A stretch of DNA of 44,431 nucleotides from NCBI GenBank assembly GCA_012960245.1, contig DUBO01000051.1, positions 1 to 44,431 of the forward strand, given 5' to 3'. Both the position numbers and the translations under genes were made by a program. The notes beneath the pieces are model-generated. The model was not told the DNA's origin. It searched no databases and was given only the letters and a program-made list of their open reading frames with translations. Every line of letters starts with the position of its first letter. Position 1 is the first letter of the stretch. This DNA is from Candidatus Binatota bacterium. GTDB taxonomy: Bacteria; Desulfobacterota; Binatia; UBA1149. Positions 1 through 44,431 of this stretch are shown piece by piece.

Positions 1-1
1 C

Positions 2-496
2 TGCTACAAGATCCGCTGCCCCAAGGATCCTACTGGCGCGATGCCGCCCAGTGCCCAGGACGTGGTTGACCAGTTCGGCCAGCGCGAGATCGCCGGTTTC
101 AAGACCACCAAGATGTGCACGCCCGCCTGGAAGGTGTTCGACAACAACGATCTGCCGGACCTGATCCCGGTGGCAAGTCCCTTGACGGGTAGTTTCTGCA
201 TGCGGGATGCGGCTGCTGCTAACCTGCTCGTGACCGTGGAAAACCAGGGTGCCGCCAACGCCGGACCTACACAGGTGTCGGTGGAGTTCCAGACGGCCAC
301 TGGTCCGGTCATCAACAGTGCGTCGGTGCCCGCTCTTGGCGCGGGTGTTTCGACTTCGGTGGCGGTGCCTTTCCCGGTTGGCCCGAGCTGGTGTTACCAG
401 CCTGACTGCCAGTTTAAGATCACGGTGGATTCGGCGGGTACTGAGGTAGAGTCGGACGAGACCAACAACGTGGCCAGTGATTTCTGCCTGGGCTGA
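2..496 (+). CDS. secreted CARDB-domain protein, C-terminal part (5' truncated)
   Basis: The reading frame is open from base 2, so the gene starts outside the window and only its last 164 residues are seen. The first section has a CYK..C pattern, then VVDQFGQREI and a CTPAW segment. I recall this module from secreted proteins of uncultured deltaproteobacterial lineages, but I cannot name it. It is followed by a CARDB-type immunoglobulin-like adhesion domain: LLVTVENQGAANAG opens the fold, and a VESDETNN motif precedes the stop. Several cysteines suggest an extracytoplasmic location. An intrinsic terminator follows 65 bp after the stop. The CARDB assignment is fairly sure; substrate or partner is unknown. 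Confidence 0.7.
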   Translation, partial: CYKIRCPKDPTGAMPPSAQDVVDQFGQREIAGFKTTKMCTPAWKVFDNNDLPDLIPVASPLTGSFCMRDAAAANLLVTVENQGAANAGPTQVSVEFQTATGPVINSASVPALGAGVSTSVAVPFPVGPSWCYQPDCQFKITVDSAGTEVESDETNNVASDFCLG

Positions 497-510
497 AATA
501 GACTGACCCC

Positions 511-542
511 GGCCGGTAACTCCCCCTGCCGGCCACGTGGCC
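511..542. repeat. inverted repeats downstream of the CARDB gene
   Basis: GGCCGG (511-516) can pair with CCGGCC (529-534). A perfect 12-bp palindrome GGCCACGTGGCC overlaps it at 531-542. Both lie between the stop codon and the intrinsic terminator, so they may form alternative 3'-UTR hairpins. No function is claimed. Confidence 0.5.
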
Positions 543-560
543 TCTCCCCGGCCACGGATG

Positions 561-594
561 CCCCGGGTTCCCTCGCGGAACCCGGGGTTTTTCT
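561..594 (+). terminator. intrinsic terminator after the CARDB gene
   Basis: A perfect 11-bp stem, CCCCGGGTTCC (561-571) with GGAACCCGGGG (577-587), encloses a 5-nt loop. It is followed directly by TTTTTCTTT. This is a classic Rho-independent terminator. It separates the CARDB gene from the ligase gene at 651. Confidence 0.92.
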
Positions 595-650
595 TTGCTT
601 CGCCCGTGCTGCGAGGTGGCGTGAGCAATGCGCTCTGTTAGAACTGCCGA

Positions 651-2282
651 ATGGAATTTTCGTTTGCACAGGTTTTTGACACCCTTGCTTCAGCCATGCC
701 CGATCGCGAGCTACTGGTCTGGCGCGATCGCCGGCTGACTTACTCGCAGGTCCACGAGCGTTCGCGACGACTGGCAGGCTACCTGCACTCGCGCGGGCTG
801 GGCTGCCGCATTGAGCGCGATGGACTGGCCGGCCACGAGTCGGGGCAGGACCACGTGGGCCTGTATCTCTATAACGGCAACGAGTATCTCGAGGGGATGC
901 TCGGCTGCTGGTACACGCGGGCGGCTTCGCTCAACGTCAACTACCGCTACGTCGAGGAAGAGCTACAGTACCTGTTTGAAAACAGCGGCGCACGCGCGAT
1001 CATATTCAACTCCGTGTTCGCGCCGCAGGTGGCCGCCGTCCGCGAAAAACTGCCCAAAGTCGAGCTGCTCATCCAGGTCGCCGATGATTCGGGCAACGAG
1101 TTGCTTGCAGGGGCGGTGGACTATGAAGAGGTGCTGGCCTCGGCACCGGCCTTGCCCGATTCGGTGGAGCCTTCTCCCGATGATCTCTACGTGCTCTACA
1201 CGGGAGGTACTACGGGGATGCCCAAGGGCGTGCTGTGGCGGTCGGCCGATGTTTTTATCGCTGCCATGGGCGGTCGCGGTATCGATGGCGTTGAACTCGA
1301 ATCGAACGACGCGTTGTTCAAACAGGCCGCCGACTCGGCTCCTTTTTCGGCTGTTGTCGGGCCGCCGCTCATGCACGGAGCCGCCCAGTGGGCGAGTTTT
1401 TTGATGATGTGCATGGGCGCCACCCTGGTCATTCCCGAAGTAGTAGAGAAGCTCGACCCGGCTGATTTTCTCTCGACCCTTGTGCGCGAAAAATGCGTAT
1501 CGTTCTCCATGGTGGGCGACGCGTTTGCGCGTCCGCTGATCGATGAGATGAAGCGCGGCGACTACGACCTCTCCGGGTTGATGATCATCGGCTCGGGCGG
1601 GGCTCCGCTTTCGACCGACAACAAGGAGGCGCTGCTCGAGCTGGTGCCGCACGCAACCATAATGGACTCTATCGGTTCATCAGAGACCGGCATGCAGGGG
1701 AGCAACCCCAGCAATCGCGACAGTGGCGTGACGACGGGCGATTTTCTACCCGCGCCGGGTTCCTGCGTCGTGTCAGAAGACCTGTCACGCTTGCTCAAGC
1801 CGGGTGACGACGAAACCGGCTGGTTTGCCCAGACCGGGCGGGTGCCGTTGGGGTACCTCGACGACGCTGAAAAGACCGCGCGTACTTTTCCGGTCATAGA
1901 CGGCGTGCGTTACTCGGTGCCGGGCGACCGCGCGCGTTGGCGCGAGGGTGGGATCATCGACGTACTCGGGCGAGATTCGGTGACTATCAATTCGGGTGGT
2001 GAAAAAATCTTTGCCGAGGAGGTCGAAGCCGCGCTCAAGCACCACGCGGACGTTTACGACACCGTGGTGGCCGGCCGTCCCAGTGACCGTTGGGGCCAGG
2101 AGGTGGTGGCTGTCGTCCACCTGCGCGACGGCGCAACCGCGGGCGAAGCAGAACTCCTGGCGGAAGCCGCCCTGCACGTGGCGCGCTACAAGCTGCCCAA
2201 GGCCTTCGTGTTTCGCGAAGAGATCCAGCGCAGCCCCAGTGGTAAGGCCGACTATCGCTGGGCCCGCGAACAGGTCGAATAG
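651..2282 (+). CDS. AMP-forming acyl-CoA synthetase (fatty-acid/steroid-acid CoA ligase type)
   Basis: This 543-residue ANL-superfamily enzyme would activate a carboxylic acid to its CoA thioester through an acyl-adenylate. The phosphate-binding motif YTGGTTGMPKGV is at residues 183-194, the DSIGSSETG acyl-AMP motif near 345, and the C-terminal catalytic lysine in RSPSGKADY at about 532. Full length and motif order match FadD-type ligases; the YTGGTTGMPKGV form resembles mycobacterial acyl-CoA synthetases such as the FadD19 group, but that is only a similarity. The gene converges with the enoyl-CoA hydratase with a 4-bp gap, so both probably belong to one beta-oxidation neighbourhood. A TAGAAC half-site (639-644) sits 6 bp before the ATG. 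Confidence 0.9.
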   Translation: MEFSFAQVFDTLASAMPDRELLVWRDRRLTYSQVHERSRRLAGYLHSRGLGCRIERDGLAGHESGQDHVGLYLYNGNEYLEGMLGCWYTRAASLNVNYRYVEEELQYLFENSGARAIIFNSVFAPQVAAVREKLPKVELLIQVADDSGNELLAGAVDYEEVLASAPALPDSVEPSPDDLYVLYTGGTTGMPKGVLWRSADVFIAAMGGRGIDGVELESNDALFKQAADSAPFSAVVGPPLMHGAAQWASFLMMCMGATLVIPEVVEKLDPADFLSTLVREKCVSFSMVGDAFARPLIDEMKRGDYDLSGLMIIGSGGAPLSTDNKEALLELVPHATIMDSIGSSETGMQGSNPSNRDSGVTTGDFLPAPGSCVVSEDLSRLLKPGDDETGWFAQTGRVPLGYLDDAEKTARTFPVIDGVRYSVPGDRARWREGGIIDVLGRDSVTINSGGEKIFAEEVEAALKHHADVYDTVVAGRPSDRWGQEVVAVVHLRDGATAGEAELLAEAALHVARYKLPKAFVFREEIQRSPSGKADYRWAREQVE

Positions 2283-2286
2283 GGGA

Positions 2287-3078
2287 TTACTCGTCCTTGT
2301 CGTGGGACGGAACGCCGTTGAAATTCGCAGCACGCTTTTCGAAGAAGGCAGTGATGGCCTCCACGTTTTCAGGGCTGCCTATGCGTCCAATGAAAGCCTC
2401 GTCTTCGCGGCGGCGGGCGGAAACTACCTGCTCGTTGCGCGAGGCTATGAGCAATCGCTTGGTGTGACGCAGTGACCCCAGGGGTTTAGCCGCCAGTCGC
2501 ACGGCTCGCTCGAGCGCCATCCCAAGCACCTGTTCAGGCTGGCACAGATGGGTGGCGAGGTTTAGTTCCAGGGCGCGGTCGGCGTCTACGAAATCGGATT
2601 CAAACAGCAGGTCAACGGCAGCACGCCAGCCGCAGACCACCGGCAGCAGGTAACTACTGGCTGCTTCGGGCACCACGCCCAGGGTGATGAAGGGCGCGCG
2701 CAGACGCGCGTCGGACGACATGTAAACGTAGTCGCAGTACAGCAGCATGGTCAGCCCGATGCCCACGCCAACGCCATTGACGGCCGCAATCAAGGGCTTG
2801 TCGAACTCGACCAGCGCGTCCATGAACAGCGAGAAGCCGTTCTCGGTTGACGAATCCGAGGTGTCGAGGGCGCCCATTTCGCCCAGGTCCTGGCCGGCGG
2901 TAAAGGCACCGCCAGCGCCGGTGACCACGACCACTCGTACCGCGTCGTCAGACATCGCCCGCTGCATGGACAAGCGGGCCTCGCGCCACTGCTCGGCGTT
3001 AAAAGCGTTTTTTGCCTCGGGGCGGTTGAGCGTGAGCAGCAGCACGCCGTCTTCGAGTTTTTCTATCACGGTCGGCAT
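2287..3078 (-). CDS. enoyl-CoA hydratase/isomerase family protein (crotonase)
   Basis: This 263-residue crotonase-fold protein most likely hydrates a 2-enoyl-CoA or isomerises an enoyl-CoA. It shows the oxyanion-hole segments GAFTAGQDL (near residue 58) and AAVNGVGVGIG (near 100), and the VPEAASSYLLP segment carrying the usual acidic residue. An upstream in-frame extension to 3177 exists but reads through the end of the preceding gene. The ATG at 3078 has a purine-rich GAGGGAG ribosome site and gives the canonical MPTVIEKLEDGVLLLTLNRP start. It follows the acyl-CoA dehydrogenase by 17 bp and is surely co-transcribed with it. Which substrate it takes is not evident. Confidence 0.9.
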   Translation of the reverse strand: MPTVIEKLEDGVLLLTLNRPEAKNAFNAEQWREARLSMQRAMSDDAVRVVVVTGAGGAFTAGQDLGEMGALDTSDSSTENGFSLFMDALVEFDKPLIAAVNGVGVGIGLTMLLYCDYVYMSSDARLRAPFITLGVVPEAASSYLLPVVCGWRAAVDLLFESDFVDADRALELNLATHLCQPEQVLGMALERAVRLAAKPLGSLRHTKRLLIASRNEQVVSARRREDEAFIGRIGSPENVEAITAFFEKRAANFNGVPSHDKDE

Positions 3079-3095
3079 GTATGCTTCTCCCTCGC

Positions 3096-4322
3096 CTACA
3101 GTGGCAGGTTGCCGGTGGCTGCCTTGAGATTGCCGTCGCGTTTCCAGCTTTCCAGCGTGCGAAGTGCGATGCGCCAACGGTGTACCTCGTCGGCGCCGTC
3201 GGCAAAACGAGCCCAGCGTGCCTGTTGCGACATTTTCGCCAGCGGTGTGTCTGTCGAGTAGCCCAGCGCTCCGTGTACCTGTATGGCGCGGTCGATGATC
3301 TGTCCCAGTATCGTGGCCACGAAGTACTTGGTCATCGACGACTCGCTCTTGAAATCGTCGCCGCGGTCAATGAGGTAGGCGGTGTGCAGGATCATGAGCT
3401 TGGCCTGGTAGAGCTCGATGGTGGAGTCAGAAATCATCCACTGTATGCCCTGCTTTTCGGACAGGTAGCTGCCGTGGGCGTAGCGGCTTGCCGCGCGTTC
3501 CACCATCATCTCGAGCGCTTGTTCGGCTTGCCCCAGCCAGCGCATGCAGTGCGCCAGTCGTGCCGGCCCCAGGCGGTACTGTCCCAGCCGGTGTCCGTCG
3601 CCGCGGCCACCGAGCATGGCTTCGCGGGGCAGGCGGAGGTTGTCCAATCGTATTTCGCAGTGGTTGTGGCCGCCCGACATGGTCTCGATGTCGCGCACTT
3701 CTTCCCAGCCGTCGGTCGGCAGGTCAACGAGAAAGGCCGAGTTTGCCGCCCGCGGGTCGTCGGGCTCGTCCTCGGTACGGGCAATGAGAATGGCAAAGGC
3801 GGCACGGTTGGCCCCCGAGATGAACCACTTGTGTCCGTTGATAACCCACTGGTCGCCCTCCAGTTGCGCGCGGGTCTGGATGAGGGAGGGGTCGCTGCCG
3901 GCAACCTCGGGCTCGGTCATCGCAAAACAGGAGCGGACGCGACCATCGCACAGCGGGCGCAGGTATTTTTCTTTCTGGTCGTCGGTGGCCCAGTGCAGCA
4001 GGGTGTGCATGTTGCCCTCGTCGGGAGCCTGGGCATTCAAGGCAAAGGGTCCGAAGCGCGCGCGCGCGGCCTCGGCCGACACCGCCGCCATGGCAACGTG
4101 GCCCAGGCCCATGCCGCCGTATTCCTCGGGCATGTGCGGTAACCAGAGGCTGCGCTCGCGGGCCTCGCGGCGCATTTTCTTGACGCCTCCTATGAGCACA
4201 TCACGGGCCTCGCCCGACTCCTCTATCTCGCGCTCGGCGGGAAGGACGACGTCTTCGATGTACTCGCGCACGCGCTCGCGAAGTTTTTCAATCTCGGGTG
4301 GGAAGCTGAAATCAATGGCCAT
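3096..4322 (-). CDS. acyl-CoA dehydrogenase (ACAD10/11-like)
   Basis: This 408-residue flavoprotein should introduce an alpha,beta double bond into an acyl-CoA. It has the FAD/substrate segment CFAMTEPEVAGSD, then WVINGHKWFISGA, and a C-terminal VHGALGYSTDTPLA segment with FADGADEVHRW. The ADGxDEVH signature is typical of the ACAD10/ACAD11-like branch. In this branch an acidic residue in the STDTPLA region replaces the usual glutamate position. It is the first gene of a minus-strand pair with the enoyl-CoA hydratase and is divergent from the paired dehydrogenases at 4421-6755. The shared 98-bp interval contains the TAGAAC-GT-GTTCTA operator. Confidence 0.92.
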   Translation of the reverse strand: MAIDFSFPPEIEKLRERVREYIEDVVLPAEREIEESGEARDVLIGGVKKMRREARERSLWLPHMPEEYGGMGLGHVAMAAVSAEAARARFGPFALNAQAPDEGNMHTLLHWATDDQKEKYLRPLCDGRVRSCFAMTEPEVAGSDPSLIQTRAQLEGDQWVINGHKWFISGANRAAFAILIARTEDEPDDPRAANSAFLVDLPTDGWEEVRDIETMSGGHNHCEIRLDNLRLPREAMLGGRGDGHRLGQYRLGPARLAHCMRWLGQAEQALEMMVERAASRYAHGSYLSEKQGIQWMISDSTIELYQAKLMILHTAYLIDRGDDFKSESSMTKYFVATILGQIIDRAIQVHGALGYSTDTPLAKMSQQARWARFADGADEVHRWRIALRTLESWKRDGNLKAATGNLPL

Positions 4323-4398
4323 AGCCTCGCAACCTGTCTGTCCGTCCCAGCTCGGTCAAGGGAAGAGTACCGATGTTCCCCTTTTTGGCGTTGGGAAA

Positions 4399-4412
4399 TA
4401 GAACGTGTTCTA
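4399..4412. promoter_or_regulatory. TetR-type operator TAGAACGTGTTCTA (KstR-like), copy 1
   Basis: TAGAAC and GTTCTA form a 6-bp inverted repeat around GT in the divergent interval between two acyl-CoA dehydrogenase genes, 8 bp before the ATG at 4421. The sequence fits the published KstR consensus TnnAACnnGTTnnA at every fixed position. An identical 14-mer recurs at 30365-30378. KstR is known from actinobacteria, so the name denotes motif similarity only. Confidence 0.75.
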
Positions 4413-4420
4413 GTCGGGCG

Positions 4421-5611
4421 ATGGACTTCAATGACAGCCCGCTGGAGGCGGCATTTCGGGCCGATGCGAGTGCTTTCCTGGCTGAAAACGCTGCCGCCCA
4501 GGAGGGTGCCAACACCGGCCCCGACGCCGACCACGAGGCAGTGGTGGCCGCATCAAGGCGCTGGCAGCGCCTGCTGGCCGACGCTGGCTGGGGCGCGATC
4601 ATGTGGCCCCAACAGTACGGCGGCCGCGGCCTGGGCCCCATTGAGCAGGTGGTGTGGAACGAGGAGCTCGCGCGCGTTGGCATCACCGAAACATCGCTGA
4701 TGGGCGGCATAGCGATGGCCGGACCCACCATTATTGCTTACGGCAACGACGAGCAGAAAAGCCGTTTTCTCGAACCGACACTCAGGGGCGAGCTCATGTG
4801 GTGCCAGCTCTTCAGCGAACCCTCCGCGGGCAGTGACCTGGCCGGCCTGCGTACCCGTGCAGAGCGCGACGGGGACCAGTGGGTCATCAACGGTCAGAAA
4901 GTATGGTCGACCTTTGCCGACCACGCCGACTGGGGATTCATTATTGCGCGTACCGACCCCTCGCTGCCCAAGCGCAAGGGCCTCAGCTATTTTCTCGTCG
5001 ACATGAAAACGCCCGGCATAGAGGTACGCCCTTTGCGCGACATGAGCGGTGGCGCTCACTTCAACGAAGTTTTTCTCGACGACGTGCGCGTACCCGATTC
5101 CAACCGCCTGGGCGAACAGGGGCAGGGCTGGCCGATAGCCCGTACCACGCTGTTGCACGAGCGCATGTCGATAGGCTCGGCCTCGCGCATGTTCAGCTTT
5201 GACGAGGTGCTGGCCCATTTGCGCGAGAATATTCCCGCGCCCGACCAGTTGTTGCGCGACCGCCTCGCGGGGCTCTACGCGTGGTCGCGCAGTCTCGAGC
5301 TGCTCAACGCGCGCGTAAACACCAAGCTCGGCCGCGGCCAAGATCCCACGGCCGAGGCGTCGGTCATGAAACTGGCGATCGCCGAAATTTTTGAACAAGC
5401 GGCCGACGTCATGATGCGAGCCGAGGGCAGGGCGGCGCTCACGGGCGAGGGCGAAGCCCAGCACCGTTTTTATTTTGCCCCTGGCCTGCGTATTGGCGGC
5501 GGCACCGACGAAGTGCAGCGCAACATAATCGCCGAGCAGGTGCTCGGCCTGCCGCGCGAAGAAGACCCGTGGGCCGACACACCCTTCGAGGATCTACCGG
5601 CCGGATCATGA
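4421..5611 (+). CDS. acyl-CoA dehydrogenase, first member of a tandem pair
   Basis: This 396-residue ACAD has the segment CQLFSEPSAGSDLAGL, then WVINGQKVWST and a C-terminal GLRIGGGTDEVQRNIIAEQ. That last signature is shared with the FadE26/FadE29-type subunits of actinobacterial sterol side-chain dehydrogenases. The usual catalytic-glutamate segment before it (GRAALTGEGEAQ) is not canonical, as in those subunits, which work as heteromers. An upstream in-frame extension to 4373 would run across the operator; ATG 4421 gives the typical MDFNDSPLEAAFRA start. It is followed by a second, different ACAD 19 bp downstream. The two probably form one alpha/beta complex (inference). Confidence 0.9.
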   Translation: MDFNDSPLEAAFRADASAFLAENAAAQEGANTGPDADHEAVVAASRRWQRLLADAGWGAIMWPQQYGGRGLGPIEQVVWNEELARVGITETSLMGGIAMAGPTIIAYGNDEQKSRFLEPTLRGELMWCQLFSEPSAGSDLAGLRTRAERDGDQWVINGQKVWSTFADHADWGFIIARTDPSLPKRKGLSYFLVDMKTPGIEVRPLRDMSGGAHFNEVFLDDVRVPDSNRLGEQGQGWPIARTTLLHERMSIGSASRMFSFDEVLAHLRENIPAPDQLLRDRLAGLYAWSRSLELLNARVNTKLGRGQDPTAEASVMKLAIAEIFEQAADVMMRAEGRAALTGEGEAQHRFYFAPGLRIGGGTDEVQRNIIAEQVLGLPREEDPWADTPFEDLPAGS

Positions 5612-5630
5612 GCGCCTGGAATGCAGCAGG

Positions 5631-6755
5631 ATGAACTTCGGTTTCAGCGAAGAGCAGGAGCAGTTCCGCGAGATCGTACGACGCTTTGCCGGGCAGCGTT
5701 GGTCGCTCGAAGGAGTGAGCACACTGGCGGGTGCAGACGACGGCGAAGTCTACGACAGAAAGGCCTGGCAACAGGCGAGCGCCGAGCTGGGTCTTGCAGG
5801 GCTGCTCGTGCCCGAGCGACTCGGCGGCGCGGGTTTCGGCTATCTCGAAATGGGCATCGCGCTCGAAGAACTCGGCCGGCAACTGGCGGGCGGTCCGCTC
5901 TGGACCTCGGCCTGCCTGGCAACGGGCTTGCTGCTGGAGCTGGCCGACGAAGACGCCCAGTCCGAGCTGCTGCCACCCTTGGCGGCGGGTAAACAGCTGG
6001 CCACGGTCGATGTGGCGGGTTACCTGGCGGTGGCCGACGGTAAACTGCCGACGCTCAAGGCTCGGCCGGGCGAGGCCGGTGGCTGGCAGATCGACGGCAG
6101 CTGCGCGCACGTTCCCTTCGCGGCCCAATCCGACCTGCTGTTGCTGTGGGCCGATCACGAAGGCGACGCCGTTTTGTTTGCAGTCGCGTCAGACGCCCGG
6201 GGCTTGACGATCAAGCAGACCAGCAGCCTTGACCTGACCCGCTCGGTGGGTGACCTGGCCTTGTCTGCTGTTCCCGCGCGGCACCTGGCCGTGGCCAGTG
6301 GCCAGGAGTCAACCGCGCGGGCGCTCAACCGCGCGCGCGCGGCGATGACCGCCGAGCAGGTCGGCGCAGCCGGGGCGTGCCAGGAGCAGGCCATCGCCTG
6401 GGCCAAGGAGCGCATGCAGTTTTCGCGCACCATCGGCAGCTTCCAGGCGGTAAAGCATAGACTGGCCGATGGCCGCCTGTACCTGGAGCTCGCCCGCTCG
6501 GCGGCCTACTGGGCATGGTGGGCTGCCGACGAGGATGCCGCCGAACTTGTCGAGGCCGCGCCCATGGCCAGGTCGATGTGCTGCGATGCTTTTGCGCGAA
6601 CGGCTGCTGATCTCATCCACCTGCACGGTGGGATGGGCTTTACCTGGGAGCATTCTGCTCACCACTACTACAGGCGCGCTCGTTCCCAGTCGGTGCTGCT
6701 CGGCGACGCTCAGCAGGAACGGCAACGCCTGGCCGACAGCCTACTGGCCGGGTAA
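5631..6755 (+). CDS. acyl-CoA dehydrogenase, second member of a tandem pair
   Basis: This 374-residue ACAD starts MNFGFSEEQEQFREIVRRFA and ends with a LIHLHGGMGFTWEHSAHHYY segment. The Glu in GFTWEH (residue 340) aligns with the catalytic base of ordinary ACADs. The middle is degenerate compared with its neighbour: the usual TEPxAGSD flavin segment is not recognisable. The pairing of one subunit keeping the flavin-site motif with another keeping the TWEH glutamate fits the known alpha2beta2 ACADs of sterol catabolism. The last codons and stop are part of a 14-bp tandem repeat. An 8-codon ORF (5608-5634) bridges the two ACAD genes through ATGA overlaps. Confidence 0.88.
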   Translation: MNFGFSEEQEQFREIVRRFAGQRWSLEGVSTLAGADDGEVYDRKAWQQASAELGLAGLLVPERLGGAGFGYLEMGIALEELGRQLAGGPLWTSACLATGLLLELADEDAQSELLPPLAAGKQLATVDVAGYLAVADGKLPTLKARPGEAGGWQIDGSCAHVPFAAQSDLLLLWADHEGDAVLFAVASDARGLTIKQTSSLDLTRSVGDLALSAVPARHLAVASGQESTARALNRARAAMTAEQVGAAGACQEQAIAWAKERMQFSRTIGSFQAVKHRLADGRLYLELARSAAYWAWWAADEDAAELVEAAPMARSMCCDAFARTAADLIHLHGGMGFTWEHSAHHYYRRARSQSVLLGDAQQERQRLADSLLAG

Positions 6756-6795
6756 ACCTGGCCGGGTAAGCCTGGCCGGGTAAGCCTGGCCGGGG
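6744..6795. repeat. 14-bp tandem repeat at the end of the ACAD gene
   Basis: The unit CTGGCCGGGTAAGC occurs at 6744 (with AC at its end), 6758 and 6772, with a partial CTGGCCGGGG at 6786, so about 3.7 copies. The first copy contains the stop codon of the upstream gene (GCC GGG TAA). The following copies fill the gap to the convergent VOC gene. It looks like slippage or duplication of the gene end. Confidence 0.9.
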
Positions 6796-6800
6796 CGCAG

Positions 6801-7247
6801 TCAGACCGGCATCTGGAGTATTTCGATGACCAGCGGATCGCCGTCGCGTTCGAGGTAACTGAAGGCCGTGGTTTCGTCGAGGTGCTTGCTCCATACCGAC
6901 GCGTAGCCCAGCTCTGCCAGCAGGGCTACGGTGGCGTCGTGGTCTTCGACGCGGTAGCGCAGGTGGTGCATGCCCTCGCCACCCCCGGCCAGGAACTCCG
7001 CGTGCGGGCTCTCGCCTTCGACGGGCTGTATGAACTCGATCTCGAGGGGGCCGCTGTGACCAAATGCAATGCGCAGCCGGCAGTCAGCCTTACGGCCATG
7101 AAAATCAGCGCCGCTGACTTCGGCGTCCATGAAGGTAAACGGGCCGTACAGTGCCTCGTAACGGGCCACGGCCTGGTCGAGGTCGCTCACCACGAAGCCC
7201 ACCTGGTCTATCGGCGGCAGGGCTGGTGTGTTGGCGGACTTGCTCAT
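6801..7247 (-). CDS. VOC-superfamily protein (glyoxalase/methylmalonyl-CoA epimerase-like)
   Basis: This 148-residue single-module vicinal-oxygen-chelate protein starts with IDQVGFVVSDLDQAVARYEALYGPF, the canonical first strand-helix of the fold. A later HHLRYRVEDHDATVALLAELGY segment and a C-terminal GDPLVIEILQ carry the typical His/Glu metal ligands. The family includes glyoxalase I, methylmalonyl-CoA epimerase and extradiol dioxygenases; the closest form here is the epimerase-like group, and the substrate is unknown. Its ATG overlaps the TGA of the SDR gene by 4 bp (ATGA), indicating translational coupling. It is the last gene of a six-gene operon. Confidence 0.82.
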   Translation of the reverse strand: MSKSANTPALPPIDQVGFVVSDLDQAVARYEALYGPFTFMDAEVSGADFHGRKADCRLRIAFGHSGPLEIEFIQPVEGESPHAEFLAGGGEGMHHLRYRVEDHDATVALLAELGYASVWSKHLDETTAFSYLERDGDPLVIEILQMPV

Positions 7248-8047
7248 CCCATCACCGAGTAGCCACCGTCCACGACCAGCGTGCTGCCGGTCACGAACGA
7301 GGCCTGGCTGCTGGCCAGGAACAGCGCGGCGCCGGCCACGTCGTCGGGGCGGCCCCAGCGCTCGAGTGGAGTGCGCGCGAGAACCGGCTCGTTCATCTCG
7401 GGGGTTTCTTTCACGATCGCCGTCATGCGGGTCTCTATCATGCCCGCGGCGATGGCGTTTACGCGTATGCCCTGCGGCGCCCAGGCGATGGCCAGGGTCT
7501 TGCCCAGTTGGGCCAGCCCGGCCTTGGCGGCGCCGTAGCCCGGCACCACGGCCACGCCGAAAAACGACGTCAACGAGGCGGTGTTGATGACGCTCGCGCC
7601 GGCGGCCGATCGAGCCTGGGTGCTGGAGCCCTGGTCAGCCAGCAGGGCGGCGGCCAGGGGGCTGGCGGCCAACATTTCGCGGCAGGCCGAGGCCAGGTGG
7701 AAGGCCGAGAACAAGTTTATGCTTACGGCTTCTTCGAAGACCTCGGGGTCGTACTCGTCGCGGCCCCCGGGCAGGCTCGCGCCCGCGTTGTTGCAGAGCA
7801 CATCGAGACGGTCGAGGCTCTCGGCTACCGTTACAATCTGGGCGCGATCGCGTACGTCGAGTTGCCTGTAGTCAAAGCTCGACAGGTCGTTGTCATAATC
7901 GGCGGCCGCGGCGCGGGTGCCGGTTATCACCACCGACGCGTCGGCGTCGGCAAATGCGCGGGCGATACCCAGGCCAATACCGTTGCTGCCGCCCGTTACC
8001 AGCACCCGGGTTCCGCTGTAGTCGTAGTTGGCTGTCGCGTTGGCCAC
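7244..8047 (-). CDS. short-chain dehydrogenase/reductase (SDR)
   Basis: This 267-residue classical SDR oxidises or reduces an alcohol/ketone with NAD(P). The cofactor motif TGGSNGIG is at residues 18-25, NNAG follows, then an INTASLTS serine and a YGAAK tyrosine-lysine pair. The C-terminus is PLERWGRPDDVAGAALFLAS, typical of FabG-like members. An ATG at 8146 opens a longer frame inside the upstream gene, but a GTG at 8047 has a strong GGAGGAG site 11 nt upstream and lies only 4 bp after the upstream stop. GTG is therefore preferred. The stop overlaps the VOC start. Confidence 0.9.
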   Translation of the reverse strand: MANATANYDYSGTRVLVTGGSNGIGLGIARAFADADASVVITGTRAAAADYDNDLSSFDYRQLDVRDRAQIVTVAESLDRLDVLCNNAGASLPGGRDEYDPEVFEEAVSINLFSAFHLASACREMLAASPLAAALLADQGSSTQARSAAGASVINTASLTSFFGVAVVPGYGAAKAGLAQLGKTLAIAWAPQGIRVNAIAAGMIETRMTAIVKETPEMNEPVLARTPLERWGRPDDVAGAALFLASSQASFVTGSTLVVDGGYSVMG

Positions 8048-8051
8048 TTGT

Positions 8052-9125
8052 TCAGTTCTCCTCCGGGCGGCAGTCGACAAGCACCTTGATGGCCTCGTCG
8101 GGGTCCTGGGCCGTCGCCAGTGCGCGGTCAAATTCGGCCAGTGCAAAGCGATGGCTCACCAGCGCAGAGGCGTCGACCTGTCCGGCCGCGAGCATCTCTA
8201 TCACGTCGGGAAACTCGTCCGGGTAGGCCATGGAGCCGGTAATAACGAGTTCGCGCATGAGCAGGTTGACCATGTCGACCGCCACCGGCGCCTTTTGCAG
8301 GCCGGCTACGACAACGCGCGCGCCGCTGCGGGCCTGGTGTACCACCTGGGTAAACACGCTGCCCACGCCGGTGGCCTCAACGTAGAGCTCGCTGGCCGGC
8401 ACCGGGCCGCCCATGAGCTCGGCAGCACCGTGCTGCTTGAGCAGGAAGGTCGGCAGCGAGGTCGGGTCGTCCTGGTCGGGGCAGAAAACAGTGCCACCAA
8501 GTTGCGCGGCCATGGCCAGGCGTTTGGCTGACAGGTCCACGATCACTATGTTCTCAAGGCCGAGGTGGCGCAGCACGAGCAGCGTGCACAGCCCTATGGG
8601 ACCGGCGCCCATGATGACCGCCCGGTCACCCGCCTGCGCCTTGCCTTGCCTGGCAACGTGCATGCCCACGGCCAGTGGTTCTACCAGGGCGCCTTCTTCC
8701 ATTCCGAGCGACTCGGGCAGTTTGAACAGCGAGGATTCGTTCTTCTCGGCATTGCGCACCAGGAGAAGAGGAGCAAAAGCGCCCTCCGGTCCACCGTTGC
8801 CAATGGTATTGCCGTTGGCCATGGGGTTAACGACCACTCGATCACCGTCGCGCGTGGCGCTGACCCTGTTGCCGGTTTCGACCACCACGCCCGACAGCTC
8901 GTGCCCCAGCGGCATGGGGCGGTCGCCACCGGCCATGGAGCCCATGCCTATGTAGCCGAGGTCGGAGCCGCAGATGCCGCAGTACTCAACGGCCACCACG
9001 ACGTCGTCGGGCCCGGGCGAGGGCACGGCGATACGATCGACCTGCGCGACACCGGGGCCGTGTACCTGCACGGCCGGCATGGTGGATCCAGTGTTGCTAG
9101 TGCTGGTGGAGGCCACGATCTTCAA
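8052..9125 (-). CDS. zinc-type alcohol dehydrogenase (MDR family)
   Basis: This medium-chain dehydrogenase/reductase of up to 357 residues has the catalytic zinc ligands in CGICGSD (Cys52) and LGHE (His75), and a nucleotide-binding GAGPIGL motif. It is threonine-dehydrogenase-like, but the structural-zinc lobe is absent: where the four cysteines would be, the protein reads NPMANGNTIGNGGPEGAF. The longest frame begins at a TTG (9125) overlapping the stop of the PEBP gene as TTGA. An ATG at 9080 (MPAVQVHGPG) is an equally plausible start and better fits the family N-terminus. It is embedded in the minus-strand operon between PEBP and SDR genes. Confidence 0.87.
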   Translation of the reverse strand: MKIVASTSTSNTGSTMPAVQVHGPGVAQVDRIAVPSPGPDDVVVAVEYCGICGSDLGYIGMGSMAGGDRPMPLGHELSGVVVETGNRVSATRDGDRVVVNPMANGNTIGNGGPEGAFAPLLLVRNAEKNESSLFKLPESLGMEEGALVEPLAVGMHVARQGKAQAGDRAVIMGAGPIGLCTLLVLRHLGLENIVIVDLSAKRLAMAAQLGGTVFCPDQDDPTSLPTFLLKQHGAAELMGGPVPASELYVEATGVGSVFTQVVHQARSGARVVVAGLQKAPVAVDMVNLLMRELVITGSMAYPDEFPDVIEMLAAGQVDASALVSHRFALAEFDRALATAQDPDEAIKVLVDCRPEEN

Positions 9126-9745
9126 TCCTGCGGGTCGGGGTGCAGGGAGTAAGTGGCCACTATGGAGGCCAGGTCCAGCACGTGCCCTTCCATGGCATTG
9201 ATCGCGTCGCCGCCGGTGAAGCGACTGCCCAGTTCGAGCTTTTGGATGTCCAAAGCATAAACGGTGAACACGTAGTGGTGAAGGCGTTCGTCGTTGAAGG
9301 GAGGCCAGGGTCCGTCGTATCCACCGTAATCGCCGCTCATGTCCTCGTCGTCGGCAAACCAGTTGGTGAAGTCATTGATGCCACGGCAGCCGTGGGCGGT
9401 GGGGCCGGGTTGTTTGCCCCGCGCGGTAAAGCCTTCGCCGTCTGTAGCAACGGCAAGTTCTCCCATGGACGCGGGGATGTCGACGAGCACCCAGTGATCA
9501 AAATCAACACGCGGGATGTCGTAGGGTACCGTCGCGTCGCTGCGGTTCACGAGGTCGGGGCGCGTGGGTGCGTCGCGGTCATGACAGACGATGGCCATCG
9601 ATTGAGTGCCCACCGGCAGCTCGCTCCAGGCCAGGTGGGGGCTGCGATTCGGGCCGGGCACCGGTCCATCGTCGCCGGGCACACCCGCGGCAAACTCGGG
9701 GGGCAGGGGCTGTCCGTCGTTGAATGAATCGCTGTGAATCTTCAT
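9122..9745 (-). CDS. YbhB/YbcL-type PEBP-family protein (Raf-kinase-inhibitor-like)
   Basis: The 207-residue product starts MKIHSDSFNDGQPLPPEFAAG and has the two ligand-pocket segments of bacterial PEBP proteins: SPHLAWSELPVGTQSMAIVCHDRDAP and HWVLVDIP, then a GYDGPWPP segment and HHYVFTVYALD. The family binds phosphate-like anions, and the physiological role of bacterial members is poorly known. There is no signal peptide, so it is cytoplasmic. It is tightly placed in the operon: 3 bp after the sulfotransferase stop and overlapping the dehydrogenase start. Finding it inside a catabolic operon is unusual, and a ligand-binding or modulating role is only speculation. Confidence 0.9.
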   Translation of the reverse strand: MKIHSDSFNDGQPLPPEFAAGVPGDDGPVPGPNRSPHLAWSELPVGTQSMAIVCHDRDAPTRPDLVNRSDATVPYDIPRVDFDHWVLVDIPASMGELAVATDGEGFTARGKQPGPTAHGCRGINDFTNWFADDEDMSGDYGGYDGPWPPFNDERLHHYVFTVYALDIQKLELGSRFTGGDAINAMEGHVLDLASIVATYSLHPDPQD

Positions 9746-9748
9746 TTG

Positions 9749-11047
9749 CTACTCTCCCGCGATAGTTTCTACAGGGAAGCGCGAGCTGTAGAAATCAAAA
9801 CGCTTGCGTAGCTCGTCGGGGTCGGTGCCAAAGTCGCCGGCCAGGTCGTAGAGAACGCGTCCACCGCGGTCGCGCGGGTGCCGACGGCGGTAATCGGCTA
9901 TGGCCTCCAGCGTGTCGGCGTCGAGCTCAAGGCCCGCCAGTTGGTATACCGCGGCTATAGAGCCCTCCTCGTCGGCCATGAAATCAGAAAAATGCAGGTC
10001 CATGCTGTGCGCGGGTGCGAGCAGTCCCCGGTCGCGCACGCAGGCCGCGAGCAGTTGCTCCACCCGCGCTGTCCAGTACTCCAGCAGTTCGTCTACGAGC
10101 ACGCGGCGCCGGCTGACTCTCTGCCCGTAGGCCAGCATGGTCACGGTTGATTGTATTACCGCCACCGGGTCGCGGTGGGTCACGACGACCGTCGCGTCTG
10201 GAAAGGTCCGCGTGAGCGCGGGCAACTGTTCAAGGTGCTGGGGACACTTGAGTACCCAGCGCTGCGCTGGGTCGCCGCTAGCCTGCTTGCCGCTCGCGAG
10301 ACCAGCCTGTTGGTCGCGCCAGGCCAGCAGCCTGAGCACGTTCTTCATGTAGTCATAGTGGGGTTGCTGATCATGCCCCAGGTAGTGGTCGCGCCAGCGC
10401 GGTGAGTGAGCCAACCACTCGTAGTTGTACGAGGCGAAGTCGGGGCCCATGAGTTCGAGTTCTTCGTGCACGTGGTCGGGGTTCATCGGGTGCATGGCCG
10501 CGAGGTGGGGAGTCACGGCCTGCATTCCTTCCCAGGCTTTCTCGCAACGGAACCAGCGCGGGTCGTTCTCGTCCCCGGTGGAGGGCTCACCCGGAAGCGG
10601 AAGCGGTTCGTAGGATTCCCAAAGTGGCAGCGAGCGCAGGCGTGGGTCGGCAGCCAGGGTGTTGAGCAGGTGGGTGGTGCCCGACCTGGGCAGGCCCACC
10701 ACTATGATCGGCCGTTCAATGGCTGTGTCGAGAATCTCGGGGTGCCGTGTCCAGCAATCCTGTATCAGGAGGCGACTGGTGGCGTGTTGCAGCAGCTTGT
10801 TGCGCAGCGTGAGGCGGCCGAGCGCGGTGAGCTCGTGGTCAGTACTCCACTCGTCGCAGAGCAAGCCCAGTCGCTCGATGAAATCTTCTGGTCCTAAATC
10901 GACGAGACCGGTGGTTTCGCGGGCCTGGCCCAGTATCGAGTCAATCGTCAGCTCTATGTCCAGGTTGTCGGCCCAGGCCATAGCAGCGCGCTGGGTGTCG
11001 TCGAGTTGGGGCTGCGAGAGGTCGGATATGCGGATCTCGTCGCTCAT
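9749..11047 (-). CDS. sulfotransferase family protein
   Basis: This 432-residue protein has the 5'-phosphosulfate-binding loop PIIVVGLPRSGTTHLL (GLPRSGTT at residues 118-125), and a downstream VLKCPQHLEQLPALTRTFPDATVVVTHRDP segment that fits the 3'-phosphate-binding region. Such proteins transfer sulfate from PAPS to an alcohol or amine; many bacterial members of this long (400+ residue) group are uncharacterised. A frame extension to 11281 overlaps the MBL gene; the ATG at 11047 (MSDEIRISDLS) follows the MBL stop by 16 bp and is preferred. It is paired in one operon with an alkyl-sulfatase-like MBL protein, so sulfate addition and removal may act on the same compound. Confidence 0.88.
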   Translation of the reverse strand: MSDEIRISDLSQPQLDDTQRAAMAWADNLDIELTIDSILGQARETTGLVDLGPEDFIERLGLLCDEWSTDHELTALGRLTLRNKLLQHATSRLLIQDCWTRHPEILDTAIERPIIVVGLPRSGTTHLLNTLAADPRLRSLPLWESYEPLPLPGEPSTGDENDPRWFRCEKAWEGMQAVTPHLAAMHPMNPDHVHEELELMGPDFASYNYEWLAHSPRWRDHYLGHDQQPHYDYMKNVLRLLAWRDQQAGLASGKQASGDPAQRWVLKCPQHLEQLPALTRTFPDATVVVTHRDPVAVIQSTVTMLAYGQRVSRRRVLVDELLEYWTARVEQLLAACVRDRGLLAPAHSMDLHFSDFMADEEGSIAAVYQLAGLELDADTLEAIADYRRRHPRDRGGRVLYDLAGDFGTDPDELRKRFDFYSSRFPVETIAGE

Positions 11048-11063
11048 CTTCGGCGGCTCATCT

Positions 11064-12392
11064 TCAGCTATGGCCCAGTAGACTCTGCAGGCGGGCGATT
11101 TCTTTCGCCAGCCAGCCGTCCTCCCAGAAGTTGGCGCCGGCTTTGGACACCGAGGCGCGCTCGCGCAGGGCGAGGTGTACGTCAAGCAGGAGTTGCAGCG
11201 CGGCCTTGTCGTTGTCGTCGGCAGTGTCAGCGGCGGCGGCCAGCTCTGCCAGGTGCAGCGCCGCCTCCGGGTTGCCGGCATCGAGCAGGGCGCGCCCTCG
11301 GGTGGTTATGGCGTTGACGCCGGCCAGCCCGGCCAGCTCGGCGCTCACTTCGCGGGCAGGGGTGGGGTAGAGCTCGGTGGTAGACCCCGCCTTGAACCAT
11401 CCCATGTAGCTTTCCCAGATCGTGCGCACGGCCCAGCTCACCTTGCCGTAGCCTTGGCCTATGACGACATCGTCGGGCAGGTCGACCTCTCGCATGAGGG
11501 TGGAAACGTCCTTGCCTTCGTTCATTCCCGCCAGCGTGGCGCCGTGCACGTGGTCGGCGGCGCGGTAAAGCTGGTCGAGGCTGTCGCGTATGAGTTCACG
11601 GCCGGCGATGGGCGCAAAGTGGCCGGTCACCAGCAGCTCGGGTTCAAGGCTACGCATGCGGTCGACGGCCCGCATGTAGGGCTCGAGAAAACGATAGCGG
11701 TCGCCGCGTATGGTGTTGATATTGGGAAAGTGCGGAAACAACGGGCCGACGGTATTACCGCTGAAAAGTATCCCGTGCTCGGGCAACCACACGAGGCAGC
11801 TGTCTGCGGTCTCACCGCCGGGTACGGCCAGCAGCTCGAGCTTGAGCCCACCGCAGTCGAGTTCGAGACGGTCTTCAAAAGTAATGTCGGGCTCGGGCAC
11901 ATCCTGTTCGAAGGCCGAGGGGTCCCGGGCTGCCACCTCGGTGGCGTAGTCGAACACGTGCTGAAACCAGGTGCCCGACTGGTTTACTCGCACCGTGGCG
12001 ATACGGCTGTCGTCGTGCTGGCAGGCCGCGTTGTTGGCCTGGGCGATGTAGGCCGTGTCGGCCTCGCGAAAGCGCGACACGCCGCCCAGGTGGTCCACGT
12101 GTCCCTGGGTGGTGATGATGTGCGTGGTCGGTCCGTCGCAGGCCTGGTCGAACACGCGCTTGTGCACGGGAGCCTCGAAACCCATGCCGGTGTTTATGAT
12201 CACCCGGCCCGCACTGGTCACCAGCATGTAGGAGTTCGAACACCCCTCGGACATGCAGATGAAGTCGTTGATGGGCGTGGCGGTGGTCTGCCAGGCTGGC
12301 TTCATGTCGAAGAAGGTGGGTCGGTTGGCTACCAGCTCAGCGACGCCGGCGGCGGTCGGGTTTCTTGCGGTGCTTGTATACTGGCGGCTCAT
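11064..12392 (-). CDS. MBL-fold protein of the alkyl-sulfatase type
   Basis: This 442-residue metallo-beta-lactamase-fold protein is the first gene of the operon. The metal motif reads THIITTQGHVDHLGG: Gln96 stands where the first His of HxHxDH is expected, while His98, Asp100 and His101 remain. A second region reads PGGETADSCLVWLPEHGILFSGN, without the usual His-Thr pair. The C-terminal part has YGKVSWAVRTIWESYMGWF, a hallmark of the alkyl-sulfatase dimerisation region. A role in hydrolysing a sulfate ester or a related ester is therefore likely but not certain, since two metal ligands appear altered. No signal peptide is seen. It is divergent from the M20 peptidase gene. Confidence 0.82.
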   Translation of the reverse strand: MSRQYTSTARNPTAAGVAELVANRPTFFDMKPAWQTTATPINDFICMSEGCSNSYMLVTSAGRVIINTGMGFEAPVHKRVFDQACDGPTTHIITTQGHVDHLGGVSRFREADTAYIAQANNAACQHDDSRIATVRVNQSGTWFQHVFDYATEVAARDPSAFEQDVPEPDITFEDRLELDCGGLKLELLAVPGGETADSCLVWLPEHGILFSGNTVGPLFPHFPNINTIRGDRYRFLEPYMRAVDRMRSLEPELLVTGHFAPIAGRELIRDSLDQLYRAADHVHGATLAGMNEGKDVSTLMREVDLPDDVVIGQGYGKVSWAVRTIWESYMGWFKAGSTTELYPTPAREVSAELAGLAGVNAITTRGRALLDAGNPEAALHLAELAAAADTADDNDKAALQLLLDVHLALRERASVSKAGANFWEDGWLAKEIARLQSLLGHS

Positions 12393-12501
12393 GGCTAGTG
12401 GCTTTCCTAGCGCGTGGGCTGCCTCGAGTAAAAAGGACGGCGTCTCCCCCTAGGCACGGCCCTCTGGCAGTATGCCTGCTCGGGGGTGTGATCAAACAGC
12501 T

Positions 12502-13995
12502 ATGAAGAAAGCAGTCATGGTAGCCGCGGGGGTATTTGCCCTGGTAACGGCGGTCGTAATGGTGCGCACGGTGGGTCTGGACAGCGCGCAGGTCAAGGTG
12601 CCCCGCCTTGAGATGGAGGTTGACGCAGCGGCCGTAGCCACGCGTATGGGTGAGGCGGTCAGATTCCGTACCGTTTCAAACCTGGACACGGGCAAAGTCG
12701 CATGGGGTGAGTTCAAACGCCTGCACGCCTGGATGCAGACCAGCTGGCCGGCCGTGCACGCGGCCATGCAGCGGGAAACCGTTGGTGGCTATAGCCTGCT
12801 CTACCACGTGCAGGGAAGCGACCCGGCGCTCGCGCCGGTGTTGTTCATGGCCCACCAGGACGTGGTGCCCGTGGAGCCCGGCACCGAGGGCGACTGGGTC
12901 CGGCCGCCATTTGCCGGCGACATCGCTCCCTGCGGTGATATCGAAGGCGACTGCGTGTGGGGACGCGGTACGCTGGATGTAAAATCGTCGATGGTGGGCC
13001 TCATGGAGGCTGCAGAGCGGATGTTCGCCCGTGGGTGGCAGCCGCAACGCACGGTGTATTTCTTTTTCGGCCATGATGAGGAGGTAGGCGGAGGGGCCGG
13101 GGCGAGGGCCGGTGCAGGGTTGCTCGAAGACCGCGGCGTTCGCCTGGCGTGGGTGCTCGACGAGGGTCTCGTCGTCACCGACGGCATGGTGGAGGGCCTC
13201 GACCAGCCGGTGGCCATGATAGGCACTGCCGAGAAGGGTTACTTGAGTCTTGAACTGGTGGCCACCGACGAGGGTGGACATTCGTCGATGCCGCCCCTTC
13301 ACACGGCCGCCGGCCGGGTGGCGCGCGCGGTGACGAGCCTGGAGGCCGACCAGTTCCCGGGAGCGCTTGATGGGGCAGCAGGGCAGATGTTCGCGGCCCT
13401 GGCGCCGCACCTGCCGCTGGGGCGACGCGCCGCGATGGCCAACCTGTGGCTGGCCGAACCGCTGGTCGTGAGGTCGCTCGAGGGCAACCCGCTGACGGCG
13501 GCCTTTGTGCGTACGACCACGGCAGCGACCATGCTCGAGGGCAGCGTCAAGGAGAACGTGCTGCCCCAGCGCGCCGTGGCTGTCGTTAATTTTCGCGTAC
13601 ACCCGCGCGACTCGGTCGACTCGGTAACAGAACGTGTACGACGGGTGATAGATGATGATGACGTGGAGGTGCGACCGGTGCCCGGTGGCATGCTGAGCGA
13701 ACCCTCTCCGGTCTCCTCAACAGGCGCAGCCGGTTACCTGCTGCTTGAACGCTCGATAAAGGCGGTATGGCCGCAGGTGCTGGTAGCCCCGGGCATAGTG
13801 GTGGGTGCAACCGATTCGCGTCACTTCGCTGGCGTTGCCGACAACGTCTACCGGTTTATCCCGTTCTGGATGCGGCCGGGCGACCGCAGTCGCGTGCACG
13901 GAACCAACGAACGGGTCACGGTAGATAACCTGGCCGACTTCGTTCGTTTCTACAGCGCGGTGCTCGGTGGTGTCGGCGAATCCGCAGGCGGGTGA
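12502..13995 (+). CDS. M20 family peptidase, membrane-anchored (PM20D1-like)
   Basis: The 497-residue product has an N-terminal hydrophobic anchor (about residues 4-22) and a complete M20 metallopeptidase core. Metal and catalytic residues are in FMAHQDVVPV (His118, Asp120), GRGTLDVK (Asp159) and FGHDEEVGG (Glu193-Glu194). The DWVRPPFAG and CVWGRGTLD segments are typical of the carboxypeptidase S/PM20D1 subgroup, which hydrolyses or forms N-acyl amino acids and peptides. A frame start at 12472 exists; ATG 12502 (MKKAVMVAAGVFAL) gives the proper anchor. It converges with the P450 gene with a 10-bp gap. The active site probably faces the periplasm. Confidence 0.9.
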   Translation: MKKAVMVAAGVFALVTAVVMVRTVGLDSAQVKVPRLEMEVDAAAVATRMGEAVRFRTVSNLDTGKVAWGEFKRLHAWMQTSWPAVHAAMQRETVGGYSLLYHVQGSDPALAPVLFMAHQDVVPVEPGTEGDWVRPPFAGDIAPCGDIEGDCVWGRGTLDVKSSMVGLMEAAERMFARGWQPQRTVYFFFGHDEEVGGGAGARAGAGLLEDRGVRLAWVLDEGLVVTDGMVEGLDQPVAMIGTAEKGYLSLELVATDEGGHSSMPPLHTAAGRVARAVTSLEADQFPGALDGAAGQMFAALAPHLPLGRRAAMANLWLAEPLVVRSLEGNPLTAAFVRTTTAATMLEGSVKENVLPQRAVAVVNFRVHPRDSVDSVTERVRRVIDDDDVEVRPVPGGMLSEPSPVSSTGAAGYLLLERSIKAVWPQVLVAPGIVVGATDSRHFAGVADNVYRFIPFWMRPGDRSRVHGTNERVTVDNLADFVRFYSAVLGGVGESAGG

Positions 13996-14005
13996 CCGGC
14001 CAGGT

Positions 14006-15214
14006 TCAGAGACTTATGTGAACACTCGATGGTCCGCGCACGGTACTGGTGTGAACCATTTCGATCTTTTCTCGCGATGCCTCCCAGCGTGGGAATCTTG
14101 CCAGCGTTTCTTCTATGGCTACCCGCGCCTCCATGCGCGCGAGCGACGCGCCTATGCAGAAGTGCAATCCGTAGCCAAACGACACGTGCGAGTCGATCGG
14201 GCGGGTGATGTCGAAGCGGTCGGCATCGGTAAACTCGCGTTCGTCGCGGCCGGCCGAGCCGTTAAGCAGGGCAATCTTAGAACCCTCGGGTACGATCTGC
14301 CCGTGCAGCTCAACGTCGCGTGTTACATAGCGGGCCTGTATTGGCGAGGGCGCCTCGTAGCGCAACAGTTCCTCCACTGCGCCGGGTATAAGCGACGCAT
14401 CGGCGGCCAGTTGCTCTCGCTGCTCGGGGTGCTCGGACAACAGCAGCGCGGTCCAGCCCAGCAGGCGGGCCACGGTTTCGTTGCCCGCCGAAGAGAGCAG
14501 GTTCACGAATCCGTGCACTTCGTCATCGGACAATCGCCGGGTTGAACCGTCTTCCAGCTCGATTTCGCTGGCCACGAGATCGCTCATCAGGTCGTCGCTC
14601 GGGGCGCGTCGGCGCTGGTCGATCTGCTCCTGGAAATATTCGCGCAGGTGGCCCCAGGCCTCGACCGCACCGCGGTTCGACTGAGTTTCGCCTGGCTCGA
14701 CGTGCAGGCTCTGGTCGGTCCAACCACGCACTGTGTCCTGGTCCTCGACGGGTACCCCCAGCAGTGAGCCTATGACCATCACCGGCAGGCGGGCAGCAAA
14801 CTCCTCGACGTAATCGAAGCCGGCGCTACCGACGAAGGGGTCGAGGTACTCGGCGCACAGCGAGCGTATGCGGGGCTCGAGCTCGGCCACGCGGCGGACC
14901 GTCAGCGTGCGTCCGACGAGTTTACGCAACTGGGTATGATCGGGGGGGTCGAGCCATATCATCATGGTGCTGAAGTCGTGCTTGCGCGACATCAGCTCCA
15001 GCACCGTACCGTGTGCCGAGCTGAAGGTCTGGTGGTCGAGCGAAGCGTCGTACACGTCGCGGTAACGGCTCAGGGCGTAGAAGTCGTACTCCCGGTTGTA
15101 GTAAAGTGGGGCCTCGTCACGCATTCGCCGCCAGACCGGGTGCGGGTCGGCGTCTATCGCGTAGTCGTAGGGGTCGTAATACAGATCGTCGGGTTGCATG
15201 TTGTTGGCCTTCAC
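14006..15214 (-). CDS. cytochrome P450
   Basis: This 402-residue soluble bacterial P450 is a class I monooxygenase needing separate ferredoxin and reductase; neither is encoded nearby. The I-helix oxygen-activation segment is SSAGNETVARLLGW, the ExxR motif is in EELLRYEAPSP, and the heme loop is FGYGLHFCIGASLAR with Cys353 as ligand. Two starts are possible: GTG at 15214 with a GAGGA site 8 nt upstream, and ATG at 15199 with AAGG. The N-terminus PDDLYYDPYDYAIDADPHPVW is compatible with either. It lies downstream of the TetR gene on the same strand across a 157-bp gap, so it may be under the same regulator. The substrate cannot be assigned. Confidence 0.93.
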   Translation of the reverse strand: MKANNMQPDDLYYDPYDYAIDADPHPVWRRMRDEAPLYYNREYDFYALSRYRDVYDASLDHQTFSSAHGTVLELMSRKHDFSTMMIWLDPPDHTQLRKLVGRTLTVRRVAELEPRIRSLCAEYLDPFVGSAGFDYVEEFAARLPVMVIGSLLGVPVEDQDTVRGWTDQSLHVEPGETQSNRGAVEAWGHLREYFQEQIDQRRRAPSDDLMSDLVASEIELEDGSTRRLSDDEVHGFVNLLSSAGNETVARLLGWTALLLSEHPEQREQLAADASLIPGAVEELLRYEAPSPIQARYVTRDVELHGQIVPEGSKIALLNGSAGRDEREFTDADRFDITRPIDSHVSFGYGLHFCIGASLARMEARVAIEETLARFPRWEASREKIEMVHTSTVRGPSSVHISL

Positions 15215-15371
15215 TGTCGCTGTCCTCGGGACAGATTATGCTTGTCGTCCACGGTGGTACAAGCGGCGCAAGGGAGGGGCTCTCAAGCCGGGGGCCATGA
15301 CTCTTCGACTCGAGGGACGATGTCCGCCAGGGCGCTTTCGTTGCAGGGGCACCTGTAGATCGATCTTCGCA

Positions 15372-15971
15372 CTAGGTCGACCAGGCCTTTACGCCCGCGC
15401 GCATGCCCGTGTTGGTAGCCTTGACGAAGAGCGCGTCGCGCTGCGGGTCGCCAAACTCGAGCCAGTTGAGGACTGCCTCGACCAGGTAGCCTACAACCGC
15501 GTGGGCGGCCCACTTCATCGCATCGGCAGGGACACGCTCACCCAGGTTGGTGTCAGCGGCCTTGACGGCCCACTCCCGCAGCTCGGCCGCGTAGGAAGAG
15601 AAAAGTGGCTCGCGGGCGGCGTGTCTCCACAGCAGGCGGAAACCGTCGGGGTCCTGCCGGGCGGCGGCGAGCACCGAGCGAGCCCCTATCCCGAATCCAC
15701 CGGGCTCCGGTTCGGCCTGGAGCTCACCGGTGAGGCGGGTGCAGACGCGTTCCAGGACCGCGCGGTAGAGGTCTTCCTTTGAATCGAAATGTCGGTAGAC
15801 GATCAGGGGAGTGATGCCCGATTCCGTGGCGATATCGGGCATCGTGGTCGCAGCGAAACCCGCCTTCGAAAAGGCGCGGGTGGCACCGTCCAGGATCGAT
15901 TCGCGCCTTTGCTCGCGGGGCAGCCGCCGCGGACTCTCGTCGCTGGTCTCCTGGGAAGAAGTCCTTGACAT
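15372..15971 (-). CDS. TetR/AcrR family transcriptional regulator
   Basis: The 199-residue product has an N-terminal helix-turn-helix (RRESILDGATRAFSKAGFA, then TMPDIATESGITPLIVYRHF, residues about 22-62) followed by a variable alpha-helical ligand domain. A frame start at 16007 would run through the promoter palindrome; the ATG at 15971 (MSRTSSQETS) is preferred. A good minus-strand promoter (TTGTAT at 16002-16007, 18 bp, TATGAT at 15978-15983) would begin transcription at about this ATG, so the mRNA may be leaderless. It is divergent from the amidohydrolase operon, and the palindromes between them are likely its operator. It is probably autoregulated and controls the four-gene operon and perhaps the P450. 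Confidence 0.9.
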   Translation of the reverse strand: MSRTSSQETSDESPRRLPREQRRESILDGATRAFSKAGFAATTMPDIATESGITPLIVYRHFDSKEDLYRAVLERVCTRLTGELQAEPEPGGFGIGARSVLAAARQDPDGFRLLWRHAAREPLFSSYAAELREWAVKAADTNLGERVPADAMKWAAHAVVGYLVEAVLNWLEFGDPQRDALFVKATNTGMRAGVKAWST

Positions 15972-15992
15972 ATGTATATCATAGCGTATACA
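15965..15992 (+). promoter_or_regulatory. candidate sigma-70 promoter for the amidohydrolase operon
   Basis: TTGACA (15965-15970), a 16-bp spacer and TATACA (15987-15992) form a strong-looking promoter reading toward the gene at 16128. It overlaps the start of tetR and the palindrome. A second perfect -10 hexamer TATAAT is at 16021-16026, without a clear -35 partner (CTGTAT lies 17 bp upstream). Confidence 0.55.
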
Positions 15993-16006
15993 TGGGGCTG
16001 TATACA
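15972..16006. promoter_or_regulatory. palindromic operator region for the TetR regulator
   Basis: ATGTATA (15972-15978) and TATACAT (15987-15993) form a 7-bp inverted repeat with 8 bp between the arms, and TGTATACA at 15999-16006 is a perfect palindrome. GTATACA thus occurs twice, 14 bp apart. The elements overlap the promoters of both divergent transcripts, the expected place for a TetR operator. Confidence 0.65.
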
Positions 16007-16127
16007 AGCGCCATTGCCACTATAATGTGTGGGCCGGGAATTTTAGGGGCGTGAGACGGGGCTGCGTGCAGACGTTGCTGCTATAGGTAGTTGGCTGCGA
16101 CAGGGGCTACTGAGGAGAGGAGTCACG

Positions 16128-17450
16128 ATGGAACTTAACGACATGATCATGGTGAGCGTGGACGACCACGTCTGTGAACCCCCGGACATGTGGGAAAAGC
16201 ACCTTCCTGCAAAGTGGAAAGACCAGGCCCCGCGGCTCGTCAACACTAACGGCGCCGATATCTGGTCCTACGACGGCAAGGTGATGCCCAACGTCGGCGT
16301 CAACGCGGTCGCCGGCCGGGTACCGGAGGAGTACGGCATGGAGCCCACCGCGCTCGACCAGATGCGGCCGGGCGCTTACAACGTGGACGCCCGTGTTGAC
16401 GACATGAACGCCAGCGGAGTGCTCGGGTCTATCTGCTTTGCCTCGGCCCCGGGCTTTGTCGGGCAGCTGTGGAACATTACCAAGGACAAGGACCTCGCGC
16501 TGGCCGTAGTCAGGGCCTACAACGACTGGCACATAGATGAGTGGTGCGGCAAGCACCCGGGCCGCTTCATCCCGCTTTCGTTGCCCGTAATGTGGGACAC
16601 CCAGCTGGGTGCCGACGAGATCCGCCGCTGCGCGAAGAAGGGGTGTTACGCGGTAAGCCTGCCCGACAACCCGATCGCGCTTGGCTACAAGAGTTTCCAC
16701 GACTCCTCCTGGGAGCCGATCTGGCAGGTCTGCAACGAGGAAAACATCACGATCTGCCTGCACATTGGTTCTGGCACGCAGGTCAACCTGCAGGACATGA
16801 ACGGCCCCGCCGAAATCCTGATCTCGAGCTTGCCGATCACGCTTCACAACGTTGCCACGGAACTGGTCTTCTCAGAGTTTATCCGGAAGTACGACAACCT
16901 GAAGTTCGCGTTGACCGAAGGTGGTACGGGCTGGGTTCCCTATTTCATGGAACGCGCGGATTACACCTACGAGCACCATCACAGGTGGACCAAGCTCGAC
17001 CTGGGTAAGGGCCGCCTGCCCAGTGATATTTTCCGCGAGCACATCCTGGCTTGCTTCATCGATGATAAGGTCGGCATCCACAACCGCGATTTCATCGGCA
17101 TAGATAACATGGCCTGGGAGGCCGACTACCCACATTCGGATACCACCTGGCCTCACACGGCCGAGAAGTTCTGGAAGTCGATCGAAGGCCAGGGCATGAC
17201 GGACGAAGAAATCGATAAGCTCACCTACCAGAACGCGATGAAGTGGTTCAACTACGATCCCTTCAAGCATCTCCCAAGGGAGCAGTGCACCGTGGGTGCT
17301 TTAAGGGAAAAGGGCAAGCACGTGGATACAGCCCTGGTCTCGCACGGTCGTGGGCTGGCGCCGTCGGATTACGCAAAAGGTTACGCCACGATCGAAGATA
17401 TCGTCAAGCAGATGGGCCAGGCCCTGACCACGGTGGCTATAAGGAAGTAG
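16128..17450 (+). CDS. amidohydrolase family 2 protein (ACMSD-like)
   Basis: This 440-residue TIM-barrel hydrolase/decarboxylase belongs to the family of aminocarboxymuconate-semialdehyde decarboxylase. The metal motif at the start is VDDHVCEPPDMW (His14 as second ligand, the first His replaced by Asp as in a common subgroup). A mid-chain His lies in ITICLHIGSG, and the late acidic site in AWEADYPHSDTTWPH. The ATG has a strong GGAGAGGAG ribosome site. Such proteins are abundant in actinobacteria and deltaproteobacteria next to LLM enzymes, as here, where the next gene follows after 3 bp. Substrate unknown; hydrolysis or decarboxylation of an aromatic or ring-derived acid is a family-based guess. 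Confidence 0.9.
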   Translation: MELNDMIMVSVDDHVCEPPDMWEKHLPAKWKDQAPRLVNTNGADIWSYDGKVMPNVGVNAVAGRVPEEYGMEPTALDQMRPGAYNVDARVDDMNASGVLGSICFASAPGFVGQLWNITKDKDLALAVVRAYNDWHIDEWCGKHPGRFIPLSLPVMWDTQLGADEIRRCAKKGCYAVSLPDNPIALGYKSFHDSSWEPIWQVCNEENITICLHIGSGTQVNLQDMNGPAEILISSLPITLHNVATELVFSEFIRKYDNLKFALTEGGTGWVPYFMERADYTYEHHHRWTKLDLGKGRLPSDIFREHILACFIDDKVGIHNRDFIGIDNMAWEADYPHSDTTWPHTAEKFWKSIEGQGMTDEEIDKLTYQNAMKWFNYDPFKHLPREQCTVGALREKGKHVDTALVSHGRGLAPSDYAKGYATIEDIVKQMGQALTTVAIRK

Positions 17451-17453
17451 GCG

Positions 17454-18842
17454 ATGAAGTTTGGACTTTTTATCAGCCATCCCTGTCCCAAGCCCTGGGA
17501 TGAGAATTCGGACAAGCGCGTGATGGAACAAGCCCTGGAGCAGGTAGAGCTGGCCGACAGGATAGGCCTGGACTACGCGTGGCCGGTAGAGCATCACTTC
17601 CTGGAAGAATACAGCCACTCCGCCGCTCCGGAAATGTTCCTGGCAGCAGCGGCCATGCGTACGAAAAACATTCGACTGGCGCACGGCATCGTCCAGTGCT
17701 TACCCGAGATCAACCATCCGGCACGCATCGCCGAAAGGATCGCGACCCTGGATCTTCTCTCCAATGGCCGCGCTGAACTCGGCACCGGGGAGGGTTCCTC
17801 CGAGGCCGAACTTGGCGGCTTCATGATTGATGCCGGTAAGAAGCGCGAGATATGGGAGGAAACGCTCCGGGTTGCAGTGCGCTGCATGACTGAGGCGCCG
17901 TTTACAGGGATCAAGGGAGAGTTTGTCAACATGCCTCCCCGCAACGTCGTTCCCAAGCCGTTGCAGAAAGCTCATCCGCCGCTGTGGGTCGCCTGCTCCC
18001 GTCGAGAAACGATACACCTGGCCGCACAACACGGCATCGGCGCCCTGGGTTTTGCCTTTTTCGACCCCGAGGAGGCCAGGGAATGGGTCGATGATTATTA
18101 CACGACGCTGGAGGAGGAGGGCGTACCGATTGGCGATGAAGTAAACGCCAACCTGGCCGCGGTAACTACTTTTTTCTGTCACGAGGACGAGCAGCAAGCC
18201 ATCGACCGTGGGGCCGAGGGTGTGAACTTCATCGGCTACTCACTTGGCCACTACTACGTTTTTGGCAAGCACAAGCCCGCCGCTACCGACCTGTGGCAGG
18301 AGTATCGCCAGTTGCGGGCCGAAAAAGGGTACGATTCCGACGCGATAAAGATCGCACGGGATAATGAAGATACGCTCGGCGCCAAGGTCGTCGAAGAGGG
18401 GACCAGCGGCTTGCGCGGCGCGATGGGAACACCCGACCAGGTTCGCGATTATTTACTCCGCTATGAAGAAGCCGGCGTGGACCAGGTTATTTTTGCAACG
18501 ACGGCGGGTAAGAATAAACACGAACACATAATGGAGAGCCTGGAGTTGTTCGCTGAAAAGATCCTACCCGAATTCAAGGAGCGCGAAAAGGAAGCCGCGG
18601 CCAGGAAGGCGGAACGCATGGGGCCGATTATTGACAAGGTCATGGCGCGTAAACCCGCGTCTGACCATCCGCCTCTTCCCCCCGATTACGAGATCGTGGC
18701 GACACCGCGCGCAATCGCCGAGGGCAAGGGCTCTTCGGATTTCAACAGCTGGCTGGATAAATACGCGGAAGACCTGGCGCTCGGTGAGGATGTCAGCAAG
18801 CGCCTCGCCAAGCCTACTATCGACGGTGGAGGTGGGGGCTGA
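17454..18842 (+). CDS. LLM class flavin-dependent oxidoreductase
   Basis: The 462-residue product is a bacterial-luciferase-like TIM-barrel flavoprotein: MKFGLFISHPCPKPW at the N-terminus, LDYAWPVEHHFLEEY, then LLSNGRAELGTGEGS, a common flavin-site signature. It is longer than most members; a C-terminal extension of about 80 residues (from the KEAAARKAERMGP region) is charged and ends in a Gly tract. Members use FMN or F420 to oxygenate or reduce small organic molecules. It begins 3 bp after the amidohydrolase stop with an AAGGAAG site, so co-translation is likely. It may open or oxygenate the substrate that the amidohydrolases then process (inference). Confidence 0.9.
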   Translation: MKFGLFISHPCPKPWDENSDKRVMEQALEQVELADRIGLDYAWPVEHHFLEEYSHSAAPEMFLAAAAMRTKNIRLAHGIVQCLPEINHPARIAERIATLDLLSNGRAELGTGEGSSEAELGGFMIDAGKKREIWEETLRVAVRCMTEAPFTGIKGEFVNMPPRNVVPKPLQKAHPPLWVACSRRETIHLAAQHGIGALGFAFFDPEEAREWVDDYYTTLEEEGVPIGDEVNANLAAVTTFFCHEDEQQAIDRGAEGVNFIGYSLGHYYVFGKHKPAATDLWQEYRQLRAEKGYDSDAIKIARDNEDTLGAKVVEEGTSGLRGAMGTPDQVRDYLLRYEEAGVDQVIFATTAGKNKHEHIMESLELFAEKILPEFKEREKEAAARKAERMGPIIDKVMARKPASDHPPLPPDYEIVATPRAIAEGKGSSDFNSWLDKYAEDLALGEDVSKRLAKPTIDGGGGG

Positions 18843-18881
18843 CCTTGGCCCGGGCGCTTCTGTCGTCCTGGAGATACTCGC

Positions 18882-19409
18882 GTGGCGACTAGCATGAGCC
18901 CCGAAGAGATCGAGGAGTTTCTCCTCGCACAGCGAACGATCATCGTGACAACGCTGCGTCGTGATGGATCGCCGGTTGCCCACCCGCTCTGGTTCGTCAA
19001 GCTGGGCGAGAGCGTGTACCTCGACACGAGGACCGGCAGCCCCAAGCACAGGAACATCCTCAACGATCCCCGTGTCTGCGCGGTGGTTGAATCCGGGGAG
19101 AGCTACTTTGAGCTGCGCGGCGTGCGAATCGAAGGGCGTTGTGAACCGGTGACGGACCCCTCGGAGATTGAGCGCGTGCAGGGCGCGCTCGAGGAGAAGG
19201 ACCACCGGCTGGGCAGTGGCATGGCAGAGATGCCCGACTGGTTCTCGAATAGTCGCGAGCAGCGACGAAGCAGGGGCGACAGGGTGATACTGCGCATTCC
19301 GCTGGAGCGCGCATACAGCTGGGATTTTTCGAAGGCACGTAAGCATTACGAACAAGGCCCCCCGCCCGCCCGCGTGAAAGACGATGACGGGGGATCGACA
19401 TCCGGCTGA
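18882..19409 (+). CDS. PPOX-fold (pyridoxamine-phosphate-oxidase-like) FMN/F420-binding protein
   Basis: This 175-residue split-barrel protein has the typical opening EEFLLAQRTIIVTTLRRDGSPVAHPLWFV, then SVYLDTRTGSPKHRNILNDPRVCAVVE. The family binds FMN, F420 or heme and includes F420-dependent reductases acting on small molecules. GTG at 18882 has a GGAGA site 7 nt upstream; an ATG lies 12 nt further in and is the alternative. It is third in the operon, 39 bp after the LLM gene. It could supply reduced flavin or F420 chemistry to the pathway, but no substrate is visible. Confidence 0.82.
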   Translation: MATSMSPEEIEEFLLAQRTIIVTTLRRDGSPVAHPLWFVKLGESVYLDTRTGSPKHRNILNDPRVCAVVESGESYFELRGVRIEGRCEPVTDPSEIERVQGALEEKDHRLGSGMAEMPDWFSNSREQRRSRGDRVILRIPLERAYSWDFSKARKHYEQGPPPARVKDDDGGSTSG

Positions 19410-19435
19410 GCGGGCTGGGCTAAGGTACGCGGCGG

Positions 19436-20668
19436 GTGTATGACCGGTGCGTGAACGCTAATCAGACTTCAGCCGAGCGACCCGACACCTACGCGTCGGT
19501 GCACCAGGGCGACCGCGTAATACACGACGCCGACGCCCATATCATGGAAGAAGCCGACTGGCTGCTGCCCCACGCCGAGGCCTCGCTGCGCGAGCGGCTC
19601 AAGCCGGTGTTCGTGGCCAGCGTAAAACCAGGCGAGGAGAACGAGATAGAGCGCTGGCGGCGGTTGCACGCCGACCCGGTTGAACGGGAGGCAGCCGAGG
19701 CCGAGATCATGCTACGCAAAAACTGGTCGGCGCTGGGATCTTTTATCGCTGCGGACAGGCCGCGCGCGCTTGACCTGATGGGCTTTCGCAGCCAGCTGCT
19801 GTTCAACACTTTTACCAACGACTACCTGCGCGAGGCCGAGCAGGGCGACGACCTGGACTTTGCCTACGGCATGGCGCGCGCACACAACCGCGCCATGCTC
19901 GAGTTCTGCTCGGTCGACCCGCGCCTGCTGGCGACGGCCTACGTGCCACTTGCCGACTTTGACCTGGCGCGCATCACCGCTGAACGGTCCATCAAGGACG
20001 GTGCCGCGGCATTGCTGGTGGCCTCGGCCTGTCCACGGCGGCACTCGCCCAGTCACACGGGGCTGTTTCCCGTCTGGGCGGCGGCCGAGGAAGCTGGTAT
20101 ACCGGTGGTCTTTCACGTGGGCGGGGGAGGGCGACTGCTGGACCCGCAGTACTTTGAAAACGGGCTGCCGCCGGTGCCCGACTTCCACGGCGGCGCTGAG
20201 AATTTCCGCTCGGTGGACTACGTGGCCATACCCGGGCCGCCCATGCAGACACTGGCCACGATGATATTTGACGGCGTGCTCGAGCGTTTTCCGCGCTTGA
20301 AGCTGGGCGTCATAGAACAGGGCGCGGTCTGGCTACCCGGCTGGATGCGTTCGATAGACACCGCCGCCGACGCTTTCCGCCGCAACGAGGAGCGGCTGCA
20401 GAAGCTTTCCATGAAACCGTCTGAGTACGTGCGGCGGCAGGTACGGGTCACTCCCTACCCGGCAGAACCGACGGGCTGGATTATAGAGCAGTCAGGGCCC
20501 GAGGTGTGCATGTTTTCGTCGGATTGGCCGCACGTGGAGGGTGGCCGCAACCCGCTTGGCCGCTTCGGGGCCGCGACCGAGGGGCTGGACGAGACCACGC
20601 TCGATGCCTTCTACCGCGGCAATTTTATCGACATGATGGGCAGCGGCTTGGCCGGCCTCGAGGGCTGA
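19436..20668 (+). CDS. amidohydrolase family 2 protein
   Basis: This 410-residue ACMSD-type amidohydrolase starts its barrel at RVIHDADAHIMEEADWL (the DADAH metal motif). It has VVFHVGGGG in mid-chain, LKLGVIEQGAVWLPGWMRSID, and MFSSDWPHVEGGRNP near the end carrying the conserved catalytic Asp. It differs clearly from the amidohydrolase at 16128 and is not a recent duplicate. The start is GTG at 19436 with AAGG 10 nt upstream; a GTG at 19451 is possible. It is the last gene of the operon and meets the GST gene tail to tail after 4 bp. It probably acts on a different intermediate of the same pathway. Confidence 0.88.
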   Translation: MYDRCVNANQTSAERPDTYASVHQGDRVIHDADAHIMEEADWLLPHAEASLRERLKPVFVASVKPGEENEIERWRRLHADPVEREAAEAEIMLRKNWSALGSFIAADRPRALDLMGFRSQLLFNTFTNDYLREAEQGDDLDFAYGMARAHNRAMLEFCSVDPRLLATAYVPLADFDLARITAERSIKDGAAALLVASACPRRHSPSHTGLFPVWAAAEEAGIPVVFHVGGGGRLLDPQYFENGLPPVPDFHGGAENFRSVDYVAIPGPPMQTLATMIFDGVLERFPRLKLGVIEQGAVWLPGWMRSIDTAADAFRRNEERLQKLSMKPSEYVRRQVRVTPYPAEPTGWIIEQSGPEVCMFSSDWPHVEGGRNPLGRFGAATEGLDETTLDAFYRGNFIDMMGSGLAGLEG

Positions 20669-20672
20669 GGCT

Positions 20673-21293
20673 TCAGGAGTAACGGGCAACGGTTGCTGAC
20701 GGTCGCGCCGCGGTTTCCTGTTGCCATCGACCGAGCGACTGCAGGGCGGTTCCAGGCGTAGCCTCCCAGAGACGGGCAAGCTCGACTCCGCAGTAGGCGA
20801 CGATATCTGCAACCGAGAACTCGTCTCCCGCAACGAAACGCGTGGTTTTCAGCTGGGTGTCCAGTAGCTCGCAGGATCTCGCTATCGAGGCGCGGCATAG
20901 CTCGGCGTACGCCGGGACCTGTTCAAATTGCCCACGAAAGGCTGGATTGGAGTGATGGCCGAGATCGACCGCGGCAACGAAAAGCCCCAGTTCCACACGG
21001 CGCGACCACATGTGGACAATCGCCCGTTGCTCGGCGCCGAGTCCGAACAGGGCCGTCTGAGGAAAACTTTCGTCGAGGTATCGGCATATGGCCATCGATT
21101 CCGAGATACAGCTGCCGTTCGACAGCTCCAGGACAGGAACCTGGCCCAGCGGGTTCATTGCCAGGAAGTCGTCGCTGCGATGCTCGTCTTCGGCGACGTT
21201 TACCTCGACAATCGACAACTCGATTGTTTTTTCGGCCACGAACATCAGTACCCGGCGGGCGTTGGGGGCGAGTCTGTCAACGTAGAGTTTCAA
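20673..21293 (-). CDS. glutathione S-transferase family protein
   Basis: This 206-residue GST has an N-terminal thioredoxin-like half (MKLYVDRLAPNARRVLMFVAEK, NPLGQVPVLELSNGSCISESMAICRYLDE) with the cis-proline and ESxAI glutathione-binding motif, and a helical C-terminal half (FSVADIVAYCGVELA). It resembles bacterial beta/theta-like classes used in detoxification, dehalogenation or isomerisation of pathway intermediates. It follows the diacetylphloroglucinol-hydrolase-like gene by 32 bp on the same strand and ends the operon. A role in ring isomerisation or detoxifying a reactive aromatic is a context inference. Confidence 0.92.
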   Translation of the reverse strand: MKLYVDRLAPNARRVLMFVAEKTIELSIVEVNVAEDEHRSDDFLAMNPLGQVPVLELSNGSCISESMAICRYLDESFPQTALFGLGAEQRAIVHMWSRRVELGLFVAAVDLGHHSNPAFRGQFEQVPAYAELCRASIARSCELLDTQLKTTRFVAGDEFSVADIVAYCGVELARLWEATPGTALQSLGRWQQETAARPSATVARYS

Positions 21294-21325
21294 CGGCTTC
21301 CCTTCGTTTTGCGGGTTGCTATCCC

Positions 21326-21967
21326 TTAACGCCCCGCGGGCTGGACGTGCTTCGAATAGAGGCCAGGCAGGAAGCCGGCGAGATAGCTCATCTCCTCGTG
21401 GCAGTGCTTGAGCAGGGCCTCACCAGCCGAGTCGGGAAACAGGACCGTCCGGGTCGCCGCGTCTGGAGCCAACTCGGGAGGGTCCAGGTCTCCAAGCCAG
21501 AAACGACTTCGCATCTCGCAGCCGTAGTCGGTGTCGCGACAAAGATGAATGAGATGTCCTGCCCAGAAATCAGTATCCAGGGGCCCGACCCGTCCGCACA
21601 CCGCCGCCGTTATGCCGGCTTCGGAGAACCTCGCGACGTCCAGGTACTCGGCCGGCTCGCGGAAGTTTATCTTGAGCTTCTGGAGGTCTCCGCCGATGTA
21701 CTCGTGGACATGGTGGGTACCCCCGACGAACTTACCGCTGTCCCTCTCTCCTATCCACTCACACCAGACGTGGTCCCTGGGGTGCCACCACTTGTACTGC
21801 TCGGTGTTTTCGAGGAAGCCGAACCACCACTCGACCATCTGGCCCGAGCACCCGAACATAGTGGTCCAGCTGGCGACGTGTAGCTGCCCGTCGGGCAGGC
21901 GCGTGTACCCGGCCTCGAAGTCGAGATAGCCCGGGTCCAGGAGGCGATTGGCTTCAGCTAGTTCCAT
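21326..21967 (-). CDS. diacetylphloroglucinol-hydrolase (PhlG)-like protein
   Basis: The 213-residue product resembles the DAPG-hydrolase family, zinc enzymes that cleave a C-C bond between an acyl group and a phenolic ring (PhlG, phloretin hydrolase). Visible family features are EWWFGFLENTEQYKWWHPRDHV, GTHHVHEYIGG (residues 82-93), HLIHLCRDTDYGCEMRSRF, and a C-terminal HCHEEM segment whose His188/Glu192 fit the HxxxE metal pair. ATG 21967 has a perfect GGAGG site 6 nt upstream; an in-frame start at 21991 lacks this. The operon context is an amidohydrolase, a 35-residue ORF and a GST. The family call is from memory of motifs; the substrate is unproven. Confidence 0.68.
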   Translation of the reverse strand: MELAEANRLLDPGYLDFEAGYTRLPDGQLHVASWTTMFGCSGQMVEWWFGFLENTEQYKWWHPRDHVWCEWIGERDSGKFVGGTHHVHEYIGGDLQKLKINFREPAEYLDVARFSEAGITAAVCGRVGPLDTDFWAGHLIHLCRDTDYGCEMRSRFWLGDLDPPELAPDAATRTVLFPDSAGEALLKHCHEEMSYLAGFLPGLYSKHVQPAGR

Positions 21968-21991
21968 TTCTTCCTCCCGCCTTCCGGCCAC

Positions 21992-22099
21992 TCATATAAT
22001 GCTGTCCGCGGCCAGGTCCAGAACCGCGTCTTCCGCTTTTAACTCGAAGCGGACTGCTTCTGCAGGGATCACGTTGGGTAGGGCTACTTCGAGTATCAT
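21992..22099 (-). CDS. 35-residue small ORF in the amidohydrolase/PhlG-like operon
   Basis: An ATG at 22099 is preceded by an AGGAG ribosome site 9 nt upstream and opens a 35-codon frame ending in TGA at 21992. The protein begins MILEVALPNVIPAEAVRFEL and continues with an acidic, hydrophobic-patterned tail ending in LAADSII. It sits 18 bp after the amidohydrolase stop and 24 bp before the PhlG-like start, filling an otherwise unexplained gap in an operon. I do not recognise a family. It could be a genuine small protein, or the remnant of a longer gene. Spacing, ribosome site and lack of overlap favour a real gene. Confidence 0.5.
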   Translation of the reverse strand: MILEVALPNVIPAEAVRFELKAEDAVLDLAADSII

Positions 22100-22117
22100 T
22101 GCAGCGTGCTCCTGTTT

Positions 22118-23833
22118 TTATTCTTCCCGGTAGACCATCCGGCCGCCGACAATCGTCATCTCAACTGTGATGTCGCGGATCAGCTCCGGGGCTACTTCGT
22201 CGGGGCCGGCTGAAAGCACGGCCAGGTCGGCCAGCTTGCCTGGTTCTATGGAGCCGCGTTCAGCCTCGGCGTGTATCTGCCAGGCGGCGTCGATGGTCAT
22301 GGCGCGCAGGGCTTCGCGCGGGGTCACCCGCTGCTCAGGACCCAGCACCCGGCCGCCCGAGGTGACGCGCCTGACGGCTGTCTCCAGCAACAGCATTGGC
22401 GTCATCGGTACCACCGGTGAGTCGAGGTGTATCGTGTAGCGCAGCCCGAGGTCAGCTGCTTCGCGAAGCGGGCTTATGCGCTGGGCGCGCTCGGGCCCCA
22501 TGAAGATTTCGTGGTGGCGGTCGCCCCAGTACCAGGTATGGGCGACGAAGAAGCTGGGCGTAACGCCGAGTTCTTTCATGCGTTTTAGCTGGTCGCTGCG
22601 GGCCATCTGCGCGTGTATCAGAATCAGCCGCGGATCGGGGTCGGGACGTTTTTCCTGGGCGGCTTGCATGGCGTCGAGAATGTCGTCTATCGACGCATCG
22701 CCGTTCCCATGGATGGCCAGTTGTCGGCCCGCGACGTGTATCGACGTCACGAGGTCGGCCAGCCGGTCAGCGGTTATGGTGGGGTAGCCGCGGTAACCCG
22801 GGTCGCCGTTGAAGGGGGTGTGGTAGGGCTGGCCGAGGTAGCCAGTGAAGCCCTGTATCGATCCGTCGGCTACGAGTTTTATGGCCCCGGCGTTGAACAG
22901 CGCGCTGTCGTTCTTGTCGAGCTCGAGCTCGCCGGCCATCCACAGCGCGGCGGCTTCCTCGTCGGGCCAGGCCTCCACGCGTAGCGGGATCACCCCCAGT
23001 TTGGATGAAGTGGCCATGCCCGCGAGCAGCGACGCAGGCGTCAGCCCGGACTGGGCGGTGGTGACTCCCTGTGACAGGTACTCCCGGGACGCGTCGCGCA
23101 GCATGCCAAGTCCCTCGAGCGGGGAAAACTGCATGACCCTTTTCATCATGGGTCGTGCGGCGGTTTCTTCGAGTACGCCGTCGGGAGTCCGCCCGTCCGA
23201 TTCGCGGCGAATTACACCGCCCTCCGGGTCGGGGGTCTCGGCCGTGATACCCATGGCCTCGAGAGCCATGGTGTTGGCCACTGACAGGTGCCCCGACACG
23301 TGCACGACAGCGACCGGGTGACTGGCGCTCGCGCGGTCGAGATCGTGGCGGGTAAAGTGCCTGAGATCTTCCAGCAGGGTGTCGTCGTAGCGGAAGCCCA
23401 GCACCCATTCGCCGTCGGGAGTAGCAGCGGCGCGTTCGGCCAGGCGCTCGATGCCCTGCGCTATGTTGTCGAGGTCGCCTACCGGTGGGCTGGCGAGGTC
23501 GACGTTGGCGTTGTACATGGCAGTGCCGGGAAAGTGCCCGTGCGCGTCGATGAGTCCGGGCACCAGCGTGCGTCCTGCGAGGTCGTGGAAGACCGTCCCC
23601 GGGCCGGCCATTGACAGGATTTCGTCGTCGCTACCGACCGCCACGATACGGTCGCGTCGGAGCAACACGGCCTGGGCTATGTCGTCGTCGGCGTTCATGG
23701 TCAGCACGCGGCCGCCGGTGAACGCCTGGCTCACCGGCGGCCGCAGCGTAAGTCGCCATACGGCGAACACGATGGCGCCGGCTGCCAGCAGGCCGACGCT
23801 CAGTGCTAAAATGCGGACCAGGATGCGCTTCAT
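22118..23833 (-). CDS. amidohydrolase family 3 protein, membrane-anchored (YtcJ-like)
   Basis: This 571-residue protein has an N-terminal transmembrane anchor (about residues 7-26) followed by a YtcJ-type amidohydrolase. The composite beta domain opens with FTGGRVLTMNADDDIAQAVLLRRDRIVAVGSDDEI, and the metal motif LVPGLIDAHGHFPG marks the barrel start. Later segments are HGNGDASIDDILDAM, LILIHAQM and YTIHLDSPVVPMTP. Family members hydrolyse amides, carbamates or cyclic ureas. A G-rich ribosome site precedes the ATG. The anchor places the enzyme on the periplasmic face. It heads the operon continuing to the 35-residue ORF, PhlG-like protein and GST, and is divergent from the CaiB gene across 128 bp. 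Confidence 0.9.
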   Translation of the reverse strand: MKRILVRILALSVGLLAAGAIVFAVWRLTLRPPVSQAFTGGRVLTMNADDDIAQAVLLRRDRIVAVGSDDEILSMAGPGTVFHDLAGRTLVPGLIDAHGHFPGTAMYNANVDLASPPVGDLDNIAQGIERLAERAAATPDGEWVLGFRYDDTLLEDLRHFTRHDLDRASASHPVAVVHVSGHLSVANTMALEAMGITAETPDPEGGVIRRESDGRTPDGVLEETAARPMMKRVMQFSPLEGLGMLRDASREYLSQGVTTAQSGLTPASLLAGMATSSKLGVIPLRVEAWPDEEAAALWMAGELELDKNDSALFNAGAIKLVADGSIQGFTGYLGQPYHTPFNGDPGYRGYPTITADRLADLVTSIHVAGRQLAIHGNGDASIDDILDAMQAAQEKRPDPDPRLILIHAQMARSDQLKRMKELGVTPSFFVAHTWYWGDRHHEIFMGPERAQRISPLREAADLGLRYTIHLDSPVVPMTPMLLLETAVRRVTSGGRVLGPEQRVTPREALRAMTIDAAWQIHAEAERGSIEPGKLADLAVLSAGPDEVAPELIRDITVEMTIVGGRMVYREE

Positions 23834-23961
23834 CTGTTTACCCCCCCCAGGTTACCGTGACTGGCGCTTTTGCCATGTTATCGCCACTGTTGGAAGCCGG
23901 TTCGCGACGGGTTGCTGGAGGACACTGTTCGGAGAGGAGCCCGAGGGGATGATGAGTAACC

Positions 23962-25197
23962 ATGAAAAATAACAGACCAGCGCCGCTTGCAGGCCTGCGC
24001 GTGATAGAGAGCTCCCTGTTGGGGCCGGCGGCCATTACGACGCACCTGGCCGATCTCGGCGCGGAGGTCATAAAGGTGGAGTCGCCCGCGGGCGATTACG
24101 TGCGCGAAATGACCTGGCCGATCATCAACGGAGTGTCGCTGCTGCACATGCACGTCAACCGCGGCAAGAAGAGCGTGGTGCTTGACCTTAAGGTGGCGGA
24201 GGGGGCCGAGTTGTACCGCGAACTGGTACGCGGCGCCGACGTCGTGGTGGAGGCCATGCGGCCGGGCTCGCTCGAACGGCGCGGGCTGGGCTACGAAGCC
24301 CTGCGCGAGATAAACCCGCGTATCGTTTTCTGCAACATATCGGGGTACGGGGCGACCGGCCCTTACAGCGGCCTGCCGGCCCACGGCATTGCCTTTGATA
24401 CCTGGGCGGGCATCGTCAGTCCGGAGATCGACGACGATGGCTTCTGCTTTCTACCCGAGCACGCGAGCATGGGTATGCACGCCGGGCCCCTGCTGGGGGC
24501 GCTGGGGATCCTGGCGGGGGTGCTCCGCGCGCGTGAGTCGGGTGAAGGTTGCTTGATGGAGATAGGCCAATCCGACGCGGCGGCATACATGGACTGGTAC
24601 CGCAGCGAGACCTGGATGGCCTACGATCGGCCCGAAGACGAGGTCACGGGCAACAAGGCCGACAACTACGAACGCCGCGAGCCGGGTACGGCCGGCATGA
24701 AAGAAGGCGTGCGCTACCAGGTTTACGAATCAGCCGACGGGCACGTTTTGTTGATGGCCAGCGAGCAGGCCTTCTGGAAAAATTTCTGCGAGTGCGTCGG
24801 GCGCGTGGAGCTGTTCGAGCGCTGGCCGGGGTCTAAGTTCGCCGACCATGCACGCGGCAACCGCGAGCTGCAGGCCGAGTTGCGAGACATTTTTCGTACG
24901 CGTACGAGCGCGCAGTGGATCGCCGCGGCCGACGAGCACAACTTTCCTGTTGCGCCCTGTAACACGCCGCGAACTCTGGCCGAGGATCCGCAGTTTCGCG
25001 ACAGGTTTCCGCTCTACGGCCACGAGCAGCACGGTGCCGACATGTTGCCGTTCCCGGTCAAGCTGGCAGGTGAGATGCTACCGGCGCCCGCAATGGCGCC
25101 CACCGTCGGCGAGCAGACCGACGAGGTGTTGCGCGAGCTGCTGGGCTGTGACGATGAACGCCTGGCCGCGTTGCGGGCCACCGGCGCCCTCGGCTGA
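23962..25197 (+). CDS. CaiB/BaiF family (class III) CoA-transferase
   Basis: This 411-residue class III CoA-transferase moves CoA between carboxylic acids. It shows the family opening PLAGLRVIESSLLGPAAITTHLADLGAEVIKVESP, then RGKKSVVLDLK, VVVEAMRPGSLERRGLGYE and CNISGYGATGPYSG. Members act on oxalate, carnitine, bile acids and 2-methylacyl-CoAs (racemases); the bile-acid and methylacyl branches fit a sterol-like neighbourhood, but this cannot be decided here. A short overlapping leader frame (7 codons from 23949) precedes the ATG, and the GAGGGG ribosome-like site is 14 nt away, so initiation may be modest. It ends 10 bp from the convergent ligase gene. Confidence 0.92.
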   Translation: MKNNRPAPLAGLRVIESSLLGPAAITTHLADLGAEVIKVESPAGDYVREMTWPIINGVSLLHMHVNRGKKSVVLDLKVAEGAELYRELVRGADVVVEAMRPGSLERRGLGYEALREINPRIVFCNISGYGATGPYSGLPAHGIAFDTWAGIVSPEIDDDGFCFLPEHASMGMHAGPLLGALGILAGVLRARESGEGCLMEIGQSDAAAYMDWYRSETWMAYDRPEDEVTGNKADNYERREPGTAGMKEGVRYQVYESADGHVLLMASEQAFWKNFCECVGRVELFERWPGSKFADHARGNRELQAELRDIFRTRTSAQWIAAADEHNFPVAPCNTPRTLAEDPQFRDRFPLYGHEQHGADMLPFPVKLAGEMLPAPAMAPTVGEQTDEVLRELLGCDDERLAALRATGALG

Positions 25198-25207
25198 ACA
25201 GGGGGGG

Positions 25208-26932
25208 TCAGGATTCGAGCTCGATCTTGAGCACCTTGCCGGCTGCGTTGCGGGGCAGGGGCTCGCTGCGCAGTTGCCAGAGGCTGGGCACCTTGAAGGT
25301 GGCCATGGTTTCAGCGCACCAGGCGGCCAGCTCTTCGCTGGTAGGCGTCTCGGTAGTGGCCGCGCTATCGCCCGCCGTCAACACCACGATCGCCTTGACC
25401 TCTTGTCCGAGCTCGGCGTGCTCAACGCCGATCACGGCGGCTTCTTCGACCGCCGGGTGGGCTTCGAGGCGCCGTTCAATTTCGACGGGGTAAATGTTCT
25501 CTGCGGCGCGCAGTATCAAGTCGCGAGCGCGGCTGTTGATGTACAGGCGACCGTCGAGCAGGTGGCCGATGTCGCCGGTCGCCAGCCAGCGACCCGGGTG
25601 GATGGCCTCGCGCGTGGCCTCGGGTTGTCCCCAGTACTCGAGCATTAGGTAGGGGCTGCGCACGAAGATCTCGCCGTCTTCGCCGTCGGGCAGAGCGTCG
25701 CCGCTGTCATTGCGTATTTCGACCTGCTGGGTCGGCATCACGCGGCCTACCGACAGCGGGTGGCGGGCGAGTTCGCGTCCGCCGGTCATGGTAACCGGCA
25801 CCACGGTTTCGCTGCTGCCGTAGCCCAGCCCCACGCCCTGTTCGCCGTTGGGCACAAGGTCGCGCATGCGGGCCTGGGTTTCGGGCGTGGTGGGTGCTCC
25901 ACCGCTGCCGAGGTTGCGCAGCGAGCTGAGGTCGTAGTCGTGCAGGCGGGGATGGCCGAGCACGCGCGGCGCCATGCTGCCGAGGCCAGCCCAGATCGTG
26001 ATCCGTTCCTTCTCGATCAGCCGGAGCACGTCCTCGGGGTCAAAGGCGCCCAGCCGCCATACCGTCTTTGCGCCCGCGGCCATCATCATCAAGCCGCCCG
26101 TGTACAGGCCCGACATGTGAAACAGCGGAACGGTCATCAGCGCGCAGGTAGCCGGAGGATCGCTTTCGCCGGGTATCCCTTCTTCGGCGGCCAGCATGAC
26201 GTTGCGAAAGCCGTGCAGCATTGAGTTGCTCAGAAAACCGCACACGCCGCGGTGGGTGTTTACGGCACCCTTGGAGCGACCGGTGGTACCGCTGGTGAAG
26301 AGGATTATGGCGGGGTCGTCTTCGGCTATGGGAGTTTCAGGCAGGCCGACGTCGGGCGCGTAGTTGACCAGTTGCTCGAAGTCGGTCTCGATCTTGATCG
26401 TAGCGATGCCGGGAGCAGCGGCCAGGGCGTCGCCCAGGCGGTCGAGTCGTTTTTCGTCGGCCACCAGGACTCGCGGCGTGGTGAGTTCCAGTGAGTGTCG
26501 TATTTCTTCGGATTTCCACCAGCCGTTGAGCGCCGACACGACCGCGCCCAGGCTCACCGTGGCCCAGAAGGTGACCAGCCACTCGGGATGATTCTCGGCG
26601 AGGATGGCCACTCGGTCGCCGGGCCTGATCTTGTACTCGTCCCTGAGCGCGGCAGCCGTCGAGCACACCATGCGGTAGTGCTCGGCGTAGCTGATACGGC
26701 GGTCGCCCGAGACAATGTATTCTGCGTCGCCGTGCAGGGCCGAGTCGGCCAGTACTTCCCTGAGCGAACGCTTGCGGCCGGCGAACACCTGCATGCGTTG
26801 GCCGAGGACTTCTTCCTCGACGACGTCGAAGCCACCGCCGGGGGCGATGAGTTGCGCGGTTATCTTGTCAAAAGCGTCCATCAGGGGTGTGCTCGGTCGA
26901 GAAGCCGTGCTTTTTCTGTAGTTGGAACGCAT
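25208..26932 (-). CDS. AMP-forming acyl-CoA ligase (class I adenylate-forming)
   Basis: This 574-residue ANL enzyme has the phosphate loop LFTSGTTGRSKG (about 211-222), then VGLGYGSSETV, WLATGDIGHLLDGRLYINSRARD, and the C-terminal catalytic Lys566 in LPRNAAGKVLK. It would activate a carboxylic acid to acyl-CoA. ATG 26932 lies 6 bp after the DUF3604 stop; an ATG at 26881 (MDAFDKI) is an alternative, and neither has a well-placed ribosome site, so re-initiation after the upstream stop is likely. It is the last gene of the operon controlled from the operator at 30365-30378. It differs clearly from the ligase at 651-2282, so two acids or two pathway steps are likely. Confidence 0.9.
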   Translation of the reverse strand: MRSNYRKSTASRPSTPLMDAFDKITAQLIAPGGGFDVVEEEVLGQRMQVFAGRKRSLREVLADSALHGDAEYIVSGDRRISYAEHYRMVCSTAAALRDEYKIRPGDRVAILAENHPEWLVTFWATVSLGAVVSALNGWWKSEEIRHSLELTTPRVLVADEKRLDRLGDALAAAPGIATIKIETDFEQLVNYAPDVGLPETPIAEDDPAIILFTSGTTGRSKGAVNTHRGVCGFLSNSMLHGFRNVMLAAEEGIPGESDPPATCALMTVPLFHMSGLYTGGLMMMAAGAKTVWRLGAFDPEDVLRLIEKERITIWAGLGSMAPRVLGHPRLHDYDLSSLRNLGSGGAPTTPETQARMRDLVPNGEQGVGLGYGSSETVVPVTMTGGRELARHPLSVGRVMPTQQVEIRNDSGDALPDGEDGEIFVRSPYLMLEYWGQPEATREAIHPGRWLATGDIGHLLDGRLYINSRARDLILRAAENIYPVEIERRLEAHPAVEEAAVIGVEHAELGQEVKAIVVLTAGDSAATTETPTSEELAAWCAETMATFKVPSLWQLRSEPLPRNAAGKVLKIELES

Positions 26933-26938
26933 CCCCCT

Positions 26939-29191
26939 TCAGCGCAAGTAGATAGGCGATGACCAGGCCCGCGGCTCGGCCGTTGCCAGGCAATCCTCCT
27001 CGTTGGGCGTACGGAAATCCGCGCCCCAACAGGGGTCCACCTCCTCGCAGTTGCCGCCGTCGTCGTACTTGCAGCGCAGGGCGTCGGCGTTGACCGTGGG
27101 AGTGGCGCGCTCGATGGCGCGTACGTAGTACACGTGTTCGCGATCGCTGCGAGCCTGCTCGGGGTCGTCGAACTCCACCGTGCAGCCGTTGCCGTCCGCG
27201 GGGCAGGGCAGTATCTTCCACGGGTCTTCGATGAGCTCGGCCAGGGAGTCATCTTGTGCCTCCGCGAGATTGCCGGGACGGCGCGCACGCACGCGCACTA
27301 CTTCTATGCGCTCGATGGGGCGCCTTCGGTCAGTGGGGTTGTAGCACTCACCCCGGCACAGGCGCTCGAGCCTTGCGGGAGACAGGCCCTGCTCGGAGTG
27401 CTCGGGGCAGCCCTGCTCCTGCTCCAGCGAGCCAGCGGCTCGCACCCTGAAACGCGGTGTTCCGGTCATGTCGGCCTCGCCGCCCATGGCGAGTTCGCCG
27501 TCGGGGCCGTTCAGGAGGTCAAACCACAGCAGTATGCGCGGCCCGCTGGTGCCGTAGACCTCGCGTCGTTTCATGGCCTGCCAGATCGAATCGCGGTCGC
27601 GGCCGCCGGAGTGCACGGCCACCAAGCCTCCGGTGACAAAAAATGAAGCTACTCGCTCGGCTTCCAGGGCGAGCATGGGGTTGGCCATGACCGCGTCGGT
27701 GGCAACGAAGGGCTGGGATTCCCCATTGTCGGCAGCTTTTTCTCCGCGCAGAACGTTGTAAGTGAAGCGGCTGTGTACGCCGCGGGCCTCGGTCATCTGG
27801 TAGCGTGCGTACTCCTTGTAGCCGGTACCGGGGCGCGCAGAGTGGTTGTCGCTCGAAGCCATGAAGCCAAAGCGAAAGCGGCGCGCGTCGCCGTCCGCCT
27901 CGTTGCCGGTCAGTGCCAGCGTGTACTGAGCAGAGTTGCGCGGCCGGTAGTTGAAGGACGGGAGAAAACAGTCGCGGCATTGGCCGCAGTCGAGCCAGGC
28001 TTCGGGCTCGGCCCAGGGTAACGTCAGGTGACCCTGCTGGCCGGCCTCGAGATGGTTGGTCTGGGCTTCGGTAACCAGCTGCTCACAACTCGCCGAGTCG
28101 GGATTTTCACAGCGTTCGCGCACAAGCTGGCCAGCCCGCCGGCAGCAGGGAAGGTAGTTTTCTGTCGCCTCGGGGCAAACAGCACCGTTGTCGCCAGCAA
28201 CACCGTCCTCGCGCCAGTCTCGGTACTCTTCGGAGTTGCCATGTCCGGAAAACACCTCCAGCAGGATCTGCCTCTCGGGGTCGTGCTGCGCGCCCTTCAA
28301 CTGCTTGTCGAACGATGAGCCCGGCGGTGTGTACACTCCCCAGGCCGTGCCGTGCGGAATGACTATGGATTCGTGTCCCCACTGGGCGAGTTTTTCGAAC
28401 AGCTCGGCGGGGTCCAGGGCGGTTTCGATGCAGTCGTTGGGGAGTTGGCGGGTGTCGATTCCTGCCTCGCAATCCGGCGTGTCCAGGAGCTCGTTCTGGT
28501 AGAAATCAAAGGAAAGAAACTGATCGAATTCATCCAGGTCGGCCAGGGGTAGCAGTAGCCGTTGCTTGAGCGGGCGCTTGTCGCCCAGCATTTTTATCAG
28601 CAGTGACCGCGCAGCTATCGGCCGCCTGGGTATGGAGTCCTCGTCGAGGTCGCGCAGGATGACATTCTTGTGTCCCCAGTGCTCCGACGGGGTCTGTCCC
28701 ACCTGCGTCCACTCCCATCCCAGGTAGGCGACAACGTCGGGATTGTCGGGATCGCCGGCCAGGGCGTTGCACTGGCGAACCGAATCCACGGTCTCTTGCC
28801 AGTGTTGCGGGGTCAGGCCCTCGGCGTGATCGTTTATGCTCCAGAAGTCGAGGCCCGAGCAGTAGCGGGCAAAATCACAGGCATCGGCTGGCGGGTGCGC
28901 GCCTTCACCTTGCATGACGGGCAGGCTGAAAGTGAACGCGTCGGGCGAAAAGGTGGTGTGTACGTGCAGGTCGCCGAAGAGAATCTGCTTGTCGTTGCCG
29001 ACCTCAAGAGCCTGTGCGGTTTCGCGTTGCCTGGCCTGTTCGGTCTCGACAACAGTTGTCGGCAAGGCGGCGCCTTCTATGTTGCCAGGACCCTGGTGTT
29101 TGCCGCAGCCTGGCAGCATGAGCAGGGCTGCTGCGCTGAGAGCAAGAAGAACCCGTAGCGGGGTGGCCTTGAGATGAAGGCGACTATGCAT
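26939..29191 (-). CDS. DUF3604-family lipoprotein
   Basis: The 750-residue product has a lipoprotein signal peptide (RVLLALSAAALLMLPGC, acylated Cys29) and then a DUF3604 domain starting QILFGDLHVHTTFSPDAF, whose HxH motif resembles PHP-type metal-dependent phosphoesterases. Further metal-like motifs are SINDHAEG and SSDNHSARPGTGY. The biochemical role of DUF3604 proteins is not established. A long in-frame extension to 29614 is rejected: the ATG at 29191 has an AGGAGA site 9 nt upstream and the extension lacks protein character. It sits between the nitronate-monooxygenase-like gene (29 bp) and the ligase gene (6 bp), so a surface-anchored hydrolase is co-expressed with a CoA-dependent catabolic pathway. 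Confidence 0.85.
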   Translation of the reverse strand: MHSRLHLKATPLRVLLALSAAALLMLPGCGKHQGPGNIEGAALPTTVVETEQARQRETAQALEVGNDKQILFGDLHVHTTFSPDAFTFSLPVMQGEGAHPPADACDFARYCSGLDFWSINDHAEGLTPQHWQETVDSVRQCNALAGDPDNPDVVAYLGWEWTQVGQTPSEHWGHKNVILRDLDEDSIPRRPIAARSLLIKMLGDKRPLKQRLLLPLADLDEFDQFLSFDFYQNELLDTPDCEAGIDTRQLPNDCIETALDPAELFEKLAQWGHESIVIPHGTAWGVYTPPGSSFDKQLKGAQHDPERQILLEVFSGHGNSEEYRDWREDGVAGDNGAVCPEATENYLPCCRRAGQLVRERCENPDSASCEQLVTEAQTNHLEAGQQGHLTLPWAEPEAWLDCGQCRDCFLPSFNYRPRNSAQYTLALTGNEADGDARRFRFGFMASSDNHSARPGTGYKEYARYQMTEARGVHSRFTYNVLRGEKAADNGESQPFVATDAVMANPMLALEAERVASFFVTGGLVAVHSGGRDRDSIWQAMKRREVYGTSGPRILLWFDLLNGPDGELAMGGEADMTGTPRFRVRAAGSLEQEQGCPEHSEQGLSPARLERLCRGECYNPTDRRRPIERIEVVRVRARRPGNLAEAQDDSLAELIEDPWKILPCPADGNGCTVEFDDPEQARSDREHVYYVRAIERATPTVNADALRCKYDDGGNCEEVDPCWGADFRTPNEEDCLATAEPRAWSSPIYLR

Positions 29192-29220
29192 GTGTATCTT
29201 TCTCCTGCTAGTGAGTGGGT

Positions 29221-30342
29221 TCAGGCTTCGGGCATAAGTGACTGCAGGTGCTCGTAAGCGTCGATGTACTCTTCTACCAGTTGGTTGATCACCTGGCGCA
29301 CCGGGCGCACATCGTTCATGCGCCCCACGATCTGTCCCACCGGGTTGAAGGCCACCCCCTGGGCCTTCGCCGCGTAGCGGTGTACGCGGTGCACGGCATC
29401 GGCCGTAACCATCCACTGCAGCGGCATGCCCAGCGGCGCGGGGGTCTCGGGGTCTTCCCAGGCCTTGGTCCAGTCGTTCTTGAGCATGCGGCAGGGCTTG
29501 CCGGTCCAGCTTCGCGACCTGACGGTGTCCCGGGTCTGGGCATCCAGCAGGCCCTGTACCTGCTCGGGCGGGCAGGCCGACTCCGCCACCGTGAGCCACA
29601 GTGAGCCCGACCACACACCCTGCGCTCCCATGGCCAGCGCGGCAGCCACCTGCCGACCGCTGCCGATTCCGCCAGCAGCCAATACCGGTAGCGGCGCGAC
29701 GGCATCAATCACTTCGGGCCACAGCACCATGCTGCCCACGTCGCCGGTGTGTCCCCCGCCCTCGGTGCCCTGGGCGATGATGAAGTCGCAGCCTGCTTCC
29801 TTGTGCTTGAGGGCCTGGTAGGCGCTGCCGCACAGCGCTCCCACCAGCAGGCCGGCGTCCTGTATCTCCTTGATGACTTCGGCCGGGGGCGTGCCCAGCG
29901 CGTTGGCTATGAGTTTGACCTTCTTGTGCTTGAGCGCGGTTTCTACCTGCGGGCCGGCCGTCAGCTGCGTCCATCCGAGTAGCTCTTTAGCTTTTTCGCC
30001 TTCGGGCAGTGGCGGTACTCCGTGTTCGTCGAGTACGCGCGAGGCGAAGTCGCGGTGCTCCTGCGGCACCTGGGCGGCGAGCAAGGCCTGCAGCTTGTCG
30101 AGGTCGGTTTCTTCCATGCCCTCGTATTTGCCGGGGATGACGATGTCCACGCCGTAGGGGTTGTCACCCACGTGTTCGTCTATCCACTGAAGCTCGGCTT
30201 CGAGTTCTTCTACCGAAAATCCTACGGCACCCAGCACGCCCAGGCCGCCGGCGTTGCTGACTGCGGCCACCACGTCGCGGCAGTGTGTGAAGGCAAAAAT
30301 GGGGAATTCGATTCCAAGGCGTTGGCATAGTTCAGTTTGCAC
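29221..30342 (-). CDS. nitronate monooxygenase-like flavoprotein (NPD/IpdC type)
   Basis: This 373-residue FMN TIM-barrel protein is of the 2-nitropropane dioxygenase group. It has a CRDVVAAVSNAGGLGVLGA opening, IIAQGTEGGGHTGD with catalytic-type His198, and the FMN-phosphate segment VLAAGGIGSGRQVAAALAMGAQGVWSG. The family covers nitronate oxidases, enoyl reductases and IpdC, an enzyme of actinobacterial steroid-ring catabolism; the latter is attractive given the KstR-like operator but is only an inference. The start is GTG at 30342 with an AAAGGAGA site. The operator lies 22 bp upstream. It is the first gene of an operon with the DUF3604 lipoprotein and an acyl-CoA ligase. Confidence 0.9.
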   Translation of the reverse strand: MQTELCQRLGIEFPIFAFTHCRDVVAAVSNAGGLGVLGAVGFSVEELEAELQWIDEHVGDNPYGVDIVIPGKYEGMEETDLDKLQALLAAQVPQEHRDFASRVLDEHGVPPLPEGEKAKELLGWTQLTAGPQVETALKHKKVKLIANALGTPPAEVIKEIQDAGLLVGALCGSAYQALKHKEAGCDFIIAQGTEGGGHTGDVGSMVLWPEVIDAVAPLPVLAAGGIGSGRQVAAALAMGAQGVWSGSLWLTVAESACPPEQVQGLLDAQTRDTVRSRSWTGKPCRMLKNDWTKAWEDPETPAPLGMPLQWMVTADAVHRVHRYAAKAQGVAFNPVGQIVGRMNDVRPVRQVINQLVEEYIDAYEHLQSLMPEA

Positions 30343-30364
30343 GGGTTTCTCCTTTGCTTAGGGG

Positions 30365-30378
30365 TAGAACGTGTTCTA
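30365..30378. promoter_or_regulatory. TetR-type operator TAGAACGTGTTCTA (KstR-like), copy 2
   Basis: This is the same 14-mer as at 4399-4412, extended here to a 16-bp inverted repeat (GTAGAAC-GT-GTTCTAC, 30364-30379). It lies in the 85-bp divergent interval between the nitronate-monooxygenase-like gene (22 bp away) and the sulfotransferase gene (49 bp away). It matches TnnAACnnGTTnnA fully. Confidence 0.78.
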
Positions 30379-30427
30379 CTTTGCCCGCGTAGGTAGGCAA
30401 AGCAAGGTGTCGAGTGGAGCAAAAAAA

Positions 30428-31690
30428 GTGAGATTAGTGGTGCGCGGCTACAACGCGCTCAGCCGCGCGCTCGAGCGTTTGGGCCGGGGGCGGGCGACTT
30501 TTGCTGAAAGCGAACAGGCGCTGCACGACGCTGCCCTGCGGGCGGCGGGCGGTAGCAGGGCCGGCAATGACACGGACAACGCAGGCGACTTCGGCGACCC
30601 CGGTTACCTCGAAGGCCTGCGCATACTGTTGGGGTCGCTCGACAAGGAGGCCGTGCCGACTCCCTTCGGTCGCATGATGCTGCGCAAGCAGATTGTCAGC
30701 GTGCTTCGCAACCGGCTGCTTGTCGAGCGGCAGCTCGCCGGGCAGCCGGCGATTGAGCAGCAGGCGGTTGAAAAACCCATCATCATCCTGGGCCTGCCGC
30801 GCACGGGTACCACCGCGCTGCACCAGCTCATGGGCAACGACCCTGGCATACAGGTGCTCGAGTACTGGCTGGCGGCCGCGCCGCAACCGCGTCCGCCGCG
30901 CGAGCAGTGGGCCCGCAACCGCAACTACAAGGAGGCGCTGTCCGACCTGCGAGGCATGTACTACCTCGACCCGTCGCTCAAGGCCGTCCACCTGATGACT
31001 GCCGACGGCGCCGAGGAGTGCCGCCACCTGTTGCAGCACTGCTTCGCCGACGACACCTTCGACTGCAACTCCAACGTACCCTCCTATTCCGCGTGGTACG
31101 ACGGGGTCGACATGCATCCGGCCTACCTGCAGCACCGTCGTTGCTTGCAGCTCATAGCTTCCACCGCGCCCGGCCGTCGCTGGGTGCTCAAGTACCCGGT
31201 GCACATGGGCAACCTCGACCTTTTGTTCGAGCTCTACCCGGACGCCTGCGTGGTGCAGACCCACCGCGACCCGGCGCGCATAGTGCCGTCCGAGTGCAGC
31301 CTGGTGTCGGGCTGGCGCGCGCTTTACGAAACCGGTGTCGATCGCCACGAGATAGGCCGCAGGCGCATGGAGCTTTGGGCGGCGCGGCTGGAGCACACCA
31401 TGGAGGTGAGAAAAGGCCGCGAGGACCGTTTCTTTGACCTCAACTTTCGCGAGGTACTGTCGGATCCGGTGGCCGCTGTGCGCCGGGTCTACAATTACTT
31501 TGGCCTCGAGCTGGCCGGCGAAGGCGAGAGCAGGCTGGGAAACTGGCGGCAGGAAAATCCCCACGGCAAGTACGGGCTGCACACTTACAACGCGGCTGAC
31601 TATGGGCTCGACGACGTCATGATGCACGATAGGTACGCGGCTTACATGCAGGCTTTCGGCGTCGAACTCGAGGAGAGCCTGCCGCTGTGA
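30428..31690 (+). CDS. sulfotransferase family protein
   Basis: This 420-residue protein of the long bacterial sulfotransferase group has the phosphosulfate loop in KPIIILGLPRTGTT (GLPRTGTT, residues 122-129), followed by a RWVLKYPVHMGNLDLLFELYPDACVVQTHRDP segment that holds the 3'-phosphate-binding residues. The frame can be extended to a GTG at 30371 lying inside the operator; GTG 30428 has a GGAG site 8 nt upstream and is preferred. It is only distantly similar to the sulfotransferase at 9749-11047. The next gene overlaps its stop by 4 bp (GTGA). The operator upstream suggests co-regulation with the nitronate-monooxygenase-like operon. The acceptor is unknown. Confidence 0.88.
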   Translation: MRLVVRGYNALSRALERLGRGRATFAESEQALHDAALRAAGGSRAGNDTDNAGDFGDPGYLEGLRILLGSLDKEAVPTPFGRMMLRKQIVSVLRNRLLVERQLAGQPAIEQQAVEKPIIILGLPRTGTTALHQLMGNDPGIQVLEYWLAAAPQPRPPREQWARNRNYKEALSDLRGMYYLDPSLKAVHLMTADGAEECRHLLQHCFADDTFDCNSNVPSYSAWYDGVDMHPAYLQHRRCLQLIASTAPGRRWVLKYPVHMGNLDLLFELYPDACVVQTHRDPARIVPSECSLVSGWRALYETGVDRHEIGRRRMELWAARLEHTMEVRKGREDRFFDLNFREVLSDPVAAVRRVYNYFGLELAGEGESRLGNWRQENPHGKYGLHTYNAADYGLDDVMMHDRYAAYMQAFGVELEESLPL

Positions 31691-33081
31691 GCCGCCGTGA
31701 CCCAGGCGCCGGGGAATCACCACGGGCGGGCGACCTGCCTGCGCGTACGCGCTATCCCCGGACAGAGGGCAGCCGGCGGCTGCTCGAGCAGGCGGCGCGT
31801 CTTCTTCCCTCGGGCGTGCGCAGCAACACCGGTCTTGCGGATGATGCGTTGCTCGTGGCTTCGGCCCGCGGCGCAATAGTGACCGACAGCGACGGTAACG
31901 ATTACGTTGATTACCTGCTGGGCTCGGGGCCCATGATACTGGGGCACGCCCACCCGGCCGTCGTTGAGGCCGTTAGTCGCCAGCTCGCCGACGGCTCGAG
32001 CTATCTCGCCCTCAACGAACGAGCGGTCGAGCTGGCCCAGGCAGTGGTCGATCGCGTGCCCTGTGCCGAGGCCGTGAGTTTTTACAGCTCGGGCAGCGAG
32101 TCGGTCAACTACGCACTCAGGCTCGCGCGCGCGGCCACCGGCAGGCAGAAGATTCTCAAGTTCGAGGGCGCGTTTCACGGCATGGGCGACGAATCCCTGC
32201 ACTCGAACCAGTGGACGACGGGTCTCGGCGAAGGGCAGGCCGCCGCCGGGGGCACGGCAGCCCGACCGCTGGCCGTAGCCAACAGTGCCGGGTTGCCCGG
32301 GGCCGTGACCGAGTCCGTACTGGTGGCGCCCTACAATGACCTGGCATCTACCGCCGAGCTGCTGGCCGAGCAGGGCGCAGAGGTCGCGGCCATAATCGTT
32401 GAGCCCATGCAGCGCACGCTGGTCCCGGCCGAAGGTTTCCTGGCCGGGCTGCGGCAGTTGGCTGACAGCAGCGGCGCGCTGTTGATCTTTGACGAGATGG
32501 TGACTGCGTTTCGCCTGGCCCGGGGAGGCGCCCAGGAGGCGTACGGCGTCGTTCCCGATCTAGCAACGCTCGGCAAGACAGTGTCCGGCGGTCATCCGCT
32601 GGCGGTGCTCTGCGGCGCTGCCGAAATCATGGAGTACCTGCGGCCGGGCCGCGAGCCTGCCGCGGGTGGTGTTATGCAGACCAGTACCTTCTCGGGTAAT
32701 CCCGTGTCCTGCGTGGCCGCGCTGGCAACCCTCGCCGAGTTGGATCGCCCCGGTGTCTACCAGCGCCTCGCAGCGTCGGGGCAGCGCTTACGCGCGGGCC
32801 TGGACGCGGCCTTTGCCGCCGCCGGCATAGAAGCTTGCAGCAGCGGCCACGACACGGCCTTCGAAGCCTGGTTTTTACCGCGCCCGCCGCGCAACCATCG
32901 CGACACCCTGGCGACCGACCGTGGCCGGCAGACCGAGTTCGCGCACCTGTTACTCGAGCGAGGCGTGCTCAAGGGCCACGAAAAGTTTTTCGTCTGCACG
33001 GCACACGACGATAGCCTGCTCGAGTTTACCGTGCAGGCTTTTCACGATGCCGCAGCCGCGCTTGCGGCTAGCCGAGATTGA
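31687..33081 (+). CDS. class III PLP aminotransferase (glutamate-1-semialdehyde aminomutase-like)
   Basis: The 464-residue product is a fold-type I PLP enzyme. Its segments are RLLPSGVRSN, YVDYLLGSGPMILGHAHPAVVEAV, FYSSGSESVNYALRLARAATGR, FEGAFHGMGDE, then LIFDEMVTAFRLARGG with the PLP-binding Asp, and TLGKTVSGGHPLAVLCG with Schiff-base Lys297. It resembles GSAM but lacks a heme-biosynthesis context and has family-atypical neighbours, so it more likely transaminates a pathway ketone or aldehyde. The GTG start overlaps the sulfotransferase stop, so translation is coupled. The pairing of a sulfotransferase with an aminotransferase suggests aminated and sulfated products, but this is an inference. 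Confidence 0.9.
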   Translation: MSRRDPGAGESPRAGDLPARTRYPRTEGSRRLLEQAARLLPSGVRSNTGLADDALLVASARGAIVTDSDGNDYVDYLLGSGPMILGHAHPAVVEAVSRQLADGSSYLALNERAVELAQAVVDRVPCAEAVSFYSSGSESVNYALRLARAATGRQKILKFEGAFHGMGDESLHSNQWTTGLGEGQAAAGGTAARPLAVANSAGLPGAVTESVLVAPYNDLASTAELLAEQGAEVAAIIVEPMQRTLVPAEGFLAGLRQLADSSGALLIFDEMVTAFRLARGGAQEAYGVVPDLATLGKTVSGGHPLAVLCGAAEIMEYLRPGREPAAGGVMQTSTFSGNPVSCVAALATLAELDRPGVYQRLAASGQRLRAGLDAAFAAAGIEACSSGHDTAFEAWFLPRPPRNHRDTLATDRGRQTEFAHLLLERGVLKGHEKFFVCTAHDDSLLEFTVQAFHDAAAALAASRD

Positions 33082-33090
33082 CGGCCGTCG

Positions 33091-34320
33091 TCAGGCCGGG
33101 AACTCGAACAAAACCTTCACCGCCTCGCTGCGGTCCTGTCGTCTGCAGGCCATGAACGCCTCGCGGTACTCGGCCAGGCCAAAACGGTGGGTGATCAAGG
33201 GGCTGAGGTCGAGGCGGCCCTCGCGCGTCCAGTCGATGTAATGCTCAAAGGCGTGCCGACGTGAGCCATTTACGGTTTCATGGCCGAAGCCACTGGAGCC
33301 GACGAGGGCAATCTCCTTGAAATAGAGCGGCGTCCACTCGAAGCGCGCGGACTTCTCCACGCCCGTGACCACTACCGCAGCGTGCGGGCGCGCCACTCTC
33401 AGTCCGACTTCCAGTGTCGAGGGCATTCCGACCGTGTCGTAGACCACGTCGACGCCGCCGGTCAGCATGGGTAGCCCCCGCCAGGGCCTGCGCAGGGGGC
33501 TCCTGGTCTCGTCGGCTACCCGTTCAATCAAGGAGAGCTCGGGCTTGTGGTCGATTACAACCTGGGCGCCCAGTTGGGCGGCGAGGCGGGCCTGCTGCGG
33601 AAAACGTGCTACGGCCAACACGCGGCAGTCCGGCCACAGAAGCCTCAGCGCTGCCACATGGCACAGCCCCAGCGTGCCGCAGCCGTACACCAGCACGCAA
33701 CCGTCATCGGGGGGTGGTCGCAATAGCGTGGCGTGCAGCGATACCGAGAAAGGATCGGCGAGTACGGCCTGCTCGTCGCTGATATCGGGGGGTAATACGA
33801 AGCACTGCGAGCGGTGGGCCACCAGCGATTCGGCAAAGCCCCCGTGGGCATCGGCGCTGTTGCCGTGGTGAATGCCGGGCGCCAGCAAGCCGCGTTCAAA
33901 GTTTTCGCACTGCGCCAACTCACCAAGCGCGCACCAGCGGCAGGGCTCGAGCCCGCGAGGTTCACAGGACAACCACGGGTTGAGCAGCACGCGGTCGCCC
34001 GGCTCAATGCCGCCGACCTCGTTGCCGCAGTCACGCACCACGCCTACAACCTCGTGGCCCAGTACCTGGGGAAAGGATATGAGCGAGGTCATGGGGTTGT
34101 CGATCGAGCCGTTGAGAAACACCTGTTTGTAGTCGCTGCCGCACAGCCCGCACAGTCGTGTCTGAAGGCGCAGCCACTTGGCACCGGGCAGCTCGGGCTC
34201 GGCCAACTCGCGTAGTTGCAGTGGGGAGGTCGGCCCCACGCAGGCGGCCGGCCAGGCGCGCGAGAGCAGGGCGGTGGCGACCGTGCGCAAGACCTTGTTT
34301 TCGAATACCAGCGCTTTCAT
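33091..34320 (-). CDS. zinc-dependent alcohol dehydrogenase (MDR family)
   Basis: This 409-residue medium-chain dehydrogenase keeps both zinc sites: catalytic ligands CGLCGSDY (Cys60) and VLGHEVVG (His89), and a structural cysteine cluster in CEPRGLEPCRWCALGELAQC. The cofactor-binding region is VLVYGCGTLGLCHVAALRL. ATG 34320 (MKALVFENKVL) matches the family start better than the longer frame from 34341. An unusual insertion of about 25 residues (VATALLSRAWPAACVGPTSP) follows the first strand. It converges with the aminotransferase gene with a 9-bp gap. It is a different subgroup from the MDR at 8052-9125. It probably oxidises an alcohol to a carbonyl that the aminotransferase could use (inference). 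Confidence 0.88.
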   Translation of the reverse strand: MKALVFENKVLRTVATALLSRAWPAACVGPTSPLQLRELAEPELPGAKWLRLQTRLCGLCGSDYKQVFLNGSIDNPMTSLISFPQVLGHEVVGVVRDCGNEVGGIEPGDRVLLNPWLSCEPRGLEPCRWCALGELAQCENFERGLLAPGIHHGNSADAHGGFAESLVAHRSQCFVLPPDISDEQAVLADPFSVSLHATLLRPPPDDGCVLVYGCGTLGLCHVAALRLLWPDCRVLAVARFPQQARLAAQLGAQVVIDHKPELSLIERVADETRSPLRRPWRGLPMLTGGVDVVYDTVGMPSTLEVGLRVARPHAAVVVTGVEKSARFEWTPLYFKEIALVGSSGFGHETVNGSRRHAFEHYIDWTREGRLDLSPLITHRFGLAEYREAFMACRRQDRSEAVKVLFEFPA

Positions 34321-34496
34321 TACGGTTGTCGAATGGCTCAAGGGCGGCGGCCGCAGTATTCTACTTGTCGCCGCTGCTCAGGCCAGTCAACGGGATAGCT
34401 TGGTTTCTCAACCAGGATAACTCGACGGGCGGTTTCTTCCCGGTGGCCGAGCGCATTCAGCCGGGAGGCTGAGGATTGTCTCGCGAGGGGTGAGTG

Positions 34497-34520
34497 CGGT
34501 GGCCCAGGAGCTGGCCACCG
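34497..34520 (-). terminator. hairpin just after the large Cys-rich gene
   Basis: CGGTGGCC (34497-34504) pairs perfectly with GGCCACCG (34513-34520) around an 8-nt loop, starting 2 bp after the stop of the minus-strand gene. There is no T-run afterwards, so this may be a pause, attenuation or 3'-end-protecting hairpin rather than a standard terminator. Confidence 0.4.
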
Positions 34521-34521
34521 G

Positions 34522-37500
34522 TCATGGCTTCGCCGGTACCGTTGAGCCCTCGAAGGCCCCCTTGCGCACGTTGAATACGCACACCTGCTGCGGGGCTGGA
34601 CCGCCGGGGTCGGCCTCGAAGATGATCACCCGCACTATCCTGCTGACTTGGGGGCGTGACGCGTCGTAGCCACCGGGGCCCTTGAGTACGATGCCGCTGG
34701 CAAAGCCCTCCTTGTCTCGGTCGTAGAGGAAGATGGATTGGCCCGAGTTGCTGCCGTTGCCCAGCAGGTCGCAGGTGGACTGGAAGGCGATGAAACGCGC
34801 TTGTGCTCCCACGCTGGGCATCGCGTTGGTACAGCCCGTGGTGTTGGTCACCTGGGTGTAGGGCGACGACGGCAAGTTGGCATCCCACAGGAAGATTTCC
34901 GTGTTCTCGTCGCCGTTGGAGCCCGCCACCAGGTCGGCATCGGAGGCGAAGGCGATAAAACGCCTACGGCTCTGGCTGGGGCTCTCACTGAAAAATCCGG
35001 AAGGGTAAGGGGAGGTTACCTGTACCAGTTGGGTCGCCTTGCGCTGGATACGGTACAAGGACCGCTCACCCGCGGTGCCGGGGGGGTTGGTGACCAGCAG
35101 ATCGGCTGTGCTCGAGAACGCTATAGCCGCGGAGTTGAAATTGACGCTGTGGCCAACCACGCTGATGCCACTGCCGGCGGCCGTCAGTTGCTGGAGCGTC
35201 GGTATCGGTGCGGGGGTGCTGGGCCCCACCAGCTCGCGCTTCCACATGAAAATTTCACGGTTACCTTCGGGATTACCGCATCTCGCCGGGGCGTTGGGGC
35301 AGCGGGCGGGGTCGTCGCACACCAGTCCGGGGCAGTCGGCGTCAGAACTACAGGGGCCCCTGTCATTGTCGCCACCCACGCAGGAGTTCACCAGGTCACC
35401 GTCGGAGTCGAACAGCAGCCGGCGGGCGCGGGCTGCCCGCATATTGGGGTGATTGTTGGAGGCTCCCACGCTTTGGCTTATCTGCAGCAAGCGTTCGCGA
35501 CGGCGATCGAGGTGGAAGATCTCAGTGTTGCCGTCGGGGTTAGAGCCGGTGAGGTCCGAGTTTGAAGAGAAGGCTACGAACCTCCCAGAACCGTTCAAGG
35601 TCGGGTTTTCGTGGTTGTTGTCTACACCGAAGACGAGCGACGTTGTATCGGTGATTTGTGTCATGGCTGTCGAAAGAGCGACTGTAGGGGCGGCGCCGTG
35701 GCGGATTTGTTTGTCGTATTCTTTACGGCTGAAGACGAAGATCTCGGTGTTGCCGTCGGGGTTATTACCCGTGTAGTCTGCAGCTGACTCGAAGACGATT
35801 TCATTGGCCTTGCGGCTCGGGTTCGCCGAGTTGCCCTCGAAGCAGAATAGTTCCCCGCTTTCCAGGCCGCAGTCGAAACAACCGTCGTCGGCCTGGTCGT
35901 TGCCGTCATCACAGAATTCATCGGGGTCTACCGTGCCATCGCCGCAGTATGGCAGCAGCGTGCAGTCCACGTCGCACGTGGTCCCGTCGGGAGGGTCGCA
36001 TTCCTCGGCGCAACTGCCCTGCAGTACGCCGTCACCACAGCTCGTGCCGGCCGGGACACAGATACCGTCGCCGTCGCAGGTATCATCGGGCGTGCAGATG
36101 TCTCCGTCGTCGCAGGGGACAGAAGTCACCGAGAGGCAGTCGTCGCTGACGTCATTGCACTGGTCGTTGCACTCCAAGAGACCCGTACACGGGTCTCCGG
36201 TGTGGCCGCAGGCGGAACCCGAGCAGGTATCGGTGCCGTTGCAGAACAAGCCGTCCTCGCAGGGCAGGCTGTTGGCTGCATTGACACAACCGGTCGTGGG
36301 GTCGCACGCGTCGGTTGTGCAAACGTTCGAGTCGTCGCAGTTGGGAGCCGGGCCGCTAACGCAGGCGCCAGCCGAGCAGGTATCGCCGGTCGTACACTCG
36401 TTGGCGTCGTCGCAATTGGCAGTATTATCGGCATATTCACAGCCTGTCGCCGGCACGCAACTGTCGTCCGTGCATACGTCAAAGTCATTACAGTCGGGCG
36501 CCACGCCGCCAACGCAGGTGCCAGCCGAGCAGGTGTCGCTTGTCGTGCAGGCGTCACCGTCGTCACAGGGGCTGGTGTTGTCGGTGTAGCTGCAACCAGT
36601 GGCCGGTATGCAGGTTTCGTCTGTGCACCCGTTAGTGTCGTCGCAGGTGACAACTGAACTTCCCCCGCATACCCCGGCCGAGCAGCTTTCGCCCGAGGTG
36701 CACTCGTCGCCATCGTCGCAAGGAACGCTATCGTCGTCCACGTATGAGCACCCCGTCGCCGGGACACAACTGTCTGTCGTGCACTGGTTACTGTCGTTGC
36801 AGGTGACCGTGTCCCCGGGTTGGCAGGCCCCGGCAACGCAGATGTCATTCTCCGTGCACAGGTCTCCGTCGTCGCAGGTGCCCGACGTGTTGTTGGCATA
36901 AATACAGCCGCTGGCGATGTCGCAAGCATCGATCGTACACGGATTATTGTCATCGCAACTGGCTATCAGCGGTGTGCCCTGGCAGGCGCCGTTGAGGCAG
37001 GTATCGTCGGTTGTGCAGTCGAACCCATCTACGCAGGGAATCGAGTTGTTGGTGAAGGTGCACCCGGTGATGGCGTTGCAACCGTTGTCGGTACAGGGAT
37101 TCGTGTCGTCACAGGTAATCGGTGATGCACCCAGGCAGGTGCCACCGCTGCACGTATCTACGGTGGTGCATACGCTGCCGTCATCACAGGCCCCGCCCTC
37201 GTTAATCGGCGTTACGACGCAGGCGCCGGTGGTGTAGTCGCAGGAGGCCGTCGCGCAGGCTCCTTCGAGTCCGCTGCAATCCACGCCTGCGCACAGGTCC
37301 ACGCCCTCGCAGGTGCCATCGGTGCAGGTATCGTTGGACGTTACCGGGTTTCCGTCATCACAAGGAGTTCCATTCCCGGCTTCAGGGCTGTCGCAGGTTC
37401 CCGTCAAGGGATCACAGGCGCCGGCTACGTGGCACTGGTCAACGGCGCTGCAGATTACGCCGGCACACAGGTCCACGCCCTCGCAGTTACCATTGGTGCA

Positions 37501-38607
37501 CGAGTCATTGACGGTCGCAGGGTTACTGTCGTCGCATGGTATACCGTTGGGGCCTTCGGGCTCGGTGCAAAGCCCTGTGAGCGGACTGCACGCTCCAGCC
37601 AGGTGGCATTCGTCAATGGCGCTGCAGACGACACCAGCACACAGGTCGACGCCCTCGCAGGTACCGGCGGTGCACGAGTCATTAACTGTCGCGGGGTCAC
37701 CGTCGTCGCAGGCCGTGCCATCGGGAGCTTCCGGGTCGCCACAGAGGCCGGTCAGGGGGTCGCAAGTGCCCGCCAGGTGGCAGTAGTCGAGGGCCGAACA
37801 GGTCACGCCGGCGCAGAGGTCAATACCTTCGCAGGTGCCGTCGCCACATACGTCGCTGGTTGTCGCCGGGTTTCCGTCATCACACGTTGTCCCGTTGCCC
37901 TGGATCTCGCAGCTTTCGCTGCAGCAATCTCCATCGTCATCGTTTCCGTCATCGCACTGTTCGCCGGGGTCCAGTATGCCGTCGCCGCAGCCGTCGGTTA
38001 TAAACAGGTCGTCTATGGCCGCATCGTCGTCGAGGATCAGTACCATGCTTGTTGCCAGGAAGGGGTCTATCACGCTTACTCTCTGTACGGAGTTCTCGCC
38101 AAGAAGCGCCAGGGGTATCACCTGCAGCTGTTGCCCGGGGCCCCTCAGCTCAACCCGGCTTCCGGAGTCTCCGTGTTCCACGTTGATGACGGTCAGGCCC
38201 AGCACCTTGAGAGGCGGGTCAAAGATAAAAACCCAGGTGTCTTCCTGGTCGTCGCTGCTGTGGCTGCCGCCCGGTGATCGCCGGTCGTCGTCCTCCTCCT
38301 CGAGGGCCAGGATGTTGTTCAGCGCAACGGTGTTTCCGTGGCCCTGTCCCGGGGTCTCGAGGTCGTCGTCAAAACCGGGCGCGCATTGAGAGTGGAGGCA
38401 GCTGGAGTTGAAAACCACGGGCGCGTCGTCATCATCGTGGGGGTTGAGCTGCATCGTGATTCCGTTACCGAGCGCGCCAGGCTGCAGAACCTGCCCGTCG
38501 GCAAAAGATTCGAAATCAAGCAGCAGGGTAGCCGCGTTTGCGGGGGAGGCTACGGCCACGGCCAGCAGCGAGGCGTAAAGTGTAGTGGCCAGAACAAGTC
38601 TTCCCAT
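34522..38607 (-). CDS. secreted 1361-residue mosaic: Cys-rich repeat arrays plus TolB/PD40-like propeller
   Basis: ATG 38607 (GAGGAG site 7 nt upstream) gives a signal peptide with likely cleavage after PANA (residue 25); an in-frame start at 38652 is rejected. A roughly 180-residue N-terminal domain (LLLDFESFADGQ) follows, then a Myxococcus-type disulfide repeat (CGDGILDPGEQCDDGN, near 206). Four LCAGVxCSAxDxCH repeats lie at about 257-490. Six units of a CDDxNxCTxDxC-PATGC-CDDGDxCT-DTCSxGxC type lie at about 490-795, and more Myxococcus-type repeats run to about 925. The last 430 residues contain repeated RFVAFSSxxDL and NPDGNTEIF blades like TolB/PD40 propellers. It is Asp-rich and likely binds calcium. 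No C-terminal anchor is visible. The function is unknown; adhesion or surface binding is possible. Confidence 0.85.
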   Translation of the reverse strand: MGRLVLATTLYASLLAVAVASPANAATLLLDFESFADGQVLQPGALGNGITMQLNPHDDDDAPVVFNSSCLHSQCAPGFDDDLETPGQGHGNTVALNNILALEEEDDDRRSPGGSHSSDDQEDTWVFIFDPPLKVLGLTVINVEHGDSGSRVELRGPGQQLQVIPLALLGENSVQRVSVIDPFLATSMVLILDDDAAIDDLFITDGCGDGILDPGEQCDDGNDDDGDCCSESCEIQGNGTTCDDGNPATTSDVCGDGTCEGIDLCAGVTCSALDYCHLAGTCDPLTGLCGDPEAPDGTACDDGDPATVNDSCTAGTCEGVDLCAGVVCSAIDECHLAGACSPLTGLCTEPEGPNGIPCDDSNPATVNDSCTNGNCEGVDLCAGVICSAVDQCHVAGACDPLTGTCDSPEAGNGTPCDDGNPVTSNDTCTDGTCEGVDLCAGVDCSGLEGACATASCDYTTGACVVTPINEGGACDDGSVCTTVDTCSGGTCLGASPITCDDTNPCTDNGCNAITGCTFTNNSIPCVDGFDCTTDDTCLNGACQGTPLIASCDDNNPCTIDACDIASGCIYANNTSGTCDDGDLCTENDICVAGACQPGDTVTCNDSNQCTTDSCVPATGCSYVDDDSVPCDDGDECTSGESCSAGVCGGSSVVTCDDTNGCTDETCIPATGCSYTDNTSPCDDGDACTTSDTCSAGTCVGGVAPDCNDFDVCTDDSCVPATGCEYADNTANCDDANECTTGDTCSAGACVSGPAPNCDDSNVCTTDACDPTTGCVNAANSLPCEDGLFCNGTDTCSGSACGHTGDPCTGLLECNDQCNDVSDDCLSVTSVPCDDGDICTPDDTCDGDGICVPAGTSCGDGVLQGSCAEECDPPDGTTCDVDCTLLPYCGDGTVDPDEFCDDGNDQADDGCFDCGLESGELFCFEGNSANPSRKANEIVFESAADYTGNNPDGNTEIFVFSRKEYDKQIRHGAAPTVALSTAMTQITDTTSLVFGVDNNHENPTLNGSGRFVAFSSNSDLTGSNPDGNTEIFHLDRRRERLLQISQSVGASNNHPNMRAARARRLLFDSDGDLVNSCVGGDNDRGPCSSDADCPGLVCDDPARCPNAPARCGNPEGNREIFMWKRELVGPSTPAPIPTLQQLTAAGSGISVVGHSVNFNSAAIAFSSTADLLVTNPPGTAGERSLYRIQRKATQLVQVTSPYPSGFFSESPSQSRRRFIAFASDADLVAGSNGDENTEIFLWDANLPSSPYTQVTNTTGCTNAMPSVGAQARFIAFQSTCDLLGNGSNSGQSIFLYDRDKEGFASGIVLKGPGGYDASRPQVSRIVRVIIFEADPGGPAPQQVCVFNVRKGAFEGSTVPAKP
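36230..37130 (-). repeat. array B: about six tandem coding repeats of about 150 bp
   Basis: This part of the large gene encodes six units of roughly 46-50 residues with the alternating pattern CDDxNxCTxDxCxPATGCxY then CDDGDxCTxxDTCSxGxC. DNA landmarks such as the antisense of PATGCSY recur at about 36436, 36586 and 36741, so the period is about 150 bp. Units have diverged but keep all cysteines. Confidence 0.75.
37140..37835 (-). repeat. array A: four tandem coding repeats of 174 bp
   Basis: The plus-strand segment CAGGTCCACGCCCTCGCAG or a close variant recurs at about 37292, 37466, 37640 and 37814, exactly 174 bp (58 codons) apart. Each unit encodes DLCAGVxCS...CDPLTG...CDDG...GTCEGV. The unit near 37150-37290 is the most diverged, and the high DNA identity of the other three points to recent duplication. 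Confidence 0.85.
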
Positions 38608-39035
38608 GGTGGCGCTCCTCGGAGAAGATCCTGGCTCATAGACCGAACCCACCCCGCGGGGATGTCACCATATTGCCACCCCCCCTGTCAAGGGGGGCAA
38701 ATTGATACAAGCCTAAGATATCCCCCCCTTCCGGGGGGCAGGACGGGGGTGGGCACCCCGTGGCCTTCCTGGCGTGTACTCGTGGCGCGAGTCGGCAGCG
38801 GCATCACGATTCAGAGCACATCGTAGATAATCATCTCCCAGCCAAACGCCCATCGGCTATCCGGGACCGCTCACGGCTGACCCCGCCAGGCTGCAGGTGC
38901 CTGTCGCAGCAGGGGTAGGTCCTGTTATCGGCGATGGCTGCTTATCCCTCCTGTCATGCCGGTAATAAGCGCCTCAGCCGGAGAAGGTCCACGAGCGGGC
39001 TGGGAAATCCCGTCGGCGGGCAGTAAACTGGGTGA
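38608..39035. other. 428-bp divergent interval with three GC-run hairpins
   Basis: No gene is seen between the Cys-rich gene and the transglycosylase gene. Three inverted repeats made of C/G runs lie within 82 bp: CCCCCCT/AGGGGGG (38680-38686 and 38691-38697), CCCCCC/GGGGGG (about 38723-38738), and ACGGGG/CCCCGT (38743-38748 and 38756-38761). A TTGACA on the minus strand lies at the first hairpin, but no fitting -10 was found. The rest to 39035 shows nothing recognisable. Confidence 0.6.
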
Positions 39036-39662
39036 GTGGTGTGGTGCGGAAGTGGTGGCGTGGCGGCGCTCGCGGTGGTCCTGTCCCTGGGAGTCTCGGC
39101 TTGTGGTGCCCGGGCCCCGATGGATCTTACCGACAGTTGTTCGATATTCGACGCCGAACGTTCCTGGTACAGGGCCACCGCCCGCAGCCAGAAACGCTGG
39201 GGGATACCCGTGCACGTGCAGCTGGCGTTCATCTACCAGGAGTCTCGTTTCCAGGCCCGGGCTCGACCTGAGCGCGGGCGTTTTCTCTGGGTACTGCCCG
39301 GGCGCCGGCCGTCGTCGGCCTACGGTTACACCCAGGCCATTAAGACCACCTGGAAAGAATACCAGGAATCGGTCGGCCGCCGGGGTGCCGACCGCGACGA
39401 CTTTGACGACGCGGTGGACTTCATCGGCTGGTACGCGGCGCGTAGCGTTAAGCGCAACGGCATAGCCCCTGGCAACGCCTACAGCCTGTACCTCGCCTAC
39501 CACGAGGGAGATGGTGGCTACAGCCGCCGCAGCTATGTCGGTAAGCAGTGGCTGGTCGACGTGGCCCGCAAGGTGCAGCGTCGCGCCGACCAGTATCGCC
39601 GTCAGCTACCGGCCTGCGAGGAGCGTTTCAAGCCGCGCTGGTGGACGTTGTGGACTTTCTGA
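39036..39662 (+). CDS. lipoprotein lytic transglycosylase (SLT domain)
   Basis: This 208-residue protein has a lipobox LSLGVSAC (acylated Cys23) and a soluble-lytic-transglycosylase-like domain. The catalytic Glu is expected at 69 in LAFIYQESRF, followed by AYGYTQAIKTTWKEY and AYSLYLAYHEGDGGY, which form the sugar-binding groove. It would cleave the MurNAc-GlcNAc bond of peptidoglycan from the outer-membrane side. Translation must start at GTG 39036 or the adjacent GTG, since an in-frame TGA lies directly upstream at 39033; the ribosome site is weak. It is convergent with the FKBP gene and may assist envelope assembly or insertion of surface proteins. Confidence 0.87.
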   Translation: MVWCGSGGVAALAVVLSLGVSACGARAPMDLTDSCSIFDAERSWYRATARSQKRWGIPVHVQLAFIYQESRFQARARPERGRFLWVLPGRRPSSAYGYTQAIKTTWKEYQESVGRRGADRDDFDDAVDFIGWYAARSVKRNGIAPGNAYSLYLAYHEGDGGYSRRSYVGKQWLVDVARKVQRRADQYRRQLPACEERFKPRWWTLWTF

Positions 39663-39705
39663 AGCGAGGCGACGACGGGCAAGTCCGCGGGCCTGGTCTG
39701 CAACG

Positions 39706-40188
39706 TCAGTTGATTTTCAGCAGCTCGACTTCGAACACCAGGGTTTCGTCCGGGCCTATATCTCTGCCGGCTCCACGCTTGCCGTAGGCCAGTTCGGGCG
39801 GGATCGTCAGCTTCCACTTAGACCCCACACCCATCAACTGAAGGGCTTCGGTCCATCCTTTTATAACCCGGCTGACGCCAAAGGTGGCTGGCTTACCGCG
39901 CGAGTAGGAGCTGTCGAACTCCTTGCCGTCGAGCAGCGTGCCGCGGTAGTGCACCGTCACCGAGTCCGCCGGCCCCGGCTTGGGTCCGTCACCGGCTTCG
40001 AGTACCTCGTAGACCAGTCCACTGTCGGTGGTCACGGTATTGGCCGGTGCTGCATCAGCCTCGGCTTCATCAGCCGCATTGTCGGCCTCGCCGGGCACAT
40101 CGGCCTGCTTGTTGGTGCAACCGCTTATCGTCAGCAGGGCTGCGACACCGAACACGGTCACCAACTTCAAAAAATCTACCTTTTTCAT
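39706..40188 (-). CDS. FKBP-type peptidyl-prolyl isomerase, lipoprotein
   Basis: This 160-residue protein has a signal peptide with lipobox LLTISGC (acylated Cys24), a Glu/Ala-rich linker, and an FKBP domain from about residue 55. The domain shows [39 protein letters not shown], then [18 protein letters not shown] and [11 protein letters not shown]. It catalyses proline isomerisation and would act as a periplasmic folding helper. The ATG has a GGAGGG site. It could help fold the proline- and cysteine-rich exported proteins encoded nearby, but FKBP lipoproteins are also general housekeeping factors. Confidence 0.95.
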
Positions 40189-40568
40189 CTATTCCCTCCA
40201 GTTCTGCGCAATCCACTGGAGTTTATCACCTGTGGGGCCGGTGCGCAGCTACCTGCAGTTTTAAACCCTGTTCTACTGCGATTGGGGCGAGACCTACGGC
40301 ACAGGCGGTCCGAAACAGGGCGAGCTTTGTTGCTTGAACGACAACTTACGCCGCCCAGGGTTGAGCGGTGCTTGCATGCTCAAGGGCGGTGCCAGGGCGG
40401 GAGATGAAATGTACATACCTTGTTTCGAACTTCGCTCATTGGTCTTCCCGGCCATCTTTTTCTGCAGTCATTCTCTCGTCGGGTTTTTCAACGCGCTGGA
40501 TCGTGACTTTCCTATAGCGCGGCCCGGGGCTACAGTGCTGGTTTTCGGTCTGCGGAGGACTGGCATAG
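40189..40568. other. 380-bp divergent interval without a gene
   Basis: No coding sequence is supported between the FKBP and aldehyde dehydrogenase genes. CCCTGTT (40266-40272) and AACAGGG (40314-40320) form a 7-bp inverted repeat 41 bp apart. On the minus strand, 40262-40275 reads TAGAACAGGGTTTA, one fixed base short of TnnAACnnGTTnnA; it lies 74 bp upstream of the FKBP start. No clear promoter was found. Confidence 0.5.
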
Positions 40569-42098
40569 ATGGCGATAGTTGAAGAAGTAGGGCGGGGATC
40601 CTCGGGAAGGCGGCGCTTGTCACTCAAGAACCCGGCCACGATGGAGGAACTCGGTGTCATCGAGGTGAGCACGGCTGACGACGTGAACGCCGCGGCAGAG
40701 GCTGCCAGGGCCGCACAACCGGCCTGGGCCCGGGTGTCATTGAAGGACCGTGCCGCGCTTGTACAGAAGGCGGTCAAGGTCATAGTTCGTCGCAGCGAAG
40801 AAATAGCAGCCACGTCGATGTCGGAGACCGGCCGTACGGCCCAGGAGACACTGGCCATGGAGGTGCTCGCCGCCTGCGACGCACTGACCTGGGCTGCCAA
40901 GCGCGCGCCCAGGGTGCTGCGCGATCGGCGTCGCTGGATGCACCTGCTCGGACCCATGAAGAGCCTGCACCTGTTGCACAGGCCACTCGGCGTAGTGGGA
41001 GTCATAACGCCATGGAACGGCCCCTTTATCCTGTCGGTCAATCCCGTGGCCCAGGCCTTGCTGGCGGGTAACGCGGTGCTGCTCAAGCCGTCGGAAGTCA
41101 CGCCCAATACGGGCGCGCTGGTGGGCTCGATTTTCGAGGAAGCCGGTCTACCGCCGGGCGTACTGCAGGTGTTGCCGGGTGACGGAGAAACCGGCGCTGC
41201 GCTGGTAGACGCCGACGTCGACAAGATATCGTTCACCGGCAGCGTGCGCACCGGCCGCAAGATTGGCGAGGCTTGTGGGCGAAGGCTCATCCCCTGCACA
41301 CTGGAGCTGGGCGGCAAGGACCCGGCCATCGTTTGCGCTGACGCCAATCTCGACAGGGCAGCCGCGGGCACCGTGTTCGGGGCCTGCATGAACGCCGGGC
41401 AGGTCTGCATGGCGGTGGAGCGCATCTACGTTGTCGAGGACATATACGACGAATTCGTCGACAAGGTCGTCGAGTACTGCAGTTCTATAACACCCGGCGG
41501 CGACGCCGATATGGGGCCTATAATCTGGCCACCTCAGCTGGAAGTCATCGAGAGTCACCTCGCCGACGCGCTGGAGAAAGGCGCGACGGTGGTGCTCGGG
41601 GGAGGGCGGGTGAAGGATATCGACGGTTTGTATTTTGAGCCCACCGTCGTCACCGGCGTGACCCACGACATGGCCTTGATGAAAGAAGAGACGTTCGGGC
41701 CTGTGGTAGCGGTGATGAAAGTGAGCGGCGAAGAAGAGGCCCTGCGCCTGGCAAACGACAGCGACTACGGCCTGAGCTCGAGCGTGTGGACGGGCGACAA
41801 GCGCAAGGGGCTCGCGCTGGCCAGGCAGATCGAATCGGGATCGGCCTGTGTGAACGATTCCGAGATCGTCTACGGAGTCACCGAGGCCCCCTTCGGCGGA
41901 CTCAAGCAGAGCGGCGTGGGCTCGGTTAACTCAGAGAGCGGGTTGCTTGGATACAGTCACCTGATGCCGGTTGTCATCGACCGCTTTAACAACGACCGCG
42001 AGCAGATGTGGTACCCGTTTGATGCCAAGGGCGCCGACGGTATGCGCAAGGCGATCAACTTTCTCTGGAACACCCCGATCGGGAGGTGGCTGTCGTGA
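40569..42098 (+). CDS. NAD(P)-dependent aldehyde dehydrogenase
   Basis: This 509-residue aldehyde dehydrogenase oxidises an aldehyde to the acid. The active site is intact: general base Glu246 in LELGGKDP and nucleophile Cys280 in NAGQVCMA, 34 residues apart as in ALDH2. It also has VITPWNGPF, FTGSVRTG for cofactor binding, and KEETFGPVVAVM. The C-terminus is longer than usual by about 30 residues (MWYPFDAKGADGMRKAINFLW), a feature of some membrane-interacting or coniferyl-aldehyde-type members. The next gene overlaps its stop by 4 bp (GTGA), so it is translated together with the LLM oxidoreductase. Confidence 0.95.
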   Translation: MAIVEEVGRGSSGRRRLSLKNPATMEELGVIEVSTADDVNAAAEAARAAQPAWARVSLKDRAALVQKAVKVIVRRSEEIAATSMSETGRTAQETLAMEVLAACDALTWAAKRAPRVLRDRRRWMHLLGPMKSLHLLHRPLGVVGVITPWNGPFILSVNPVAQALLAGNAVLLKPSEVTPNTGALVGSIFEEAGLPPGVLQVLPGDGETGAALVDADVDKISFTGSVRTGRKIGEACGRRLIPCTLELGGKDPAIVCADANLDRAAAGTVFGACMNAGQVCMAVERIYVVEDIYDEFVDKVVEYCSSITPGGDADMGPIIWPPQLEVIESHLADALEKGATVVLGGGRVKDIDGLYFEPTVVTGVTHDMALMKEETFGPVVAVMKVSGEEEALRLANDSDYGLSSSVWTGDKRKGLALARQIESGSACVNDSEIVYGVTEAPFGGLKQSGVGSVNSESGLLGYSHLMPVVIDRFNNDREQMWYPFDAKGADGMRKAINFLWNTPIGRWLS

Positions 42099-43090
42099 AG
42101 TTCGGACTGCAGCTGGGCTACTGGATGATGGGACCCGAGGATCCCATCGAGTTGGTAAAGCTGGCCGAGGACGTTGGCTTTGACTCGGTGTGGACGGCCG
42201 AGGCCTATGGCTCGGACGCGATCTCGTACCTGAGCTGGGTAGGAGCGCGCACCAGCCGCATAAAGCTGGGCACCTCGGTGGTGCAGATATCGGCGCGCAC
42301 GCCAGCCTGCACGGCGATGACCGCCATGACGATGGACCACCTGTCGGGTGGCCGCCTCATCCTGGGCATCGGCGTGTCGGGTCCGCAGGTCGTGGAGGGC
42401 TGGTACGGGCAACCGTTTCCGCGGCCGATGGCCCGCACCCGCGAGTTCATAGAGTTGCTGCGCACGATGCTCAAGCGCGAGGGCCCGGTGACCTTCGACG
42501 GCAACCACTACCAACTGCCGCTCGAAGGCGGCAGCGGCCTCGGAAAAGCGCTCAAACTCATCAACAAGCCCCTGCGCGCCGACCTGCCGATCTACCTGGG
42601 CGCCGAGGGCCCGAAAAACGTGAAGATGGCGACCGAGATCTGCGACGGTTGGCTGCCTTTGTTCATATCGCCCGACAGCTTTGACATCTACGCTGACTCG
42701 CTTGAGAACCTGCGTCCTGGTTTCGAGATCGCCTGTCCGGTGCAGGTGGTCATCAATGATGATCTTGAGCAGGCCCTTTCGACGGTCAAGTTCATGCTGG
42801 CTTTCTACATAGGCGGCATGGGCGCCAAGGGGCGCAATTTTCACAAGGAACTGATCGGCAGGCTGGGCTTTGCCGACGCGGCCGAAAAGATTCAATCCTT
42901 GTTTTTCGAAGGCAAACGCGACGAAGCGGTGGCCGCAGTGCCCGACGCGTTGGCCGATGCGGTGTCGTTGGCCGGTTCCCGCGAACGGATCCTCGACCGC
43001 CTGCAGGCCTGGGAGGAGAGCCCGGTCACGACTATCCTCGTTGGCACTCGGGATCCCGAGGTCGTCAAGCTGCTCGGCGAGAGCGGCTGA
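42095..43090 (+). CDS. LLM class F420-dependent oxidoreductase
   Basis: This 331-residue luciferase-like flavin/F420 enzyme has the N-terminal MKFGLQLGYWMMGPEDPIELVKLAEDVGFDSVWTAEAYGSD (the VWTAEAYGSDA signature is common in F420-dependent members), IKLGTSVVQISARTPACTAMTAMTMDHLSGGRLILGIGVSG, and APIYLGAEGPKN-like LPIYLGAEGPK. Frames open from GTG 42086, but GTG 42095 overlaps the aldehyde dehydrogenase stop as GTGA and has GGGAGG 8 nt upstream. It differs strongly from the LLM at 17454. A perfect terminator follows at 43175-43205, so the two genes form a complete unit, possibly an alcohol/aldehyde oxidation pair. Confidence 0.92.
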   Translation: MKFGLQLGYWMMGPEDPIELVKLAEDVGFDSVWTAEAYGSDAISYLSWVGARTSRIKLGTSVVQISARTPACTAMTAMTMDHLSGGRLILGIGVSGPQVVEGWYGQPFPRPMARTREFIELLRTMLKREGPVTFDGNHYQLPLEGGSGLGKALKLINKPLRADLPIYLGAEGPKNVKMATEICDGWLPLFISPDSFDIYADSLENLRPGFEIACPVQVVINDDLEQALSTVKFMLAFYIGGMGAKGRNFHKELIGRLGFADAAEKIQSLFFEGKRDEAVAAVPDALADAVSLAGSRERILDRLQAWEESPVTTILVGTRDPEVVKLLGESG

Positions 43091-43174
43091 ACTTCCCGAG
43101 CTTCGGTAGAATCGGCCAGGGCTGTTTCCGTATAGTAAGAAAACCCGTTGCCAGTACCTTGGTGCTGCGAAGCG

Positions 43175-43205
43175 CCGGCTTTCCCGAAAGGGGGGGCGGT
43201 TTTTT
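43175..43205 (+). terminator. intrinsic terminator after the ALDH-LLM operon
   Basis: CCGGCTTTCCC (43175-43185) pairs with GGGGGGGCGG (43190-43199), with G-T pairs in the middle and one bulge, around a GAAA tetraloop. A run of six T follows at 43200-43205. It lies 85 bp after the LLM stop. Confidence 0.85.
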
Positions 43206-43274
43206 GATCGGGCCCCCTTTATTTACCCCTTTGGGGGACAGACAGCCTCCGGCCTAACTGTCACTCTGATAAAA

Positions 43275-43293
43275 ACGGGATCCGTGATCCCGT
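43275..43293. repeat. inverted repeat in the 5' region of the Cys-rich gene
   Basis: ACGGGATC (43275-43282) and GATCCCGT (43286-43293) form a perfect 8-bp repeat around CGT, 14 bp before the ATG and immediately before the GAGG ribosome site. It could be an operator or an RNA hairpin controlling translation of the gene at 43308. Confidence 0.6.
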
Positions 43294-43307
43294 AAACGAG
43301 GTGACGT

Positions 43308-44431
43308 ATGTCCGTGAAGTCTTGCCGCAGGGCTGCTTGGGTTTTTCTTCTTGTGTTACTCCAGGGAGGGGTCCTTTTTCCTACAATATCATTGGCTGAT
43401 CACCACAATGTGCTCGCCGCAGGCGCACTGCAGTGCTCGGATAATCCGTCCGTCGCCGTGGTGAACCTCCAGCTCGAGGCTGCCGGCGAAAACCTCTGGG
43501 CGAATTGCATCGCGCTTACTTTTCAGGACTCTACGGGTGCGACTACCGGTGTATTTCCGGTCACCAGCGATCCCCCTGATGGTGCTGGATTCATAGTACG
43601 CGCAGGCAGTTCGGCCTTGTCGGCACTGGCCGGAGCGCCGGTGCTGGACCTGGTTTTTGACTCCGGCCTGCTGGGCTCACCGGGTGGCCAGGCGTGCTAC
43701 ATCGGCCCGGGAACGGGTAGCCACCCGTCGGGTGCAGGTTGCAGGGACGTTAACGTATGCCAGGCGCTCACCCAGGTCGTGTGCGGTTGCGACGGTGTCC
43801 CAGGTACGGCGGACGACGGAATTATTTGTGGCGGCGGTCCGGTCTGCGGTGACGGTGTTCTCGAAGCGGGCGAGCAATGCGACGACGGCAACAACCTGCC
43901 AGGCGACTGTTGCTCGGCGTCCTGCAGCTTTGAAACAGGAAGCTGTGACGATGGAGTATTCTGCAACGGAACTGACAGCTGCTCCGCGGGAAGCTGCGCT
44001 GTTCACGACGGCGTGGTTTGCCCGGCCGTTGAGTGCGGGGCTACCTGCAACGAGGCTTTACAGGCTTGTGCTGATCCAGCCGGTACCGCGTGCACGGATG
44101 ATGGCAACGAGTGTACCGGCGATGTTTGTGACGGCGCTGGAGCTTGCTCGCATCCCGCGGTAGCCGACCAGACGCCCTGCAACGATGGCGTAGCTTGCAC
44201 GACCGTGGATACCTGTGTTGCGGGCGCTTGCACGGGGGTGGGCGCACCGAACGACACCACCTGTGACGGCATTGACGAAGATTGCGATGGATTTTTTGAC
44301 GAGGATTTTGTCGGTGCGAGCGCGACTTGTGGCACTGGTGCCTGCGCGGCCTCCGGGGTGGAATCGTGCGTGGGGGGAGCAATAGTCAACAACTGTACTC
44401 CGGGCGTGCCAGCTGCCGACGACGCCACCTG
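43308..44431 (+). CDS. secreted Cys-rich protein with Myxococcus disulfide repeats and MopE-type motif (3' truncated)
   Basis: An ATG with a GAGG site 6 nt upstream opens a frame that runs without a stop to the window end (374 codons seen). A signal peptide (WVFLLVLLQGGVLFPTISLA, cleavage near residue 30) precedes a roughly 140-residue N-terminal domain. Next come a Myxococcus-type disulfide repeat CGDGVLEAGEQCDDGN (about 180-206), several CDDGVFCNGTDSC-like units, and a CDGIDEDCDGFFDEDF motif at 319-334 of the MopE copper-binding/calcium-type family. It shares the GEQCDDGN...GDCCSxSC unit with the large protein at 34522-38607. It is secreted and possibly metal-binding; function unknown. Confidence 0.85.
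   Translation, partial: MSVKSCRRAAWVFLLVLLQGGVLFPTISLADHHNVLAAGALQCSDNPSVAVVNLQLEAAGENLWANCIALTFQDSTGATTGVFPVTSDPPDGAGFIVRAGSSALSALAGAPVLDLVFDSGLLGSPGGQACYIGPGTGSHPSGAGCRDVNVCQALTQVVCGCDGVPGTADDGIICGGGPVCGDGVLEAGEQCDDGNNLPGDCCSASCSFETGSCDDGVFCNGTDSCSAGSCAVHDGVVCPAVECGATCNEALQACADPAGTACTDDGNECTGDVCDGAGACSHPAVADQTPCNDGVACTTVDTCVAGACTGVGAPNDTTCDGIDEDCDGFFDEDFVGASATCGTGACAASGVESCVGGAIVNNCTPGVPAADDAT

Follow-up and report, generated by a model that had tools for sequence, protein, structure and literature searches.

Does a 14-bp palindrome that occurs twice in a contig from an uncultured bacterium of the Binatia mark a regulon of the KstR type? Among the sterol regulators of Actinobacteria, KstR is the best known, and the stretch of DNA analysed here (44,431 nucleotides, hereafter the window) comes from a different phylum. 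The palindrome, TAGAACGTGTTCTA, was found at 4399-4412 and 30365-30378 (no strand assigned), as the initial annotation had stated, and each copy lies in the promoter gap between divergent genes, again as described there. The likeness to the KstR pattern noted at that time also holds: the 14-mer is identical to the KstR operator at the kstR promoter of Mycobacterium tuberculosis, and a 29-bp probe from this promoter, which is bound by KstR, contains the identical 14-mer. The two copies were the only matches to TNNAACNNGTTNNA in the window, where 0.16 were expected by chance, and at least two matches arose in 1 of 100 shuffles of the window. Of the half-sites in the window's 6+2+6 palindromes, TAGAAC alone recurred (found twice). 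The first copy is kept at the same position in two close relatives (G001 and G002), and the second, for which G001 was examined, is likewise kept there.

The first operator separates two acyl-CoA dehydrogenase (ACAD) genes. The minus-strand ACAD gene (3096-4322) starts with an ATG at 4322 and, judging from position, is probably co-transcribed with an enoyl-CoA hydratase gene (2287-3177, minus strand). On the plus strand, the longest open reading frame, from 4373, would take in the operator; the gene more likely starts at an in-frame ATG at 4421, 8 nt past the end of the operator. The resulting gene (4421-5611) encodes an alpha-type subunit whose best solved relatives, 4x28_A and Tcur3483, are heteromeric ACADs that we take to have a steroid role; it is followed by a gene for a beta-type subunit without a middle-domain match (5631-6755, plus strand), with Tcur3481 (6wy8_A) and 4x28_D as best solved relatives. 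At the second operator, an NMO-family flavoprotein gene (29221-30342, minus strand) begins 22 nt from the operator, with a GTG at 30342 that is preceded by an AAGGAG box. Divergent from it is a sulfotransferase-family gene (30371-31690, plus strand), the longest reading frame of which overlaps the operator, so that its true start must be further in; a class III aminotransferase gene (31687-33081, plus strand) probably shares its operon. Downstream of the NMO-family gene lie an open reading frame with a DUF3604 domain (26939-29614, minus strand; the longest frame, overlapping the NMO-family gene and of uncertain start) and a gene for an AMP-binding ligase of the acyl-CoA synthetase type (25208-26932, minus strand), which may belong to the same operon. 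The gene list initially proposed for the regulon combines first genes, which adjoin the operators, with genes further downstream that are predicted to share their operons. An F420-type LLM oxidoreductase gene of the Rv3520c subfamily (42086-43090, plus strand) has no strong operator adjoining it in the window; an exact operator adjoins its orthologues in G145-G147.

Genome-wide, exact TAGAACNNGTTCTA was found at four sites (none for the reversed control) and TNNAACNNGTTNNA at 23 (nine for the control); with one mismatch the excess vanished, at six sites versus seven. Using a scoring matrix built from 12 M. tuberculosis sites positive in gel shifts, which themselves score 18.9-25.3, we detected 13 sites at 18.3-25.3 in the stretches of the genome examined, within or just under the gel-shift-positive range. 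Shuffled sequences yielded a mean of 0.17 such sites and a maximum of two. Twelve of the 13 strong sites fall in promoter gaps (in several cases after a start codon had been moved by eye, which kept the site outside the reading frame), and the other, C51:143839 (score 19.3), falls within a coding gene; the strong sites are thus not equally frequent in coding DNA.

The scan also placed operators before genes of lipid- and sterol-catabolic type outside the window, as expected if the initial annotation was correct. Adjoining the operators or downstream of them are matches to IpdA (2.4e-88), IpdB (7.5e-61), Ltp2 (1.1e-159), 3-oxosteroid 1-dehydrogenase (8.3e-175) and the enoyl-CoA hydratase PRK07938 (above cut-off), and the set comprises ipdA, ipdB, echA20-type, kshA, ltp2 and kstD-type genes as well as the ACAD pair of the window (4421-6755). 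The genome has four KshA_C genes, one of which adjoins an operator that we found. Judged by similarity, and with operon membership of the downstream genes predicted, the operators appear to precede genes for both sterol side-chain and ring degradation. The ipdAB genes, on contig C40, lie at a KstR-type operator; control by KstR2 was rejected for them, the KstR2 motif AnCAAGnnCTTGnT being not enriched (three sites, three in the control) and absent from C40. The best match to the HsaC model TIGR03213, which may not cover HsaC, was partial and not convincing (50.5 bits, cut-off 366), and a general extradiol signature for HsaC, which may be too strict, had no match at the loci examined. Aldehyde dehydrogenase and hydantoinase-type genes are also preceded by operators.

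These data bear on an alternative in which a KstR-like protein does read genuine operators and the genes under its control act not on sterols but on some other isoprenoid or branched lipid, such as hopanoids, carotenoids or methyl-branched acids. The outcome for HsaC with the one model tried, the aldehyde dehydrogenase and hydantoinase-type genes, and two genomes of the class that retain exact operators and lack IpdB (G085 and G092) are consistent with such a regulon. However, the co-location of IpdA, IpdB, EchA20-type, KshA_C, Ltp2 and KstD-type enzymes with the operators argues for sterols, and we regard the alternative as unlikely.

The regulator had been predicted to be encoded beyond the window, and a search of the genome for a KstR homologue recovered a suitable candidate. 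One of its 14 TetR genes, C60:68044-68613, encodes a distant relative of KstR, scoring 116.6 bits against the NCBIfam KstR model (NF033703), far under the curated cut-off of 280 bits. This cut-off was reached in none of the 148 genomes of the class, and of seven actinobacterial relatives (some of them partial sequences) three passed and one scored 114.9 bits. Nine other TetRs scanned alongside reached at most 41.8 bits, and the remaining four had no KstR match at 1e-12. The best solved relatives of the C60 protein are four KstR sequences (3mnl, 5cw8, 5aqc and 5ua2; E ~1e-20), aligned over residues 6-170 of 190, followed by 3bjb (1.4e-16). It is 33-43% identical to actinobacterial homologues, and in a quick tree, with long outgroup branches, the KstR-like sequences separated from 11 of the genome's 13 other TetRs (SH-aLRT 89). 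An operator of the looser pattern TnnAACnnGTTnnA lies at the gene's own start (C60:68606-68619). Two other TetRs were rejected as the regulator: the window's sole TetR_N match (15372-16007, minus strand), which is not the KstR-like gene and whose sole NCBIfam match at E <= 1e-12 was FasR (49.9 bits), and the TetR ending the KstD-type gene run, which is FasR-like (120.1 bits, compared with 19.1 for the KstR model).

With 14 TetR genes in the genome, and the KstR-like protein assigned as reader from its sequence, the palindrome might in principle be read by one of the other 13, the KstR-like gene being incidental. This is highly improbable: the kstR-like gene start carries an operator, and exact operators are confined to genomes with a KstR-like gene. 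Across the class, the exact operator was found in 10 of 148 genomes (six genera), each of which is one of the 19 genomes that carry a KstR-like gene (Fisher 9e-11, kinship ignored); the reversed control occurred in 22 of the 148, one of which belongs to the 19. The exact operator is absent from nine of the 19. A looser operator lies directly upstream of 13 of the 23 KstR-like genes of the class, the window's genome included, and no operator pattern was found upstream of the other 10. IpdB is absent from eight of the 19 genomes and was detected at E <= 1e-60 in 11 genomes without a KstR-like match. Orthologues of the two genes that flank the operator at C28:82031 also have it between them in G088 and G092, and in G089, G145, G146 and G147 it adjoins an orthologue of one of the two (65-73% identity). 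Although two loose-pattern matches did arise in one window shuffle and the one-mismatch search alone showed no excess over its control, a chance origin of the palindromes is rejected, with negligible probability left to it, by the shuffles and matrix scores (13 strong sites versus 0.17 expected), the co-occurrence of exact operators with the regulator and the recurrence of the gene neighbours in other families.

Together, operators before sterol-type genes and a KstR-like TetR outside the window support the initial reading of a KstR-like regulon, with binding predicted. The two 14-mers probably serve as operators for a TetR repressor of the KstR type, the product of C60:68044-68613, which would govern a sterol-breakdown regulon. 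Without sterol catabolites, a dimer of the regulator would sit on each palindrome, in a promoter gap close to a start codon, and would keep both divergent units silent until released by a CoA-thioester intermediate of sterol breakdown. KstR itself is described as released by 3-oxocholest-4-en-26-oyl-CoA (PMC8700777). The predicted regulon would cover side-chain beta-oxidation (heteromeric ACADs, Ltp2 and a ChsH2-type protein), ring attack (KshA and a KstD type) and C/D-ring breakdown (IpdA, IpdB and an EchA20 type).

As far as the Mycobacterium KstR regulon is set out in Kendall 2007 (PMC1995591), the 14-bp operator is identical to that found here, many operators likewise lie between divergent genes with one at the regulator's own promoter, and an ACAD-Ltp2 block and the Rv3520c subfamily (whose operator was seen in G145-G147 rather than in the genome of the window) are common to both. 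The system described here differs in its phylum, in a regulator that scores under the KstR cut-off and shares 33-43% identity with its homologues from Actinobacteria, and in additional gene types (sulfotransferases, CaiB-like and hydantoinase-like). Counterparts of ipdA, ipdB and echA20, assigned to the KstR2 regulon (Kendall 2010, PMC3068626; Crowe 2017, PMC5380842), are here at a KstR-type operator. EdcR of the proteobacterium Caenibius is likewise described as a TetR-type repressor of a steroid pathway, but its palindrome differs (TnnCnnTACnAnTnGTAnnGnnA) and it responds to estrogen (PMC8700777). A 2021 review describes KstR homologues as absent from bile-acid-degrading Proteobacteria (PMC8399759), and the excerpts among the matches listed from the open-licence PMC literature mention neither KstR outside Actinobacteria nor sterol catabolism in Binatota, which are described as still lacking cultured members (PMC8262859).

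We tentatively suggest that a single KstR-type repressor may govern all of sterol breakdown, including that of the C/D rings, in an uncultured lineage outside the Actinobacteria, the Binatia, which have relatives among MAGs assigned to Myxococcota by their labels. This one-repressor plan would be older than the mycobacterial division between KstR and KstR2; alternatively, regulator and operators would have crossed phyla jointly, with the 14-bp operator letter-perfect. The predicted KstR-type regulon points to regulated sterol catabolism in this as-yet-uncultured lineage, operator and regulator together provide a sequence handle for finding sterol genes in MAGs, and the system offers a natural test of an operator that stays fixed while its repressor diverges.

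Both copies of the 14-mer were found at 4399-4412 (site 1) and 30365-30378 (site 2), and the published pattern, TnnAACnnGTTnnA, had no other match in the window. Their placement in gaps between divergent genes, as proposed in the initial annotation, holds when likely rather than longest-ORF start codons are taken: ATG 4421 instead of 4373 for the plus-strand acyl-CoA dehydrogenase (ACAD) at site 1, and, at site 2, GTG 30342 for the nitronate-monooxygenase-like (NMO) gene and a start somewhere 3' of the longest-ORF start 30371 for the sulfotransferase. The identical 14-mer is contained in a 29-bp probe of the Mycobacterium tuberculosis kstR promoter that is bound by M. tuberculosis KstR. Both sites recur in one genome of the class (G001) and site 1 in another (G002), which says little because the genomes are ~92% identical there.

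The genome to which the window belongs as C51:1-44431 (2.82 Mb in 60 contigs, 96% complete) holds four exact TAGAACNNGTTCTA sites, compared with none for the reversed pattern used as a control. Allowing one mismatch gave no excess across the whole genome (6 sites vs 7 in the control), so this search alone shows nothing. Genome-wide, TnnAACnnGTTnnA matched 23 sites vs 9 in the control. With a matrix built from 12 gel-shift-positive M. tuberculosis sites (own scores 18.9-25.3), 13 sites scored 18.3-25.3 within 364 kb of stretches chosen around sites, and the remaining 10 of the 23 scored <=14.4; dinucleotide shuffles yielded 0.17 sites scoring >=18 (maximum 2 in 100). The expectation that operators would be commoner in promoter gaps than in coding DNA was borne out, as 12 of the 13 strong sites lie in gaps of the ORF map, a placement for which the longest ORF was shortened or discarded by eye at C28:32812, C28:100530, C40:29463, C40:71340, C60:68606 and both window sites. 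The exception, C51:143839, falls within coding sequence and is likely to be spurious. A degraded operator-like site in the window, TAAACCCTGTTCTA at 40262-40275 (score 13.1), lies ~300 nt before an aldehyde dehydrogenase and Rv3520c-type gene pair.

The KstR/TetR homologue predicted to be encoded elsewhere in the genome is present at C60:68044-68613, with TGTAACGTGTTTCA at its own start. Among 14 TetR_N matches in the genome, this protein scored 116.6 bits against the curated KstR model, nine others scored <=41.8 in the same scan, and the last four had no KstR match at E <= 1e-12. The score is far under the 280-bit KstR cut-off, as were those of four of seven actinobacterial relatives, one at 114.9 bits. 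Its closest solved relatives are four KstR sequences, and its counterparts in two other genomes of the family share 97% and 95% identity with it. A quick tree separated the KstR-like rows from 11 other TetRs of the genome (SH-aLRT 89) and united 14 Binatia-type rows (support 98); the actinobacterial rows formed one side with a support of only 17, the outgroup branches are long and the branching order within KstR is not resolved. A KstR-like gene from an Acidobacteria-labelled MAG (L110) groups with the actinobacterial ones, and the operator pattern is absent within 400 nt upstream of it.

The genes at the predicted operators include counterparts of steroid catabolism genes. At C40:29463, IpdA and IpdB (by similarity), a PRK07938 enoyl-CoA hydratase (over cut-off) of the EchA20 type and an NMO-family gene with a FabK-like match lie on one side, and another enoyl-CoA hydratase, a KshA_C Rieske oxygenase, an Ltp2-like protein, a PhyH gene and a sulfotransferase on the other; among the operators found, this KshA_C gene is the only one of four in the genome to adjoin one. 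At C40:71340 are an ACAD, a second ACAD-like ORF (judged by eye), Ltp2 (E 1.1e-159) and a thiolase; in L112, a MAG from Actinobacteria, counterparts (47-61% identity) lie close to KstR. Divergent from this ACAD-Ltp2 block is a GAF/sigma-54 activator gene (L069:11542-13380, minus strand), a possible second layer of control. At the C60:62934 operator, 5.7 kb from that of the KstR-like gene, stands a ChsH2-type OB-fold gene, and a KstD-type enzyme (E 8.3e-175) is found downstream of C28:82031 in a one-strand gene run; this run is closed at C28:90402 (L009) by a FasR-like TetR gene oriented the other way. Two window genes, 4421-5611 and 5631-6755, match the subunit pair of the heteromeric ACADs 4x28 and Tcur3483/Tcur3481, which have a steroid role. 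Among solved proteins, the closest to a P450 encoded on C40 is an ancestral CYP125; no operator was found beside this P450 gene. Strong operators at C28:4920, 11005, 32812 and 54662 (L066, L067, L021) precede aldehyde dehydrogenase/ACAD and hydantoinase A-/B-type genes as well as a CoxM/S/L-type molybdenum hydroxylase, the last judged from N-terminal sequence only; these could possibly form an unknown branch of the predicted regulon.

Three class members agree in their coordinates with contigs labelled Deltaproteobacteria OFTM64 and Candidatus Binatota Dive96_bin2.95, these two sharing the order of the window's genome, and Polyangiaceae UTPRO1, which shares its class. UTPRO1 appears as a Binatota order in PMC8262859, and the class is probably Binatia; PMC9531527 mentions sponge-associated Binatia MAGs with sterol-biosynthesis gene clusters. 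Across 148 genomes of the class, a KstR-like gene (E <= 1e-20) was found in 19, a count that may miss some because scoring was limited to no more than 20 first-look candidates in each genome. Exact TAGAACNNGTTCTA occurred in 10 (6 genera), all inside these 19, and the reversed control in 22, one of them inside the 19 (operator association, Fisher 9e-11, kinship ignored). A looser operator lies immediately upstream of 13 of 23 KstR-like genes, with no further match in their ~3.5 kb loci, and <=150 nt upstream in 10 of 13 named Binatia-type loci; the two counts are not independent, some loci being from the same genomes. TAGAACRTGTTCTA occurred in 2 of 395 genomes of the phylum, both of this genus, in a draw that held 16 of this class.

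Seventeen operator loci were compared, 13 of them outside the genus. Six of the 13 adjoin orthologues (65-73% amino-acid identity) of the CaiB-like and NMO-family genes flanking C28:82031: both in G088 and G092, CaiB-like only in G089, and NMO only in G145-G147. Three of the 13, in G145-G147, adjoin the gene orthologous to window gene 42086-43090, which encodes an oxidoreductase of the Rv3520c subfamily (over cut-off) and has no strong operator in the window; in M. tuberculosis, the KstR gel shift was positive for the gap between Rv3520c and Rv3521. One G089 operator locus is near a relative (~40%) of a C28 gene lying between two operators, one outside-genus locus (G088) has only a weak neighbour match and two have none. 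In seven aligned gaps the operator was the longest invariant block, which follows from the choice of loci because they were picked for holding an exact operator, whereas its place beside the same genes does not.

In published work ipdA, ipdB and echA20 are under KstR2, whereas their counterparts here adjoin the KstR-type operator at C40:29463; the KstR2 motif showed no enrichment in this genome, and with the HsaC-type model TIGR03213 all matches were partial and low. IpdB (E <= 1e-60) was found in 22 of the 148 class genomes, split evenly between the 19 with a KstR-like gene (11) and the 129 lacking one (11). The C/D-ring genes thus do not require the regulator, nor is it always tied to them. 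Strong IpdB without a KstR-like match was seen in G068-G071, G078, G081, G099, G100 and G102-G104. In G083-G087 and G092, of the same order, the KstR-like gene is present and an IpdB match absent, with exact operators still in G085 and G092; the KstR-type regulon may therefore serve a shorter pathway in these bacteria.
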